From Mycolicibacterium litorale (lineage in GTDB: Bacteria; Actinomycetota; Actinomycetes; Mycobacteriales; Mycobacteriaceae), in the NCBI RefSeq assembly GCF_014218295.1, contig NZ_AP023287.1:1922001-1986000 (forward strand): a DNA stretch of 64,000 nucleotides, read 5' to 3'. Of the stretch, positions 1 to 64,000 are shown piece by piece. Within the stretch, counting starts at the first letter, position 1. The number at the start of each line of letters is the position of its first letter. The translations under genes were made by a program, and so were the position numbers. A model generated the notes under the pieces. That model did not search any database. It was not told the DNA's origin and saw nothing but the letters and a program-made list of their open reading frames with translations.

Positions 1-404
1 GCGGGGTGCTGGAGTACCCGGACGGCCGGGTCGAGGCCAGCACGGTCGGCGAGATCCGGGTGGCCGGTGTGCGCGGCCGCGAGGACGGGTTCTACGACTT
101 CGCGACCAAATACCTCGAAGACGTCGCCGAGCTCGACGTGCCCGCCAAAGTCGAGGACGACGTGGCCGACGAGATCCGCCGCCTCGCCATCCGGGCCTTC
201 CGGGCGATCGACTGCCAGGGGCTGGCGCGCGTCGACTTCTTCCTCACCGAGGACGGACCGGTCGTCAACGAGATCAACACCATGCCGGGTTTCACCACGA
301 TCTCGATGTATCCGCGGATGTGGGCGGCCAGCGGGGTCGACTATCCCACTCTGCTCGCGGCGATGGTCGACACGGCCGCGGCCCGCGGCACCGGTCTGCG
401 CTAA
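1..404 (+). CDS. ddl: D-alanine--D-alanine ligase, C-terminal part
   Basis: Makes the D-Ala-D-Ala dipeptide for peptidoglycan in the cytoplasm, using ATP. Only the last ~133 residues lie in the window; the reading frame is open at the left edge, so the true start is outside. The C-terminal ATP-grasp catalytic part is recognisable: [20 protein letters not shown] carries the acidic and Asn metal ligands (E and N of NEIN), followed by [12 protein letters not shown], typical of Ddl. The TAA stop overlaps the stop of the convergent DUF3515 gene. Matches the position of ddlA in M. tuberculosis. Confidence 0.93.
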
Positions 405-988
405 CGCGGCGGACCCGGCGCGATCGGCCGGGCGGGCATCGTGTCGGTCAGGACCCGGGAGATCACCTGGATCGGGGTGGGGCCGGAATCCCGCGGCAGT
501 GTGAGCGCGACGTACACCGGACGGTCCACCGCGTACCAGGTGCTGCGGGTCTGCTCGGGTTCCTGCCTGCTGCCCGGGGCGGCCTCTTCGCCGACCCGGA
601 ACCACTGCACCGCGTCGACCATCTGGATCGGCACGCCCACCACGAAGTCGACCGGACGGTCCAGTCCGCAGCGCAGGATGATCGCCTCGGTGTCCGGGCC
701 GGCCTGCCACGCCGCGGTACCGACCGGTGTCGGCTCGGCCGTCGGCGCGCGCCGGAAATCGCCGAGCATCTCCGGCAGAGCGCCGAGCAGCGTCTGGCAC
801 TCCGGGCTGTCGGCGCGCGGTGCGGGCACCGCCGCGATCGCGACCGGTTGCTGTTCGGGGCGGCCCTGCCGGACCGCCGCGATACCGAGCACCACCACGA
901 GCGCAGCGACGGCCACCAGGATGGCCGCGATCATCAACGCACGCGGCGGGCCGTCGCGGGATGCTCGTTGCGGATCCTCGGAGGTCAC
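401..988 (-). CDS. DUF3515 membrane-anchored protein
   Basis: Conserved actinobacterial protein of unknown function, 195 aa from a GTG start. A short charged N-terminus is followed by one hydrophobic segment (about residues 17-40), so the rest is probably outside the membrane. Two Cys (in PECQT and LRCGL) could form a disulfide. It converges on ddl with overlapping stop codons and lies 10 nt downstream of the small Lrp-like gene on the same strand, suggesting a two-gene operon. The neighbour of ddl in M. tuberculosis (Rv2980) belongs to the same family. A cell-envelope role is a guess from the ddl neighbourhood. Confidence 0.8.
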
Positions 989-998
989 CCCACCAAGC

Positions 999-1241
999 CT
1001 ATGGGTGCGCCCCGTCGGCGATCGGGCAGGTCAGGGTCCGGGTGATCCCGTCGACCCCCTGCACGCTCGGGACGACGCCCGAACGCAGGTCGTCGAGGTT
1101 GTCGGCGCCCACCCGTACCACCACGTCGTAGGGGCCGGTGACGTACTCCGCCGAACGCACACCGGGTAGTTCGGCCAACCGGGCCGCCACGACCTGGGCG
1201 CGGCCGACCTCGGTCTGGATGAGCATGAAAGCCTCGACCAC
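999..1241 (-). CDS. Stand-alone Lrp/AsnC ligand-binding (RAM) domain protein
   Basis: 80-aa protein made only of the Lrp/AsnC effector-binding fold: FMLIQTEVGRAQVVAARL, then GVRSAEYVTGPYDVVVRV and a C-terminal TRTLTCPIADG segment. It has no helix-turn-helix, so it cannot bind DNA alone; such proteins may oligomerise, bind amino acids or modulate full-length Lrp proteins. I chose the GTG at 1241 because the domain starts immediately after it; the frame stays open far upstream but that stretch is antisense to thiL. It is followed closely by the DUF3515 gene and is divergent from thiL. Confidence 0.78.
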   Translation of the reverse strand: MVEAFMLIQTEVGRAQVVAARLAELPGVRSAEYVTGPYDVVVRVGADNLDDLRSGVVPSVQGVDGITRTLTCPIADGAHP

Positions 1242-1340
1242 CCGTGTTCGCCTCCGTCCCGCCCCATAGACTCCGGGGACCAAACGTACCGCAGGTGGAG
1301 CCGGTGCTGCGCGTCGTGACGGCGGCCGGGTGGAGGTGAC

Positions 1341-2297
1341 ATGGCGCCGTTCGACCCGGCCGAGAGCATGGCCGACGTCGGTGAATTCGCGGTGATCGAC
1401 GCCCTCGTGCGGGGCCGGCGGCAGCCGCCGTCGGTGGCACTGGGGCCCGGCGACGACGCCGCCGTCGTGGCGACCGCCGACGGCCGCACGGTGGTGTCGA
1501 CCGACATGCTGGTCGAGGACCGGCACTTCCGCCTCGACTGGTCGACACCGCACGACGTCGGACGCAAGGCCATCGCGCAGAACGCCGCCGACGTCGAGGC
1601 GATGGGTGCGGCGGCCGTGGCCTTCGTCGTCGCGTTCGGCGCGCCCGCGGACACCCCGGCCTCCGCAGCGCTGCGGCTGAGTGACGGGATGTGGGAGGAG
1701 GCGGCCGCGATGGGGGCGGGCATCGCGGGCGGCGACCTCGTCAGCGCCCCGCAGTGGGTGATCTCGGTGACCGTGCTGGGAGACCTCGGGGGCAGGGCGC
1801 CGGTGCGCAGGGACGGCGCCCGCCCGGGTGACATCGTGGCCGTCGCCGGCGAACTGGGCCGGTCCGCGGCCGGATTCGCCCTGTGGGACAGGGGGATCGA
1901 GACGTTCGACGAGCTGCGTCACCGTCACCTCGTACCGGTGCCGCCGTACGGGCAGGGGCGCGTCGCGGCCGACTCCGGAGCAACCTCCATGACCGACGTC
2001 TCCGACGGTCTGCTGGCCGACCTCGGTCACATCGCCGACGCGTCGGGATGCCGGATCGACCTCGGCCGTGCTGCCTTGGCGGCCGACCGCGCCGCGGTCG
2101 CCGACGCGGCGGCCGCCGCAGGCGTCGACCCGTGGGAATGCGTGCTCATTGGCGGTGAGGACCACGCGCTGGTCGCGACCTTCGCCGGTCCGCCGCCCGC
2201 CGGCTGGCGGGTGATCGGACGTGTGGCCGGCGGTCCGGCGCAGGTGCTGGTCGACGGCGACGTGTGGAGCGGAAAGCGGGGATGGCAGTCGTTCTGA
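1341..2297 (+). CDS. thiL: Thiamine-monophosphate kinase
   Basis: Phosphorylates thiamine monophosphate to the active cofactor thiamine diphosphate with ATP. 318 aa, the usual length. AIRS-like N-terminal motif GPGDDAAVV, then [11 protein letters not shown] (Mg/phosphate binding), [18 protein letters not shown] and the C-terminal [11 protein letters not shown] are all typical. The ATG at 1341 has a good ribosome binding site (GGAGGT) 4-5 nt upstream. ung follows after 28 nt on the same strand. Downstream genes in this window use thiamine diphosphate (the E1 enzyme at the right end), but no direct link is implied. Confidence 0.95.
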
Positions 2298-2311
2298 CGA
2301 ACGCCGCACGC

Positions 2312-2317
2312 TAGGTT
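2312..2317 (+). promoter_or_regulatory. Leaderless -10 element of ung
   Basis: TAGGTT lies 8 nt before the ung GTG start and there is no Shine-Dalgarno sequence, the arrangement of leaderless mycobacterial genes. Confidence 0.5.
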
Positions 2318-2325
2318 GGCTTTTC

Positions 2326-3009
2326 GTGACTGCACGCGCACTCTCCGAACTCGTCGACCAGGGCTGGGCGCAGGCGCTCGAGCCGGTGCGGGAGCAGGTG
2401 GCGAAGATGGGGGAGTTCCTGCGCGCCGAACTCGCCGCCGGGCACCGTTATCTGCCCGCGGGTCCCAATGTGCTGCGGGCGTTCTCGTATCCGTTCGACC
2501 AGGTCCGGGTTCTCATCGTGGGGCAGGATCCGTATCCGACGCCCGGGCACGCCGTCGGCCTGAGCTTCTCGGTGGCCCCCGAGGTGCGCCCGCTTCCGCG
2601 CAGCCTGTCCAACATCTTCACCGAGTACACCGCCGATCTCGGCTACCCCCAACCCAGTACCGGCGATCTCACCCCGTGGGCGCAGCGCGGTGTGCTGCTG
2701 CTCAACCGGGTGCTCACCGTGCGGCCGGGAACTCCGGCCTCGCACCGTGGCAAGGGCTGGGAGGCGGTGACCGAATGCGCGATCCGCGCGCTGGTCGCCA
2801 GGAATCAGCCGATGGTGGCCGTCCTGTGGGGACGTGACGCGGCGACGCTCAAGCCCATGTTGTCGGGCAGTGCGTGCGTGGCGATCGAGTCACCGCATCC
2901 GTCGCCGCTGTCTGCCTCCCGCGGCTTCTTCGGCTCCCGGCCGTTCAGCCGCGCCAACGAGCTGCTGGTGCAAAGCGGTGCCGAACCGATCGACTGGCGG
3001 CTGCCGTAG
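2326..3009 (+). CDS. ung: Uracil-DNA glycosylase (family 1)
   Basis: Removes uracil from DNA, starting base-excision repair of deaminated cytosine; important in a high-GC genome. 227 aa from the GTG at 2326, which gives the expected N-terminus; the frame extends upstream only inside thiL. Motif [18 protein letters not shown] contains the catalytic Asp (about residue 68) and motif [19 protein letters not shown] contains the catalytic His and Leu-intercalation region. The gene order thiL-ung matches M. tuberculosis. Confidence 0.97.
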
Positions 3010-3015
3010 CGCCCG

Positions 3016-3384
3016 TCAGGGCAATCCGGGAATGGGCGGCGGTGCCGGGATGTCCGGCGGTGACGGGATCGCCGGAGGCGACGGGATTGCCGGCGGTGAG
3101 GGGATCTCCACGGTGCCGTCACCGTCCGGCGCCGTCGGCGCGGGCGCCGAGGTTTCAGGCGCCGACGTCCCGGGTGCCGGTGACTCGGCCGGGGACGTGA
3201 TGGTCACCGAGGTCGTCTCTGTGGTGGTCGAGTCCGTGGTGGTCGTCTCTGTGGTGGTCGAGTCCGTGGTGGACGTGTCGCCGCCGTCGGCGGAGTCGCC
3301 ACCGCACGCGGAGACCGAGGTACCGACGGCAACGGCCGCAGCGGCGACGAACAGGACCGATCTACTCTTCCCGAACGGAGACAT
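3016..3384 (-). CDS. Small Thr/Ser/Pro-rich putative lipoprotein
   Basis: 122-aa protein with a basic N-terminus, a hydrophobic stretch and a lipobox-like VSAC (Cys about residue 27), so probably a secreted lipoprotein. The mature part is low complexity: a Thr/Ser/Glu block made by an exact 30-bp tandem duplication, then repeats of IPSPPA/DIPAPP ending in PGLP. No enzymatic domain is visible. Such regions usually act as flexible, possibly glycosylated, wall-spanning linkers. It lies between the convergent ung and the same-strand rpmB. I do not recognise a named family. Confidence 0.65.
   Translation of the reverse strand: MSPFGKSRSVLFVAAAAVAVGTSVSACGGDSADGGDTSTTDSTTTETTTTDSTTTETTSVTITSPAESPAPGTSAPETSAPAPTAPDGDGTVEIPSPPAIPSPPAIPSPPDIPAPPPIPGLP
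3211..3270. repeat. Exact 30-bp tandem duplication inside the lipoprotein gene
   Basis: Positions 3211-3240 and 3241-3270 are identical. Each unit encodes ten residues of the Thr/Ser/Glu block. In frame (30 bp), so copy number could vary without destroying the gene. Confidence 0.9.
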
Positions 3385-3428
3385 GTCGTCGGGCTACCCG
3401 GACGACGCCGGGCTCAACCGGGAACCGG

Positions 3429-3623
3429 TCAGCCGCGCGAGACCTTGCCGGCCTTCAGGCAGGAGGTGCAGACGTTCACGCGCTTCTTGTTGCCGCCCGG
3501 ATGGGTGACGGCGCGCACGGGCTGGATGTTCGGATTCCACCGACGGCTGGTCCGGCGATGGGAGTGCGACACCGACTTGCCGAAGCCGGGGCCCTTTCCG
3601 CAGACATCGCACACGGCAGCCAT
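3429..3623 (-). CDS. rpmB: 50S ribosomal protein L28, zinc-binding (C+) form
   Basis: 64-aa ribosomal protein. It begins [20 protein letters not shown] and ends [15 protein letters not shown]; the two CxxC pairs (CDVC and CTSC) form the zinc ribbon of the C+ paralogue. Mycobacteria usually have a second, Cys-less L28 used under zinc starvation, which is not in this window. The ATG at 3623 is well placed. It is divergent from the FakA-like gene, as in other mycobacteria. Confidence 0.95.
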
Positions 3624-3832
3624 ATCTAGAACTCCTTGAATCAGTACGTGGGGTCCGGGTCGCTGGGCCGCGGCGAGCGCGGAATGACCCGACAACCTGA
3701 TCAGGATACCGGCGGTGCGGGTGATCGCCAAAACCGCCCGGAACGGCCATCCCCAGACCGCGTCGAGGGCGGGGCCGCGTCGGAGGGGGTCGATAGGCTG
3801 GCGCGCACGACCGGGTACGGACAGGAGGTGTG

Positions 3833-5455
3833 ATGGCGGCTGGGCGACTCGACGCGGCGGTGCTGCGCGGCTGGGCGCACGCGGCGGTCGAGGACCTGAT
3901 GTCGCACACCGACGAGATCAACGGGCTCAACGTGTTCCCGGTACCCGATGCCGACACCGGCACCAACATGCTGTTCACCATGCGTTCGGCCTGGTCGCAG
4001 GCCCAGGACTGCGCCGGTGACGTGGTCGCGGTGTCGGCGGCGCTCGCGGCCGGCGCGCTGCACGGCGCCCGTGGCAACTCCGGGGTCATCCTGTCCCAGA
4101 TCCTGCGCGGCTTCGCCGAGACCGCCGCGGCGGCCGCCGACCGGCACGGCTCGCTCGCCGAGGTGGACGGCGACCTGTTCGCCGCCGCCCTGCGGCACGG
4201 CGTCGCCCTGGTGCACGCCGCACTCGACACCAAACCGGGCACGATCGTGTCGGTGCTCGCGGCCGCCGCCGAGGCCGCCGAACATGCCGCGCCCGGCGCG
4301 GCCGCCCTGCCCGAGGTCGTCGCCGCCGCCGCGGACGCCGCCGCGGTCGCCCTCGACCGCACACCCGAGCAACTGGCCGTGCTGGCCGACGCCGGAGTCG
4401 TCGACGCGGGCGGACGGGGTCTGCTCGTCCTGCTCGACGCGCTCACCCGCGCCCTCACCGGCCGGGCGCCCCGGCGCGAGGCCTATCGGCCCGCCGCGCG
4501 GGCCGCCCAGCCGGCCACCGATGGCGCACCTGAGTTCGAGGTCATGTACCTGCTCGGCGGATGCGGTTCCGACGGGGTGGAGCGGCTGCGCCAACGGCTC
4601 GAACAGCTCGGGGACTCCATCGTGATCGCGGCGGCGGGCGGCTCCGGGGTGCCGGGACAGTATTCGGTGCACGTCCACTCCGACGACGCGGGCGCCGCCG
4701 TGGAGGCCGGTCTGGCCGTCGGCGTCCCGAGCCGCATCCAGATCACGGCGCTGAGCGGGGCCGGCGGCGGCCGTCCCCAGGGCAGCTGGAGCCGGGAGCG
4801 TGCCGTGCTCGCCGTCGTGGACGGATCCGGTGCGGCGGAGTTGTTCGCCGGTGAGGGTGCGCACGTGCTGCGGCCGGAACCGGAGGCACCGCTCAGCGCC
4901 CAGCAGCTGCTGCGCGCCCTGGTCGACACCGGCGCCGGTCAGGTGATGGTCCTGCCGAACGGCTACGTCGCCGCCGAAGAACTGGTCGCCGGATGCACCG
5001 CGGCGATCGGCTGGGGGATCGACGTGGTGCCGGTGCCCGCCGGGTCGATGGTGCAGGGCCTCGCGGCCCTGGCCGTGCACGATCCCTCCCGTCAGGCCGT
5101 CGACGACGGCTACACCATGGCCCGCGCCGCGGCGTCGGCGCGGCACGGCGCCGTGCGGGTCGCCACCGAGGAGGCGCTCACGTGGGCCGGTGCCTGCGCG
5201 CCCGGTGACGGCCTCGGCATCTCCGGCGACGAGGTCCTCATCGTCGGGCCCGACGTGACCGCCGCGGCGGCCGGGCTCATCGACCTGCTACTCCTCTCGG
5301 GCGGCGAACTGGTCACCGTGCTCACCGGCGACGGCGTCGACGCCGCGGTCGGCGAGGCGCTGCGCGACCACGTGCACAACCGCCACCTCGGCGCCGAACT
5401 GGTCACATACCACACCGGCCACCGCGGCGACGCGCTACTGATCGGAGTCGAGTGA
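3833..5455 (+). CDS. DAK2/DhaL-domain fatty-acid-kinase-like protein
   Basis: 540-aa protein of the YloV/FakA family. The N-terminal DhaL kinase domain carries [14 protein letters not shown] (about residues 33-46), the nucleotide-Mg site, and a second [16 protein letters not shown] motif; the C-terminal part matches the FakA tail. FakA phosphorylates fatty acids bound to a DegV/FakB protein; no FakB is seen here, so the substrate is uncertain. An AGGAGG lies 4 nt before the ATG at 3833 (an overlapping GTG at 3830 is possible). It ends 1 nt before recG, suggesting coupling. In M. tuberculosis the equivalent is split as Rv2975c/Rv2974c; here it is intact. Confidence 0.85.
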
Positions 5456-5456
5456 C

Positions 5457-7682
5457 ATGGCGACCCTGACCGATCGACTCGACTTCGTCATCGGCGGCAA
5501 GTCCGCTGCGGCGCTGGAGGAGAACTTCGGTATCCGGACGGTCAACGATCTGCTGCGCCACTATCCGCGCAAGTACAGCGACGGGATGAGCGTGCGGGGG
5601 GAGGGGGAGAGCCTCGACCTGGAGGAGGGTGAGCACGTCACCTTCGTCGACGTCATCACCGACGCCAAGCCGGGGCAGATGAAACCGGTGCCCGGTAAGC
5701 GGTCCCGGAAGTACCTGCGCGTCACGCTGGGCAGGCGCAAGCCCGTGGTCACCGCGACGTTCTTCAACGCCGACTGGATGATCGAGAGCCTGCCCGTCGG
5801 TACCCGGCTCATGCTCTCCGGTGAGGTCAAGTACTTCCGCAACACCCTGCAGCTGACACATCCGGCGTTCCTCGTGCTCGAATCCTCGGCGACCAAGAAG
5901 ATCGGCACCAAGTCGCTCAAGACCATCGCAGCGTCGTCGGGTGCCACGGGTGATGAGCTGCTCGCCGCGTTCGAGCGGGAGTTCTTCCCGATCTACCCCG
6001 CCAGCGCCAAGGTGCAGAGCTGGGACATCTACGCGTGCGTGCGCCAGGTGCTCGACGTGCTCGACCCGGTCCCCGAGACGTTGCCGGAGTCCTTTCTGCG
6101 CGAACACTGTCTGATCTCCCAGGACGCCGCGTTGCGTGCCATCCACCTCGCGGAGAACGACGCCGAGCGCGAGCGGGCACGGGAGCGGTTGACCTTCGAC
6201 GAGGCGGTCGGGCTGCAGTGGGGGCTGGTGTCGCGGCGATACGGCGAACTCACCGAGGCGGGGCCGCCCGCACCGCTGCGCGACGACGGCCTGGTGGCCG
6301 GGATGCGGGAGCGGTTGCCCTTCGAGCTGACCAACGGCCAGCGCGAGGTGCTCGCCGTGCTGTCGACCGAACTGGCAGGCACCCGGCCGATGAACCGCAT
6401 GCTGCAGGGCGAGGTGGGCTCGGGCAAGACCGTCATCTCGGTGCTGGCGATGCTGCAGATGGTCGACGCCGGCTACCAGTGCGCGATGCTGGCACCCACC
6501 GAAGTCCTTGCCGCCCAACATGAACGGTCGATGCGGCAGATACTGGGCCCGCTGGCGATGGCCGGTGAGTTGGGCGGCGCCGAGTCCGCGACCCGCATCG
6601 CGCTGTTGACCGGGTCGATGACCCCCCAGCAGAAGCGGCAGGTGCGCAACGAGGTCGCCACCGGGCAGGCCGGGATCGTCATCGGCACGCACGCGCTGCT
6701 GCAGGACGCCGTGGAATTCGACAACCTCGGCATGGTGGTGGTCGACGAACAGCACCGGTTCGGTGTGGAGCAGCGAGACCGGTTGCGGGCCAAGGCCCGT
6801 GGCGGCGTCACGCCGCACCTGCTGGTGATGACCGCGACGCCGATACCCCGCACCGTCGCGTTGACCATCTACGGCGATCTGGAGACGTCCACGCTGCGTG
6901 AGTTGCCGCGCGGTCGCCAACCCATCACCAGCAACACGATCTTCGTCACCGAGCACCCGACGTGGCTGGACCGGGCCTGGGCGCGCATCGTCGAGGAAGT
7001 CCGCGCCGGCAGGCAGGCCTACGTCGTGGCCTCGCGCATCGACGAGAACGACAAACCCCAGGGCAACGAGCAGGGCCCCCCGCCGGTGACCGTCCTCGCC
7101 CTTTACGACAGGTTGCGCGCCGGCCCGCTGGCCGGTCTGCGTGTCGGGCTGATGCACGGCCGGCTGTCCGGGGACGAGAAGGACGCGGTGATGTCGGCGT
7201 TCCGCGCCGGAGAGATCGACGTGCTGGTGTGCACGACGGTCATCGAGGTCGGCGTCGACGTGCCCAACGCCACGGTCATGGTGGTGATGGACGCCGACCG
7301 GTTCGGGATCAGCCAGCTCCACCAGCTGCGCGGCCGCATCGGGCGTGGCAGCCATCCCAGTCTGTGCCTGCTCGCCACCCGGTTGCCGGAGGGGTCGAAG
7401 GCCGGGGCGCGGCTGAAGGCCGTCGCGGGCACGCTGGACGGTTTCGCGCTGGCCGACCTCGACCTGCGGGAACGCCGCGAGGGCGACGTGCTGGGACTGC
7501 ACCAGTCGGGCACCATGAACTCGCTGCGCTTCCTGTCGCTGTCCGAACACCTCGAGGTGATCCTCGCGGCCCGCGAACTCTGTGAGGGGCTCTACGAGAA
7601 GGACCCCAGCAATCCCGGAATGGCCTTGCTGGCAGCCCAGTTCGTCGAGACCGACCGCGTCGAGTATCTGGAGAAGGCGTGA
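5457..7682 (+). CDS. recG: ATP-dependent DNA helicase RecG
   Basis: Remodels stalled replication forks and branched recombination intermediates. 741 aa. N-terminal wedge/OB domain, then the helicase core: Walker A GEVGSGKT, Walker B as DEQHRFGVEQRDRL, TAT motif VMTATPIPRT, and C-terminal motifs VCTTVIEVGVDVPNATVMV and QLRGRIGRG. Start ATG 1 nt after the upstream stop. The downstream HNH nuclease gene overlaps its stop by 4 nt, so three genes form a tight operon. Confidence 0.97.
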   Translation: MATLTDRLDFVIGGKSAAALEENFGIRTVNDLLRHYPRKYSDGMSVRGEGESLDLEEGEHVTFVDVITDAKPGQMKPVPGKRSRKYLRVTLGRRKPVVTATFFNADWMIESLPVGTRLMLSGEVKYFRNTLQLTHPAFLVLESSATKKIGTKSLKTIAASSGATGDELLAAFEREFFPIYPASAKVQSWDIYACVRQVLDVLDPVPETLPESFLREHCLISQDAALRAIHLAENDAERERARERLTFDEAVGLQWGLVSRRYGELTEAGPPAPLRDDGLVAGMRERLPFELTNGQREVLAVLSTELAGTRPMNRMLQGEVGSGKTVISVLAMLQMVDAGYQCAMLAPTEVLAAQHERSMRQILGPLAMAGELGGAESATRIALLTGSMTPQQKRQVRNEVATGQAGIVIGTHALLQDAVEFDNLGMVVVDEQHRFGVEQRDRLRAKARGGVTPHLLVMTATPIPRTVALTIYGDLETSTLRELPRGRQPITSNTIFVTEHPTWLDRAWARIVEEVRAGRQAYVVASRIDENDKPQGNEQGPPPVTVLALYDRLRAGPLAGLRVGLMHGRLSGDEKDAVMSAFRAGEIDVLVCTTVIEVGVDVPNATVMVVMDADRFGISQLHQLRGRIGRGSHPSLCLLATRLPEGSKAGARLKAVAGTLDGFALADLDLRERREGDVLGLHQSGTMNSLRFLSLSEHLEVILAARELCEGLYEKDPSNPGMALLAAQFVETDRVEYLEKA

Positions 7683-8386
7683 CCCGCGGGCGCACCGGGT
7701 GGCTGGTGGCCATGGTGACCGTCGCGGTGCTGGTCGCGATCGGCGCCGTGACGTCCGCCCGGGAGGCCGACCATTTCGTCGCCGGGGCCGACATCCCCAC
7801 CGTCGCACCGGGAGCCGACATCCTCGCCGGGGTGCCCGAAGTCCCGCGCCGTGTCCGGGGGCACGACTACCGCAGGGACGCGTTCGGAGAGGCATGGACC
7901 GACGACACCGAGGCGCCCGGCGGCCGCAACGGATGCGACACCCGCAACGACATCCTCGACCGCGATCTGGTGGACAAGACGTACGTGTCGATCAGCCGCT
8001 GTCCCACCGCCGTGGCGACGGGCCGGCTGTTCGACCCCTACACCAACGCGACCGTGGCGTTCCAGCGCGGCGCCCAGGTGGGCGCGTCGGTGCAGATCGA
8101 CCACATCGTGCCGTTGGCGTACGCCTGGGACCAGGGCGCCCGCACCTGGCCCGAGGAGATGCGGGTCCGCTTCGCCAACGATCCCGCCAACCTCCTGGCG
8201 GTCGACGGTCCGACGAACCAGGACAAGGGTGACGATCCGCCTGCGGAATGGATGCCGCCGAACCGCGCCTTCTGGTGCCAGTACGCGGTGGCGTTCGCGG
8301 CGGTACTGCGCGGCTACGGGTTGCCGGTGGACGCACCGTCGGCGGTCGTCCTGCGAGAGGCGGCCGACACCTGCCCGAACGGCTGA
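7679..8386 (+). CDS. Secreted/membrane-anchored HNH (DUF1524-like) nuclease
   Basis: 235 aa, GTG start overlapping the recG stop. The N-terminus (TGWLVAMVTVAVLVAIGAV) is a signal or anchor segment, so the enzyme faces outward. The nuclease part has QIDHIVPLAYAWDQGA (the DH of the beta-beta-alpha-metal fold), FANDPANLLAVDGPTNQDKG and a downstream PPAEWMPPN, the pattern of GmrSD C-terminal-like HNH proteins widespread in actinobacteria. The M. tuberculosis gene next to recG (Rv2972c) belongs to this group. Role probably DNA degradation outside the membrane; the recG coupling is unexplained. Confidence 0.8.
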   Translation: MTRGRTGWLVAMVTVAVLVAIGAVTSAREADHFVAGADIPTVAPGADILAGVPEVPRRVRGHDYRRDAFGEAWTDDTEAPGGRNGCDTRNDILDRDLVDKTYVSISRCPTAVATGRLFDPYTNATVAFQRGAQVGASVQIDHIVPLAYAWDQGARTWPEEMRVRFANDPANLLAVDGPTNQDKGDDPPAEWMPPNRAFWCQYAVAFAAVLRGYGLPVDAPSAVVLREAADTCPNG

Positions 8387-8389
8387 CCG

Positions 8390-9574
8390 TCACACGGCCG
8401 CGGGCATGCTGTCCCAGCCGCGCACCGTCGACATGCGTGACCGCCGTGCGGCCGCCATGTCGATCTCCCATTCCGGCCAGCGTTTGAGGACCTCCTCGAG
8501 GGCGACCCGGCCCTCCAGCCGGGCCAGCGGGGCGCCGACACAGAAGTGCGCGCCGCGGCCGAACGTCACATGCCCGCCCGGCTTTCGGTGGATGTCGAAC
8601 CGGTCCGGGTCGGCGAAGCGGCGTTCGTCGCGGTTGGCCGAGGCGAGCATCACCAGCAGGGCGCTCCCCGCGGGCACGGTCCGGTCCTGGAAGGCGACGT
8701 CGTCGGCGGCGACGAAGCGGGCCACATGCGGACCCGGCGGTTCGTAGCGCAGCAGCTCCTCGATCGCCGAGGGGATCAGGGTGCGATCCTCGGCGAGTTC
8801 CTTGCGCTGATCGGGATGTTCGGCCAGCACCTTACCCATCCAGCCGAACAGGCGGCCGGTCGTCTCCACGCCCGCACCGGCCACCACCGCGAGGAACACG
8901 ACGAGCTCCTGTTTGGTGAGCCCGCGCACCGCCCCGGTCTCGTCCTCGAACTCCACCCCGAGCAACTCGGTGATCAAATCGTCCGACGGGTTCTTCTCCC
9001 GCCATTCGACGTACTCACCGAACATCTCGCCGGTGAAGTAGCGGTTCTTGTCGATCGCCATCGGTTGTCCGGGTTCGTTGCGGAGCACTTCGTTGGCGTG
9101 TGCGCGCACCGCGGGCTGTTCGGCGTCGGGGATTCCGGCGAGCATGCCGATCGTGCGCATGGGCAGTTCGGCGCCGAGATCGCCGACGAAGTCGAAGCGG
9201 TCGCCGCCGACCAGCGGATCGAGGCACGCCGCGCAGAACGCGCGGATCTTGTCCTCGACGGCCCGCATCTTCTTCGGGGTGAAGGCGCGCGACACGATCG
9301 CCCGGTGGATGGTGTGCAGCGGCGGATCCTCGTTGATGAAGATTCCCGGAGGCATCACCGGATCGGTCATGACGACTTCGAGGATGTCGCCCTTGGCCGA
9401 GCTGAGCCGCGCGGTGTCCTTCAGCGCGGCCTCGACGTCGGCGTAGCGGCTCAGCCCCCAGAAGCCGTGCCGCTCGTTGTAGTACACCGGACATTCGTCG
9501 CGCAGTCGCCGGTAGGTCGGGTAGGGATCGCGGTCGATGTCGACATCCCAAGGGTCGTAATACAACTCGCTCAT
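8390..9574 (-). CDS. Cytochrome P450
   Basis: 394-aa soluble bacterial P450. Heme-binding loop FGRGAHFCVG with the thiolate Cys345; I-helix AGAGVETT (about 232-239) with the acid/Thr for oxygen activation; K-helix ExxR as EELLR (273-276); PERF-like region ADPDRFDIHR. Needs an electron-transfer partner; no ferredoxin gene lies next to it. Start ATG has GAGGAG upstream. It ends 3 nt from the convergent HNH gene. Substrate unknown; the similarity is to the P450 group that hydroxylates sterols, terpenoids and similar compounds in actinobacteria. M. tuberculosis has none here. Confidence 0.93.
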   Translation of the reverse strand: MSELYYDPWDVDIDRDPYPTYRRLRDECPVYYNERHGFWGLSRYADVEAALKDTARLSSAKGDILEVVMTDPVMPPGIFINEDPPLHTIHRAIVSRAFTPKKMRAVEDKIRAFCAACLDPLVGGDRFDFVGDLGAELPMRTIGMLAGIPDAEQPAVRAHANEVLRNEPGQPMAIDKNRYFTGEMFGEYVEWREKNPSDDLITELLGVEFEDETGAVRGLTKQELVVFLAVVAGAGVETTGRLFGWMGKVLAEHPDQRKELAEDRTLIPSAIEELLRYEPPGPHVARFVAADDVAFQDRTVPAGSALLVMLASANRDERRFADPDRFDIHRKPGGHVTFGRGAHFCVGAPLARLEGRVALEEVLKRWPEWEIDMAAARRSRMSTVRGWDSMPAAV

Positions 9575-9654
9575 CGTCGGCTCCTCGGCCAGCGGTCGGG
9601 CGCGCTCGTCACGCGACTGCTATACGACCGTACAGGAGCGCTGTCGGGGGCACA

Positions 9655-9686
9655 ACGAAAACGGCCGGCGCACTGGCGCCGGCCGT
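9655..9686 (-). terminator. Rho-independent terminator after the aldo/keto reductase operon
   Basis: A perfect 11-bp stem ACGGCCGGCGC (9661-9671) and its complement (9676-9686) with a 4-nt loop. Read on the minus strand it is followed by TTTTCGTT, giving a hairpin plus U-rich tail 18 nt downstream of the stop at 9704. Confidence 0.8.
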
Positions 9687-9703
9687 TCACGTGAGAGGTG
9701 ACC

Positions 9704-10555
9704 CTAGGGTCCGGCGTAGGTCTCCGGGTCGGGCCGGAACCGCTTGCCTTCGTCGAGCCCGTTGAGCGTGGCCATCTGATCGTCGGTCAGTTCGAATCCG
9801 AACACGTCGAGGTTGGACACGATGCGCTCCGGGGTGGCCGACCGCGCGATCACCACGTTGCCCAGCTGGATGCTCCAGCGCAGCAGCACCTGCGCCGGCG
9901 TCTTGTCGTGAGCCTGGGCGACACCCGTCACCGCAGGGTGGTCGAGCAGGCGGCCGACGCCCAGCGGTCCGTACGCCTCGGTGACGATCCCGTACCCGGC
10001 GTTGACCTCGCGCAGCTCGGCCTGGTTGAGCAGCGGGTGCAGCTCGATCTGGTTGATGGCCGGGGTGAAGAACGACAGGTCGATGATGTTGGACAGATGC
10101 TCGGCGTTGAAGTTGCACACGCCGATCGAGCGCGCGACGCCGTCCTCCTTGGCCTTCATCAACCCGCCCCAGCTGTCGATGTACTTGCCGTGGTCACCGG
10201 CCGGCCAGTGGATGAGATAGAGGTCGACGTAGTCGAGGCCGAGGCGTTCGAGGCTGGCCCGCGCGGCGTCCTGCGAGGACCCGAAGCCCTGATCTGCCAC
10301 GGCCAGCTTGGTGGTCACATAGATCTCGTCGCGCGGGATGCCCGACGCGTTGACCGCACGACCGACCGCCGCCTCATTGCCGTAGACGGCGGCGGTGTCG
10401 ATCAGCCGGTAACCAGCCTCGAGCGCGGCGGCCACCGATCGCTCGGCCTCGGACTCGGAGAGCTCACCGACTCCGAGTCCGATGACGGGGATCGTGTTCC
10501 CGTCGTTGAGGGAGACGGAGGGGATGCCGGCTGCCTCACCGCGCGTTGACGTCAT
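9704..10555 (-). CDS. Aldo/keto reductase
   Basis: 283-aa NADPH-dependent carbonyl reductase of the AKR5-like bacterial group. Catalytic tetrad visible: Asp and Tyr in [11 protein letters not shown], Lys in VTTKLAV, His in DLYLIHWP. Further family motifs: [32 protein letters not shown] precedes the ATG. It lies 5 nt downstream of a paralogous reductase, forming a two-gene operon by tandem duplication. M. tuberculosis Rv2971 is the homologue; substrates there include small dicarbonyls such as methylglyoxal. Confidence 0.93.
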
Positions 10556-10560
10556 GTCAC

Positions 10561-11391
10561 CTACCCTGTGAAGTTGAAGGTTCGGGGGTCGGGTCCCAGT
10601 CGAGTGCCGTCCTCGAGTGCGGCGATGGACGCCATGTCCTGCTCGCTCAGTTCGAAGTCGAACACGTCGAAGTTGCTCTCGATCCGTTGTGGGTTCACCG
10701 ACTTGGGGATGACGATATTACCGAGTTGTATATGCCACCTAATCAGTGCCTGCGCTGCGGTTTTTCCATGTGACTCCGCCACGGCCGTCACAGCGGGGTG
10801 CGTCAGCAGCGAACCCTGCCCGAGCGGACTCCACGCCTCGGTGGCGATTCCCCACTGCGCGTGCAGCTCTCGCAGTTCGGGCTGGGGCAGCAGGGGGTGC
10901 AGCTCGATCTGGTTGACCGCGGGCACGATGCCGGTCTCGTCGACGAGGGTGCGCAGGTGTTCGGGCTCGAAGTTGCTCACGCCGATCGAGCGGATCCGGC
11001 CGTCCTCGCGCAGCTTCGCGAACGCCTTGAAGGTGTCGACGAACAGATTGCGCTCCGGCACCGGCCAGTGGATGAGGTACAGGTCGAGGTAGTCGACCCC
11101 CAGGCGGCCGACGCTGGCGTCGAAGGCGGCCAGCGTCGAGTCGTACCCCTGCTCGGAGTTCCACAGCTTGGTGACGAGGAACACCTCGGAGCGGTCCAGG
11201 CCGGACCCGGCGATCGCCCTGCCCGTCTGTTCCTCGTTGCCGTACGCTGCGGCCGTATCGACGTGTCGGTAGCCCGCGGCCAGCGCCGCCGCGACCGCGC
11301 GCTCGGTCTCCTCGGGCGGCGTCTGCCAGACGCCGAGGCCGACCTGAGGGACCGAATTGCCGTCGTTCAACGTGATCGAAGGAGCACCCAT
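10561..11391 (-). CDS. Aldo/keto reductase, paralogue
   Basis: 276 aa, closely similar to the next gene: same tetrad ([26 protein letters not shown]) and [33 protein letters not shown] start it at the ATG at 11391, where the conserved beta strand [16 protein letters not shown] begins; an upstream extension of the frame is antisense to lipN. The start codon overlaps that of the divergent lipN by 2 nt. First gene of the two-gene reductase operon. Confidence 0.93.
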
Positions 11392-12520
11392 GCCGCCGAG
11401 TCTGCCAGCCGCCGCACCACCCGTCGGGCCGACCGCCCGCGACGGTGACCCCGCGCCCAGGGGCAAGAACCGGATGCGCGACGCCGCCGTCAACGCGGCG
11501 ACCCGCGCGACACTGCCGTTGCTGCCCGAACCGGTCAAACGGGCGCTGCTGGGCTTCCGGTCCGTCACCGTCGACGGCAACACCCTCGACACCACGTTGC
11601 AGTTGCTGCTCGCCGCTCAGCGGGCGGCCGGGATCGGTGGGCTGGTGGCCAGCCGCGACGTCGCGGTCGCACGCCGCCAACTGCGCATCACCGCGGCGAT
11701 GTTCCCCAGCGCGATCGTGGCCGACGTCTCCGAGATGACGATTCCCGGTCCGGTCTGCGACATCCCGGCGCGGCTGTACCGCCCGACGACACCCGAACCG
11801 GACTCGGCGCTGCTGGTCTTCTACCACGGCGGCGGTTTCGTCATCGGCGACCTCGACACCCACGATCAGCTGTGCCGGCTGATCAGCCGCGACGGCGGGC
11901 TCACCGTGCTGTCGGTCGACTACCGCCTGGCCCCCGAGCACAAGGCGCCCGCCGCCGCCGACGACGCCTACGCCGCGTTCCGGTGGGCGAGCGAACACGC
12001 CGCCGACCTGGGTGTCGATGCCGAACGCATCGCGGTCGGTGGCGACAGTGCCGGCGGCAACCTGGCCGCCGTCGTCTGCCGGCGGGCCCGCAGGGACGGT
12101 GCGCGTCTGCCCGCACTGCAGCTGCTCATCTACCCCGTCGTCGACGTGTGCAGCGAGACCCGCTCCAAGACCCTCTTCGCCGACGGCTACTTCCTCACCG
12201 CCCGCGACATGAACTGGTTCATGGACCACTATCTCGAGGGAGCGGCCGTCGACTCCACCGATCCGGACGTGTCCCCGCTGCTGGCCGACGACCTGTCCGG
12301 GTTGCCGCCTGCGCTGATCCTCACCGGCGGCTTCGACCCGCTGCGCGACGAGGGCAACCGGTACGCCGAGGCGTTGCGCGCCGCCGGTGTGGAGGTCGAC
12401 CTGCGGGAGGAGGGGTCGCTGATCCACGCGTTCGCCAACTTCTTCCCGCTCGGCGGTGACAGCGCCACCGCCACCGCGGCGATGATCTCGGCGCTACGCG
12501 ACCACCTCAGTCGCGGCTGA
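11390..12520 (+). CDS. lipN: Alpha/beta hydrolase (HSL family), LipN-like esterase
   Basis: 376-aa hormone-sensitive-lipase-type carboxylesterase. Oxyanion-hole motif YHGGGFVIGDLDTHD, nucleophile GDSAGGNLA (Ser in GDSAG), catalytic Asp in ILTGGFDPLRDEG and His in GSLIHAFANF. Hydrolyses short to medium acyl esters. Start ATG 11390 has GAAGGAG 6 nt upstream, placed inside the 5' coding region of the divergent reductase; a TTG 33 nt further upstream is less likely. Position corresponds to lipN (Rv2970c). Confidence 0.9.
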   Translation: MPPSLPAAAPPVGPTARDGDPAPRGKNRMRDAAVNAATRATLPLLPEPVKRALLGFRSVTVDGNTLDTTLQLLLAAQRAAGIGGLVASRDVAVARRQLRITAAMFPSAIVADVSEMTIPGPVCDIPARLYRPTTPEPDSALLVFYHGGGFVIGDLDTHDQLCRLISRDGGLTVLSVDYRLAPEHKAPAAADDAYAAFRWASEHAADLGVDAERIAVGGDSAGGNLAAVVCRRARRDGARLPALQLLIYPVVDVCSETRSKTLFADGYFLTARDMNWFMDHYLEGAAVDSTDPDVSPLLADDLSGLPPALILTGGFDPLRDEGNRYAEALRAAGVEVDLREEGSLIHAFANFFPLGGDSATATAAMISALRDHLSRG

Positions 12521-12532
12521 AGTGGCCGCCGG

Positions 12533-12538
12533 TACGCT
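12533..12538 (+). promoter_or_regulatory. Leaderless -10 element of the DsbA-like gene
   Basis: TACGCT 6 nt before the GTG start, no Shine-Dalgarno sequence. Confidence 0.5.
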
Positions 12539-12544
12539 TGTCGC

Positions 12545-13303
12545 GTGGCCACGAAACCGAAGAAGACCCCCCGCTACGACCTGAAGGCGGCCGATCGCAA
12601 GCGCAATCTGTTCGTCCAGATCGGTCTGACGGCCGTCGTCGTGGTGTTCGCCGTCGCACTCGTGCTGTACATCGTGATGTCGGCCGAGGACAAGCCGGGT
12701 GCCGGTGAGGCGACCGCGGTGCGGGTGGCGTCCGACAGCCTGATCACCAAGGAGGGCACCAGCGAGCCCAAGGCCGTGCTGTCGCTCTACGAGGACTTCC
12801 TGTGCCCGGCCTGCGGCAACTTCGAGCGGCAGTTCGGACCCACCATCAACAAGCTGATCGACTCCGGCGCCGTGGCCGCCGACTACTACATGGTCTCGAT
12901 CCTCGACGCGCAGGGCGAAGGATACTCGTCGCGCGCGGGCAGCGCCGCCTACTGCGTGGCCGACGAGAACAAGGACGCCTTCCGCCGGTTCCACACCGCG
13001 CTGTTCACCGAGGGCATCCAGCCGGCCGAGGGTGGCGGGACCTACCCCGGCGACGAGCAGCTGACCGAGCTGGCGCGGCAGGCCGGCGCCGGTGGCGGCG
13101 TGCCCGACTGCATCAAGAAGGGTCGCTACGTCGACATGGTCAAGGGCATGGCGGCGGCCACCGAGATCCGCGCCACCCCGAGCGTGCGCATCAACGGTGA
13201 GGACTACGACCCGTCCACGCCGGACGCGCTGGTCGCCAAGATCAAGGAGATCGTCGGCGACGTGCCCGGCCTGGACGGTCCCGCACCGGCTCCCGCGTCA
13301 TGA
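12545..13303 (+). CDS. Membrane-anchored DsbA-family disulfide oxidoreductase
   Basis: 252 aa. A basic N-terminus, one transmembrane helix (about 22-44), then a thioredoxin fold with active-site CPAC (Cys87-Cys90) and the cis-Pro loop ATPSVRING. Two further Cys in AAYCVADE and PDCIKKG give the extra disulfide of the mycobacterial protein (Rv2969c). Introduces disulfides into exported proteins. Its stop overlaps the start of the VKOR gene, the enzyme that reoxidises it, so the two are one functional unit. Confidence 0.92.
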   Translation: MATKPKKTPRYDLKAADRKRNLFVQIGLTAVVVVFAVALVLYIVMSAEDKPGAGEATAVRVASDSLITKEGTSEPKAVLSLYEDFLCPACGNFERQFGPTINKLIDSGAVAADYYMVSILDAQGEGYSSRAGSAAYCVADENKDAFRRFHTALFTEGIQPAEGGGTYPGDEQLTELARQAGAGGGVPDCIKKGRYVDMVKGMAAATEIRATPSVRINGEDYDPSTPDALVAKIKEIVGDVPGLDGPAPAPAS

Positions 13304-13950
13304 CCGCCACCGCACCCGACGCCGTCGCGTCGACCGTCTCCCCGGTCGACCGGCAGGCCGGGCTCGCGGTCCCCAGGGCGAGTGCGGTGTGGGTGCTCAT
13401 CGCCGGCGTGGTGGGTCTGGTGGCCGCGGCCACGCTCACCATCGAGAAGATCGAGCTGCTGATCGATCCCTCCTACACCCCGTCGTGCTCGCTGAACCCG
13501 GTGCTGTCGTGCGGTTCGGTGATGGTGACCCCGCAGGCCGCGCTGTTCGGCTTCCCCAACCCGCTCATCGGCATCGCGGCCTTCACGGTCGTCACGGTGA
13601 CCGGTGTGCTGGCCGTCGCGAACGTCCGGTTGCCGCGCTGGTACTGGTCCGGCCTGGCCGTCGGCACCCTGCTCGGCACGGTGTTCGTGCACTGGCTGAT
13701 CTTCCAGAGCCTCTACCGCATCGGCGCGCTGTGCCCCTACTGCATGGTGGTGTGGGCGGTGACGATTCCGCTGCTGGTCGTGACGGCGTCGATCGCGCTG
13801 CAGCCGGCCACCGGGGACCACGCCGACGCGGGCAACGCGGTCGCCCGCGGGGTTCACCAGTGGCGGTGGTCGCTGACCGCGTTGTGGTTCACGGCGCTGA
13901 TCCTGCTCATCCTGGTGCGGTTCTGGGATTACTGGTCGACCCTTCTGTGA
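13300..13950 (+). CDS. Vitamin K epoxide reductase (VKOR) family, DsbB-like
   Basis: 216-aa four-helix membrane protein that passes electrons from DsbA to quinone. The four functional Cys are present: Cys63 and Cys71 (SCSLNPVLSCG) in the first extracytoplasmic loop and the quinone-side CPYC (145-148) in IGALCPYCMVVW. ATGA overlap with the DsbA-like gene. The equivalent M. tuberculosis gene is Rv2968c, shown to be important for growth in that species. Confidence 0.93.
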   Translation: MTATAPDAVASTVSPVDRQAGLAVPRASAVWVLIAGVVGLVAAATLTIEKIELLIDPSYTPSCSLNPVLSCGSVMVTPQAALFGFPNPLIGIAAFTVVTVTGVLAVANVRLPRWYWSGLAVGTLLGTVFVHWLIFQSLYRIGALCPYCMVVWAVTIPLLVVTASIALQPATGDHADAGNAVARGVHQWRWSLTALWFTALILLILVRFWDYWSTLL

Positions 13951-13970
13951 GCGGCGGCACCGCGGCGGGA

Positions 13971-13976
13971 TAGGGT
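13971..13976 (+). promoter_or_regulatory. Leaderless -10 element of pyc
   Basis: TAGGGT 5 nt before the GTG start of pyc, no Shine-Dalgarno sequence. Confidence 0.45.
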
Positions 13977-13981
13977 AGCGC

Positions 13982-16900
13982 GTGATCACCAAGGTCCTGG
14001 TCGCCAATCGCGGCGAGATCGCGATTCGGGCGTTCCGCGCCGCGTACGAGATGGGTATCGCCACGGTCGCGGTGTACCCGTACGAAGACCGCAATTCGCT
14101 GCACCGGCTCAAGGCGGACGAGTCCTATCAGATCGGCGAGACGGGCCATCCGGTCCGCGCCTATCTGTCGGTCGACGAGATCATCCGCGTGGCCCAGCAC
14201 GCGGGCGCCGACGCGGTGTACCCCGGCTACGGATTCCTCTCGGAGAACCCCGAACTGGCCGCCGCGTGCGCGCAGGCCGGTATCACGTTCATCGGCCCGC
14301 GCGCCGAACTGCTGGAGTTGACCGGCAACAAGTCGCGGGCCATCGAGGCCGCACGCGCCGCGGGCCTGCCGGTGCTGCGATCCTCGGCGCCGTCGTCGTC
14401 GGTCGACGACCTCGTCGCCGCCGCCGGCGACATGGAGTTCCCGGTGTTCGTCAAGGCGGTGTCCGGCGGTGGGGGCCGTGGGATGCGGCGGGTCACCGAA
14501 CCCGATGCGCTGCCCGAGGCGATCGAGGCGGCCAGCCGCGAGGCCGAGTCGGCGTTCGGCGATCCGATGGTGTACCTGGAGCAGGCGGTGGTCAATCCCC
14601 GCCACATCGAGGTCCAGATCCTCGCCGACCGCCAGGGTGACGTGATGCACCTGTTCGAGCGGGACTGCAGTGTGCAGCGGCGCCACCAGAAGGTCATCGA
14701 GCTGGCGCCGGCACCGAACCTCGACCCCGAACTGCGCGAACGCATCTGCGCCGACGCCGTGGCCTTCGCCCGCCAGATCGGCTACAGCTACGCGGGCACG
14801 GTCGAGTTCCTGCTCGACGAGCGCGGCAACCACGTGTTCATCGAGATGAACCCCCGCATCCAGGTCGAACACACGGTGACCGAGGAGATCACCGACGTGG
14901 ACCTGGTGGCCTCGCAGATGCGGATCGCCGACGGGGAGACCCTGGCCGACCTCGGTCTGAGCCAGGACAGCCTGCGCATCCGCGGCGCGGCCATGCAGTG
15001 CCGGATCACCACCGAGGATCCGGCCAACGGTTTCCGCCCCGACACGGGGCGCATCACCGGTTACCGCTCGCCGGGCGGCGCGGGCATCCGACTCGACGGC
15101 GGCACCGTCCTGGGTGCGGAGATCAGCGCGCACTTCGACTCCATGCTGGTCAAGCTGACCTGCCGGGGCCGTGACTTCTCCACCGCGGTCGCCCGCGCGC
15201 GGCGTGCGCTCGCCGAGTTCCGGGTGCGCGGTGTGTCGACGAACATCCCGTTTCTGCAGGCCGTGGTCAACGACCCGGATTTCCGCGCGGGGCGGGTCAC
15301 CACGTCGTTCATCGACGAGCGCCCCTATCTGCTGACCGCGCGCACACCCGCCGACCGCGGCACCAAGATCCTCAACTACCTGGCCGACGTCACGGTGAAC
15401 CAACCGCACGGTCCGCGCCCGTCGACGGTGTACCCGCAGGACAAGCTGCCGCCGCTCGACCAGGCCGCCCCGCCTCCGGCAGGCAGCAAGCAGAAGCTGA
15501 TCGAGTTGGGACCGGAGGGTTTCGCCCGCTGGATGCGTGACACCCCGGCGGTCGGGGTGACCGATACGACGTTCCGGGATGCGCACCAGTCGCTGCTGGC
15601 CACCCGGATCCGCACGACCGGCCTGCTGATGGTGGCGCCGCACATCGCGCGGATGACGCCGCAACTGCTGTCGCTGGAGTGCTGGGGCGGGGCGACTTAC
15701 GATGTGGCGCTGCGGTTCCTGAAGGAGGATCCGTGGGAGCGGCTGGCGGCCCTGCGCGAGGCGGTGCCCAACATCTGTCTGCAGATGCTGCTGCGCGGCC
15801 GGAACACAGTGGGTTACACGCCGTATCCGGAGACGGTCACCACCGCGTTCGTCGAGGAGGCCACGGCGACCGGGATCGACATCTACCGCATCTTCGACGC
15901 GCTCAACAACGTCGATTCGATGCGTCCGGCCATCGACGCGGTGCGCGCCACCGGGACGGCCGTCGCGGAGGTCGCGATGTCCTACACCGGCGACCTCTCC
16001 GATCCGGGGGAGTCGCTCTACACGCTGGACTACTACCTGCGGCTGGCCGAGCAGATCGTCGAGGCCGGCGCGCATGTGCTGGCGATCAAGGACATGGCCG
16101 GGCTGCTGCGCCCCCAGGCCGCCACGGCGCTGGTCTCGGCGTTGCGTTCGCGTTTCGATCTGCCGGTGCACGTGCACACCCACGACACCCCCGGCGGACA
16201 GCTGGCCACGTATCTGGCGGCGTGGCAGGCAGGGGCGTCGGCGGTCGACGGCGCCGCGGCCCCGCTGGCGGGCACCACCAGCCAGCCGGCGCTCAGTTCG
16301 ATCGTCGCCGCGACGGCGCACACCGAGTACGACACGGGACTTTCGCTGGAAGCGGTGTGCGATCTCGAGCCGTACTGGGAAGCGTTGCGAAAGGTGTACG
16401 CGCCCTTCGAGTCTGGGCTGCCCGCGCCGACGGGGCGGGTCTACCGGCACGAGATCCCCGGCGGGCAGCTGAGCAATCTGCGCCAGCAGGCGATCGCGCT
16501 CGGACTGGGTGACCGGTTCGAGGAGATCGAGGAGGCCTACGCGGCCGCCGACCGCATCCTTGGCCGGCTGGTGAAGGTGACGCCGTCGAGCAAGGTGGTC
16601 GGCGATCTCGCGCTGGCGCTGGTCGGTGCCGGGATCACCGCGCAGGAGTTCGCCGAGGATCCCGCCCGGTTCGACATCCCCGACAGCGTGATCGGTTTCC
16701 TGCGCGGTGAACTCGGCGATCCGCCGGGCGGCTGGCCGGAACCGTTGCGCACCAAGGCATTGGCGGGGCGCGCGCCGGCCAGAGTCGTCGAGGATCTGTC
16801 GGCCGAGGACGAGGCGGTGCTGGCCCAGCCGGGGGCGAAGCGGCAGGCCGCGCTGAACCGGTTGCTGTTCCCGGGACCCACCAAGGAATTCGAGGCCCAC

Positions 16901-17365
16901 CGCGAAACCTACGGTGACACATCGCGATTGAGCGCGAACCAGTTCTTCTACGGGCTGCGGCGAGGCGACGAGCACCGGGTCGAACTCGAACGCGGCGTCG
17001 AACTGCTCATCGGGCTGGAAGCGGTCTCCGAACCGGACGAACGCGGGATGCGCACGGTGATGTGCATCCTCAACGGCCAGCTCCGCCCGGTGCTGGTGCG
17101 CGATCACAGCGTGGCCAGCGACGTGCCGACGGCGGAGAAGGCCGATCGCACCAACCCCGACCACGTCGCCGCCCCGTTCGCTGGAGTGGTGACCGTCGGC
17201 GTCAGCGCCGGTGACACCGTGGAGGCCGGGCAGACCATCGCCACGATCGAGGCGATGAAGATGGAGGCCGCGATCACCGCACCCAAGGCCGGCACGGTCG
17301 ACCGTGTCGCGGTCTCGGCCACCGCCCAGGTGGAGGGCGGCGACCTGCTGGTGGTCGTCAGCTGA
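13982..17365 (+). CDS. pyc: Pyruvate carboxylase
   Basis: Carboxylates pyruvate to oxaloacetate, refilling the TCA cycle. 1127 aa, the full single-chain form. Domains in order: biotin carboxylase (1 to ~450; ATP-grasp [31 protein letters not shown]), carboxyltransferase (~520-800; [16 protein letters not shown], metal-binding [10 protein letters not shown]), PYC tetramerisation region, and biotinyl domain with AMKMEA (biotin Lys1093). GTG start. The next gene, rsmD, overlaps its stop. Confidence 0.97.
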
Positions 17366-17931
17366 CCCGGATCATCGCCGGAGCGTTCGGCGGGCGGCGG
17401 ATCGCCGTGCCTCCCAAGGGAACCCGTCCGACCGCCGACCGGGTACGCGAAGCGCTGTTCAGCGTGCTCGCGGCCCGGTTGGACTTCGACGGGCTGGTGG
17501 TCCTCGACCTCTACGCCGGCTCGGGCGCCCTGGGGCTGGAGGCGCTTTCGCGCGGCGCGGCGCGGGCGGTGTTCGTCGAACACCACCAGCGCGCGGCCGG
17601 TGTGCTGGCCCGCAACATCACCGAGCTCGGCGTCGGTGCCGCGGCGGAGGTGCGGCGCGCCACGGTGGCGACCGTCCTGGCGGGCGGCACGGACCATCCG
17701 GTGGACCTGGTGTTCGCCGACCCGCCCTACGACGTCCCGGACAGCGCGGTCGAGGCGATGCTCACGGCGCTCGAGGTGGGTGGATGGGCCGCTGCGGGGA
17801 CGGTCGCCGTGATCGAACGGCGCGCGTCGGGAACGGATCTGCGCTGGCCGCCGGGATGGTCGTCGTGGCCGCCGCGGCGCTACGGCGACACCCGCCTGGA
17901 CATGGCCGAATACCACGGTGGCGACGGGTAG
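17362..17931 (+). CDS. rsmD: 16S rRNA (guanine-966-N2)-methyltransferase RsmD
   Basis: 189-aa SAM-dependent methyltransferase. The family N-terminus [19 protein letters not shown] is encoded immediately after a CTG at 17362 that overlaps the pyc stop (CTGA). No ATG, GTG or TTG lies between the previous in-frame stop and GTG 17407, and starting at 17407 would remove this conserved stretch, so I propose CTG as start. SAM-binding [19 protein letters not shown] and catalytic [10 protein letters not shown] are intact. Corresponds to Rv2966c. Confidence 0.85.
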
Positions 17932-17962
17932 CGGTGCCGATGTGACAGGTGTGGTGATCAGG

Positions 17963-17968
17963 TACCGT
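17963..17968 (+). promoter_or_regulatory. Leaderless -10 element of coaD
   Basis: TACCGT 8 nt before the coaD ATG, no clear Shine-Dalgarno sequence. Confidence 0.4.
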
Positions 17969-17976
17969 CGTCACCC

Positions 17977-18453
17977 ATGAGTGGCGCGGTGTGTCCTGGA
18001 TCGTTCGACCCGGTGACCCTCGGCCACGTCGACATCTTCGAACGCGCTGCGGCCCAGTTCGACGAGGTGATCGTCGCGGTGCTGGTCAACCCGAACAAGA
18101 AGGGCATGTTCACCCTCGACGAGCGGATCGAGATGATCGCGGAGTCGACCGCCCACCTGCCGAACCTGCGGATCGAATCCGGCCAGGGCCTGGTCGTCGA
18201 CTTCGTCCGCGCCCGGGGGCTCTCGGCGATCGTCAAGGGACTGCGCAGCAGCACCGACTTCGAGTACGAACTGCAGATGGCGCAGATGAACAAGCACGTC
18301 GCCGGCGTGGACACGTTCTTCGTCGCCTCCACCCCCCGGTACTCGTTCGTCTCCTCGTCGCTGGCCAAGGAGGTCGCCACGCTCGGTGGTGACGTCTCGG
18401 CGCTGCTGCCCGATGCTGTGAACGTGCGGTTACAGGCCAAATTGCGGGGTTGA
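17977..18453 (+). CDS. coaD: Phosphopantetheine adenylyltransferase
   Basis: Penultimate step of coenzyme A synthesis: 4'-phosphopantetheine plus ATP to dephospho-CoA. 158 aa, normal length. Nucleotidyl-transferase motif [18 protein letters not shown] with the HxGH-like TLGH, and the C-terminal ISSTL-type motif as [13 protein letters not shown]. In M. tuberculosis (Rv2965c) this gene borders the PDIM/PGL locus, which is missing here. Confidence 0.97.
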
Positions 18454-18531
18454 GCCGAATCCGACAGGGGTAGGACTGCGGTGGCGCACCAGCCCATAAG
18501 CGCCAACCAGCCCACTGCGGAGGTTCTTTCC

Positions 18532-19098
18532 ATGGTTGAAACGTTCGTTCAGTCGACCGACGACGTCGTCCGGTTCCTCAAAGACCAGCACAACCTGATC
18601 AAGGACATGTTCGAGGAGGTGTTCTCGGCGTCCTCGGACGAGGCGCGGGAGAAGGCGTTCACCGAACTGCGTCAGCTCCTGGCCGTACACGAGACCGCCG
18701 AGGAGATGGTGGTCCACCCGAGGGCGCGGCAGGAGATCGACGCGGGGGACGAGGTCGTCGACGCCCGGCTGGCAGAAGAGCACGACGCCAAGGAGCAGCT
18801 GTCGAAGCTGGAGGGGATGGACTTCGGTTCCCCGGAGTTCCTCACCGAGCTGGCCTCGTTCCGGGACGCCGTCGTCGAACACGCCGATGCCGAAGAGCGC
18901 GAGGAGTTCGACAAGCTGCAGCGCGAACTCGACGCCGACGACCTCAAACGCCTCGCCTCGGCCGTGCGGGCAGCGGAGGCGATCGCACCGACGCGTCCGC
19001 ACCCGGGCGTGGAGTCGGCGAAGCTGAACTTCGCCGTCGGCCCGTTCGCGTCGATGATCGACCGGGCCAGGGACGTCATCGGGGCGGCACTGCGCTGA
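18532..19098 (+). CDS. Hemerythrin HHE cation-binding domain protein
   Basis: 188 aa. Helical HHE repeats with the iron-ligand pattern: KDQHNLIKDMFEEV, LLAVHETAEEMVVHP, LAEEHDAKEQ and AVVEHADAEEREEF. Such proteins carry a di-iron centre and bind oxygen or nitric oxide or handle peroxide; in mycobacteria relatives affect redox stress responses. I start at ATG 18532, which has GGAGG 8 nt upstream; a GTG at 18481 would add 17 residues. Stand-alone between coaD and sepIVA, where M. tuberculosis has the PDIM cluster. Confidence 0.85.
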   Translation: MVETFVQSTDDVVRFLKDQHNLIKDMFEEVFSASSDEAREKAFTELRQLLAVHETAEEMVVHPRARQEIDAGDEVVDARLAEEHDAKEQLSKLEGMDFGSPEFLTELASFRDAVVEHADAEEREEFDKLQRELDADDLKRLASAVRAAEAIAPTRPHPGVESAKLNFAVGPFASMIDRARDVIGAALR

Positions 19099-19239
19099 GC
19101 GCGCCCGACACTTGACATAACCTCGGTACCACACGACGCCAGAGGTGCCTGGCGGGAGACACACCGGGGCGGGAAACCCAGTCACAGGCGTAACACCAGG
19201 CACACTGGTTACCAACAACTACGCCTGGAGGGTGTTGCC

Positions 19240-19977
19240 GTGTACCGAGTTTTTGAAGCGCTCGACGAACTGGGCGCGATCGTCGAAGAAGCGCGCGGCG
19301 TGCCGATGACGGCCGGCTGCGTCGTCCCTCGTGGCGACGTCCTCGAGCTGATCGATGACATCAAGGACGCGATCCCGGGCGAGCTCGACGACGCCCAGGA
19401 TGTGCTCGACGCCCGCGACTCCATGCTGCGGGACGCCAAGGAGCATTCGGAGTCCATGGTGTCGAATGCGCGCGCCGAGGCCGAATCGATGGTCAACCAC
19501 GCCCGCGCCGAGGCGGACCGGCTGCTGGCCGATGCCAAGGCCCAAGCCGACCGCATGGTCGGCGAGGCCCGTCAGCACAGCGAACGCATGGTCGGTGAGG
19601 CCCGCGAGGAGGCGTCCCGCGTCATGGCGACGGCGAAACGCGAATACGACGCCAGCACGGGGCGGGCCAAGTCCGAGGCCGATCGGTTGATCGAGAGCGG
19701 CAACCTGGCCTACGAGAAGGCCGTCCAGGAGGGCATCAAGGAGCAGCAGCGCCTGGTGTCGCAGACCGAGATCGTCTCGACCGCGACCGCCGAGGCGACC
19801 CGGCTGATCGACGCCGCACACGCCGAGGCCGACCGGCTGCGCGGCGAATGCGACATCTACGTCGACAGCAAACTCGCCGAGTTCGAGGACTTCCTGAACG
19901 GCACCCTGCGTTCCGTGGGTCGCGGTCGTCACCAGCTACGCACCGCCGCCGGCACGCACGACTACGCGGCCCGCTGA
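19240..19977 (+). CDS. sepIVA: DivIVA-like septation factor SepIVA
   Basis: 245 aa. The N-terminus YRVFEALDELGAIVEEARGVPMTAGCVVPRGD is the short domain typical of the Rv2927c/SepIVA family; the rest (about 55-225) is a long coiled coil rich in ARAEAD/EA repeats. SepIVA is an essential mycobacterial division protein acting at the septum and in polar growth control. GTG start with GGAGGG 7 nt upstream. Preceded by a 141-bp intergenic region in which I found no convincing promoter pair. Confidence 0.9.
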   Translation: MYRVFEALDELGAIVEEARGVPMTAGCVVPRGDVLELIDDIKDAIPGELDDAQDVLDARDSMLRDAKEHSESMVSNARAEAESMVNHARAEADRLLADAKAQADRMVGEARQHSERMVGEAREEASRVMATAKREYDASTGRAKSEADRLIESGNLAYEKAVQEGIKEQQRLVSQTEIVSTATAEATRLIDAAHAEADRLRGECDIYVDSKLAEFEDFLNGTLRSVGRGRHQLRTAAGTHDYAAR

Positions 19978-20021
19978 ACGCGCCGACCCCGGTGCCACGG
20001 AACCCGGCGAGGCTCGCGCCG

Positions 20022-20027
20022 TAGGAT
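20022..20027 (+). promoter_or_regulatory. Leaderless -10 element of the DUF177 gene
   Basis: TAGGAT 6 nt before the ATG at 20034, no Shine-Dalgarno sequence; the clearest leaderless promoter in the window. Confidence 0.6.
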
Positions 20028-20033
20028 CGAGGC

Positions 20034-20600
20034 ATGTCCACGCACAGGGCAGCACGATCGCCGCTCGTGCTCGATATCTCGCGATTGGCCCGGCGACCTG
20101 GCTCGATGATGACGTTCCAGGAGACCGTTCCCAGTCCCTCCCGGATCGGTCTCGACCTGATCGGCATCCCGGAGGGCGCCCCGCTGACGCTCGACCTCCA
20201 GATCCAGTCGGTGTCCGAAGGCGCGCTGGTGACCGGCACGGTGTCGGCGCCGACGAGCGGCGAGTGTGCTCGCTGCCTGACGCCGCTGACCGGTGACGTC
20301 GAGATCGAGCTGACCGAGTTGTACGCCTATCCCGACAGCACCACCGACGCCACCACCGAGGAGGACGAGGTGAGCCGCGTCGGTGCGACCGGTGTCCCGG
20401 ACACGGTCGACCTCGAGCAACCGATCATCGACGCGGTCGGTCTGGCGCTGCCGTTCGCACCGCTGTGCGGACCGGACTGCGCGGGGTTGTGCGCGGAGTG
20501 CGGCGTCGCGCTGGCCACCGCAGAGCCCGGCCACCACCACGAGACGATCGACCCGCGCTGGGCGAAGCTCAGCGGACTGCTGGAACGAGACGAGAAGTGA
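20034..20600 (+). CDS. DUF177 (YceD) family protein
   Basis: 188 aa, conserved actinobacterial protein (Rv2926c). Four Cys in ECARCL and CGPDC/CAECG form the metal-ribbon-like pattern of this family. In many bacteria and plants the family lies next to rpmF or is involved in 23S rRNA metabolism; here it is followed directly by rnc with a 4-bp GTGA overlap, which supports a link to rRNA processing. No rpmF is between them. Confidence 0.85.
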   Translation: MSTHRAARSPLVLDISRLARRPGSMMTFQETVPSPSRIGLDLIGIPEGAPLTLDLQIQSVSEGALVTGTVSAPTSGECARCLTPLTGDVEIELTELYAYPDSTTDATTEEDEVSRVGATGVPDTVDLEQPIIDAVGLALPFAPLCGPDCAGLCAECGVALATAEPGHHHETIDPRWAKLSGLLERDEK

Positions 20601-21304
20601 CGGTGGACCGTTCGCCGCTGCTGGCGGCGCTCGGAGTCGATCTGCCCGACGAACTGCTCACCGTCGCCCTCACGCACCGCAGCTATTCGTACGAGAACGG
20701 CGGCCTACCCACCAATGAGCGGCTCGAGTTCCTCGGCGATGCGGTGCTCGGGCTGACGATCACCGAGGAACTCTTCCGCCGCCACCCCGAGCGCTCCGAA
20801 GGCGATCTGGCCAAACTGCGGGCGAGCATCGTCAACACCCACGCACTCGCCGACGTGGGACGCAAACTGTCCGACGACGGACTCGGCGCCTACCTGCTGC
20901 TGGGCAAGGGCGAGGAGAACTCCGGCGGAGCCGACAAGTCGAGCATCCTCGCCGACGGTGTCGAATCCCTGCTCGGCGCCATCTATGTCGAACACGGCAT
21001 CACCGTCGCGCGGGAGGTGATCCTGCGCCTGTTCGCCGGGCTGCTCGACACCGCACCCACGCTGGGCGCCGGGCTGGACTGGAAGAGCAGCCTGCAGGAA
21101 CTCACCGCGGCGCGCGGACTCGGCGCACCGCACTACGTGGTCACCTCGACCGGACCCGACCACGACAAGGTGTTCACCGCCTCGGTGCTCGTCACCGACA
21201 TCGAGTACGGCACGGGCGTCGGCCGCACCAAGAAGGAAGCCGAACTCAAGGCGGCGGCCGCGGCATGGACGGCGCTGGACAGTTCGGCGCCGGACGAGTC
21301 GTAG
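20597..21304 (+). CDS. rnc: Ribonuclease III
   Basis: Cleaves double-stranded RNA, mainly rRNA precursors. 235 aa. Catalytic signature NERLEFLGDAVLGL, second acidic site ADGVESLLGAIYVEHG, and a C-terminal dsRNA-binding domain from about residue 160 (DWKSSLQELTAARG ... GRTKKEAELKAAAAAW). I use the GTG at 20597 overlapping the DUF177 stop; a second GTG at 20603 is equally possible and costs two residues. Followed 6 nt later by mutM. Confidence 0.96.
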   Translation: MTVDRSPLLAALGVDLPDELLTVALTHRSYSYENGGLPTNERLEFLGDAVLGLTITEELFRRHPERSEGDLAKLRASIVNTHALADVGRKLSDDGLGAYLLLGKGEENSGGADKSSILADGVESLLGAIYVEHGITVAREVILRLFAGLLDTAPTLGAGLDWKSSLQELTAARGLGAPHYVVTSTGPDHDKVFTASVLVTDIEYGTGVGRTKKEAELKAAAAAWTALDSSAPDES

Positions 21305-21310
21305 TCCCGG

Positions 21311-22201
21311 ATGCCTGAGCTACCCGAGGTCGAGGTCGTCCGCCGCGGCCTGGACGCCCATGTCACCGGCAAGGCGATCGCCGCGGTGCGGGTGCACCAT
21401 CTGCGGGCGGTGCGCCGCCACGAGGCGGGACCCGCGGATCTGACGGCGCGGCTGCTGGGCGCGCGGATCACCGGGACCGGCAGGCGCGGCAAGTACCTGT
21501 GGCTGACCCTCGAGGAGGGTGATGAGCCGCTTGCGCGAAGAGCAGAAAGCAGTGTCGCGCTGGTGGTGCACCTCGGGATGAGCGGGCAGATGCTGCTCGG
21601 ACCCATCCCGAAGGAGGACCACCTGCGCATCGCGGCGCTGCTCGACGACGGGACGGCCCTGAGTTTCGTCGATCAGCGGACCTTCGGCGGCTGGTTGCTC
21701 GCCGACATGGTCACCGTCGACGGAACCGACGTCCCGATGCCCGTCGCGCATGTGGCGCGCGATCCGCTCGACCCGCTGTTCGACCGCGATGCCGTGGTGA
21801 AGGTGTTGCGCGGCAAGCACTCTGAGATCAAACGCCAGCTACTCGACCAGACGGTGGTGTCGGGTATCGGCAACATCTACGCCGACGAGGCGCTGTGGCG
21901 GGCGAAGGTCAACGGCGCCCGGATCGCGTCGTCGCTGACCCGGCCGAAGCTGGCTGAACTGCTCGACGCGGCCGCGGAGGTGATGACCGAGGCGCTGGGG
22001 CAGGGCGGCACGTCGTTCGATTCGCTCTACGTCAACGTCAACGGCGAATCCGGATACTTCGACCGGTCGCTGGATGCCTACGGCCGCGAGGGTGAGCCGT
22101 GCCGGCGCTGCGGGGCGATCATGCGCCGGGAGAAATTCATGAACCGGTCGTCGTTCTACTGTCCGCGCTGTCAGCCCCGGCCGCGCGTCCGGCGCACCTG
22201 A
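21311..22201 (+). CDS. mutM: Formamidopyrimidine-DNA glycosylase
   Basis: Removes oxidised purines such as 8-oxoguanine and nicks the abasic site. 296 aa. N-terminal [13 protein letters not shown] gives the catalytic Pro2/Glu3; [27 protein letters not shown] (H2TH region) and the C-terminal zinc finger (C-x2-C-x16-C-x2-C) are intact. Odd: between strand LWLTLEE and [11 protein letters not shown] the loop [12 protein letters not shown] is encoded by a copy of a dispersed repeat (21521-21545). The loop length is about that of the M. tuberculosis protein, so the enzyme should still fold. Confidence 0.96.
21521..21545 (+). repeat. Dispersed mini-ORF repeat copy inside mutM
   Basis: The first ~23 bases match the tandem repeat at 45588-45655 (core ATGAGCCGCTTGCGCGAAGA). 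It is read in mutM in a different frame from the mini-ORF; in its own frame it would give [16 protein letters not shown] tract lies just upstream as in the other copies. Confidence 0.85.
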
Positions 22202-22224
22202 GTCGCCTCGCGCCTCTCGCCTCT

Positions 22225-22287
22225 CGCCGAGATCGACGTTTCGCCGCCACGGTCTCGCACTTTCGCGCCCGTTTGTTCGGATGGGCG
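22225..22287. repeat. 63-bp intergenic repeat, copy 1
   Basis: Aligns without gaps to 26631-26693: first 14 bases identical (CGCCGAGATCGACG), a 15-base variable centre, then 27 of 34 matching. Lies between mutM and the OsmC gene and reaches to 13 nt before the OsmC start. Confidence 0.75.
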
Positions 22288-22299
22288 AAGATGGGAGCC

Positions 22300-22716
22300 A
22301 TGACGGATCTGTGGGTGGAGCGCACCGGCGTGCGCCGCTATACCGGGCGCAGTTCGCGCGGCGCCGAGGTGCTGGTCGGCTCGGAGGATGTCGAGGGCGT
22401 GTTCACCCCCGGCGAGCTGATGAAGATCGCGCTGGCCGCCTGCAGCGGGATGAGCAGCGACCAGCCGCTGCGCCGCCGGCTCGGCGACGACTATCCCGCG
22501 ACGATCCGCGTCTCGGGCCCCGCCGACCGCGACCAGGAGCGCTACCCGCTGCTCGAGGAGTCACTCGAGGTCGACCTGTCGGGGCTGTCGGACGACGAGG
22601 TGGCGCGCCTGCTGACCGTCGTCGAACGCGCCATCGACCAGGTCTGCACCGTCGGGCGCACGCTCAAATCGGGCACCGAGGTGACGTTCGAGATCAACGA
22701 TGTCGGACGCGTCTGA
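22300..22716 (+). CDS. OsmC-family peroxide-resistance-like protein
   Basis: 138 aa, matches the Rv2923c type. OsmC/Ohr proteins are thiol peroxidases; here the central helix contains one Cys ([12 protein letters not shown]) and a second one ([11 protein letters not shown]), the redox pair expected for the family. [16 protein letters not shown] is the family signature. ATG at 22300; an in-frame ATG at 22291 is possible. The acylphosphatase gene overlaps its 3' end by 17 nt. Confidence 0.85.
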
Positions 22717-22984
22717 GGTCCGGCTGACCGCCTGGGTCCACGGCCACGTCCAGGGCGTCGGTTTCCGCTGGTGGACACGTTCGCGTGCGCTGGAACTGGG
22801 ACTGAGCGGGTTCGCCGCGAACAAACCCGACGGGCGTGTGCAGGTCGTCGCCCAGGGGCCGCGCGAAACCTGTGAGCGGCTGCTCGCCCTGCTCGAGGGC
22901 GGCGACACGCCGGGCCGGGTCGACAAGGTGATCGCCGACTGGTCGGACGCGCGCGAGCGCATCACCGGATTCGACGAGCGCTAG
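22700..22984 (+). CDS. acyP: Acylphosphatase
   Basis: 94-aa enzyme that hydrolyses acyl phosphates such as carbamoyl- or acetyl-phosphate. Signature [17 protein letters not shown] with the phosphate-binding loop Arg, and catalytic Asn in [16 protein letters not shown]. Starts inside the OsmC gene (17-nt overlap) and ends 15 nt before smc. Confidence 0.94.
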
Positions 22985-22985
22985 G

Positions 22986-22991
22986 TAGTCT
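22986..22991 (+). promoter_or_regulatory. Leaderless -10 element of smc
   Basis: TAGTCT 8 nt before the smc ATG, no Shine-Dalgarno sequence. Confidence 0.45.
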
Positions 22992-22999
22992 GGCACGTC

Positions 23000-25900
23000 A
23001 TGCATCTGAAGAGTCTGACGCTCAAGGGCTTCAAGTCCTTCGCAGCGCCGACGACTCTGCGGTTCGAACCGGGCATCACCTGCGTGGTCGGTCCCAACGG
23101 TTCGGGTAAGTCCAACGTTGTCGACGCGCTGACCTGGGTCATGGGCGAGCACAGCGCCAAGACGCTGCGCGGCGGCAAGATGGAGGACGTCATCTTCGCC
23201 GGCACGTCGTCGCGCGCCCCGCTCGGACGCGCCGAGGTGACGGTGACCATCGACAACTCCGACAACGCGCTGCCGATCGAGTACTCCGAGGTGTCCATCA
23301 CCCGCCGGATGTTCCGCGACGGCGGCAGCGAATACGAGATCAACGGCAGCCACTGCCGCCTGATGGACGTCCAGGAACTGCTCAGCGATTCAGGTATCGG
23401 CCGGGAGATGCACGTCATCGTCGGGCAGGGCAAACTCTCGGAGATCCTCGAATCGCGCCCGGAGGACCGTCGCGCCTTCATCGAGGAGGCCGCCGGTGTG
23501 CTCAAACACCGCAAACGCAAAGAGAAGGCGGTCCGCAAGCTCGACTCCATGCAGGCCAACCTGGCCCGTCTGACCGACCTCACCACCGAACTGCGCCGTC
23601 AGCTCAAACCACTGGGCCGTCAGGCGGAGGTGGCGCGGCGGGCCCAGACCATCCAGGCCGACCTGCGCGACGCCCGGCTGCGACTGGCCGCCGACGACCT
23701 GGTGACCCGGCGCTCGGAGTTCGACAGCACCCACCAGACCGAGACGATGCTGCGCCGCGAGCACGACGAGATCACCACCCGGCTGGAGGCGGCCACCGCG
23801 GAACTCGACGGCCACGAGACCGCGGTCGCCGAACTCACCGAACGCGCCGAACAGGCCCAGCAGGCGTGGTTCCGGCTCTCGGCGCTGGCCGAACGGGTCA
23901 GCGCCACGGTGCGGATCGCCGCCGAGCGCACCCAGCTGCTCGACGCCGAACCGGAGCCGTCGACCGGCCGGGATCCCGAGGAGATGGAGGCCGAGGCCGA
24001 CCACATGGCGGCCCATGAAGCCGAACTCCTCGCCGAGCTGGCCGAATCCCGCGCCGTGCTGGAGGCGACCCGTGAGGAACTGGCCGAACGCGAACGCGTC
24101 GCCGCCGAAGCCGAGCGCGCGCACATGGCCGCCGCCCGCGCCGAGGCCGACCGGCGCGAAGGCCTGGCCCGGCTCGCCGGCCAGGTCGACACCATGCGCA
24201 CCCGCGTGGAGTCGATCGACGAGACCGTGGCGCGGCTGACGGTCGGCATCGAGGAGGCCGCCGCCAAGGCGGAGCAGGCTCAGGCGGAGTTCGAGACCGT
24301 GCAGTCCCGCGTCGGCGAACTCGACGCCGGCGAGCTCGGACTCGACGAACACCACGACCGCACCGTGGCGGCGTTGCGCCAGGCCGACGAGCGGGTGGCC
24401 GAACTGCAGACCGCCGAACGGGCCGCCGAACGCCAGGTCGCCTCGCTGCGGGCCCGTATCGATGCGCTCGCGGTGGGCCTCGACCGCCGCGACGGCGCGG
24501 CGTGGTTGCAGCAGAACCACGGTGGGGCCGGGCTTTTCGGGTCCGTCGCGGAACTGGTCAAAGTCCGCCCTGGACACGAGGTGGCCGTGGCGGCGGTCCT
24601 CGGTGCGGCCGCGGACGCGCTGGCCGCGGAGAACTCCGGTGCCGCCCGCGAGGCGGTCGCTGCGCTCAAGGAATCCGACGGCGGCCGGGCCGCGATCGTG
24701 CTGGGCGACTGGCCGGAGACGCCACCCGCCGATCTGCCCGCGCTGCCCGCCGGCGCGGTGTGGGCGCTCGACGTGGTCGACATTCCGGCGCGGCTGCGCG
24801 GCGCGGTCACCGCGATGCTGTCGGGCGTCGCGGTCGTCGCCGATCTGGCCGCCGCCCTCGACCTGGTGGCCGGCCGGCCGCAGCTGCGGGCGGTGACCGC
24901 CGACGGCGACCTGGTGGGCGCCGGCTGGGTCAGCGGCGGTTCCGACCGCAAACCCAGCACGCTGGAGATCGCCTCGGAGATCGACAAGGCCCGCGCGGAT
25001 CTGGAGGCCGCCGAGAAGCAGGTCGGTGAGCTGGCCGCCGCACTGTCGGGTGCGCTCACCGAACAGCGGGCCCGTCAGGACGCCGCCGAACACGCGCTGG
25101 CCGCCCTCAACGAATCCGACGCGGCGATCTCGGCCATCTACGAACAGCTCGGCCGGCTCGGACAGGATGCTCGGGCCGCGGCCGCCGAGTACGACCGGCT
25201 GATCCGCCAGCGCGACGAACTCGAGGCGGGCCGCACCCGCACCGTCGAGGAACTCACCGAACTCGAGACCCGGTTGCACAACGCACAGCAGGCCCCGATG
25301 TTCGAGGTCGAACCCGTCGACCGGCAGGCCTCGGTGGCCGCCGCCGAGGCCGCCCGCGCCGCCGAGGTGGAGGCGCGGCTGTCGGTTCGCACCGCCGAGG
25401 AGCGCGCGAACGCCGTTCGGGGACGGGCGGATTCGCTGCGCCGGGCGGCCGCGGCCGAACGCGAGGCGCGGATGCGCGCGCAGCGGGCCAAGCAGGCGCG
25501 CGAACACGCCGCCGCGGTCGCCGGTGCGGTCGCCGACTCCGGCAGGCAGGTTGCCGCGCGGCTGAGCGCGGTGGTCGCCGCCGCGTCGCGCCACCGCGAC
25601 ACCGTGGCCGCCGAACGCCAGCAGCGGGCCGCGGCGCTGAGCGCGGCGCGCGAGGAGGTCAACCAGCTCGGCGCCCGCCTCACCGCGCTGACCGACGCAC
25701 TGCACCGCGACGAGGTCGCCAAGGCGCAGGCCGCGCTGCGCATCGAGCAACTCGAGGCGGCGGTGCTCGAACAGTTCGGCATGGCGCCCGCCGACCTGAT
25801 CGCCGAATACGGCCCCCACATCGCGCTGCCGCCGACGGACCTGGAGATGGCGGAGTACGAGCAGGCCAAGGAGCGCGGCGAGCAGGTCGTCGCGCCGGCG

Positions 25901-26587
25901 CCGATGCCGTTCGACCGCGGCACGCAGGAACGCCGCGCCAAACTCGCCGAGAAGGAGCTCAGGGAGCTCGGCCGGGTCAACCCGCTGGCGCTGGAGGAGT
26001 TCGCCGCGCTCGAGGAGCGGTACAACTTCCTGTCCACCCAGCTCGAGGACGTCAAGGCCGCGCGCAAGGACCTGCTCGACGTGATCGCCGACGTCGACGA
26101 CCGCATCCTGCAGGTGTTCACCGAGGCCTACGCGGACGTCGAACGCGAGTTCACGCAGGTGTTCGCCACGCTGTTTCCCGGCGGTGAGGGCAGGCTTCTG
26201 CTGACCGACCCCGATGACATGCTGACCACCGGCATCGAGGTGGAGGCCCGTCCGCCGGGCAAGAAGATCAAACGGCTCTCGCTGCTGTCGGGTGGCGAGA
26301 AGTCGCTGACCGCGGTGGCGATGCTGGTGGCGATCTTCCGGGCCCGCCCGTCGCCGTTCTACGTGATGGACGAGGTGGAGGCGGCGCTCGACGACGTCAA
26401 CCTGCGTCGGCTGATCAGCCTGTTCGAGCAGCTCAGGGAACGGTCCCAGCTGATCGTCATCACCCACCAGAAGCCGACGATGGAGGTCGCCGACGCGCTC
26501 TACGGCGTCACGATGCAGGGTGACGGCATCACGCAGGTGATCTCGCAGCGGCTGCGCGGCCAGGAGCTGGTGGGCACACAGGCGTAG
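23000..26587 (+). CDS. smc: Chromosome segregation protein SMC
   Basis: 1195-aa condensin ATPase that compacts and helps segregate the chromosome. N-terminal head with Walker [19 protein letters not shown], two long coiled coils (about 165-500 and 660-1020) rich in Ala/Glu/Arg heptads, a hinge (about 510-650, around [17 protein letters not shown]), and the C-terminal head with signature [18 protein letters not shown] and Walker [16 protein letters not shown]. ScpA/ScpB are not in the window. Full length, as in M. tuberculosis Rv2922c. Confidence 0.98.
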
Positions 26588-26630
26588 CCGCCGGTCCACG
26601 AGGCGGCGCCGACGGCGCGCGAGGGGGCAG

Positions 26631-26693
26631 CGCCGAGATCGACGAAATGACCAATTCCACTCGCACTTCTGCGACCATGTGTTCGTTTGGGCG
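26631..26693. repeat. 63-bp intergenic repeat, copy 2
   Basis: Partner of 22225-22287 (see there). It sits between the convergent smc and fni genes and ends 18 nt before the fni stop. Confidence 0.75.
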
Positions 26694-26718
26694 CGATCAG
26701 AGAGGCGCGATCAGAGGG
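26691..26718. repeat. 14-bp tandem duplication at the end of fni
   Basis: GCGCGATCAGAGAG is followed directly by GCGCGATCAGAGGG. The second copy covers the fni stop codon region, the first is intergenic. Confidence 0.8.
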
Positions 26719-27745
26719 GTAGGACGCCGACTCGGCGCAGTGCGGCCAGGTCCGCGGCGCCGCACCCGTGCAGACACACCCGCAGCTCGTCGATGAATTG
26801 CTGCAGCCAGTCCACGACCGCATCGGCCGATTCGATCGCGGGCGCGAGCAGCGGGCGGGCGACGGCCACCACGTCGGCGCCCATCGCCAACGCCTTGGCG
26901 GCGTCCATCCCGGTGCGGATCCCGCCGGAGGCCACCAGCGCCACCCCCGGCAGCGTGCGGCGCACCTCGAGCAGCGCCTGCGCGGTCGGGATGCCCCATT
27001 CGGCCAGCGCAGGCGAGCGGATCTCGCCGTAGCGGACGAGCTGCTCGACGCGGGCCCACGACGTGCCGCCCGCGCCCGCCACGTCGATCGCGGCCAGCGG
27101 GCAGTCCACCAGTTCGGCGGCGGCTGCCGCGCCGATGCCGTGTCCGACCTCCTTGAGCATCACCGGCTTGCGCAGGGTGGCCGCGGTCGCCCGCAGCCGT
27201 CCGAGGGATCCGGTGAAGTCGGTGTCCCCGTCGCGCTGCATGGCCTCCTGCAGCGGGTTCGTGTGTACGGCGAGCGCGTCGGCACCAACGTGCTCGAGTG
27301 CCCGCTCCAGCGCCGGGATCACCGGTTCGGACAGCTGGGCCAGCCCCACGTTGCCGATCAGCAGCACGTCAGGGGCGATGTCGCGGACCGCGAAGCTACG
27401 CGCCACCGCGTCGTTGTCGAACATGATGCGCTGCGAGCCCAGCATCATGCCGACGCCGAGCCGGTGGGCCGCGGCGGCCAGGTTGCGGTTGATGACCCCG
27501 GACAGTTCGGCACCGCCGGTCATCGCGCCGATCAGCACGGGAGCCGACAGCCGCTTGCCGAGGAAGTCGGTCCCGAGGTCCAGCCGGCTCAGCGAGGTCT
27601 GGGTCAGCGCGTTGTAGGGCAGCCGGTAGTCTTCGAAACCCGTCGTGACGGTTTCGTACTCCACCGGTCCGTCCAGGCACACGTCGATGTGACGGCGCTT
27701 GCGGAACTGCATGCCGTCCTCGCTGCCAACGGGCCGCAACGTCAC
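26711..27745 (-). CDS. fni: Type 2 isopentenyl-diphosphate isomerase
   Basis: 344-aa FMN-dependent enzyme interconverting isopentenyl and dimethylallyl diphosphate for isoprenoid synthesis. Motifs: [16 protein letters not shown] at the N-terminus, [68 protein letters not shown] and the FMN-phosphate site [19 protein letters not shown] start at 27745; an ATG at 27712 just before QFRKRRH is an alternative. M. tuberculosis lacks this gene at this site and has a type 1 enzyme elsewhere. Confidence 0.92.
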
Positions 27746-27785
27746 CGGTTACCCACCCTGAGACCCACCCTGAAAGAATGGCGGG

Positions 27786-29177
27786 GTGACCCTGGATCTC
27801 TCGCTGGCTGTGTGGATCGCAATCGCGGTCATCGCCGTTCTTCTCGTCGTTGCGCTCGTGGTGGGCCTGGTCCGCTACCGGCGCCGGCGGATCAGGCTCT
27901 CGGAAGCCGACACTGCCACACCGATCGACCGCTCCGGCGGATACACGGCCAGTTCCGGCATCACGTTCACACAATCGTCAGCACCACCGCAGGCCCCGCC
28001 GGCCCGGCCGAAGGACCGCATCGACACCAGCGGGCTGCCCGCGGTCGGTGACGATGCCACGATCCCGCGGGACGCCCCCAAGCGCCCGATCGCCGACGTT
28101 CGGCTGCCCGAACCGCCCGTCGAGACCGCCCCGCCACAGGTACCCGCCGAACCGGTCGCCGAACCGGCCCCGGAGCCCGAGCCGGTCCCCGAACCCGAAC
28201 CGGTTCCCGAACCCGAGCCGGCGCCGGAACCCGAACCGGAGCCCGTCGAGGAGATCGCGCCCACCCACGGCCGGCTGGACCGGCTGCGCGGCCGGCTGGC
28301 GAAGTCGCAGAACGCGCTGGGGCGCAGCATGCTCGGCCTTCTCGGCGGCGGCGATCTCGACGAGGAGTCGTGGGAGGCCGTCGAGGACACCCTGCTGATC
28401 GCCGATCTGGGCCCGGTCGTCACCGAGAAGGTGGTCGGCGCGCTGCGTACCCGGATGGCCAGCGATGCCGTCCGCACCGAAGCGGACGCGCGCGCGGTGC
28501 TGCGCGACGTGCTCGTCAGGGAACTGCACCCGGAGATGGACCGGTCGATCCGGGCGCTGCCGCACGCGGACAAACCGTCGGTGCTGCTGGTCGTCGGCGT
28601 CAACGGCACCGGCAAGACCACCACCGTCGGCAAGCTGGCCCGCGTGCTGGTGGCCGACGGCCGCCGCGTCGTCCTCGGCGCCGCCGACACGTTCCGCGCC
28701 GCGGCCGCCGACCAGCTGCAGACGTGGGCGTCGCGGGTCGGCGCCGAGGTGGTGCGCGGGCCGGAGGGTGCCGACCCGGCGTCGGTCGCCTTCGACTCGG
28801 TGGCCAAGGGCATCGACAACGGCGCCGACGTCGTCGTCATCGACACCGCGGGCCGGCTGCACACCAAGACCGGCCTGATGGACGAGCTGGGCAAGGTCAA
28901 GCGGGTGGTCGAGAAGCGCGCCGCCGTGGACGAGGTGCTGCTCGTCCTCGACGCGACGATCGGCCAGAACAGCCTGCCGCAGGCACGGGTCTTCGCCGAG
29001 GTGGTGAAGATCACCGGAGTCGTGCTGACCAAACTCGACGGCACAGCCAAGGGCGGCATCGTCTTCCGCGTGCAGGAGGAGCTCGGCGTTCCGGTCAAGC
29101 TCGTCGGGCTCGGCGAGGGACCTGACGACCTGGCGCCGTTCGAGCCCGCCGCGTTCGTCGACGCGCTGCTCGGCTGA
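27786..29177 (+). CDS. ftsY: Signal recognition particle receptor FtsY
   Basis: Docks SRP-ribosome complexes at the membrane. 463 aa. An N-terminal transmembrane helix (about 6-28), a variable acidic linker with a Pro/Glu repeat (EPEPVPEPEPVPEPEP, about 125-155), then the NG GTPase domain: GVNGTGKTTTVGKLA (P-loop), DTFRAAAADQL, VVIDTAGRLHTK, LTKLDGTAKGG. GTG start, divergent from fni. Partner ffh lies 4.5 kb downstream. Confidence 0.97.
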   Translation: MTLDLSLAVWIAIAVIAVLLVVALVVGLVRYRRRRIRLSEADTATPIDRSGGYTASSGITFTQSSAPPQAPPARPKDRIDTSGLPAVGDDATIPRDAPKRPIADVRLPEPPVETAPPQVPAEPVAEPAPEPEPVPEPEPVPEPEPAPEPEPEPVEEIAPTHGRLDRLRGRLAKSQNALGRSMLGLLGGGDLDEESWEAVEDTLLIADLGPVVTEKVVGALRTRMASDAVRTEADARAVLRDVLVRELHPEMDRSIRALPHADKPSVLLVVGVNGTGKTTTVGKLARVLVADGRRVVLGAADTFRAAAADQLQTWASRVGAEVVRGPEGADPASVAFDSVAKGIDNGADVVVIDTAGRLHTKTGLMDELGKVKRVVEKRAAVDEVLLVLDATIGQNSLPQARVFAEVVKITGVVLTKLDGTAKGGIVFRVQEELGVPVKLVGLGEGPDDLAPFEPAAFVDALLG

Positions 29178-29217
29178 CACCCGTCGGCGCGCGGGAATCG
29201 CCCCGGCGACTCACGGG

Positions 29218-29287
29218 GAAACATGAGCGTAACCAGGTGGGCCGCTGCGTTCACATTGCGGAAACGCCCACGCATCACCAGCGAAAC
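29218..29287 (+). promoter_or_regulatory. GlnR-type binding sites upstream of amt
   Basis: Pentamers with 6-nt spacing as in actinobacterial GlnR boxes: GAAAC-n6-GTAAC at 29218-29233, and TTCAC-n6-GAAAC-n6-GCATC-n6-GAAAC at 29250-29287. They end 64 nt before the amt start, so GlnR would activate the amt-glnB-glnD operon under nitrogen limitation. The consensus is known from Streptomyces and mycobacteria; the match here is by eye. Confidence 0.75.
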
Positions 29288-29351
29288 GCGCGCACAAGAG
29301 TCTTCTCACGAGGCCGATCCGTCGGCGAATTCCTGAGGAGGTTCACACAAA

Positions 29352-31064
<1,713 letters not shown>

Positions 31065-31131
31065 CCGACGAGGGGGTCGTCTCCCGGCTGCAAACCGTTA
31101 GCACTCACTGGTCCGGGGGAGGACTTCCGAT

Positions 31132-33633
31132 ATGACAGAACAACAACCGCGACCCGCCGCCGGCGCCCCCACATGGAAGGCTCCGGCGGCGGGGTCGTTG
31201 CGCCCCGCGACCGATCTGGTCCGGGCGACCCAGCAGCTGCTGACCGGAGGGCCCCGTCAGCTCGACACCGCCGCGTTGCGCGACGCGCTGCTGGATCTGC
31301 ACGAATTCTGGCTCGGCACAAAGGCGAACGAGATCGGCATCACGGCGACCAGTGGCTTCGCCATCGTCGCGACGGGCGGGCTCGGGCGCGGTGAGCTGCT
31401 GCCGTACTCGGACCTCGATCTGATGCTGTTGCACGACAACATGCCCGCGGACGTGGTCAGCCAGGTCGCCGAGTTGCTCTGGTATCCGTTGTGGGACGCC
31501 AACATTCGGCTCGATCACAGTGTGCGCACGGTGCCCGAGGCGCTGAAGGTGGCCGGTGAGGACATCTCCGCGGGACTCGCGATGCTCGAGGTGCGCCACA
31601 TCGCCGGGGATGCGGACCTGTCGAACCTGCTCGTCGGCGGTGCGCGCAGGCAGTGGCGCACCGGGATCGCCCCGCGCTTCGCCGAACTCGTCGAGCACAC
31701 CCAGGCGCGGTGGCAGCGCAGCGGCGAGATCGCCCACCGCGCCGAGCCCGACCTGAAATCGGGCCGGGGCGGGCTGCGCGACGTCCAGTTGCTCAACGCG
31801 CTGGCCATCGCGCAGCTGGCCGACGTCTATCCGAGCCCGGCGCTGGCCTCGCCGACGGGCACGCTCGGCGGGGCGCATCTGGCGCTGCTGAACGTGCGCA
31901 CCGAACTGCACCGGATCTCGGGCCGGGGCCGCGACCTGCTGCTGGCCCAGTACGCCGACGAGATCGGCGCGGCCCTGCGCATCGGTGACCGGTTCGACCT
32001 GGCCCGGATGCTCTCCGACGCGGCGCGCACCATCAGCTACTACGTCGACGCCGGGTTGCGCACCGCCGCCAACGCCCTGCCCCGGCGCGGATTCGCCGCG
32101 CTGCGCCGGCCCGTACGCCGGCCCCTCGACGAAGGCGTCGTGGAGTACGCGGGGGAGGTGATCCTCGCCCGTGACGCGCGCCCGGGGCGCGATCCGGGCC
32201 TGATCCTGCGGGTGGCGGCGGCCTCGGCGGTCACCGGGCTGCCGATGGCGGTGTCCACGCTGAGCCGGCTGGCCGAGACCGCGCCCGAACTGCGGACCCC
32301 GTGGCCTCGTCAGGCGCTCAAGGATCTGCTCGTGATGCTCGGCGTCGGTCCGGCGCTGGTGTCGACCGTCGAGGCGCTCGACCGCACCGGGCTGTGGGGA
32401 CGGCTCTTCCCCGAATGGGGAGCGGTGCGCGACCTGCCGCCGCGCGATGTGGTGCACATCTGGACCGTGGATCGTCATCTGGTCGAAACAGCTTCCCGCG
32501 CAAGCGCTTTGACCACCCGCGTGTCACGCCCGGATCTGCTGGTGCTAGGCGCGCTGTGCCACGACATCGGCAAGGGCCGCGGCGGGGACCACAGCGTGAT
32601 CGGCGCCGAACTCGCCGAGCAGATCGGCACCCGGCTCGGGCTCTGGCCGTCGGACATCGACCTGCTGTCGAAGATGGTGCGCTACCACCTGCTGCTGCCC
32701 GACACCGCCACGCGGCGCGACCTGCAGGACCCCAAGACCATCGACGCCGTCGTGCACAAACTCGACGGCGACCCGGTGCTGCTGGAACTCCTGCACGCCC
32801 TCGCCGAGGCCGACTCACTGGCCACCGGGCCCGGCGTGTGGGGCGATTGGAAGGCCTCGCTGATCGGCGACCTGGTGCGCCGCTGTCGTCTGGTGATGGC
32901 GGGCGAACCGCTCCCGCAGCCGGACCCGATCGATCCCCGCCACCTCGAGATGGCCGGTGAGGTGGGCGTGCAGGTCGAGCTGACGCCGGCCGACAGCCCG
33001 CACATCCACCACGTGACGATCATCGCCCCCGATCGCCGCGGCCTGCTGTCCAAGGCCGCCGGGGTGCTGGCGCTGAACTCGCTGCGGGTGCACTCGGCCT
33101 CGGTGAACAGCCATCAGGGGTCGGCGATCAACACGTTCGTGGTGTCGCCGCACTTCGGCACGCCGCCCGCGGCCGGACTGCTGCGCCAGCAGTTCATCCT
33201 CGCTCTCGACGGTGAACTCGACGTGCTCGGCGAGCTGGAGCGCCGCGAACGGGAGGCGGCCCAGTACGGCACCGCCCGGGCGGGGGAGATCCTGGCCGCC
33301 GTCCCGGCCAACCATGTGCCCGCCCCGCCGCGGGTGCTGTGGTCGGCCGGTACGGCACCCACCGAATTCGTCGTCCAGGTCCGCACCATCGACCGCGCGG
33401 GCCTGCTGGCCCGGCTGACCGCGGTGTTCGAACGCGACGGGGTCGACGTGGCCTGGGCCAAGGTCACCACGCTGGGCTCGTCGGTGGTCGACGTGTTCGG
33501 TATCACGGTGCCCGCGCTGGCCGCGGGCAGCGAATCCGACCGCCAGACGATCCGCGCCGAACTGGAACGCGACCTGTACGCGGTGCTGCCGACGCCGCCC
33601 CCGCCGCCCAAACCGGCCGAACAGGCGAGTTGA
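31132..33633 (+). CDS. glnD: PII uridylyl/adenylyltransferase GlnD
   Basis: 833-aa bifunctional enzyme that modifies PII when nitrogen is low and demodifies it when glutamine is high. Domains: nucleotidyltransferase with [20 protein letters not shown], helical region, HD phosphohydrolase ([17 protein letters not shown]), and two C-terminal ACT domains (about 620-700 and 740-815) that bind glutamine. Third gene of the amt operon, 67 nt after glnB. Confidence 0.96.
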
Positions 33634-33678
33634 GCCGTGTCGGTCACCCGCCCGCCGACCGCTGCCCGCCGGGGAAGT

Positions 33679-33684
33679 TAGGCT
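33679..33684 (+). promoter_or_regulatory. Leaderless -10 element of ffh
   Basis: TAGGCT 7 nt before the ffh GTG, no Shine-Dalgarno sequence. Confidence 0.45.
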
Positions 33685-33691
33685 GGACGCC

Positions 33692-35260
33692 GTGTTCGAA
33701 TCCCTGTCCGACCGGTTGACCGGTGCCCTCTCCGGGCTACGCAACAAAGGCCGGCTGACCGACGCCGACATCGACGCCACCACCCGGGAGATCCGGTTGG
33801 CGCTGCTGGAAGCCGACGTCTCGCTTCCGGTCGTGCGCGCGTTCGTGGCGCGTATCAAGGAACGGGCCAAGGGTGCCGAGGTGTCGGCCGCGCTGAACCC
33901 CGCCCAGCAGGTCGTCAAGATCGTCAACGAGGAGCTCGTCGGCATCCTGGGCGGCGAGACCCGCACGTTGGCCTTCGCCAAGACCCCGCCGACGGTCATC
34001 ATGCTGGCCGGCCTGCAGGGTTCCGGTAAGACGACGCTGGCCGGCAAGCTCGCGAAGTGGTTGCGCGGGCAGGGCCACACCCCGCTGCTGGTGGCCTGCG
34101 ACCTGCAGCGGCCCGGCGCGGTCAACCAGCTTCAGATCGTCGGCGAACGCGCGGGCGTGTCGGTGTTCGCACCGCACCCGGGCACCGCTCCCGGCGCGTC
34201 GGAGGTCAAGGGAACCGCCGATCCGGTCGCCGTCGCCGCGGCCGGACTCGCCGAGGCCAAGGCCAAACACTTCGACGTCGTCATCGTCGACACCGCCGGC
34301 CGCCTCGGCATCGACGAGGAACTGATGAGCCAGGCCGCCGCGATCCGCGACGCCGTCCAGCCCGACGAGGTGCTGTTCGTCCTCGACGCGATGATCGGCC
34401 AGGACGCGGTCACCACCGCCGACGCGTTCCGCGAGGGTGTCGGGTTCACCGGCGTGGTGCTGACCAAGCTCGACGGCGACGCCCGCGGCGGTGCCGCGCT
34501 GTCGGTCCGCGAGGTCACCGGCGTGCCGATCCTGTTCGCCTCCGCCGGGGAGAAGCTCGAGGACTTCGACGTCTTCCACCCGGACCGGATGGCCAGCCGG
34601 ATCCTCGGCATGGGCGACGTCCTCACCCTGATCGAGCAGGCCGAGCAGGTCTTCGACGCCCAGCAGGCCGAGGCGGCCGCCGCCAAGATCGGCAGCGGTG
34701 AACTCACCCTCGAGGACTTCCTCGAGCAGATGCTGGCCATCCGAAAGATGGGCCCGATCGGCAACCTGCTCGGCATGCTGCCCGGCGCCGGCCAGATGAA
34801 GGATGCGCTGGCCGCGGTCGACGACCGCCAGCTCGACCGGGTGCAGGCCATCATCCGCGGTATGACACCGGCCGAACGCGCCGATCCCAAGATCATCAAC
34901 GCCTCACGCCGCCTGCGGATCGCCAACGGCTCGGGGGTGACGGTCTCGGAGGTCAACCAGCTCGTCGACCGGTTCTTCGAGGCTCGCAAGATGATGTCGC
35001 AGATGGCCGGGCAGATGGGAATGCCGTTCGGCCGCAAGAACACTCGCAAACAGACCAAGGGCAAGGGCAAGAAGGGCAAGAAGGCAGGCCGCGGGCCGAC
35101 GCCGCCGAAGAACCGCAATCCGCTGGGCGCGGGGATGGCCGGTATGCCGGGAATGCCCGCCGGATTCCCCGATCTGTCGCAGATGCCGAAAGGCCTCGAC
35201 GAGCTGCCGCCCGGGCTGGCCGATTTCGACCTGAGCAAGCTGAAGTTCCCCAAGAACTGA
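33692..35260 (+). CDS. ffh: Signal recognition particle protein Ffh
   Basis: 522-aa SRP GTPase that binds signal sequences on ribosomes and 4.5S RNA. N domain, G domain (GLQGSGKTTLAGKLAKWL, DLQRPGAVNQL, VIVDTAGRLGID, LTKLDGDARGG), then a Met-rich M domain (MLAIRKMGPIGNLLGMLPG, FFEARKMMSQMAGQMGM) with the RNA-binding helix and a long basic Lys/Gly tail. The downstream amidohydrolase overlaps its stop by 1 nt. Confidence 0.97.
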   Translation: MFESLSDRLTGALSGLRNKGRLTDADIDATTREIRLALLEADVSLPVVRAFVARIKERAKGAEVSAALNPAQQVVKIVNEELVGILGGETRTLAFAKTPPTVIMLAGLQGSGKTTLAGKLAKWLRGQGHTPLLVACDLQRPGAVNQLQIVGERAGVSVFAPHPGTAPGASEVKGTADPVAVAAAGLAEAKAKHFDVVIVDTAGRLGIDEELMSQAAAIRDAVQPDEVLFVLDAMIGQDAVTTADAFREGVGFTGVVLTKLDGDARGGAALSVREVTGVPILFASAGEKLEDFDVFHPDRMASRILGMGDVLTLIEQAEQVFDAQQAEAAAAKIGSGELTLEDFLEQMLAIRKMGPIGNLLGMLPGAGQMKDALAAVDDRQLDRVQAIIRGMTPAERADPKIINASRRLRIANGSGVTVSEVNQLVDRFFEARKMMSQMAGQMGMPFGRKNTRKQTKGKGKKGKKAGRGPTPPKNRNPLGAGMAGMPGMPAGFPDLSQMPKGLDELPPGLADFDLSKLKFPKN

Positions 35261-36345
35261 TGCCCGCTACGGCGCTGCACGTCAGGGGCCGCAGTCTGCC
35301 GGACGAACAGCCGGTGGAGTGGTGGATCGCCCACGGGGTCCTGCGCGCAGAACCGGTGCGCGGCGCGCAGACCGTGTTCGACGGCGGCTGGATCCTGCCC
35401 GGGCTGGTCGACGCGCACTGTCACGTCGGGCTGGGTCCGGTGCCCGGCGGCGCCGTCAGCATCGAGGAAGCGGCGGCGCAGGCCGAGACCGAGCGCGATG
35501 TGGGTGCCCTGCTGCTGCGCGACTGCGGTTCTCCCACGGACACCCGCAGCCTCGACGACCGCGACGACCTGCCGCGCATCATCCGCGCGGGCCGCCACGT
35601 CGCCAAACCGAAGCGCTACATCGCCGGGTACGCCGTCGACGTCGAGGACGAGACCCGGTTGCCCGAGATCGTCGCCGAGCAGGCGCGCCGCGGTGACGGG
35701 TGGGTGAAGCTCGTCGGGGACTGGATCGACCGGTCGATCGGCGATCTCGCTCCGCTGTGGGACGACGAGATCCTCAGACAAGCCATCGACGCCGCGCACG
35801 CCCACGGCGCCCGGGTGACCGCGCACGTCTTCGGCGAGGACGCGCTGCCCGGGCTGATCGGTGCGGGTATCGACTGCATCGAACACGGCACCGGCCTGAC
35901 CGACGAGACGATCGAGATGATGGTCGAGCACGGCACCGCGCTCGTGCCGACGCTGATCAACCTCGAGAACTTCTCCGGCATCGCCGATCAGGCGGTCAAG
36001 TACCCGGCCTACGCCGCGCACATGCGCGACCTGTACCGGCGGTCGTATCCGCGGGTGGCCGCCGCCCGCGATGCGGGCGTCCCGATCTACGCAGGCACCG
36101 ACGCGGGCAGCACCATCGTCCACGGCCGCATCGGCGACGAGATCGAGGCGCTGCGCGGCATCGGCATGAGCGCGACCGATGCGCTGGGAGCGGCCTGCTG
36201 GGACGCGCGCGCCTGGCTCGGGCGGCCCGGCCTCGCCGACGGTGCACCCGCGGATCTGGTCTGCTACTCCGACGATCCGCGCCGCGGCGCCGCCGTCGTC
36301 AACGAACCGGCGCTGGTGATCCTGCGGGGCAGGGTTTTCCGCTAG
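35260..36345 (+). CDS. Amidohydrolase, imidazolonepropionase/prolidase-like
   Basis: 361-aa metal-dependent hydrolase, homologue of Rv2915c. Metal sites: GLVDAHCHVGLG, Lys in GWVKLVGDW, HVFGE and IEHGTGLTDE, Asp in YAGTDAGSTI. The subgroup includes Xaa-Pro and Xaa-Arg dipeptidases; no substrate can be read from the sequence. TGATG coupling to ffh. Convergent with the diflavin reductase: the two stops overlap in CTAG. Confidence 0.85.
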   Translation: MPATALHVRGRSLPDEQPVEWWIAHGVLRAEPVRGAQTVFDGGWILPGLVDAHCHVGLGPVPGGAVSIEEAAAQAETERDVGALLLRDCGSPTDTRSLDDRDDLPRIIRAGRHVAKPKRYIAGYAVDVEDETRLPEIVAEQARRGDGWVKLVGDWIDRSIGDLAPLWDDEILRQAIDAAHAHGARVTAHVFGEDALPGLIGAGIDCIEHGTGLTDETIEMMVEHGTALVPTLINLENFSGIADQAVKYPAYAAHMRDLYRRSYPRVAAARDAGVPIYAGTDAGSTIVHGRIGDEIEALRGIGMSATDALGAACWDARAWLGRPGLADGAPADLVCYSDDPRRGAAVVNEPALVILRGRVFR

Positions 36346-37937
36346 TACACGTCGCGCACGTAGCGGTGGTTCCTGATCAGCTCGTTGACGTAGGCGTGGG
36401 CGTCGTCGGCGTCGAGCCCGCCGCAGTCGGCGACGATCTCGTGCAGCGCCGCGTCGACGTCCTTGGCCATCCGGTCGGCGTCACCGCACACGTAGACGTG
36501 GGCGCCGTCCTGCAGCCATCGGTACAGCTCCGCACCGTTGTCGCGCATCCGTTGCTGCACATAGTGTTTCGCCGCCTGGTCGCGGGAGAACGCGAGGTCC
36601 AACCGGGTCAGGGTGCCCGACGCCAGGAAGCCGTCGAGCTCGTCGCCGTAGAGGTAGTCCGTCGCCCGGTGGCGGTCCCCGAAGAACAGCCACGACCGGC
36701 CGGGCGCCGCGGTGGCCCGGCGCTCCTGCAGGAAGGCGCGGAAGGGTGCGATACCGGTGCCGGGTCCGATCATGACGATCGGCACGTCAGGGGCGGGTAG
36801 GCGGAAGGCATGGTTGGGCCGCAGGTGCACCCGTAGCGTGTCGCCCCGGTCGGCCAGGAACGTCGAGGCGACCCCGCCGTGGTGGCGCTCGCCGGCGGTG
36901 TAGCGGACGGTGGCGACCGTCAGGTGCACGCAGTCGGGGTGCACTACGGGACTCGACGCGATCGAGTAGTCGCGGAACTGCAGAGGCCGCAGGGTGTCGA
37001 CGACCTCGTCGATGCCGAGGTCGGCGAGCCGGATGAGGTCGAGCACGTCCTTGCCGTACGCCCAGGAGCCCGGTGCCGCCGTGGTGTCGCCGGCGAGGGC
37101 GGCGGCTGCCTCGGGGTCGGCGGTTCTCGCGGCGACCAGCGCCTGCAGGGCCCGCGATGGGGTCCGGATCTCCAGGTGTTCGGTGAGCAGGTCGCCGAGC
37201 GGTTCGTCGCGGTCGGTCACCGGGTGGTCGCGGCCGGCGCCGAGCTCGGCCAGGATCGCCTCGACCAGCGCGGGATCGTTGGTGGCGTGCACGGCAAGCG
37301 AATCCCCTGCGGTGTAGGCGATTCCGGTACCGGTGAGGTCGATCTCGTAGTGGCGGACCTCACGGGTGGACTCGGCCGCGGTGAGCACTCTGTTGACGGT
37401 GAGCCGGGTGCTCACCGGTTCGTGGCGTTCCCGGCTGGACGATTCTGTGACGTGGTGCGTGGCCGGCACCGGGGCGCCGTGTGCGGCCTGCAGGAACTTC
37501 AGCACGTCGGTGGTCCAGGCCTTGGCGGGCTGGACGTAGGAACCGTCGACGTCGACGCGCTCGACGAGCCGGGTCGCACCCAGGGCCTCGAGGCGTTCGT
37601 CGAGCAGTTTTCCGGCGTTGCAGAAGAGGTCGTAGCCGGTGTCGCCGAGTGCGAGCACGGCGAAGCTCAGCCGATCCAGCGCCTCGGTCTCGGCGCTGAG
37701 CGCCTCCCAGAACAAGGTGGCGTTGTCGGGGAATTCGCCGTCGCCGAAGGTCGAGGTGACCACCACGAAGTGCGTCGCCCCCCGCAGGTCGGCCATCTCG
37801 ACCTGGTTCAGCTCGATCGCCTCGGTGTCGATGCCGACGGCCTGGCACTCCTCGGCGAACGTCATGGCGGCGTCCTCGGCGTTGCCCATGTCGGTGCCGA
37901 AGGCGACGATCAGCGAAAAGTCCGGTCGGCCGGTCAT
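36342..37937 (-). CDS. Diflavin (FMN/FAD, NADPH) reductase, CysJ-like
   Basis: 531 aa. N-terminal flavodoxin domain (FGTDMGNAEDAA phosphate loop; TSTFGDGEFPDNA; LGDTGYDLFCNAGK), then FAD domain (RDYSIASSP, GVASTFLADR) and NADPH domain (MIGPGTGIAPFRAFLQERR, YVCGDADRMAKDV) ending with the aromatic RDVY. It would pass electrons from NADPH to sulfite reductase, a P450, or ferric iron. No sulfite reductase haemoprotein lies nearby. An IdeR-like box 16 nt before the ATG suggests iron control. Not present at this place in M. tuberculosis. Confidence 0.85.
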   Translation of the reverse strand: MTGRPDFSLIVAFGTDMGNAEDAAMTFAEECQAVGIDTEAIELNQVEMADLRGATHFVVVTSTFGDGEFPDNATLFWEALSAETEALDRLSFAVLALGDTGYDLFCNAGKLLDERLEALGATRLVERVDVDGSYVQPAKAWTTDVLKFLQAAHGAPVPATHHVTESSSRERHEPVSTRLTVNRVLTAAESTREVRHYEIDLTGTGIAYTAGDSLAVHATNDPALVEAILAELGAGRDHPVTDRDEPLGDLLTEHLEIRTPSRALQALVAARTADPEAAAALAGDTTAAPGSWAYGKDVLDLIRLADLGIDEVVDTLRPLQFRDYSIASSPVVHPDCVHLTVATVRYTAGERHHGGVASTFLADRGDTLRVHLRPNHAFRLPAPDVPIVMIGPGTGIAPFRAFLQERRATAAPGRSWLFFGDRHRATDYLYGDELDGFLASGTLTRLDLAFSRDQAAKHYVQQRMRDNGAELYRWLQDGAHVYVCGDADRMAKDVDAALHEIVADCGGLDADDAHAYVNELIRNHRYVRDVY

Positions 37938-37952
37938 CGATCGCTCCCTCCA

Positions 37953-37971
37953 TCAAGTTAGGGCGACCTTA
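37953..37971 (-). promoter_or_regulatory. IdeR/iron-box-like operator
   Basis: TCAAGTTAGGGCGACCTTA matches the IdeR consensus TTAGGTTAGGCTAACCTAA at 13 of 19 positions, and the sequence AAGTTAGGGCGACCTTACTT is an imperfect palindrome (16/20). Located 16 nt upstream of the diflavin reductase ATG, a position suited to repression. Confidence 0.5.
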
Positions 37972-38020
37972 CTTGGCGGAGGGCGACAGTGGGGCGCTCC
38001 CTGTTTCGGGAGACCCGCGT

Positions 38021-38872
38021 TCAGCCGGCCTGGCTGAAGCCCCAGTCGAACAGCGCGATGGCCTGACCGTAGAGGTCTCCGGTGCCGTACATCTGGACCA
38101 CGGCGAGGCGACGGTTACCCCGTTGTGCGGCACCGATATACGTCTTTCGGGCGAGATTGGTGTAACCCGTCTTGCCGCCGAGATCACCCGGGTAGCGCGT
38201 GAGCAGCTCGTTCTGGTTGGTGAGCGTCTTACCGGGGAACGGCGCCGACGGGGCGCGCATGATCTGGGCTATCAGCGGATACGACAGCGCCGCCCGCAGG
38301 ATCAGCGCGAGATCGTGCGGTGTGGTGATGGACTCCCAACCCGGGCCGTCGAGCCCTGACGGGGACGACGCCCTGGTGGCCCGCGCCCCGACGGTCGCCG
38401 CCTTGCGGTTCATCGCCGCGACCGCGGCGCGCTGACCGCCGAGCATGTCGGCGAGCATGTTGGCCGCGTCGTTGCCCGACACCATCAGAAGCGCCGAGAG
38501 CAGCTGGCGGGTGGTGTAGGGCTGGCCGGGGGTGAGTCCGACACAGGAGCACTCCACCTTCGTGTGTGAGGCGTTCGCACGGGCGAAGTTGTCGGGGGAC
38601 AGGTGGTCGAGGACGACCATGGCCAGCAGCACCTTGATCGTGCTGGCGGGCGCATGTGGTTCGTACGGATTGCGGCTGGCCAGGATCCGGCCGGAGTCGA
38701 GGTCGGCGAGCAGCCAGGCCTGCGCGGGGCCCTGGGGCAGCGCCACCGCCCCGGCCGGCTGCGGTTGCGCGACGGCGACCCGCGGCAGCGTCACCGACAG
38801 TGAGGACACCAGGACGAGCGCGCAGCCCGCGACCAGCGTGCGCGGCCACATCCGCGCACGCGACCAGGCCAT
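38021..38872 (-). CDS. dacB: D-alanyl-D-alanine carboxypeptidase (S11)
   Basis: 283-aa penicillin-binding protein that trims the terminal D-Ala of peptidoglycan stems. Signal peptide (to about residue 35), SxxK motif STIK (Ser77-Lys80), SGN (132-134), KTG (234-236). Short form without the C-terminal membrane anchor domain. Cys pair in VECSCVG may form a disulfide. Directly followed on the same strand by the diflavin reductase and preceded by a close paralogue; M. tuberculosis has one gene here (dacB2, Rv2911). Confidence 0.92.
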   Translation of the reverse strand: MAWSRARMWPRTLVAGCALVLVSSLSVTLPRVAVAQPQPAGAVALPQGPAQAWLLADLDSGRILASRNPYEPHAPASTIKVLLAMVVLDHLSPDNFARANASHTKVECSCVGLTPGQPYTTRQLLSALLMVSGNDAANMLADMLGGQRAAVAAMNRKAATVGARATRASSPSGLDGPGWESITTPHDLALILRAALSYPLIAQIMRAPSAPFPGKTLTNQNELLTRYPGDLGGKTGYTNLARKTYIGAAQRGNRRLAVVQMYGTGDLYGQAIALFDWGFSQAG

Positions 38873-38953
38873 GAGCGCAGAGCCTAATCCGGGCTATGCG
38901 TCGGAATGGTCTCGAAACCGTTGCGGGTCAATGTCATCCGGTTTGGCGACCGG

Positions 38954-39823
38954 TCACAGTGACCCGACGTTGGCGGTGCGGTCCAGTGCGAAACCCCAGT
39001 CCAGCAGGCTGGCCGCCTGATCCCAGTACGTGGGGCCGCCCTCTGTGACCAGTCCGTGCATCAGGACGACGACCAGCCGGCGGCCGTCGCGTTGCGCCGC
39101 GCCGACGAAGGTCTTGCGGGCGATGTCGGTGAACCCGGTCTTCCCGCCGATGGCGCCGGGGTAGCGGCGCAGCAGCTCGTTCTGGTTGACCAGGACGGCG
39201 TCGCCGGACTTCGTCGGGAAGACGGCCGTCGGCATTGCGGTGATCTGCGCGAAGACCGGGTCGGCCATCGCGGCCCGGAAGATCACCGCGAGGTCGTGCG
39301 GCGTCGACCAGAACGGCATACCGGGACCGTCGAGCCCGGACGGGGTGACCACGTTGGTGCCGTGGGCGCCGAGAGCGGCGGCTCTGGCGTTCATCTTGGC
39401 CACGGCCACATCGGTGCCGCCGAGCATGCGCGCCAGCGTGTTGGCCGCGTCGTTTCCCGACACCAGCAGCAAGCCCTCGAGCAGTTGGCGGGCGGTGTAG
39501 ACCTGGCCGGGCGCCACACCGGCGCAGTTGCACTCCACCTGCGTGTCGGCGTCCTCGGCGACGATCGTCGCGTCGAGCGGCAGCTCGGCGAGCACCACCT
39601 GGGCGAGCAGCGTCTTGATGGTGCTCGCCGGGGCGTACCGGATGCCGTCGTTGCGGCCGGCCAGCACCTGACCGGTGTCCATGTCGGCGACGATCCACGC
39701 CTCGGCGGGTCCGGCGGGGATCGGTACCGAACCGACCGGCTGGACGTCGATGTCGGCGCCCGCGACCGGTGCGGCGGTCAGCGCGACGAGCAGGAGCGCG
39801 AACAGAGTGGCCAGCTTCGGCAT
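38954..39823 (-). CDS. dacB2: D-alanyl-D-alanine carboxypeptidase (S11), paralogue
   Basis: 289 aa, same architecture as the neighbour: signal peptide ending about AGA (residue 23), STIK (Ser67-Lys70), SGN (122-124), KTG (228-230), and a matching VECNCAG Cys pair. The two proteins share long identical stretches around all motifs (for example ATTRQLL/TARQLL and VSGNDAANML/TL), showing tandem duplication. Divergent from the SnoaL-like gene. Confidence 0.92.
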   Translation of the reverse strand: MPKLATLFALLLVALTAAPVAGADIDVQPVGSVPIPAGPAEAWIVADMDTGQVLAGRNDGIRYAPASTIKTLLAQVVLAELPLDATIVAEDADTQVECNCAGVAPGQVYTARQLLEGLLLVSGNDAANTLARMLGGTDVAVAKMNARAAALGAHGTNVVTPSGLDGPGMPFWSTPHDLAVIFRAAMADPVFAQITAMPTAVFPTKSGDAVLVNQNELLRRYPGAIGGKTGFTDIARKTFVGAAQRDGRRLVVVLMHGLVTEGGPTYWDQAASLLDWGFALDRTANVGSL

Positions 39824-39855
39824 GGCCGGTGAGCTTAATCGGGTTCAATCAGGTC

Positions 39856-40275
39856 ATGTTGAGCCTCGCGGAAATCTCCGACCGGCTGGAGATCCAGCAA
39901 TTGATGGTCGACTACTCGTCGGCGATCGACCAGCGCCGTTTCGACGACCTCGACCGGGTGTTCACCCCGGACGCCTACATCGACTACCGCGCCACCGGCG
40001 GCGTCGACGGCATCTATCCGGAGGTGAAGAAGTGGCTTGCCGAGGTGCTGCCCAACTTCCCGGCGTATTCACACCTGGTCGGCAACTTCGACGTCACGAT
40101 CTCCGGGGACACCGCGACGTCGCGGGCCATCTGCTTCAATCCGATGGTGATGGGCGGTGACGGCGGTCAGGTCTACTTCGTCGGCATCTGGTACGTCGAC
40201 GAGTTCGTCCGCACCGCCGACGGCTGGCGGATGACCCGCCGGGTCGAAGAGAAGTGTTTCGACAAGCTGGTGTGA
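39856..40275 (+). CDS. SnoaL/NTF2-like fold protein
   Basis: 139 aa, homologue of Rv2910c. The cone-shaped SnoaL_4 fold is recognisable from LAEISDRLEIQQLMVDYSSAIDQRRFDDLDRVFTPDA and the C-terminal GWRMTRRVEEK. The family contains polyketide cyclases, dehydratases, steroid isomerases and non-catalytic binders; the catalytic type here is unknown. Between dacB2 (divergent) and a methyltransferase (convergent). Confidence 0.78.
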   Translation: MLSLAEISDRLEIQQLMVDYSSAIDQRRFDDLDRVFTPDAYIDYRATGGVDGIYPEVKKWLAEVLPNFPAYSHLVGNFDVTISGDTATSRAICFNPMVMGGDGGQVYFVGIWYVDEFVRTADGWRMTRRVEEKCFDKLV

Positions 40276-40285
40276 GCGGCGGACA

Positions 40286-40927
40286 TCAGCCGGCGCGCTG
40301 CGCGACGATCGTGTGGCGCGGCATCCGGCCGTCGGTCCTGCTCTCGACCTCGACGGTGAAACCGGCCCGCTCGAACGCGGCCACGATGTCGGCGACCGGC
40401 CGCAGCCGGAACCCGTACGGCGTCATCGGCAGCGCGCGCATGGCCTCGGGGTCACCGATCCCGACCGCGACGCGACCGCCGGGTTTGAGGACCCGGGCCA
40501 GTTCGGCGCACACGGTGTCGAGGTCGTCGAGGAAGTACAGCGTGTTGACGGTGATCGCCGCGTCGAGCGATATGTCGTCGAGCGGCAGCGCGGTGAGCGA
40601 GCCCTCGACCAGCCGCAACCGGTCGCTTTCGAGGTCGCGGCGGAATCCGCGCCGCGCCCGCTCGAGCATGTCCCCGGAGATCTCGACGCCGTAGACGGTG
40701 CCGCCGGTGCCGACCGCGTCGACGAGCAGGCGCAGCCCCGCGCCGCCGCCGAATCCGATGTCGGCGGCGATTCCGCCGGCGGGCACCTGAGCCGCGGCCA
40801 CCGCCGTGGCGATCGCCTGGCCGTTTCCGCGGTTCAACGCCCCGGCGACGACGCCGCCGAGAGGGCCGTGCGGACGGCCGAGCTGCCCGGCAAGGCCGGT
40901 GAGGAGTCGCTGACGAAGTGAGGCCAT
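40286..40927 (-). CDS. Class I SAM-dependent methyltransferase
   Basis: 213 aa. SAM-binding motif I IAADIGFGGGAGLRLLVDAV, motif II GTVYGVEISGDMLERARRG, and post-motif LTALPLDDISLDAAITVNTLYFLDD with VLKPGGRVAVGIGD are typical of the UbiE/SmtA-like group. Small-molecule or lipid substrate likely but unknown. Convergent with the SnoaL-like gene, divergent from rpsP. Confidence 0.85.
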   Translation of the reverse strand: MASLRQRLLTGLAGQLGRPHGPLGGVVAGALNRGNGQAIATAVAAAQVPAGGIAADIGFGGGAGLRLLVDAVGTGGTVYGVEISGDMLERARRGFRRDLESDRLRLVEGSLTALPLDDISLDAAITVNTLYFLDDLDTVCAELARVLKPGGRVAVGIGDPEAMRALPMTPYGFRLRPVADIVAAFERAGFTVEVESRTDGRMPRHTIVAQRAG

Positions 40928-40948
40928 GCCTCGAGTGTGCCCGGTGCA

Positions 40949-40995
40949 GCGATTTCCGGCCGGAGGCGCCGGTCTGGCACAATGGTCGGCTGTCC
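40949..40995 (+). promoter_or_regulatory. rpsP promoter region sharing a motif with rplS
   Basis: GCGATTTC at 40949, then 15 nt, then GTCTGGCACAAT at 40972 followed by CTGTCC. The same elements at the same spacing precede rplS (44170-44217). Likely the common promoter type of both ribosomal units. The remaining ~110 nt to the rpsP ATG form a 5' leader. Confidence 0.6.
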
Positions 40996-41108
40996 GCCCG
41001 CGACCCTGGCCGCGCGGTGGTCACACACGCGAGGCAAAACCGGATCGGGCAATCCGCCCGCATCGCTGAATTGCAGCGTGGCAACTACTTAGGAGTGTCG
41101 CAACACCC

Positions 41109-41615
41109 ATGGCTGTCAAGATCAAGCTGACCCGTCTGGGCAAGATCCGCAACCCCCAGTACCGCATCGTCGTCGCCGACGCGCGCACCCGCCGCGACGG
41201 CCGCTCCATCGAGGTCATCGGCCGTTACCACCCGAAGGAAGAGCCGAGCCTGATCGAGCTGGACTCCGAGCGCGCCCAGTACTGGCTCGGCGTCGGCGCC
41301 CAGCCCACCGAGCCCGTCCTGCAGCTGCTCAAGATCACCGGTGACTGGCAGAAGTTCAAGGGTCTGCCGGGCGCCGAGGGCACGCTGAAGGTCAAGGAGC
41401 CCAAGCCCAGCAAGCTCGACCTCTTCAACGCCGCGCTGGCCGAGGCCGACGGTGGGCCCAGCAATGAGGCCACCCAGCTGAAGAAGAAGAAGGCGCCCGC
41501 CAAGAAGGCCGCGTCCGACATCGAGGCGACCGCCGATCCGTCCGGTGCGGCCGACAAGTCCGAGCCCGCCGCTGAGGGCGAGGACGCCACGATCGCCGGC
41601 GCCACCGAGAGCTGA
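41109..41615 (+). CDS. rpsP: 30S ribosomal protein S16
   Basis: 168 aa. The core S16 (about 1-85; [40 protein letters not shown]) is followed by the long Ala/Lys/Glu-rich tail typical of mycobacteria. First gene of the rpsP-khpA-rimM-trmD unit. Shine-Dalgarno AGGAG lies upstream of the ATG. Confidence 0.97.
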
Positions 41616-41623
41616 GTGGCGCG

Positions 41624-41866
41624 GTGAGTTCAGTCGTCGTCGACGCTGTCGAACACCTCGTCCGCGGAATCGTCGACAACCCCGACGATGTGCGGGTGGA
41701 CATGGTGACCAATCGTCGTGGGCGCACGGTCGAGGTGCATGTGCATCCCGATGACCTCGGCAAGGTCATCGGCCGCGGCGGTCGCACCGCGACCGCGCTG
41801 CGCACCCTGGTCGCCGGCATCGGCGGACGGGGCATCCGCGTCGACGTGGTGGACACCGACCAGTAG
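41624..41866 (+). CDS. khpA: KH-domain RNA-binding protein KhpA
   Basis: 80-aa single KH domain with the GxxG RNA-binding loop in [19 protein letters not shown]. KhpA with KhpB binds many transcripts in Gram-positive bacteria. GTG start 8 nt after rpsP; rimM follows 16 nt later. Corresponds to Rv2908c. Confidence 0.93.
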
Positions 41867-41882
41867 CGAACGAACAGCGTTC

Positions 41883-42404
41883 ATGGACCTCGTACTCGGA
41901 CGGGTCGCCAAGGCGCACGGCGTCACCGGTGAGCTGGTGGTCGAGGTCCGCACCGACGATCCCGACGCCCGGTTCACCCCGGGTGCCCAGTTGCGGGGCC
42001 GCCCGCCCAAGGGTGGTGCCGAACGCCGCTTCGTCGTCGACTCGGTCCGCCCGCACGGTGGCCGGCTGCTGGTGCGGCTCGACGGGGTGGCCGACCGGAC
42101 CGCCGCGGATGCGCTCCGCGGCACGGTGTTCCTCGTCGACACCGAGGAGCTGCCGCCCATCGACGACCCCGACGAGTTCTACGACCATCAACTCGAGGGA
42201 CTGCTCGTCCGCACGGTGGGCGGGGACGAGGTCGGTACGGTCGCCGAGGTGTTGCACACCGCGGCCGGTGAGCTGCTGTCGGTGAAGACGCCCGCCGGCG
42301 CGGAGGTGCTGGTGCCGTTCGTCGCCGCCATCGTGCCGCGGGTCTCGCTCACCGAGGGCCTGGTGGAGATCGATCCGCCCGAGGGTCTGCTGGACCTGGA
42401 ATAG
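41883..42404 (+). CDS. rimM: Ribosome maturation factor RimM
   Basis: 173 aa. N-terminal RimM barrel ([20 protein letters not shown]) and C-terminal PRC-barrel ([23 protein letters not shown] ... [12 protein letters not shown]). Helps assemble the 30S head around S19. ATG at 41883 gives the family N-terminus. In the ribosomal unit between khpA and trmD. Confidence 0.95.
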
Positions 42405-42417
42405 CGGGACGGCAGCT

Positions 42418-43101
42418 GTGCGAATCGACGTCGTCACGATCTTCCCGCGCTATCTCGATCCGCTGCGGGAGTCGTTGCCCGGCAAGGCGATCGAATCCGG
42501 TCGCGTTCAGCTCGGGGTGCACGACCTGCGGGCGTGGACTCACGACGTGCACCGCTCCGTCGACGATTCGCCCTACGGTGGCGGGCCGGGGATGGTGATG
42601 AAGGCGCCGGTATGGGGTGCGGCGCTCGATGATCTGTGCACCGAGGACACCCTGCTGGTGGTGCCGACTCCGGCCGGGCGGCTCTTCGATCAGGCGACGG
42701 CCCGGCAGTGGAGCGCCGAACAGCATCTGGTCTTCGCCTGCGGCCGCTACGAGGGGATCGACCAGCGGGTGGTAGACGACGCCGCCCGCCGGATGCGCGT
42801 CGCGGAGGTCTCGATCGGCGACTACGTGCTCACCGGAGGGGAGTCCGCCACGCTGGTGATGGTCGAGGCGGTCGTGCGGCTGCTGCCCGAGGTGCTGGGC
42901 AATCCCGCGTCCCACGCCGACGATTCGCACTCGGACGGACTGCTCGAGGGGCCCAGCTACACCCGCCCGCCGAGTTGGCGCGGACTGGACGTACCGCCGG
43001 TGCTGCTGTCGGGCGACCACGCGAAGGTCGCGGCCTGGCGCCGCGAGCAGTCACTGGAGCGCACGCGGCAACGGCGCCCGGATCTGTTGCGCGACAGTTA
43101 G
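42418..43101 (+). CDS. trmD: tRNA (guanine-37-N1)-methyltransferase
   Basis: 227-aa SPOUT methyltransferase making m1G37, which prevents frameshifting. Motifs [52 protein letters not shown] (knotted SAM site) and [13 protein letters not shown] start. Last gene of the unit; its stop overlaps that of the convergent lipoprotein. Confidence 0.97.
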
Positions 43102-44024
43102 ATCCGGCCTTCCGGGAACATCGTCTTGACCGCCTCGGTGATGGTGGCCCTGGCTTCGGCGGCGCCGGCGGGCTGATCGGATCCGATCACCATGATGTAG
43201 CGGCGGTCGGCGCCGATGATGCCGGTCGACAGATGCATCCAGTCCGAGCCGATGCAGCACATCCAACCCTGTTTGACCGCCACCGGCATCGCGTACAGCC
43301 CTTCGGGGATGCCGAAGCGCTGCGGGTAGATGCCGCCGGGTTGCGTGCCGTCGATCCCGTTGGGGGTCGAGGCGGCGAGATTGCCGATGATCATCTCGGC
43401 CTTGTCGCGCGGCAGGCCGCCCGCCCCCGACAGCAGCATGTCGTAGTACCGCACCAGGTCGGCGGCCGTGCTGATGGTGTTCCACCACCGGCCGTCGCTC
43501 GGGGGTCGGGTGCCGCTCAGGCCGTAGCGCTCGGCCACGCGGGTGACGATCGCACTGCCGCCACCCCGGTTCCAGAACACCTCGGCCGCGCTGTCGTCGG
43601 AGGACCGCAGCATCGACTGGAAGTTCTCGACGTCGTCGGGAGACAGCGGATCGCCGCTGAGCAACAGGTCGTCGGCGATGAACAGCTTCACCACCGAGGC
43701 GATCGCGATTGCGCGGCCGTTGCCGTTGGACACCAGTCGACCGGTGTTGCGGTCCTTGAGGAGCACGGTGATGTCGGCGCCCTCACGGGCCGCCTGCTCG
43801 GTGGCCAGCCGGGTCCGGTCGTCGAGCCCGGTGAAGGAGGCGGCCGGCTGGTCGGGCGGAGCCTCCGGCAGTGGGGCCATCGTGCCCTGCGGCGCGACGA
43901 CGGTCAGGTGCGGACCGTCGGGAGGGGGCGGGGTGCCGTACACCCGCGCCTCGCATCCCGAGACGACAACTGCCGCGGCCACGGTCGCGGCGGTAGCCGT
44001 CCACAGCACCGACGGCCGTCGCAT
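43098..44024 (-). CDS. lppW: LppW-like lipoprotein, serine beta-lactamase-type fold
   Basis: 308 aa, homologue of Rv2905. Lipoprotein signal peptide with lipobox VSGC (Cys24). A penicillin-binding-like Ser motif SVVK in [14 protein letters not shown] and the following [16 protein letters not shown] resemble class A beta-lactamase SxxK and SDN regions; a clear KTG is replaced by KQGW. Enzyme activity is therefore doubtful. I start at ATG 44024, before the signal peptide. Confidence 0.85.
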
Positions 44025-44344
44025 AGGTCTCCTTCTCGAATACTGGTGGGCGCCTGGCGGGCGGAACCGATCATGGGCGCAGTGCGCGGATTTCGGTGTT
44101 TCCAGCCTAACGTGTATCCCGTCGGGGCCGCTGATCAGCGGCGGCGGCGCCCGTCGCCGTATCGAGGCGGCGATTTCGCGGGACAGGTGCCCGTCTGGCA
44201 CAATTGAGCAGTTGTCCGCGCTGGACGTGGGGTCATCCCCGCGGTCCGCTGCGAGATACGCCCCGAAAGCGTCCGTACCCACCGGCTCGGCGTGCTGTCC
44301 CGCGACAGCCTGCCCCTGCCGCAAGCAACAAGGAAGTGTCACCG
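44025..44344 (+). promoter_or_regulatory. 320-bp gap with rplS promoter and leader
   Basis: The motif GCGATTTC-n15-GTCTGGCACAAT (44170-44204), then TTGTCC, repeats the rpsP promoter region. The ~125 nt between it and the rplS ATG is a GC-rich leader in which a protein-binding structure is possible, but I cannot demonstrate one. The left part, upstream of lppW, shows nothing I recognise. Confidence 0.55.
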
Positions 44345-44686
44345 ATGAACACGCTGGACTTCGTCGATCAGGCGTCGCTGCGCGACGACATCCCGGATTT
44401 CGGCCCCGGCGACACCGTCAATGTGCACGTGAAGGTGATCGAGGGCTCGAAGGAGCGCATCCAGGTCTTCAAGGGTGCCGTCATCCGCCGCCAGGGCGGG
44501 GGCATCCGCGAGACCTTCACCGTGCGCAAGGAGAGCTACGGCGTCGGCGTGGAGCGCACGTTCCCCGTGCACTCGCCCAACATCGACCACATCGACGTCG
44601 TCACCCGCGGTGACGTCCGCCGCGCGAAGCTGTACTACCTGCGTGAGCTTCGCGGTAAGAAGGCGAAGATCAAGGAGAAGCGCTGA
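44345..44686 (+). CDS. rplS: 50S ribosomal protein L19
   Basis: 113 aa. [57 protein letters not shown] and the basic C-terminus [22 protein letters not shown] regions are standard L19. ATG at 44345 after AAGGAAG. lepB follows after 51 nt with its own leaderless-type promoter. Confidence 0.97.
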
Positions 44687-44725
44687 CCCGCGCCGGCGCG
44701 ACAGGGCGTCGGTCGGTGCGCTGGC

Positions 44726-44731
44726 TAGTCT
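44726..44731 (+). promoter_or_regulatory. Leaderless -10 element of lepB
   Basis: TAGTCT 6 nt before the lepB GTG, no Shine-Dalgarno sequence. Confidence 0.5.
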
Positions 44732-44737
44732 GAAGCC

Positions 44738-45565
44738 GTGACCGATAGCCCCGAGTCGTCGCCCGAGGACACCGTCGAAAGCACCGACCCGGACGTCGAC
44801 GAACGGGACGACACCTCCGGCCGCAAGCATTCCGCACTGCGGGAACTGGCCATCCTGGTCACCATCGCGATCGTCCTCTACTACGTGATGCTGACCTTCG
44901 TCGCGCGGCCGTACCTCATCCCGTCGGAGTCGATGGAACCCACCCTGCACGGGTGCCCTGGCTGCGTCGGCGACCGGATCATGGTCGACAAGATGACGTA
45001 CCGGTTCACCGAACCGGAGCCCGGGGACGTGATCGTGTTCAAGGGTCCGCCGAACTGGAACATCGGCTACAAGTCGATCCGGTCGGACAACCCGGCCATC
45101 CGCTTCGTGCAGAACGCGCTGTCGGTGGTGGGCTTCGTCCCGCCCGACGAGAACGACTTGGTCAAGCGTGTCATCGCGGTGGGTGGGCAGACCGTGGAAT
45201 GCCGCGCTGCCACCGGGCTGACCGTCGACGGCAAACGGCTCGACGAGCCGTACCTGGATCCGACGACGATGATGGCCGACCCCGCCGTCTACCCGTGCCT
45301 GGGCAACGAGTTCGGTCCGGTGACCGTCCCCGAGGGCAAGCTGTGGGTGATGGGCGACAACCGCACGCATTCGGCGGATTCGCGCGCGCACTGCACCAAT
45401 CTGCCCGGCGATGCGCAGCGCGGCCTGCTGTGCACCGGTGACCCGGAGGCGGGCACCATCCCGGTGGACAATGTCATCGGGAAGGCGCGGTTCATCGCCT
45501 GGCCGCCGTCGCGGTGGGGTGGGGTGGGCTCGGTGAATCCGCAGACCGCCGATGCGACCCAGTAG
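44738..45565 (+). CDS. lepB: Signal peptidase I
   Basis: 275 aa. Removes signal peptides from exported proteins. Acidic cytoplasmic N-terminus, one transmembrane helix (about 37-57), then catalytic Ser in IPSESMEPTLHGC and catalytic Lys in NDLVKRVIAVGGQTVEC; box E VMGDNRTHSADSR present. GTG start. Downstream is the tandem mini-ORF repeat and rnhB. Confidence 0.96.
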   Translation: MTDSPESSPEDTVESTDPDVDERDDTSGRKHSALRELAILVTIAIVLYYVMLTFVARPYLIPSESMEPTLHGCPGCVGDRIMVDKMTYRFTEPEPGDVIVFKGPPNWNIGYKSIRSDNPAIRFVQNALSVVGFVPPDENDLVKRVIAVGGQTVECRAATGLTVDGKRLDEPYLDPTTMMADPAVYPCLGNEFGPVTVPEGKLWVMGDNRTHSADSRAHCTNLPGDAQRGLLCTGDPEAGTIPVDNVIGKARFIAWPPSRWGGVGSVNPQTADATQ

Positions 45566-45588
45566 GACGACTCGCAGTAGGAGTTGAG

Positions 45589-45621
45589 ATGAGCCGCTTG
45601 CGCGAAGAGCCGAGGGCCTGA
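45589..45621 (+). CDS. Mini-ORF 1, decapeptide [10 protein letters not shown]
   Basis: Ten codons plus TGA. AGGAG lies 5 nt before the ATG (45579-45583), a good ribosome binding site, so translation is plausible. It follows the lepB stop by 23 nt. The peptide may have no function of its own; the feature could act by coupling translation into the next unit and then rnhB. Confidence 0.35.
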   Translation: MSRLREEPRA

Positions 45622-45622
45622 G

Positions 45623-45655
45623 ATGAGCCGCTTGCGCGAAGAGCCGAGGGCCTGA
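45623..45655 (+). CDS. Mini-ORF 2, decapeptide [10 protein letters not shown]
   Basis: Identical to mini-ORF 1. Its ATG follows the first unit's TGA by one nucleotide and its own TGA is one nucleotide before the TTG of rnhB, so reinitiation could feed ribosomes onto rnhB. Confidence 0.35.
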
Positions 45656-45656
45656 C

Positions 45657-46388
45657 TTGCCGGCGTCATGGCCGCCTCGCACGGTGATCCGCAAGGCGTC
45701 CGGTCTTCGCACGCTGGAGTCCGCGCTGTACCGCAGCGGGCTCGGCCCGGTGGCGGGCGTCGACGAGGTGGGTCGAGGGGCGTGCGCCGGCCCGCTGGTG
45801 GTGGCGGCGTGCGTGCTGGGCCCGAACCGGTTGGAGAGCCTCGCCGCCCTCGACGATTCGAAGAAGCTCGGGGAGAAGGAGCGGGAACGGTTGTTCCCGC
45901 TGATCCGCCGCTACGCGCTGGCGTATCACGTGGTGTTCATCCCGTCCGAGGAGGTCGACCGGCGCGGCGTCCACGTCGCCAACATCGAGGGCATGCGCCG
46001 GGCGGTGGCCGGCCTCTCGCTGCGCCCCGGATACGTGCTGTCGGACGGGTTCAGGGTGCCGGGTCTGCCGATGCCGTCGTTGCCGGTGGTCGGCGGGGAC
46101 GCCGCCGCGGCCTGCATCGCGGCGGCCAGCGTGCTGGCGAAGGTGAGCCGGGACCGGTTGATGGTGGCGATGGACCGGGAGCACCCCGGGTACGGTTTCG
46201 CCGAACACAAGGGTTACAGCACACCGGCGCATACGGCAGCTCTGGCCGAACTGGGGCCGTGCCCGGCGCACCGATATTCGTTCATCAACGTGCGCCGGCT
46301 GGTCCCGGCGGGTAACCCTGGTGATGACGGGGGGCTGATCGACGGGCTCATCGACGACGAACCCGGGCAGCGCTACGGACTCGGGTAG
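45657..46388 (+). CDS. rnhB: Ribonuclease HII
   Basis: 243 aa. Cleaves RNA-DNA hybrids and single ribonucleotides in DNA. Active-site motif [23 protein letters not shown] (Asp-Glu), [14 protein letters not shown], and [31 protein letters not shown]. The start must lie before the conserved WPPRTVIRK, and the only candidate is TTG 45657, which lacks a clean Shine-Dalgarno sequence apart from GAGGG in the preceding repeat. An ATG at 45668 is out of frame. Confidence 0.93.
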
Positions 46389-46400
46389 GGGGAGGATTGC

Positions 46401-46430
46401 GATGGGCCGCTTGCGCGACGAGCCGCCGGC
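46401..46430 (+). repeat. Diverged mini-ORF repeat copy upstream of the DUF2469 gene
   Basis: ATGGGCCGCTTGCGCGACGA differs from the tandem copies' core at two positions. Again a strong GGAGGA precedes the ATG by 5 nt (46391-46396). Confidence 0.75.
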
Positions 46431-46464
46431 CGTGCCACACCGACATGAAGGACAGCAGCACTGA
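46402..46464 (+). CDS. Small upstream ORF coupled to DUF2469
   Basis: Twenty codons starting MGRLRDEPPAVPHRHEGQQH, with GGAGGA 5 nt upstream. Its TGA overlaps the ATG of the DUF2469 gene (TGATG). The ribosome binding site is better than that of the gene it precedes, suggesting translation of the small ORF drives the larger one. No known peptide family. Confidence 0.45.
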   Translation: MGRLRDEPPAVPHRHEGQQH

Positions 46465-46769
46465 TGAGCGCCGAGGATCTCGAGAAGTACGAAACCGAGA
46501 TGGAGCTCTCGCTCTACCGCGAGTACAAGGACATCGTCGGGCAGTTCAGCTATGTGGTGGAGACCGAACGCCGGTTCTACCTGGCCAACAGCGTCGAGAT
46601 GGTGCCGCGTAACGCCAACGGCGAGGTGTACTTCGAATTGCGGTTGGCCGACGCGTGGGTCTGGGACATGTACCGGCCGGCCCGGTTCGTCAAGCAGGTC
46701 CGGGTGATCACGTTCAAGGACGTCAACATCGAAGAAGTCGAGAAGCCGGAGCTGCGGTTGCCGGAGTGA
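46464..46769 (+). CDS. DUF2469 protein
   Basis: 101-aa conserved actinobacterial protein (Rv2901c). Acidic N-terminus MSAEDLEKYETEMELSLYRE, YVVETERRFYLANSVEM and DVNIEEVEKPEL are near-invariant in the family. Function unknown; it is always close to rnhB, lepB and the ribosomal genes. Starts on the overlapping stop of the small upstream ORF. Convergent with the serine hydrolase, 4 nt apart. Confidence 0.9.
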   Translation: MSAEDLEKYETEMELSLYREYKDIVGQFSYVVETERRFYLANSVEMVPRNANGEVYFELRLADAWVWDMYRPARFVKQVRVITFKDVNIEEVEKPELRLPE

Positions 46770-46773
46770 CCGC

Positions 46774-47928
46774 TCAGCGCAGTTCGGCGGCGACCGCGTC
46801 GAACGCCGCGATGGTCGCCATGAGCTTGTCGTTCTCCTCGGGCAGCGCCCAACTCGACAGTTTGGCGGCGACGACACCGGCGGGCCGGTTCACGTAGATC
46901 ATCTGGCCGTGGATGCCCAGGCACAGCACCACGTCGTCTCCGGGGTAGGGCAGCCAGCACTTGTTCCGGTACATCCCGCCGGGGAAGCGGGCAGTGTCGC
47001 GGCCCGCGGCGAACGCGGCGCGGGAGTCCTCGCCGCCGGCCAGTGTGTCGGCGATCCACGAGGCGGGCACCACCTGCCGGCCGGTCAGAGAGACGCCGTC
47101 GGTGAGGAACAAGGTCCCGACCCGGACCAGGTCACGCAGGCAGGCGTTGATCCCGCCGTCGAACATCCCGGTGCCTTCGCGGTCGATCCCGATCACCGCA
47201 TCGGCCTGCGCTCCGATGCGGCTCCACAGCAGTTCGGACATGAGCGCCGGCATGCGGGTGCCCGCCGCCGCCTCGCACACCCAGGCGAGGACGTCGGTCT
47301 CGCAGGAGCGGTAGTCGAAGGGTCCGCCGTGCGGGCCCTTCCGGCGCAGAGTGCGCAGGAAGCCGTACATGGTGTCGGGGAGGTCAGGCACGGTGCGGGG
47401 TGCCCAGCCGATGGCCTGTTCGAGCAGCCGCACCTCGGCGAGGGGGTCGAGGTACTCCTCGGAAAACGCGATGCCCGAACGCATGTCGAGCACGTGGCGT
47501 ACCGTCGCGCCGGCATATCCGGATTCGGCGAGGGCCGGCACGTAGTCGGTGATCAGCGTGTCGGGGCGCAGTGCGCCCTGGCCGACCAGCGCACCCGCCA
47601 CCGTCGCGATCAGGGTCTTGCTGACCGACATCAGCAGGTGCGGGGTGTCGGGCAGCATGCCGCTGGGGTACCGCTCTTCGAGGACCTCACCGTCGCGCGT
47701 CACGATCCACCCGTCGGTGGCGGTCGTGTCGAGCACCTCGCCCACCGTCGCGCCGCCGGCCAGCGTGAGGTCCGCCAGCGCGGTACGCCGCTCGCGCAGT
47801 TCGGCCACCGGGCCGCTGCCGCGCGAAATCCGCGCCGCGGGCAGGAAATCCGCGAGATGTTGAAACGCCCAGTGCAGGTGCGGGACCGTCTGCCAGTTCT
47901 GCAGGGTCAGATCGGGCGGGACGTTCAC
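46774..47928 (-). CDS. Serine hydrolase of the class C beta-lactamase/EstB family
   Basis: 384 aa. Nucleophile motif SVSK in LLMSVSKTLIATVAG, followed by VRHVLDMRSGIAFSEEYLD and FDYRSCETDVLAWV, the pattern of beta-lactamase-fold esterases and carboxypeptidases (COG1680). No signal peptide is seen, so probably cytoplasmic; likely an esterase rather than an antibiotic-resistance enzyme. GTG at 47928 is the last plausible start before the conserved region; the frame runs on far upstream only as antisense. Divergent from the HAD gene. Confidence 0.83.
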   Translation of the reverse strand: MNVPPDLTLQNWQTVPHLHWAFQHLADFLPAARISRGSGPVAELRERRTALADLTLAGGATVGEVLDTTATDGWIVTRDGEVLEERYPSGMLPDTPHLLMSVSKTLIATVAGALVGQGALRPDTLITDYVPALAESGYAGATVRHVLDMRSGIAFSEEYLDPLAEVRLLEQAIGWAPRTVPDLPDTMYGFLRTLRRKGPHGGPFDYRSCETDVLAWVCEAAAGTRMPALMSELLWSRIGAQADAVIGIDREGTGMFDGGINACLRDLVRVGTLFLTDGVSLTGRQVVPASWIADTLAGGEDSRAAFAAGRDTARFPGGMYRNKCWLPYPGDDVVLCLGIHGQMIYVNRPAGVVAAKLSSWALPEENDKLMATIAAFDAVAAELR

Positions 47929-47997
47929 GCCGCCGACCTTAATCGGTGTCGGAGCGATTCGGCGGGACTGCCCCGCCGGCGATGACAGACTGGACCC

Positions 47998-48771
47998 GTG
48001 CGCTCGAATGCCAAATGCTGGCTCACCGACATGGACGGCGTGCTCGTCCGCGAAGAACACGCGCTGCCCGGGGCCGCGGAGTTCCTCGCCCGCCTGGTCG
48101 AGAAGGAGCGGCCCTTCTTGGTGCTGACGAACAACTCGATCTTCACCCCGCGTGACCTGGCCGCGCGACTGGCGCGTTCGGGGCTGATCGTTCCGGAGGC
48201 GTCGATCTGGACCTCGGCGCTGGCGACCGCGACGTTCCTGAGCGATCAGCTGCCGGGCGGGTCGGCCTACGTCATCGGCGAAGCGGGGCTGACCACCGCG
48301 TTGCACGAGGCCGGCTACACGCTGACCGATGTCGGCCCGGACTTCGTGGTGCTGGGCGAGACGCGGACCTACTCGTTCGAGGCGATCACCAAGGCGGTCC
48401 GGCTGATCCTGGGCGGCGCACGTTTCATCGCCACCAATCCGGACGTGACCGGTCCGTCGGCGGAGGGTCCGCTGCCCGCGACCGGCTCGGTGGCCGCGAT
48501 GATCACCAAGGCCACCGGCCGGGAACCGTACTTCGTCGGCAAACCCAATCCGATGATGTTCCGCAGCGCGCTCAACCGTATCGAGGCGCATTCGGAGAGC
48601 ACCGTGATGGTGGGGGACCGGATGGACACCGACGTCGTGGCGGGCATCGAGGCCGGGCTCGAGACGATCCTGGTGCTGACCGGTTCGACGACGATCGAGG
48701 AGGTGGAACGGTACCCGTTCCGGCCGAGCCGGGTGCTGCCGTCCATCGCCGAGGCCATCGACCTGGTGTGA
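47998..48771 (+). CDS. HAD-IIA family phosphatase (NagD-like)
   Basis: 257 aa. Motif I WLTDMDGVLVREE (nucleophile Asp), motif II LVLTNNS, C2 cap, motif III K in FVGKPNPMMF, motif IV VMVGDRMDTDVVAGIEAG. Family members hydrolyse small phosphates such as nucleotides or p-nitrophenyl phosphate. GTG start. It borders the catabolic island but its promoter side lacks the GntR half-site, so I leave it outside the island. Confidence 0.88.
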   Translation: MRSNAKCWLTDMDGVLVREEHALPGAAEFLARLVEKERPFLVLTNNSIFTPRDLAARLARSGLIVPEASIWTSALATATFLSDQLPGGSAYVIGEAGLTTALHEAGYTLTDVGPDFVVLGETRTYSFEAITKAVRLILGGARFIATNPDVTGPSAEGPLPATGSVAAMITKATGREPYFVGKPNPMMFRSALNRIEAHSESTVMVGDRMDTDVVAGIEAGLETILVLTGSTTIEEVERYPFRPSRVLPSIAEAIDLV

Positions 48772-48809
48772 CGGGCGGAACTGGCCTGGGCCCAGGGCGG
48801 TCGCATAGA

Positions 48810-48817
48810 GTATCCAA
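48810..48817 (+). promoter_or_regulatory. GntR half-site 1, upstream of gntR
   Basis: GTATCCAA in AGAGTATCCAATATCGG, 21 nt before the gntR ATG, a position fit for autoregulation. Confidence 0.6.
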
Positions 48818-48838
48818 TATCGGCGAAAGGGTGCCCCT

Positions 48839-49570
48839 ATGCCTCCACGCACAGCGACCAAGCGCACAGCCGCCCGCCCTGACGAGGGTCCGGCGCCGCG
48901 CGCGGACTTCGTGCGGCCCAAGACCGCCCAGCAGGCGGTGGCCGAGGCGCTGCGCCGCGACATCACCACCGGCAAGCTCGCACCCGGCAGCTGGATCGTG
49001 CAGGAGGCGTTGGCCGAGCAGTTCGGCATGTCCCGCATCCCTGTCCGCGAGGCGCTCAAGACGCTCGAGGCGGAGGAGTACATCACCTACGTCCCGCACA
49101 GCGGATACCGGGTCGCCAAGCTCGGGCTCGAGGATCTCCTCGAGGTGTTCCGGCTGCGCGTCATCCTCGAAGAGGAGTTGCTCCGCGACGCCATGCCGCG
49201 GATGACCGACGAGGTCGTCGACGCGATGCGCGCCGAGATGGCCGAAATGGATCGGGCGGCCGCCGCGGGCGACCTCATCGCCGTCGGGGTGGCCAACCGC
49301 CGGTTCCACTTCCTGCCGTTCGAGGCGAGCCGGATGGCCCGCACCCGGCGGCTGGTGACGCAGCTGTGGAACACCGCCGACGCCTACCGGCCGCTGTATG
49401 CCCACCTGATGGACCTGGAGAAGGTCAACAGCGAACACGTGCTGTTCGTCGAGGCGATGGTGACGCGCGACGTCGAGAAGGCGGTGGCGATCAACCATCA
49501 GCACCGCTCGCATGCCGTCGACCACCTGCACGAGGTGTTCGCCCGGGAGGAAGCCGGCCTACAGCCGTGA
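48839..49570 (+). CDS. GntR-family regulator, FadR/FCD subfamily
   Basis: 243 aa. Winged helix-turn-helix at about 28-98 (AVAEALRRDITTGKLAPGSW, LAEQFGMSRIPVREALKTLEAEEYI), then an all-helical FCD ligand domain with the metal-site residues Asp/His in NRRFHFLPF, SEHVLFVEA and NHQHRSHA. FCD regulators usually sense a small carboxylate and act as repressors. Four GTATCCAA-type sites lie before genes of the island only, so it is probably the pathway-specific regulator. The RidA gene overlaps its stop. Confidence 0.9.
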   Translation: MPPRTATKRTAARPDEGPAPRADFVRPKTAQQAVAEALRRDITTGKLAPGSWIVQEALAEQFGMSRIPVREALKTLEAEEYITYVPHSGYRVAKLGLEDLLEVFRLRVILEEELLRDAMPRMTDEVVDAMRAEMAEMDRAAAAGDLIAVGVANRRFHFLPFEASRMARTRRLVTQLWNTADAYRPLYAHLMDLEKVNSEHVLFVEAMVTRDVEKAVAINHQHRSHAVDHLHEVFAREEAGLQP

Positions 49571-50028
49571 CGCCGCGGGAGCGGCTGGCGGAGTGGGGGA
49601 TCGAGCTGCCGGCACCGCCGCCGCCCAAGGGTGCCTACATCCCGTACCGGTGGTGCGGTGACCAGCTGTGGATCTCCGGTGCCACCGCACGGCGGCCCGG
49701 GATCCCCGGCCTGCGCGGGATCGTCGGCGCGGACGTCACGATCGACCAGGCCGCCGACCAGGCGCGGCTGGCAGCGCTGAACCTGCTCGGCGCGGTGGAC
49801 GCGGCGGCCGGACTCGACGCGGTGCGCGGTCTGGTGCATCTTCGCGGATATGTCCGCGCGACAAGCGAATTCGATGATCATCCGGTGGTCATCGACGGCG
49901 CGTCACAGCTGATGCTCGAGGTGCTCGGGACCGATCGCGGTGCCCATGCCCGTACGGCGATCGGGGTGGCGTCACTTCCGGGCGGCGCCTGCGTCGAACT
50001 CGAACTGGTCGCCGCGATCGACCGCTGA
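49567..50028 (+). CDS. RidA-family enamine/imine deaminase-like protein
   Basis: 153 aa, GTG start overlapping the gntR stop (GTGA), so co-transcribed. RidA fold with QLWISGATARRPG, LNLLGAVDAAAGLDAVRGLVHLRGYV and the catalytic Arg region ARTAIGVASLPGGACVELELVAAI, where the Arg binds the substrate carboxylate. RidA proteins hydrolyse reactive 2-imino or enamine acids to 2-oxo acids plus ammonia. In this cluster it could deaminate the product of the enamidase-like enzyme. Confidence 0.82.
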   Translation: MTPRERLAEWGIELPAPPPPKGAYIPYRWCGDQLWISGATARRPGIPGLRGIVGADVTIDQAADQARLAALNLLGAVDAAAGLDAVRGLVHLRGYVRATSEFDDHPVVIDGASQLMLEVLGTDRGAHARTAIGVASLPGGACVELELVAAIDR

Positions 50029-50030
50029 GG

Positions 50031-50651
50031 TCACCGCAGCCGTTGCGCCGTGCGCCCGATCGCCAGCCCCAGCAGCACCCCGGCCGCCATGGTCAACAGC
50101 AGCGCTGCGTCGTCGAGGGTGACCGTCCGCCCACCAGCGAGGGCTGATTGGGTTGGGCGCGTTGGCCTTTCGTCGTCTTCGGCAACGTCGGTGCCGCCGG
50201 TGATCATGGCGTTCAACCTCTTGACGAACTGCGTGAGGATGCGGTTGCTCACCTGTGAGATGACGCCGCTGCCGAACTGCGCGATCCGACCGCCGAGTTC
50301 GAGGTCGGTCACCACGGTCACGTCGGATCGTCCTGCGGCGCCTGCGGAGTCGCGGGCGACCATCGTCACGGTCGCTTCCGCCGACCCGTTGCCCCTGCGG
50401 TCACGGGCCTGGCCGCGCACCACCATCTCGTGGATGTCGTCGTTGCGGCTGACGACGGTGGCCGTGCCGGCCAGCGTCAGGCCGACCGGGCCGACCTTGA
50501 CCGCGACGCTCGCGTGGTAGTCGTCGCCGTCGCGGCGGTCCAGGGCGGCGCCGGGGATGCACTCGACCACCCTGGGGATGTCGGTCAGCGCGGCCCACGC
50601 GGTGTCGAGGGGGGCGTCGACCGAGAACTCGTTGACGAGCCGCATCTGCAT
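50031..50651 (-). CDS. CoxG-like SRPBCC protein with C-terminal membrane anchor
   Basis: 206 aa. The START-like fold begins RLVNEFSVDAPLDTAWAALTDIPRVVECIPGA and continues to about residue 150 (COG3427, CoxG). The C-terminus TVTLDDAALLLTMAAGVLLGLAIG is a single transmembrane helix. CoxG proteins go with CO-dehydrogenase-like molybdenum hydroxylases and are thought to bring the enzyme to the membrane or to bind quinone. Here it is divergent from the LLM gene across a shared operator. Convergent with RidA. Confidence 0.82.
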   Translation of the reverse strand: MQMRLVNEFSVDAPLDTAWAALTDIPRVVECIPGAALDRRDGDDYHASVAVKVGPVGLTLAGTATVVSRNDDIHEMVVRGQARDRRGNGSAEATVTMVARDSAGAAGRSDVTVVTDLELGGRIAQFGSGVISQVSNRILTQFVKRLNAMITGGTDVAEDDERPTRPTQSALAGGRTVTLDDAALLLTMAAGVLLGLAIGRTAQRLR

Positions 50652-50711
50652 CTCCTCTTCTCGGACGAGTTCGCCCGTTCCGGTTGTGGGTCCGGGGGCG
50701 CCACCCTACGA

Positions 50712-50728
50712 TTGGATACGATATCCAA
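50712..50728. promoter_or_regulatory. GntR palindromic operator 2, coxG/LLM divergent promoter
   Basis: TTGGATACGATATCCAA: a perfect 7-bp inverted repeat with 3-bp spacer. It lies between the coxG-like gene (start 50651) and the LLM gene (start 50747), 18 nt before the latter, so one operator can control both. Confidence 0.75.
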
Positions 50729-50746
50729 CGGTAGGAGGTCGAGCAG

Positions 50747-51745
50747 GTGTTGAGCAAGGGAGTCGGTCTCTTCCCGACCGAGCCCGTCGGGGCCATGTGT
50801 GATTACGTGCGGTTGTGTGAGTCGCTCGGATACGACAACGTGTGGTTCGGCGACTCGCAGAACATCTGGCGCGAGTCCTCGACCGTGATGGGCGCCGCGG
50901 CCGTCGGCACCGAGCGGATCGTGTTCGGCACCGGCGTCACCAACGCCGTCACACGGCATCCGTCGCTGCTGGCCTCGACGTGGGCGACGCTGGCGGAGTT
51001 CACCGGCGGCCGGGTGGCACTGGGCATCGGCACCGGCGACTCGTCGTTGCGCACGATGGGCCTCAAACCGCAGAAGCTCGCCGAGCTGGAGGAGTCGATC
51101 CGCCAGTTGCGGGCGCTGTTTCGCGGGGAGAAGGTCGTCGAGGCGACCAGCGGCGCCGACTTCCACCTCAACTACCTGACGGAGCCGCTCGACATCCCCG
51201 TCTACATCGCCGCGTCCGCGCCCAAGATTTTGCGCATGTCCGGGCGCATCGCCGACGGTGTGATCGTATTGGTCGGCACCGCACCGCATTTCATCGAAGC
51301 GGCGCTGAAGACGATTGAGGCCGGTGCGGCCGAGAGCGGGCGCACCCTCGACGACCTGCACATCGTGTTGTGGACTCCGACGGCGATCAGTGAGGACCGC
51401 ACTGAGGCCAGGGACCTGGTGCGCGCCCACGTGTCGCGCGTCGCGATCCGGCCGCTGCCCGCCAAAGTGGAGCCTGCGCTGGAGAAGGCGATCGACCGCA
51501 TCCGCGACTCCTACAACTACTACGAGCACATGAACACCGAGGCCTCGCACGCCGATCTGGTGCCCGACGAACTCGTCGACCTGTTCGCCTTGGCGGGTAC
51601 GCCCGCCGAGTGTGCTCAGCGGCTCAAGGAGATCGAGGCCCTCGGCGTCGACCAGGTCTCGATCGTGCCGTTCGTCAGGCCCGGCCAGAGTCGCGCGCAG
51701 ACGATCCGCACCTTCGCCGAGATCGTGGGCGGATCGGGGCAGTGA
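50747..51745 (+). CDS. LLM-class (F420- or FMN-dependent) oxidoreductase
   Basis: 332-aa TIM-barrel luciferase-like monooxygenase fold. Family motifs: YDNVWFGDSQNIWRESS, ERIVFGTGVTNAVTRHP, GRVALGIGTGDSSLRTMGLKP, IPVYIAASAPKILRMSGRIADGVI, LAGTPAECAQRLKEIEALGVD. The Mer/F420-type pattern (GTG.TN...RHP) favours F420, which mycobacteria make, but the sequence alone cannot settle the cofactor. Proposed role: hydride transfer to the hydroxylated ring. TTG-like alternatives not needed; AGGAGG precedes the start. Confidence 0.87.
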   Translation: MLSKGVGLFPTEPVGAMCDYVRLCESLGYDNVWFGDSQNIWRESSTVMGAAAVGTERIVFGTGVTNAVTRHPSLLASTWATLAEFTGGRVALGIGTGDSSLRTMGLKPQKLAELEESIRQLRALFRGEKVVEATSGADFHLNYLTEPLDIPVYIAASAPKILRMSGRIADGVIVLVGTAPHFIEAALKTIEAGAAESGRTLDDLHIVLWTPTAISEDRTEARDLVRAHVSRVAIRPLPAKVEPALEKAIDRIRDSYNYYEHMNTEASHADLVPDELVDLFALAGTPAECAQRLKEIEALGVDQVSIVPFVRPGQSRAQTIRTFAEIVGGSGQ

Positions 51746-52050
51746 CCGATGAGGCGGCGGCGCGCTATCCGGCCCCAGGCAGTCCGGTGCCCGGCGCCCC
51801 GCCGCCGTTGAAGCGGGCGCTTACGCCGGCCGACGGTGCGACCGTGGGGCCGCAAGGCACGCCGCCGGAAGAAGCGGCGCATCAAGCGAATTCGCGTCCG
51901 CCAACGGCAGGCGCGGGCAGCGGTGTGGGGGAGCGGGGTGCGCCGGTGCGGGCGCCCCGGTTGACGGCGGCGGCCGCCATGGTGGGCATTGCCGCGGGGC
52001 TCGAACTCGCCGGGGTGTTGGCGCGTCGGTCCAAAGGGGTGAAATGTTGA
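51742..52050 (+). CDS. Hypothetical small membrane protein
   Basis: 102 aa, GTG start overlapping the LLM stop (GTGA), so translationally coupled. The N-terminal two thirds are Pro/Ala/Gly-rich and disordered; LTAAAAMVGIAAGLELAGVLA near the C-terminus looks like one membrane helix ending in RRSKGVKC. No domain recognised. Its place next to a membrane-anchored CoxG-like protein suggests a role at the membrane, but this is a guess. Confidence 0.55.
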   Translation: MTDEAAARYPAPGSPVPGAPPPLKRALTPADGATVGPQGTPPEEAAHQANSRPPTAGAGSGVGERGAPVRAPRLTAAAAMVGIAAGLELAGVLARRSKGVKC

Positions 52051-52075
52051 CGCAGATCACACCTGTTCGTATGCT

Positions 52076-52083
52076 GTATCCAA
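52076..52083 (+). promoter_or_regulatory. GntR half-site 3, upstream of the ABC importer operon
   Basis: GTATCCAA in TGCTGTATCCAATATTC, 25 nt before the substrate-binding protein ATG. A GGAGG lies between it and the start. Confidence 0.6.
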
Positions 52084-52108
52084 TATTCAGTTTACCGGAG
52101 GTTGTCCG

Positions 52109-53092
52109 ATGATCTGGTCCCCCAAGGCTTTTGCCGCCCTCTTCGCCGCAGGCGCGCTCCTTCTCGGAGCCACCGCATGCGCCGACGAATCCGCCGAACC
52201 CGCCGCCCAGGGCACCGACGAGCTGAGCATCTCGGCCACCGGTGTCGACAGCCTGCCGTTCATGGCCATTCTGCAGGCCGGCATCGACAAGGGCTGGTTC
52301 GAGGAGGAGGGTCTCAAGGTCGATCTGTACTCCGGTGGCGGGGGTGGCAACACGCTGCGCGTGGTCACCAGCGGCGACGCCGACATGGCCATCGCGGGCA
52401 ACACATCGGTCCTGCTGGCCGCCCGCCAGGCCGACTCCAACCTCAAGGTCATCGCGCCATGGTTCCAGATCAACGATTTCTCGTGGATCTCACCACCCGG
52501 ACGCACGATCGAAGGCGCCACCCTGGGCTTCAGCTCGGCCGGCTCCTCCACCGAGTTGATCGTCAAGGCGCTCGAGAAGAAACTCGGCGTCAAGTCGCAG
52601 GCCGTCGGCCCGATGGGCGACAACTGGACGGCCGCCAAGGCCGGCCAGATCACCGCCGGATGGGCCATGCAGCCGTTCATCGCCGACAAGCAGGCCACCG
52701 ACAACGCCGAGGTCCTGGTGAACTCGCGTGACGTCATCGGGGACATGCCCGCCGATCTCGTCGCGGTCAACGGCGACTACGCCGAAGCCAACGGCGACAA
52801 CCTGAAGGCCTTCTTCCGCGTCGCCGACCGCCTCAACACGTGGGTGGTCGAGAAGCCCGAGGAGGCGAGCGCCGAACTCGGCCCGCTGGTCGGGGTGAGC
52901 CCCGAGGTGATGGCCGCGGCGCTGCGCAACACCCCCGACATCGAGAAGGGCTACTCGCTGACCGTCGACCCGGCCGGGCTGAAGAACCTGTCCGATCTGA
53001 TGGTCGCCGCCGGCCAGATCCCCGAGCCCGTCGACTGGGCCACGGTGCTCGACCAGCAGTACCTGCCCGACGACGCCCGCACCGAGTTCTGA
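52109..53092 (+). CDS. ABC importer substrate-binding lipoprotein (NMT1/SsuA-like)
   Basis: 327 aa. Signal peptide with lipobox-like ATAC (Cys about residue 24), then an NMT1/TauA/SsuA-type periplasmic binding fold: SLPFMAILQAGIDKGWFEEEGLKVDLYSGGGGGNTLR, SGDADMAIAGNTSVLLAARQ, GFSSAGSSTELIVKALEKKLGV. Family ligands include taurine, sulfonates, thiamine precursors and riboflavin-like or heteroaromatic compounds. First gene of the import and hydroxylase operon. Confidence 0.88.
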   Translation: MIWSPKAFAALFAAGALLLGATACADESAEPAAQGTDELSISATGVDSLPFMAILQAGIDKGWFEEEGLKVDLYSGGGGGNTLRVVTSGDADMAIAGNTSVLLAARQADSNLKVIAPWFQINDFSWISPPGRTIEGATLGFSSAGSSTELIVKALEKKLGVKSQAVGPMGDNWTAAKAGQITAGWAMQPFIADKQATDNAEVLVNSRDVIGDMPADLVAVNGDYAEANGDNLKAFFRVADRLNTWVVEKPEEASAELGPLVGVSPEVMAAALRNTPDIEKGYSLTVDPAGLKNLSDLMVAAGQIPEPVDWATVLDQQYLPDDARTEF

Positions 53093-53133
53093 CCGGAGCC
53101 GGCTCACCGCCCCCTGACCACGATCGGAGTCTC

Positions 53134-53940
53134 GTGAACGCGACATCCCAGGGCATCGAGATGCGCGGCGTGTCCGTGGTGTTCGACGCCCCGGCGGGCA
53201 AGGTCACCGCCGTCACCGGTATCGACCAGGACGTGCCCCACAGCAGCTTCGTGTCCATCGTCGGGCCGAGCGGCTGTGGCAAGTCGACGCTGCTGGCCGT
53301 CATCGCCGGCCTGCAGCGCGCCACCACCGGGCACGTCAGTGTGGCCGGCAAGACGGTGACCGGGCCCGACCCCAAGATCGGCGTGGTGTTCCAGGAGGAT
53401 TCGACGCTGCCGTGGCGCACCGTCGAGGACAACGTCAGCTTCGCCATGGAGATGATCGGCACCGCGAAGGCCGAACGCCGCCAGCGGGCGAAGGAGGCCA
53501 TCGACCTCGTCGGTCTGAGCGGGTTCGAGAAGTCCTACCCCTCGCAGCTGTCCGGCGGAATGCGTCAGCGCGTCGCCCTCGCCCGCACCCTGGCGGTGCA
53601 GCCGGAGGTGGTGCTGATGGACGAGCCGTTCGCGGCGCTCGACCAGCAGACCCGGCTGTTCCTCGGCGCCGAGGTCCGCCAGATCTGGGCTCGCACCCAC
53701 CAGACCGTCGTCTTCGTCACGCACGACATCAGCGAGGCGATCCTGCTGTCCCAGCAGGTGTGGGTGATGTCCTACCGGCCGGGGTCGATCATCGACGTCG
53801 TCGACATCGACCTGCCCGCGGACCGGGACGCCGGCGTGGTCTCGACGCCGCGCTTCAACGAACTGCACAACCGGATCTGGGGATCGCTGCAGGCCGAATC
53901 GATGCGCGGGTTCCGGCAGCAGGAGACGGCGGCCACATGA
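53134..53940 (+). CDS. ABC importer ATPase (SsuB/TauB-like)
   Basis: 268 aa. Walker A GPSGCGKSTLLAVIAGL, Q-loop VVFQEDSTLPWRT, signature LSGGMRQRVALARTL, Walker B VVLMDEPFAALD, H-loop FVTHDISEAILL. GTG start at 53134; the frame extends upstream inside the binding-protein gene but the domain begins here. Energises uptake by the two permeases; ATGA overlap with the next gene. Confidence 0.94.
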   Translation: MNATSQGIEMRGVSVVFDAPAGKVTAVTGIDQDVPHSSFVSIVGPSGCGKSTLLAVIAGLQRATTGHVSVAGKTVTGPDPKIGVVFQEDSTLPWRTVEDNVSFAMEMIGTAKAERRQRAKEAIDLVGLSGFEKSYPSQLSGGMRQRVALARTLAVQPEVVLMDEPFAALDQQTRLFLGAEVRQIWARTHQTVVFVTHDISEAILLSQQVWVMSYRPGSIIDVVDIDLPADRDAGVVSTPRFNELHNRIWGSLQAESMRGFRQQETAAT

Positions 53941-54788
53941 CGGCGTCGTACCTGGCCGAAGACGATCTGCCCACCGAGACCGTGCCCCCGCATCCGGCCG
54001 GCCCCAAAGCCACGCGACGTCCCCGCCGGATGGGCAGCGCGCTGGTCAGCGTGCTGTCCACCGTCGCACTCATCGCGCTGTTCCTCGTGTTCGCCGAGAT
54101 CGGCTCGGCGGCGGGGTGGTGGAGCGAACGTGTGCTGCCCGCCCCCTCGACCATCTTCGGGGAGCTGCCCACGCTGTTCGGCGACCCGCAGTTCTGGCTC
54201 GACGCCCGCCGGACCGGCATGGAGGTCGCGGTCTCGATCCTGATGGGCAGCCTGCTGGGCTTCGCCGCGGGTCTGACGTTCTGGAAACTGCCCACCGTCG
54301 GCCGTGTCTTCGAGCCGTATCTGGTGTCGTTCTACGCGGTGCCGCTGGTGCTGTTCTATCCGGTGATGATCGTGCTGGTCGGCATCAACGCGATGTCGGT
54401 GATCATCCTGGCGACGATCATGGCGGCGATTCCCATGGCGCTCAACACCGCCGTCGGCCTGAACACCATGCCGCCGGTGTACATGAAACTCGCCCGCTCG
54501 CTGAAAGCCTCACCGCGCCAGACCCTGTTCGCGATCGCCATTCCGGCGGCCGGGCCGTTCATCGTCGCCGGCTTGCGCCTCGCGGTGGTCTACGCGCTGA
54601 TCGGCACGATCGCGATGGAGTTCACCACCGCGCAGGCCGGGCTCGGCTACCGCATCCGCTACCTGTACGAGATCTTCGACAACACACTGATGTTCGCCTA
54701 CATCGCCGTGGTGCTGGCGCTCTCGATGATCCTGACCGTGCTGCTGGCGCTCGTCGAGCGGGTCCTGCTGCGAGGGAGGAAGGCATGA
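53937..54788 (+). CDS. ABC importer permease 1
   Basis: 283 aa. About six membrane helices; BPD_transp_1 fold with the EAA-like loop YMKLARSLKASPRQTLFAIAIPAAGPFIVAGLRLAV that contacts the ATPase. A cytoplasmic N-terminal tail of ~35 residues is longer than usual. ATG overlaps the ATPase stop; ATGA overlap with permease 2. Confidence 0.92.
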   Translation: MTASYLAEDDLPTETVPPHPAGPKATRRPRRMGSALVSVLSTVALIALFLVFAEIGSAAGWWSERVLPAPSTIFGELPTLFGDPQFWLDARRTGMEVAVSILMGSLLGFAAGLTFWKLPTVGRVFEPYLVSFYAVPLVLFYPVMIVLVGINAMSVIILATIMAAIPMALNTAVGLNTMPPVYMKLARSLKASPRQTLFAIAIPAAGPFIVAGLRLAVVYALIGTIAMEFTTAQAGLGYRIRYLYEIFDNTLMFAYIAVVLALSMILTVLLALVERVLLRGRKA

Positions 54789-55564
54789 CCGCCACGCTGC
54801 CGCGCCCCGACGCCGTACCCGCGTCGCGCCGCATCCGCGCACTGTTGGGCAACCAGTTCGTCGGCGCCGTCGCGCTGGCCGTCGTGGTGGTGATCGGCTG
54901 GGAGATCATGTCCAGCCTGACGTTCGTGATCCCGTCACCGGTGCAGACGCTCACCGTGCTCGTCGCGAACCTGTCGGATCCCAGCTACCTGTTCGACCTG
55001 CGGGTGACCGCGCAGGCGGTGTTCCTGGCGTTCGTGATCGGCACGGCCGTCGGCGGTGGCATCGGCCTGCTGCTCGGCCTGTCGCAGCGGCTGCGTCAAC
55101 TGTTCGAGCCGCTGATCATCATGCTCAACGGCATCCCGAAGATCGTGCTGTATCCGGTGTTGCTGCCCATCTTCAGCCTGTCCGGCTCCAAGGTCGTGAT
55201 GGGTGTGCTGTTCGCGCTGTTCCCGGTGCTGATCAACGTGTCCACCGGTGTGCAGGAGATTCCCCGGGTGTACTGGAAGCTCGCGCGGTCGGTGCGCGCG
55301 AACGCCTGGCAGACGTTGGCGCACATCATCTTCCCCGCGATCCGGCGCCCGCTGCTGACCGGTATCCGGCTGGCGGTCAGCCTGTCGGTCGTCGGTGTGG
55401 TGCTCTCGGAGTTCTTCGCAACCCGGCGCGGTCTCGGGCGAGTGGTGTTGCAGTCCTACAGCCACGGCGACTATCCGTCCATGGTGGCGACGATCATGCT
55501 GTTGATCACGATCTCGTTCGCGATCTCGGTGGCGTTGTGGCAGTGGGAAAAACGGCTACATTGA
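54785..55564 (+). CDS. ABC importer permease 2
   Basis: 259 aa. Same family as permease 1 but only distantly similar, so the importer is a heterodimer. EAA loop YWKLARSVRANAWQTLAHIIFPAIRRPLLTGIRLAV. Most NMT1/TauT systems use a single permease gene, so the pair is unusual. Its stop overlaps the start of the molybdenum hydroxylase large subunit. Confidence 0.92.
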   Translation: MTATLPRPDAVPASRRIRALLGNQFVGAVALAVVVVIGWEIMSSLTFVIPSPVQTLTVLVANLSDPSYLFDLRVTAQAVFLAFVIGTAVGGGIGLLLGLSQRLRQLFEPLIIMLNGIPKIVLYPVLLPIFSLSGSKVVMGVLFALFPVLINVSTGVQEIPRVYWKLARSVRANAWQTLAHIIFPAIRRPLLTGIRLAVSLSVVGVVLSEFFATRRGLGRVVLQSYSHGDYPSMVATIMLLITISFAISVALWQWEKRLH

Positions 55565-57870
55565 GCTACATCGGCACCTCGGTACGGCGCCGCGAGGACG
55601 ACCGGATGCTCGAGGGGCAGGGCCGGTTCGTCGCCGACCGTGCGGCGGGCGCGTACCACGCGGTCTTCGTGCGGTCCAGTGAGGCCCATGCCCGGATCCA
55701 TCACATCAAAACCGCCGCGGCGGCGCGCATGCCCGGCGTCCTCGGCGTCTACACCGCAGCCGATCTCGGGCTGACCGGCGCGGCGATCCCCGCGCTGACG
55801 GTCCCCAATCCGGCGTTCACGGCGGCGACGAACTGTTTCCTGGCCGACCAGCGGCTGCCGGTGCTGGCCGCCGACACGGTGCACTACATCGGCCAGCCGA
55901 TCGCCGTGCTGGTCGCCGAGGACCGCTATCGCGCCGAGGATGCGCTGGAAGCGGTCGAGGTGGACTACACGCCGTTGCCCGCCGTCACCGACCCGGTGGC
56001 GGCACTCGGCCGTGACAGCGCGGTGCTGTTCGCGCACCTCGGGAGCAACGAGGCCGCGCGGCTCGAGTTCTCGTTCGGCGACGTCGAGCGTGCTTTCGCC
56101 GGCGCCGCACACGTCGTCGAGGGCACCTACCGGATGAACCGGCACGGGGCCATCCCGCTCGAGGCGCGGGGAGTGCGGGCGTCGTTCGACGCGCAACGGC
56201 AGCGGGTCGAGTTGTGGACTTCCACCCAGATCCCGCACACCGTGCGCAATGCGATCTGCGCGGTGACGGGGTGGACGCAGCAGGACATCACGGTCGCCGT
56301 GCCCGACGTCGGGGGCGGGTTCGGCACGAAGGCCAACGTCTACGCCGAGGAGATCGCGCTGGCCGTGCTGGCCCGCCACACCGGCCGCCCGGTCATCTGG
56401 ATCGAAGACCGCCAGGAACACCTCGTCGCCAGCGCGCAGGCGCGCGACCAGGTCCACGACACCCGCCTCGCGGTCGACGCCGACGGCCACATCCTGGCCT
56501 GGGAGGACTCGTTCATCGCCGACATCGGCGCGGGCAGCCTCTGGGTGGCGGGCATCGTCGCGAACACCGCGATCCATCTGCTGGGGCCGTACCGGGTGCC
56601 GGCCGCCCACATCACCGGACGCGCCGCGCTGACCAACAAGACCCTCACCGCCCAGTACCGGGGGGCGGGCCGGCCCGAAGCCACGTTCGCGCTCGAACGC
56701 AGCCTCGACGCCGCCGCGCGGCGCCTGGGGATCAGCACCGAGGAGATCCGGCGCCGCAACCTGCTCACCGCCGCCGACCTGCCGTATGCGCGTCCGCTGC
56801 CGTACCGCGACGGCGTACCGATCTCGTTCGACGGCGGCGACTACGTGGCCTGCCTGGACTCGGTGTCGAAGCTGTTGCCGCGCACCGAGATCGAGAGGTG
56901 CGCGGCCGAGCATCCCGACCATCGCATCGGCTACGGGTTGTCGTCGTACCTGGAGGCGACCGGCCGCGGCCCCCACGAGACGGCCCGCATCCGGCTGCTC
57001 TCCGACGGCGGGTTCGAGGTCACCGCGGGCGCGGCCGCCGCGGGCCAGGGGCACGAGACCGTGTTCGCGCAGGTGGCGGCCGAGGCGCTGGGCGTGCCGA
57101 TGGAGTGTGTGCGCTACGTTCCCGCCGACACCGAGCGGCTGCCGGAAGGGGTCGGCACGTTCGCGAGCCGCTCGGCGATCCTGGCCGGCTCCGCGGTGCA
57201 CGAGGCGGCAGGCAAGCTGGTCGAGGCCGCGGTCGAGCGCGTCCGCCGCCTCCTCGGGGTGGACGGCGCCCCGATCGAGTACGCGCACGGGATGTTCCGC
57301 GTCGCCGGACGGGTGCTGAGCTGGCTGGAGATCGCGCGCGCCCAGGCCGTCGGCGGGGACGCCGAGAGCGGTGCGGCCCTCGACGTCACCGCGGTGTTCC
57401 GGGTGGAGACGGTCACGTGGACGATGGGTGTGCACGCCGCGATCGTCGGGGTGCACCGGCGCACCGGCCTGGTGAAGGTGCTGCGGTACGCGGTGTCCCA
57501 CGAGGGTGGCCGCGAGATCAACCCGCGCATCGTGGAGGGCCAGATCGTCGGCGGTGTGGCGCAGGGGCTCGGGGGCGCACTGTTCGAGCAGTGGCGCTAC
57601 TCCGATGCGGGACAACCGCTCTCGACGACGTTCGCGGCGTACCACCTGCCGCTGTCGACCGACGTACCCCGCGTGTCGGTGGAGCACCTCCACGTCGACA
57701 CCCCGGTCAACCCGATCGGGGTGCGGGGCGCGGGGGAGAGCGGCACGATCGCGGTGTACGCGGCGGTGGCGAGCGCGGTCGACGACGCCCTCGACGGCGC
57801 CGTCCACGTCGACAGCACGCCGATCCGTCCCGGTGACCTCTGTCGCGCGCTGGCCGGGGAGTCGTTGTGA
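55561..57870 (+). CDS. Molybdenum hydroxylase large subunit (CoxL/XdhB-like, form II)
   Basis: 769 aa. Molybdopterin-binding subunit of a xanthine-oxidase-family enzyme that hydroxylates a carbon next to ring nitrogen or an aldehyde. N-terminus SYIGTSVRRREDDRMLEGQGRFVAD; PDVGGGFGTK; Mo-site loop QYRGAGRPEATFALER; VGTFASRS; catalytic Glu in GVRGAGESGTIAV. It lacks the AYRCSF loop of true CO dehydrogenase, so CO is not the substrate. I choose TTG 55561 (TTGA overlap with the permease stop), which gives the family N-terminus; GTG 55537 is possible. Confidence 0.9.
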   Translation: MSYIGTSVRRREDDRMLEGQGRFVADRAAGAYHAVFVRSSEAHARIHHIKTAAAARMPGVLGVYTAADLGLTGAAIPALTVPNPAFTAATNCFLADQRLPVLAADTVHYIGQPIAVLVAEDRYRAEDALEAVEVDYTPLPAVTDPVAALGRDSAVLFAHLGSNEAARLEFSFGDVERAFAGAAHVVEGTYRMNRHGAIPLEARGVRASFDAQRQRVELWTSTQIPHTVRNAICAVTGWTQQDITVAVPDVGGGFGTKANVYAEEIALAVLARHTGRPVIWIEDRQEHLVASAQARDQVHDTRLAVDADGHILAWEDSFIADIGAGSLWVAGIVANTAIHLLGPYRVPAAHITGRAALTNKTLTAQYRGAGRPEATFALERSLDAAARRLGISTEEIRRRNLLTAADLPYARPLPYRDGVPISFDGGDYVACLDSVSKLLPRTEIERCAAEHPDHRIGYGLSSYLEATGRGPHETARIRLLSDGGFEVTAGAAAAGQGHETVFAQVAAEALGVPMECVRYVPADTERLPEGVGTFASRSAILAGSAVHEAAGKLVEAAVERVRRLLGVDGAPIEYAHGMFRVAGRVLSWLEIARAQAVGGDAESGAALDVTAVFRVETVTWTMGVHAAIVGVHRRTGLVKVLRYAVSHEGGREINPRIVEGQIVGGVAQGLGGALFEQWRYSDAGQPLSTTFAAYHLPLSTDVPRVSVEHLHVDTPVNPIGVRGAGESGTIAVYAAVASAVDDALDGAVHVDSTPIRPGDLCRALAGESL

Positions 57871-58742
57871 AGCCGGCCGAATTCGCTTACCACCGACCCG
57901 ATTCGGTGGCCGAGGCGCTCGACCTGCTGGCCGCCCACCCCGACGCCAAGCTCCTGGCGGGCGGCCAGTCGCTGCTGGCGCTGATGAACCTCCGGCTGGC
58001 CCGGCCGTCGACGATCGTCGACATCGGCCGGCTCACCGAACTCACGAGGGTCTTCGACGACACCGACGATCTGATCCTCGGCGCACTGGTCACCCACCGC
58101 ACCGTCGAGACCGACCCGCTGATCGCCGCGCGGGCACCGCTGCTGGCCGACGCCGCCCGCTACATCGGCCACGTCGCGATCCGCAACCGCGGCACCGTCG
58201 GCGGATCGGTCGCGCATGCCGATCCGGCAGCCGAGATGCCGCTGGCAACCCTGGTGCTCGACGCGACCTTCCACGTGGAGTCCGCGGTGTGCGGCCGTAG
58301 ACGGGTCGCCGCCGAGGACATGTTCGTGTCCTTCTACACCAACGGGCTCGAATCCCACGAGATGCTGACCTGGATCTCGGTACCCGCCATCCGGCCCGAA
58401 CAGGGCTGGGGTTTCGTCGAATACGCTCCGCAGCACGGTGACTATGGGCTGGCGGGCGCCGGGTGCCTGCTCACCCTGCGCGCCGACGGGACCGTGGACT
58501 CCGTCCGCGCGGCGGTGCTCAGCGCCGCCGACCGGCCGTTGCTGTTCGTCGCCGGTGACGTGGCCGGAACGCCGCCCTCGGCGGGGCTGTGGCGAGACCT
58601 CGCCCACACCTGGGCCGCACGCACCGAGCCGGCGGCCGAGGACGCCGACTACGTCCGCCGGCTGTGCACCGAGGCGCTCACCGAGGCGCTGACCGCAGCG
58701 GCGGGGCGGGCGGCGCGAGAACAGGAGAGCACCCATGTGTGA
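57867..58742 (+). CDS. Molybdenum hydroxylase FAD subunit (CoxM-like)
   Basis: 291 aa. FAD-binding PP-loop LLAGGQSLLALMNLRLARP and IRNRGTVGGSVAHADPAAEMP, both standard for the medium subunit. Receives electrons from the 2Fe-2S subunit. GTG start in a GTGA overlap with the large subunit. Order L-M-S differs from the usual M-S-L of cox operons. Confidence 0.94.
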   Translation: MKPAEFAYHRPDSVAEALDLLAAHPDAKLLAGGQSLLALMNLRLARPSTIVDIGRLTELTRVFDDTDDLILGALVTHRTVETDPLIAARAPLLADAARYIGHVAIRNRGTVGGSVAHADPAAEMPLATLVLDATFHVESAVCGRRRVAAEDMFVSFYTNGLESHEMLTWISVPAIRPEQGWGFVEYAPQHGDYGLAGAGCLLTLRADGTVDSVRAAVLSAADRPLLFVAGDVAGTPPSAGLWRDLAHTWAARTEPAAEDADYVRRLCTEALTEALTAAAGRAAREQESTHV

Positions 58743-59226
58743 CGTTCCCGCGGCCGTGGCGGTGTCGGTGACGATCAACGGCAGAGCGGTGTCGCGTTCG
58801 GTGCCGCCGCGGCTCACCCTGGCCGACTTCCTGCGCGACGAACTCGGCCTGACCGGAACGCATCTGGGCTGCGAGCACGGGGTGTGCGGCGCGTGCACCG
58901 TCTTCGTCGACGGCCGTAGCGCCCGTGCCTGCCTGACGTTGGCGGTGCAGGCCGACGGGTCCCGGGTGGACACCGTCGAGGGCCTGGAGGTCTTCGAGGA
59001 GACCGCCCGCCTGCGCCGGGCGTTCAGCGAGCGCGGTGGTCTGCAGTGCGGCTTCTGCACGCCGGGGTTCCTGGTCAGCGCGGTGGAACTGTTGCGCGAC
59101 ACCGACGCCGACAAACCGCTCACGGAGGAGTCTGTCCGGGAAGCGTTGTCGGGCAATATCTGTCGCTGCACCGGATACCAGGGCATCGTGCAGGCCGTGC
59201 TCGACGCCGCGAGCACGCCGGAGTAA
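58735..59226 (+). CDS. Molybdenum hydroxylase 2Fe-2S subunit (CoxS-like)
   Basis: 163 aa. N-terminal plant-type cluster: CEHGVCGACTV with a fourth Cys in ARACL; C-terminal cluster: CGFCTPGF and CRCTGYQG. Shuttles electrons from Mo to FAD. The ATG overlaps the FAD-subunit end by 8 nt. Confidence 0.96.
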   Translation: MCDVPAAVAVSVTINGRAVSRSVPPRLTLADFLRDELGLTGTHLGCEHGVCGACTVFVDGRSARACLTLAVQADGSRVDTVEGLEVFEETARLRRAFSERGGLQCGFCTPGFLVSAVELLRDTDADKPLTEESVREALSGNICRCTGYQGIVQAVLDAASTPE

Positions 59227-60290
59227 TGCGCGTCGCGGCCGGCGCTGCCCTGCCGACCCTGCTGCGGCCGGTGGGGCGCCCCCGATGGGGTATGGCCGCC
59301 GCGCTCGCCGCCACCCTGGGGCTGCTGCTGATCGCGCCGCACCTGCTGGGCCGTCCCGCCCTCGGCTCCGCGCTGGCACTGGGTTTCGTGCTCACCGCGG
59401 TGCCGTCGCTGCCGACGGCGTGGCGGCCGGCGCTGGCGACCATGTCGGCACGGGCGGCGGCGGTGCTCGTCGGCGGGGCGCTCGTCGTCGCCTGCGCCGA
59501 TCGTCCCGTCGCCCTGGCCGTGGTGACCGTGGGCGCCGCGGTCACCGGCGCACTGATCGACCGGGTGGGGGCCACCGCGGGTCTTGCGGTGGTGCTGATC
59601 GCGATCGACACGGGCATCGCCGGCGGTGCCCGGCCGTGGCTTTCGGATCTGCCGGCCTACGCGGTCGGGGCGGCCGCGGTGTTCGCGGCGTGGGCGGCGT
59701 GGTGGGCTGGGGCGAGAGCCGTTGCGGCACTGGGAAACCGGCAGTCCACGGACCGCGAGGTGCCCGCCACGCGGAGCGTCGACCGCACGCACGCCGTCCG
59801 GGTGGCGGTCGCCGTTGCGGTGGCGGTGGCACTCGCCGGCTGGCTGCCCGACGATCTGGTGGGTGGGCACTGGTTGGTGACGAGCGTGCTGCTGACCATC
59901 CAGCCGGGCCGGCCGGCCACCCGGGTGCGCCTGGTGCAACGGCTGTGCGGCAACACCGCGGGCGCCGTCCTGGCGGCGGCGCTGCTCGGCGCTCATCCGG
60001 CCGTCCCGGTGGCGGTCGCGGTGACGGTGCTGCTGTTCCTGTTGGCCGTCGCGCTGCGGCCGGTGAACTACACCTGGTGGGCGGTCACCGGTCCGCCCGT
60101 GCTGCTGGTGGTGAGCGAGTATCCGCAGTGGTTCCCGTGGTACGAGGGCGGCGTCCGGCTGGCGATGAACCTGCTCGGCGCGGCGATCGTCGTCCTCGTC
60201 GTGTTCGTGGCGCCCGGGGCGTGGAGCCACTTTCGCCGGCGCGCCGATTCGGATAGTGTATACAAAATCCAATGCAAGGAGGTGCCGTGA
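59226..60290 (+). CDS. FUSC-like integral membrane protein
   Basis: 354 aa, two bundles of hydrophobic helices (about 20-180 and 205-335) separated by a polar linker, as in FUSC/aromatic-acid exporter-like proteins; HWLVTSVLLTIQPGRPATRVRLVQRLCGNTAGAVLAA is the FUSC_2 signature region. Family members export aromatic acids such as p-hydroxybenzoate. Starts on the previous stop (TAATG). The last ~12 codons contain GntR site 4, so the gene end doubles as the next unit's promoter. Confidence 0.78.
   Translation: MRVAAGAALPTLLRPVGRPRWGMAAALAATLGLLLIAPHLLGRPALGSALALGFVLTAVPSLPTAWRPALATMSARAAAVLVGGALVVACADRPVALAVVTVGAAVTGALIDRVGATAGLAVVLIAIDTGIAGGARPWLSDLPAYAVGAAAVFAAWAAWWAGARAVAALGNRQSTDREVPATRSVDRTHAVRVAVAVAVAVALAGWLPDDLVGGHWLVTSVLLTIQPGRPATRVRLVQRLCGNTAGAVLAAALLGAHPAVPVAVAVTVLLFLLAVALRPVNYTWWAVTGPPVLLVVSEYPQWFPWYEGGVRLAMNLLGAAIVVLVVFVAPGAWSHFRRRADSDSVYKIQCKEVP
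60258..60272 (+). promoter_or_regulatory. GntR site 4, inside the FUSC gene end
   Basis: GTATACAAAATCCAA: half-site GTATACAA (one mismatch to GTATCCAA) followed by a second ATCCAA, flanked by GGAT on the left (60251). It is 14 nt before the GTG of the enamidase-like gene and only 2 nt before its AAGGAGG. Confidence 0.5.
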
Positions 60291-61516
60291 CGACACTGCT
60301 CGTGGAGGACATCGGGCTGCTCATCCACGGCGACCCTGCCCTCGCCCCGCTGCGCGACACCACCCTGGTCGTGGAGGACGGGGTGATCACCGGTATCGGC
60401 ACCGACCATCCCGCTCCGGACCAGGTCCTGTCCGCGGGCGGCCTCACCGTCATGCCGGGCCTGGTGGACGGACACGTCCACCCGACCTTCGGAGAATGGA
60501 CGCCGGCACAGGACGCGGTCGGATGGATCGGCAACTACCTGCACGGCGGCACCACGTCGATGGTCTCCGCCGGCGAACTCCACATTCCCGGTCTGGCGTT
60601 CGACGCACTGACGCCTGAGCTCGTGCTGTCGATCGCCATCACCTCCAAGCACACCACGGGCCGGATGCGCCCGTCCGGGGTCAAGGTCAACGCGGGCACG
60701 GTGCTGCTGGTCCCCGGCATGACCGAAGCACACTTCGACCGCGCCCACGCCGAGGGTGTCGACCAGCTCAAGTTCATCTTCTACGACTGGAACCGGTTGG
60801 GCGACGGGGAAGCCCAGCGCTACATGCAGTGGGCCCACGCCCGCGGGATGACGGTGAAGATGCACTCGGGCGGCGTCTCACGGTCCGGGTCGAGCCGCGT
60901 CGCGGGCAGCGACGTCGTGCTGGCCGTGCGGCCGGACATCGTCGGTCACATCTCCGGCGGCCCGATTCCCGCGCCCGACGCCGACATCGCGGCCATCATC
61001 GCCGATCTGCCGTCGGCGTATGTGGAGGTGTGCAGCTCCAACAACTACCGCGCCACCAAGTTCGTCGCCGAACAGCTGATGGCGCGCGACCAGGTGCACC
61101 GGCTCACGCTCGGCACCGACACGCCCGGCGGCACCGGGGTGATCCCGCGCGGCATGCTGCGCAACGTCTGCTATCTGGCGTCGGTGTGCGGACTCGATCC
61201 GGTGGCGGCGGTGGCCGCCGCCACCGGCCAGACCGCGCGGGCGCACGGACTCGACACCGGAGTGATCGCCGAAGGCCGACCCGCCGATCTGCTGGTGCTC
61301 GGGCCGATCACCGGATCGGTGGCCGGCGACGCGCTCGAGTGTTTCGCCCTCGGCGACCTTCCCGGCATCGCGACCGTCCTCGTCGACGGTGTGGCGCTGG
61401 TGGAGACCCGCAGCCAGCAGACGCCCCCACCGAGCCGCGCGGTCACCTGGAAACGTCCGGCCGCCCAACCCCCGCGCCTGCCCGCCCCCGCCGCCCGCAG
61501 CACCGGCTGCTGCTGA
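60287..61516 (+). CDS. Amidohydrolase resembling enamidase
   Basis: 409 aa. Closely resembles, from memory, the enamidase of Eubacterium barkeri nicotinate fermentation: LHGGTTSMVSAGELHIPG, RPSGVKVNAGTVLLVPGMTE, MQWAHARGMTVKMHSGG, VGHISGGPIPAPD, LGTDTPGGTGVIPRGMLRNVC and a C-terminal SQQTPPPSRAV. Metal ligands: HVH (63-65), His of KMHSGG, His of GHISGG, Asp of GTDTPGG. The enamidase opens a cyclic enamide to an oxo acid plus ammonia. Start GTG 60287 has AAGGAGG 5 nt upstream; an ATG at 60272 lies within that site. The bridging ligand may differ from the clostridial enzyme. Confidence 0.83.
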   Translation: MTTLLVEDIGLLIHGDPALAPLRDTTLVVEDGVITGIGTDHPAPDQVLSAGGLTVMPGLVDGHVHPTFGEWTPAQDAVGWIGNYLHGGTTSMVSAGELHIPGLAFDALTPELVLSIAITSKHTTGRMRPSGVKVNAGTVLLVPGMTEAHFDRAHAEGVDQLKFIFYDWNRLGDGEAQRYMQWAHARGMTVKMHSGGVSRSGSSRVAGSDVVLAVRPDIVGHISGGPIPAPDADIAAIIADLPSAYVEVCSSNNYRATKFVAEQLMARDQVHRLTLGTDTPGGTGVIPRGMLRNVCYLASVCGLDPVAAVAAATGQTARAHGLDTGVIAEGRPADLLVLGPITGSVAGDALECFALGDLPGIATVLVDGVALVETRSQQTPPPSRAVTWKRPAAQPPRLPAPAARSTGCC

Positions 61517-61532
61517 CCCTCGAGGAGATCTG

Positions 61533-62717
61533 TTGTCCCGCACCGTGACCGAACCGATGTCACCCGACACGCTGATCGGGATCGACGCGCTGCTCAGCGA
61601 CGAGGAGCGCCAGATCCGCGACACCGTGCGCGCGCTCGTCAAGCGCCGGATCGCCCCGGAGATCGCGGCCTGGTACGAGAACGGCGAGCTGCCCGCCCGG
61701 GAGCTGGCCCGCGAACTCGGCGACCTCGGCCTGCTCGGGATGCATTTGGAGGGATACGGCTGCGCCGGCACCTCGGCCGTCGCCTACGGGCTGGCCTGCC
61801 TCGAACTCGAAGCCGGCGACTCCGGCATCCGCTCCCTGGTCAGTGTCCAGGGCTCCCTGGCGATGTACGCCATCCACGCCTTCGGCAGCGAGGAGCTCAA
61901 GCAACACTGGCTGCCGCGGATGGCGGCGGGCACGGCGATCGGCTGCTTCGGCCTGACCGAACCCGACCACGGCTCCGACCCGGCCGGAATGCGCACCCGC
62001 GCCACCCGCGACGGTGACGACTGGATCCTCAACGGCGCGAAGATGTGGATCACGAACGGGTCGGTCGCCGACGTCGCGGTGGTCTGGGCCCGCAGCGACG
62101 AAGGTATCCGCGGATTCGCCGTCCCCACCGACACTCCGGGTTTCACCGCCCACACCATCAAGTCGAAGATGTCGCTGCGGGCCTCGGTGACCAGCGAACT
62201 GGTGCTCGAGGACGTCCGGCTGCCCGACAGCGCGCGCCTGCCCGGCGCGACCAGCCTGCGCGCCCCGCTGAGCTGCCTGAACGAGGCCCGGTTCGGCATC
62301 GTGTTCGGTGCGTTGGGCGCCGCCCGTGACTGCCTGGAGACCGCGCTGGACTATTCACGCTCGCGGCGCCAATTCGATCGGGCGATCGCCGAATTCCAGC
62401 TCACCCAGCAGAAACTCGCCGACATGACGCTCGAATACGGCAAGGGTCTGCTGCTCGCCCTCCATCTCGGGCGCCTCAAGGACGCCGGGGACATCGCCGG
62501 CCACCAGGTCAGCCTCGGCAAGCTCAACAGTGTGCGCGAGGCGCTGACGATCGCCCGCACGGCGCGCACCATCCTCGGCGCCAGCGGCATCACCTCGGAG
62601 TATCCGGTGATGCGGCATGCCAACAACCTCGAGTCGGTGCTGACCTACGAGGGCACCAGCGAGATGCATACTCTCATCATCGGCCAGGCGTTGACGGGAC
62701 TGTCCGCGTTCCGCTGA
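61533..62717 (+). CDS. gcdH: Glutaryl-CoA dehydrogenase-like acyl-CoA dehydrogenase
   Basis: 394 aa. Converts glutaryl-CoA to crotonyl-CoA plus CO2. Highly similar to human GCDH: EGYGCAGTSAVAYGLACLEL, DSGIRSLVSV with the Arg that binds the distal carboxylate (Arg100), GCFGLTEPDHGSDPAGM, WITNGSVADVAVVWAR, GRLKDAGDIAGHQVSLGKLN, and catalytic Glu373 in LTYEGTSEMHTLI. I use TTG 61533, which has GAGGAG 5 nt upstream; GTG 61545 and ATG 61557 are in-frame alternatives. Downstream of the enamidase by 16 nt. Confidence 0.9.
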   Translation: MSRTVTEPMSPDTLIGIDALLSDEERQIRDTVRALVKRRIAPEIAAWYENGELPARELARELGDLGLLGMHLEGYGCAGTSAVAYGLACLELEAGDSGIRSLVSVQGSLAMYAIHAFGSEELKQHWLPRMAAGTAIGCFGLTEPDHGSDPAGMRTRATRDGDDWILNGAKMWITNGSVADVAVVWARSDEGIRGFAVPTDTPGFTAHTIKSKMSLRASVTSELVLEDVRLPDSARLPGATSLRAPLSCLNEARFGIVFGALGAARDCLETALDYSRSRRQFDRAIAEFQLTQQKLADMTLEYGKGLLLALHLGRLKDAGDIAGHQVSLGKLNSVREALTIARTARTILGASGITSEYPVMRHANNLESVLTYEGTSEMHTLIIGQALTGLSAFR

Positions 62718-62745
62718 CGGCCACGGCGTGAGTTCAGGAGGCCCG

Positions 62746-64000
62746 GTGGCCAGCACGAAACGTGAAGCCGTCGACGAACACTTCACGACCACGATCTCGG
62801 CCCTGCCGCGCGGCGCGGCACGGCGGCGCGGGGACGACGACGCCGTCCGCGACGGGTCCACGGTGACTGTGCACGAGGCGCTCTCGCTGTTCGACGCCGC
62901 GCTCGGCAGCCGTCACCTCGACCTGGCCGCCCGGTGGCTGCGCTCGCAGGGCCGCGGCTACTACACGATCGGATCGTCCGGTCACGAGGGCAACGCCGCC
63001 GTGGCGGCGGCGCTGCGCCCGACCGACCCGGCGCTGCTGCACTACCGCTCGGGTGGCTTCTTCCTCGCCCGCGCCCAGCAGGTCGACGACGGACTGTCCG
63101 CGGCGCTGCGAGATGTGCTGCTCGGTCTCGTCGCCGCCACCGAGGAGCCGATCTCCGGCGGCAGACACAAGGTCTTCGGCCGGGCCGACCTCAACATCAT
63201 TCCGCAGACCAGCACCATCGCCTCGCACCTGCCGCGTGCGGTCGGGGTGGCGTTCTCCACGGCGCGCGCCCGAAAACTCGGCGTGCCCTGCCACTGGCCC
63301 GACGACGCCGTCACGGTGTGCAGCTTCGGCGACGCCTCGGTCAACCACTCCACCGCGGTCGGGGCGCTCAACACCGCCATGCACACCGCCTATCAGGGCA
63401 TGCCGATGCCGCTGCTGTTCGTGTGCGAGGACAACGGCATCGGCATCTCCACCAGGACACCGCGCGGGTGGGTGGCCCGCACCTATGCGCATCGGGAAGG
63501 GTTGCAGTACTTCGCCGCCGACGGGTCCGATCTGGTGGCGAGCCTGGAGACCGCCCGCACGGCGGCGGCCTGGGTCCGCGCGCAGCGCCGCCCCGCCTTC
63601 CTGCACCTGTCCACGGTGCGGTTGATGGGCCACGCCGGCTCGGACTACGAACCGGCCTACCGCCGCCCGGACGAGATCACCGCCGACTTCGACCGCGACC
63701 CGGTGCTGTGTACCGCGAGAATGCTTGTGGCCGAGGGAATCCTGTCGCCGGACGAGGTGCTGGAACGCTACGAGGCGACCCGCCGCGACGTGATCGGCAT
63801 GGCCCGCGACGTCGCCGACCTGCCCCAGCTCGACACTCCCGACGCCGTGCTCCGCCCGCTGCGCGACAGCCTCGACGAGGCGGTGGCCGCGTCGGCCGCA
63901 CCGTATCCCGCGACCGAGGGGCCTGCGACTCCGATGACGGTGGCGCAGGCGATCAACCGCGCGCTGGCCGACACGCTGGCCCGCCACCCCGAGACGCTCG
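62746..64000 (+). CDS. 2-oxoacid dehydrogenase E1, fused alpha/beta, 3' end outside window
   Basis: Open to the right edge, 418 residues seen. Thiamine-diphosphate enzyme of the branched-chain/pyruvate type. N-terminal alpha part: LRSQGRGYYTIGSSGHEG, ISGGRHKVFGRADLNIIPQ, TPP motif FGDASVNHS ... CEDNGIGIS; from about residue 395 TPMTVAQAINRALADTLARHP begins the beta domain, so both subunits are in one chain. Decarboxylates a 2-oxo acid to an acyl-lipoyl group; E2 and E3 are not in view. CAGGAGG lies 4 nt before GTG 62746; GTG 62728 is in frame too. Adjacent to glutaryl-CoA dehydrogenase. Confidence 0.87.
   Translation, partial: MASTKREAVDEHFTTTISALPRGAARRRGDDDAVRDGSTVTVHEALSLFDAALGSRHLDLAARWLRSQGRGYYTIGSSGHEGNAAVAAALRPTDPALLHYRSGGFFLARAQQVDDGLSAALRDVLLGLVAATEEPISGGRHKVFGRADLNIIPQTSTIASHLPRAVGVAFSTARARKLGVPCHWPDDAVTVCSFGDASVNHSTAVGALNTAMHTAYQGMPMPLLFVCEDNGIGISTRTPRGWVARTYAHREGLQYFAADGSDLVASLETARTAAAWVRAQRRPAFLHLSTVRLMGHAGSDYEPAYRRPDEITADFDRDPVLCTARMLVAEGILSPDEVLERYEATRRDVIGMARDVADLPQLDTPDAVLRPLRDSLDEAVAASAAPYPATEGPATPMTVAQAINRALADTLARHPETL

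Follow-up and report, generated by a model that had tools for sequence, protein, structure and literature searches.

The window analysed here, a stretch of 64,000 nucleotides from the soil mycobacterium Mycolicibacterium litorale (NZ_AP023287.1, assembly GCF_014218295.1, positions 1,922,001-1,986,000 of the forward strand), carries at 48839..64000 a cluster of regulatory, transport and catabolic genes that continues past its edge (Table 1). Comparisons with Pfam, NCBIfam and PDB returned every gene that the initial annotation had named, at or near the position and in the family it had given. The tight coupling described there was also borne out, since nine of the same-strand junctions are overlaps of 1-8 bases (one of them hinging on the uncertain start of the Mo-hydroxylase large subunit) and four have short gaps. 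The GntR/FCD protein is probably the regulator of the cluster, and aromatic-acid efflux is a possible role for the FUSC_2 protein. Of the 18 genus loci retrieved in full (L085, L087-L103), 15 encode a homologue of the small protein with a hydrophobic tail. The E2/E3 components that the initial annotation had suggested looking for among the next genes are not adjacent, because E1 is followed by a CoA-transferase III and an acyl-CoA thioesterase; three E2 genes lie elsewhere in the genome. The route proposed below uses neither of these two downstream genes.

Table 1. Genes of the cluster in window coordinates; positions prefixed L005 lie beyond the window edge.
Feature	Position	Strand	Basis and remarks
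GntR/FCD regulator	48839..49570	+	Pfam FCD, GntR
RidA-family protein	49567..50028	+	PF14588/PF01042; putative 2-imino/enamine acid deaminase
CoxG-like protein	50031..50651	-	PF06240
LLM reductase	50747..51745	+	closest solved structures Mer (1z69, 2.4e-40)
Small protein, hydrophobic tail	51742..52050	+	no Pfam match
NMT1-type ABC substrate-binding protein	52109..53092	+	PF09084
ABC ATPase	53134..53940	+	PF00005; start 53134 or 53161
ABC permease 1	53937..54788	+	PF00528
ABC permease 2	54785..55564	+	PF00528
Mo-hydroxylase large subunit	55561..57870 (start uncertain)	+	PDB 7dqx, 1t3q; putative picolinate 6-hydroxylase
Mo-hydroxylase FAD subunit	57867..58742	+	NCBIfam, below cut-off
Mo-hydroxylase 2Fe-2S subunit	58735..59226	+	NCBIfam, below cut-off
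FUSC_2 membrane protein	59226..60290	+	PF13515
Enamidase-like amidohydrolase	60287..61516	+	PDB 2vun, 4.6e-81
Glutaryl-CoA dehydrogenase (GCDH)	61545..62717	+	PDB 3sf6, 725 bits; start 61545 or 61557
Fused alpha/beta E1, 2-oxo acid dehydrogenase	62746..64000, on to L005:935	+	PF00676; Transket_pyr/Transketolase_C past the window
CoA-transferase III	L005:956-2173		downstream of E1
Acyl-CoA thioesterase	L005:2170-2982		after CoA-transferase III

Among solved structures, the Mo large subunit is closest to N-heterocycle hydroxylases, its best matches being 6-hydroxypseudooxynicotine dehydrogenase (7dqx, 1.6e-141) and quinoline 2-oxidoreductase (1t3q). Its best NCBIfam models, CO dehydrogenase group 5 and glyceraldehyde dehydrogenase, stay below cut-off; aldehyde- and CO-dehydrogenase models are nevertheless the top NCBIfam scorers for the Mo subunits. 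All 13 aligned large subunits keep GESG and have QYRGAGR in place of AYRCSFR, which we take to be the active-site loop of aerobic CO dehydrogenase, and with scores below cut-off this led us to reject that enzyme. A purine or aldehyde route was also set aside, as NCBIfam and Pfam recognised no supporting gene among the cluster genes. The CoxG-like protein is a putative electron acceptor and quinone link of the Mo hydroxylase.

The amidohydrolase matches the Eubacterium barkeri enamidase 2vun over 384 of 409 residues (3-386), the next-best PDB match reaching only 6.6e-06. Residues H63, H65, H193, H221 and D278 align with 2vun and are invariant in 13 aligned sequences; they correspond to the HxH, two further His and Asp that are the presumed metal ligands of enamidases. 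Because Lys162 stands where 2vun aligns nearby to Glu (with a shift of one column), the chemistry of the cluster enzyme may differ from that of 2vun. Lys162 was dropped as a hallmark of the cluster enamidases: the Lys is also found in 10 of 14 aligned paralogues and therefore does not by itself separate subgroups.

The RidA-family protein, which the initial annotation had assigned to imine hydrolysis, is present in the cluster but is not a constant companion of it. It lies beside GntR in 20 of the 24 loci whose stretch includes GntR; none was seen in the other four (L024, L025, L028, L029), and in the Georgenia locus L032 the RidA-family protein is of another kind (PF01042). The Arg of the ART motif, which presumably has a role like that of Arg105 of RidA, is kept in all six aligned cluster proteins.

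A search of other actinobacteria for the same gene set, suggested by the initial annotation, returned 39 distinct loci besides the window, all with an enamidase of at least 60% identity and, where enough flanking sequence was available, mostly with the same neighbours; in one (L040) the LLM gene was not seen in the available stretch. Within the genus, exactly the same 21 genomes, out of 198, carry orthologues of the enamidase and of the LLM reductase. The cluster recurs far beyond chance, with odds for the LLM/enamidase match that ignore phylogeny.

These loci differ in how the pathway would end. E1 is adjacent in 27 of the 39 (with GCDH also in 24), HglS in six, neither in four, and two at contig ends are undecidable; E1 and HglS occur together in none of the loci seen. 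In the six relatives with HglS, three of them mycobacteria, it replaces E1/GCDH beside the same core and always lies within 1.2 kb of the enamidase, although the stretch of L022 ends 99 bases past the latter. The HglS proteins of L028, L032, L088 and L090 score above the NCBIfam equivalog cut-off, that of L027 passes Pfam, and that of L022 rests on 58% identity. All keep HGAIR, H[IV]NHLT and GEVEARG, which by our own mapping would carry Arg74 and the HHE triad of HglS. According to passages of PMC7286885, a characterised HglS acted on 2-oxoadipate only. Two unrelated exits would share 2-oxoadipate, which strongly supports the earlier suggestion of a picolinate-like substrate. 2-Oxoadipate is obtained from a 2-carboxypyridine, not from nicotinate.

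E1 adjacency weighs less than HglS replacement, because the gene is also found outside the cluster and may have been present at the site of the cassette beforehand. Of the 198 genus genomes, 55 have E1, and 36 of these lack the cluster; some of the latter carry it at the same chromosomal place, and in the E1 tree (43 rows, 42 chosen loci and the window) rows with and without the cluster are interspersed at shared places, so that we rejected E1 as a cluster-only gene. It is found in 19 of the 21 enamidase-positive genomes, the exceptions (G445, G470) being the two whose cluster contains HglS. It also adjoins HglS, piperideine-6-carboxylate (P6C) dehydrogenase and GCDH in two lysine-type loci (L155, L156) and P6C dehydrogenase in a third (L163), equivalog cut-offs being passed for L155 and L163. 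This company lends further support to 2-oxoadipate, the least certain point of the proposed route. Its distribution makes E1 look like a 2-oxoadipate enzyme of general use. GCDH is assigned by its PDB match and reaches no NCBIfam cut-off; two paralogues (67-68%) lie elsewhere in the genome. Where neither exit is adjacent (L024, L025, L029, L105), E1 is found elsewhere in the genome for the first three. Many genomes of the genus have HglS (94 of 198, two of these with broken fragments only); its presence in 4 of 21 enamidase-positive against 90 of 177 other genomes (Fisher p 0.006) ignores phylogeny and was given no weight.

That both E1 and HglS are known from lysine/pipecolate-type loci would also suit another compound ending in 2-oxoadipate, such as a substituted or precursor pyridine, or a partly saturated ring like a piperideine carboxylate. 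Yet the Mo hydroxylase, the F420-type reductase and an F420-glucose-6-phosphate dehydrogenase point to a ring that is aromatic and has to be reduced, and the lysine-type loci lack all three in the stretches shown; we find such a compound unlikely. The most likely substrate is picolinate, which the data do not tell apart from 6-hydroxypicolinate or another precursor.

Reductive nicotinate degradation of the E. barkeri/Azorhizobium type would proceed from nicotinate over 6-hydroxynicotinate, tetrahydro-6-oxonicotinate and 2-formylglutarate to glutarate, and by a CoA-transferase III to glutaryl-CoA. This route includes a Mo hydroxylation step and ends in glutaryl-CoA, and the adjacent GCDH, the downstream CoA-transferase III and an enamidase whose closest solved relative belongs to the nicotinate pathway all fit it; passages of PMC9304392 describe it as far as 2-formylglutarate. 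However, neither HglS nor E1 suits it, because 2-formylglutarate is not a 2-oxo acid. The window enamidase sits in its own subgroup, marked by KF[IL]F and GGVSRS, whereas the Glu-type strand of 2vun is found in the paralogues L106, L107, L109 and L111. The CoA-transferase, for its part, is missing in 13 of the 27 E1-type loci and accompanies E1 outside the cluster in L157 and L166. Taken together, this makes nicotinate quite improbable as the substrate. Among the cluster genes, NCBIfam and Pfam recognised none of a 2-formylglutarate branch.

The cofactor of the LLM enzyme can be approached through its relatives. Its nearest solved structures are the F420-dependent methylene-tetrahydromethanopterin reductases (Mer), and it keeps GVTN, the motif of their cis-peptide loop. 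The position of Mer Glu6, a catalytic residue according to passages of PMC11094777, is Gly in the cluster enzyme, for which reason we rejected Mer itself. Three HglS-type clusters (L088, L090, L032) have, next to the enamidase, an F420-glucose-6-phosphate dehydrogenase that scores above its equivalog cut-off. Two Hyphomicrobiales metagenome-assembled genomes have the enamidase, a relative of the LLM enzyme and a Mo subunit embedded among genes for F420 biosynthesis: FbiC, CofC, CofD, CofE and FGD in L036, with the Mo large subunit, and FbiC (part), CofD, CofE and FGD in L042. Neither HglS nor E1 was found in these two genomes. Because Mer is nearest and F420 genes lie in the loci of relatives, the LLM reductase is probably F420H2-dependent. 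An enzyme that uses FMN, or that oxidises, with the ring opened without F420, would agree with the databases, which label the enzyme flavin-dependent or Mer, and with LLM families of varied cofactor, none matched above an NCBIfam cut-off, but the F420 genes in the same locus in both actinobacterial and proteobacterial relatives make it very improbable.

Our results, drawn from gene content, homology, synteny, co-occurrence and the replacement of exit modules, make it distinctly likely that the cluster is a reductive picolinate (pyridine-2-carboxylate) catabolic operon. Picolinate would be imported by the NMT1-type ABC system and converted by the Mo hydroxylase to 6-hydroxypicolinate, with electrons passing via CoxG to the quinone pool. 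The LLM enzyme would transfer hydride from F420H2 to C4, giving 1,4,5,6-tetrahydro-6-oxopicolinate, a cyclic enamide that the enamidase would open to 2-aminohex-2-enedioate/2-iminoadipate. RidA would accelerate hydrolysis of 2-iminoadipate to 2-oxoadipate and ammonia, after which E1, with E2/E3 encoded elsewhere, would yield glutaryl-CoA and GCDH crotonyl-CoA; in some relatives HglS would instead form D-2-hydroxyglutarate. It is also reasonably probable that the pathway is widespread in actinobacteria and has a relative in some Hyphomicrobiales, that its LLM enzyme uses F420H2 to dearomatise a pyridinecarboxylate reductively, and that the 2-oxoadipate formed from picolinate leaves by either of two interchangeable exits (E1/GCDH or HglS). 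The initial annotation had proposed an undescribed reductive pathway ending in glutaryl-CoA; the 2-oxoadipate route is supported, but the wording was too broad, since the nicotinate route of E. barkeri and Azorhizobium is already reductive according to passages of PMC9304392. Searches of open-licence PMC papers, judged by listings, abstracts and selected passages, returned no description of the F420-linked 2-oxoadipate variant, and by main-text term counts and passages three M. smegmatis nitrogen-regulation papers (PMC3662644, PMC4222082, PMC4617892) mention neither tetrahydromethanopterin nor glutaryl-CoA.

Picolinate is a tryptophan metabolite (abstract of PMC10439173). The picolinate genes described in passages of PMC10142695 belong to the oxidative pic set of Gram-negative bacteria, while Gram-positive degraders are known there from Arthrobacter, Streptomyces and Rhodococcus; the cluster offers a candidate gene set for the latter. 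It also points to a likely catabolic role for F420 and to what may be the task of LLM proteins that databases currently list as methylenetetrahydromethanopterin reductase or LLM class oxidoreductase. If this reading is correct, the cluster would include an F420-dependent pyridine-ring reductase and form a second, non-oxidative picolinate route.

Compared with known systems, the proposed route resembles the reductive nicotinate pathway of E. barkeri and Azorhizobium caulinodans, as described in passages of PMC9304392, in that the hydroxylated ring is partly saturated and the C-N bond opened hydrolytically (by enamidase in E. barkeri). It differs by its LLM/F420-type reductase, another enamidase subgroup, RidA, and 2-oxoadipate instead of 2-formylglutarate. 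With the oxidative pic pathway of Alcaligenes faecalis JQ135 it would share the first step, to 6-hydroxypicolinate (passages of PMC10142695), whereas the PicB monooxygenase, PicC decarboxylase, PicD dioxygenase and maleamate genes are absent among the cluster genes. The exits, HglS and here E1/GCDH, are common to D-lysine/pipecolate catabolism via 2-oxoadipate, which enters by amino acid oxidation, whereas the cluster route would start from an aromatic ring. Finally, the reductase is like Mer in family and cis-peptide loop, but unlike it in lacking the catalytic Glu and in its catabolic gene context.

The gene list that the initial annotation gave from 48839 onwards, including GntR, RidA, CoxG and LLM proteins, an NMT1-type importer, a Mo hydroxylase, an enamidase, a glutaryl-CoA dehydrogenase (GCDH) and an E1, was borne out by profile and family matches (NCBIfam, Pfam), and we found in addition an ABC ATPase, two permeases and one small protein without assignment. 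The window (G000:C1:1922001-1986000) belongs to a 5.63-Mb genome in one contig, and E1 runs beyond it into L005, the stretch that continues past its right end, where genes for a CoA-transferase III and a TesB-type thioesterase follow.

Coordinates of the cassette and its flanks
Feature	Sequence	Position	Remark
HAD gene	window	47998-48771	precedes the cluster; left flank
Cluster	window	from 48839	
End of E1	L005	935	past the window
yraN/comM-like genes	L005	13000-15300	right flank; named by eye

Among solved structures, the E. barkeri enamidase (2vun) is the sole strong match of the window amidohydrolase, and the best matches of the acyl-CoA dehydrogenase, which has two paralogues elsewhere in the same genome, bear the name glutaryl-CoA dehydrogenase. 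For the Mo large subunit, the closest solved enzymes are 6-hydroxypseudooxynicotine dehydrogenase and quinoline 2-oxidoreductase; its top NCBIfam models, CO dehydrogenase group 5 and glyceraldehyde dehydrogenase, both fell under cut-off. The nearest solved relative of the LLM enzyme is the F420-dependent methylene-H4MPT reductase Mer, of which it keeps the GVTN motif and lacks the catalytic Glu6 (PMC11094777 describes what Glu6 and the cis-peptide loop do). In the best 120 of 853 matches, the names of its homologues say nothing on function beyond LLM or Mer.

Looking for the same gene set in other actinobacteria, a check that the initial annotation proposed, was fruitful: the core, made up of GntR, RidA, CoxG, LLM, the ABC system, the three Mo-hydroxylase subunits and the enamidase, recurs in Mycolicibacterium, Sciscionella, Sphaerisporangium, Nonomuraea, Pseudonocardia and Georgenia, its two halves varying in relative orientation. 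The named closest relatives of the window enamidase and LLM enzyme (the latter among the best 120 of 853 matches) are mostly Mycolicibacterium or Mycobacterium. Scanning named genomes turned up 37 enamidase-like loci, to which stretches from further genomes were added; after merging loci with an identical inner enamidase stretch, and leaving out the window, 44 distinct loci reached at least 55% identity, and 39 of these were actinobacterial at 60% or above. RidA accompanies 20 of the 24 loci with GntR and was not seen in L024, L025, L028 and L029, the last also showing no CoxG; in Georgenia L032 the RidA-family protein belongs to a different type. Within the stretches examined, LLM, binding protein and ATPase were not found in L040, nor LLM or Mo genes in Amycolatopsis L043, for whose species an LLM of 81% identity is on record (among the best 120 of 853 matches). 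Orthologues of enamidase (at least 500 bits) and LLM (E 1e-110 or better) occur in an identical 21 of 198 genus genomes and in no others; the weaker enamidase matches of two genomes (G401, G538), at 36% identity, are paralogues and were left out. In L094 the RidA homologue matched as two overlapping pieces, possibly a frameshift or assembly error. One actinobacterial 20-kb stretch, L105 (G135), holds two enamidase paralogues (63% and 41%), two LLM genes and, named by eye, a RidA-like protein, an aldehyde dehydrogenase and a Rieske-type protein.

On chemical grounds, opening of a 6-oxo-tetrahydropyridine-2-carboxylate followed by imine loss gives 2-oxoadipate; the 3-carboxylate does not. Two proposed exits from this metabolite adjoin the cluster. 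E1 does so in 27 of the 39 actinobacterial loci (with GCDH in 24) and HglS in six (L022, L088, L090, L027, L028, L032); four have neither (L024, L025, L029, L105) and two end too early to score (L012, L030). The two were seen together in none of the 39, the L022 stretch reaching just 99 bases past the enamidase. HglS passed the NCBIfam equivalog cut-off in all four loci checked (L028, L032, L088, L090) and the Pfam cut-off in L027, and was named from 58% identity in L022. In L027 and L028 an FAD/FeS protein resembling D-2-hydroxyglutarate dehydrogenase comes next (the YdiJ match in L028 is under cut-off). E1 is present in 19 of the 21 enamidase-positive genus genomes, and the remaining two carry HglS in the cluster. 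Characterised HglS acted, in a panel of 2-oxo acids, on 2-oxoadipate alone (PMC7286885). 2-Oxoadipate is a metabolite that would feed both HglS and E1/GCDH.

E1 also occurs outside the cluster: of the 198 genus genomes, 55 carry it, and 36 of these lack an enamidase orthologue. In L155 and L156 its companions are HglS, piperideine-6-carboxylate (P6C) dehydrogenase and GCDH-like genes; in L163 it stands with P6C dehydrogenase. The equivalog cut-off was passed by HglS in L155 and by P6C dehydrogenase in L155 and L163. L155 and L156 are lysine-type loci carrying both proposed 2-oxoadipate exits. By eye, a Glu/Leu-dehydrogenase-like gene stands in the same run in both. Eight of nine further stretches have E1 in other surroundings, and the ninth, L165, has HglS and a D-2-hydroxyglutarate-dehydrogenase-like gene. 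The window cassette may sit between the HAD gene and a resident E1, because E1 directly follows that same HAD gene (87-91% identity) in L157, L161 and L166. These three group with cluster-bearing rows in an E1 tree of 43 rows, and L162 with another set. Cassette and E1 occur together in at least five surroundings (neighbours judged by eye). Either the cassette entered repeatedly beside E1, or it was lost there. L166 shows the same HAD, E1, CaiB, TesB and yraN/comM-like genes with the cassette absent.

KF[IL]F and GGVSRS are common to the window enamidase and to every one of the 20 aligned sequences with at least 54% identity. Among 14 paralogues of 36-45% identity, four (L106, L107, L109, L111) have E-I-G-I-S and GG.S.P, near 2vun, and in the other ten that strand carries Lys and GGVSRS is lacking. 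As sequence features, these motifs separate the cluster enamidase from the nicotinate type and do not prove its substrate. These four Glu-type paralogues may belong to nicotinate-type pathways elsewhere among the actinobacteria. Mo-hydroxylase genes are also present in L106, L107 and L109, L111 not being among these.

A link to F420 appears in gene neighbourhoods. In L088, L090 and L032 only 9-27 bases separate the enamidase from a gene for F420-dependent glucose-6-phosphate dehydrogenase (FGD) that scores above the equivalog cut-off; none was seen in L027 and L028, also of the HglS type. Enamidase, LLM (44% identity in L036) and Mo large subunit stand alongside FbiC, CofC, CofD, CofE and FGD in L036, and alongside FbiC (a shorter call), CofD, CofE and FGD in L042, where no CofC was called. 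Both come from Hyphomicrobiales MAGs. They probably represent an F420-dependent catabolic locus in Proteobacteria. Searches of both genomes gave neither HglS nor E1, so the substrate or the exit may be another one there. LLM was absent at E 1e-60 from three further enamidase-bearing proteobacterial genomes (L033, L034, L041), which may rely on a different reductase.

No description of this combination of genes and pathway was recognised in searches of the open-licence literature, subscription journals being mostly outside their reach. Kitts et al. (1992) reportedly described the glutaryl-CoA end of the nicotinate route in Azorhizobium. Reductive opening is already known for 6-hydroxynicotinate (PMC9304392), and the picolinate genes described in PMC10142695 are oxidative.
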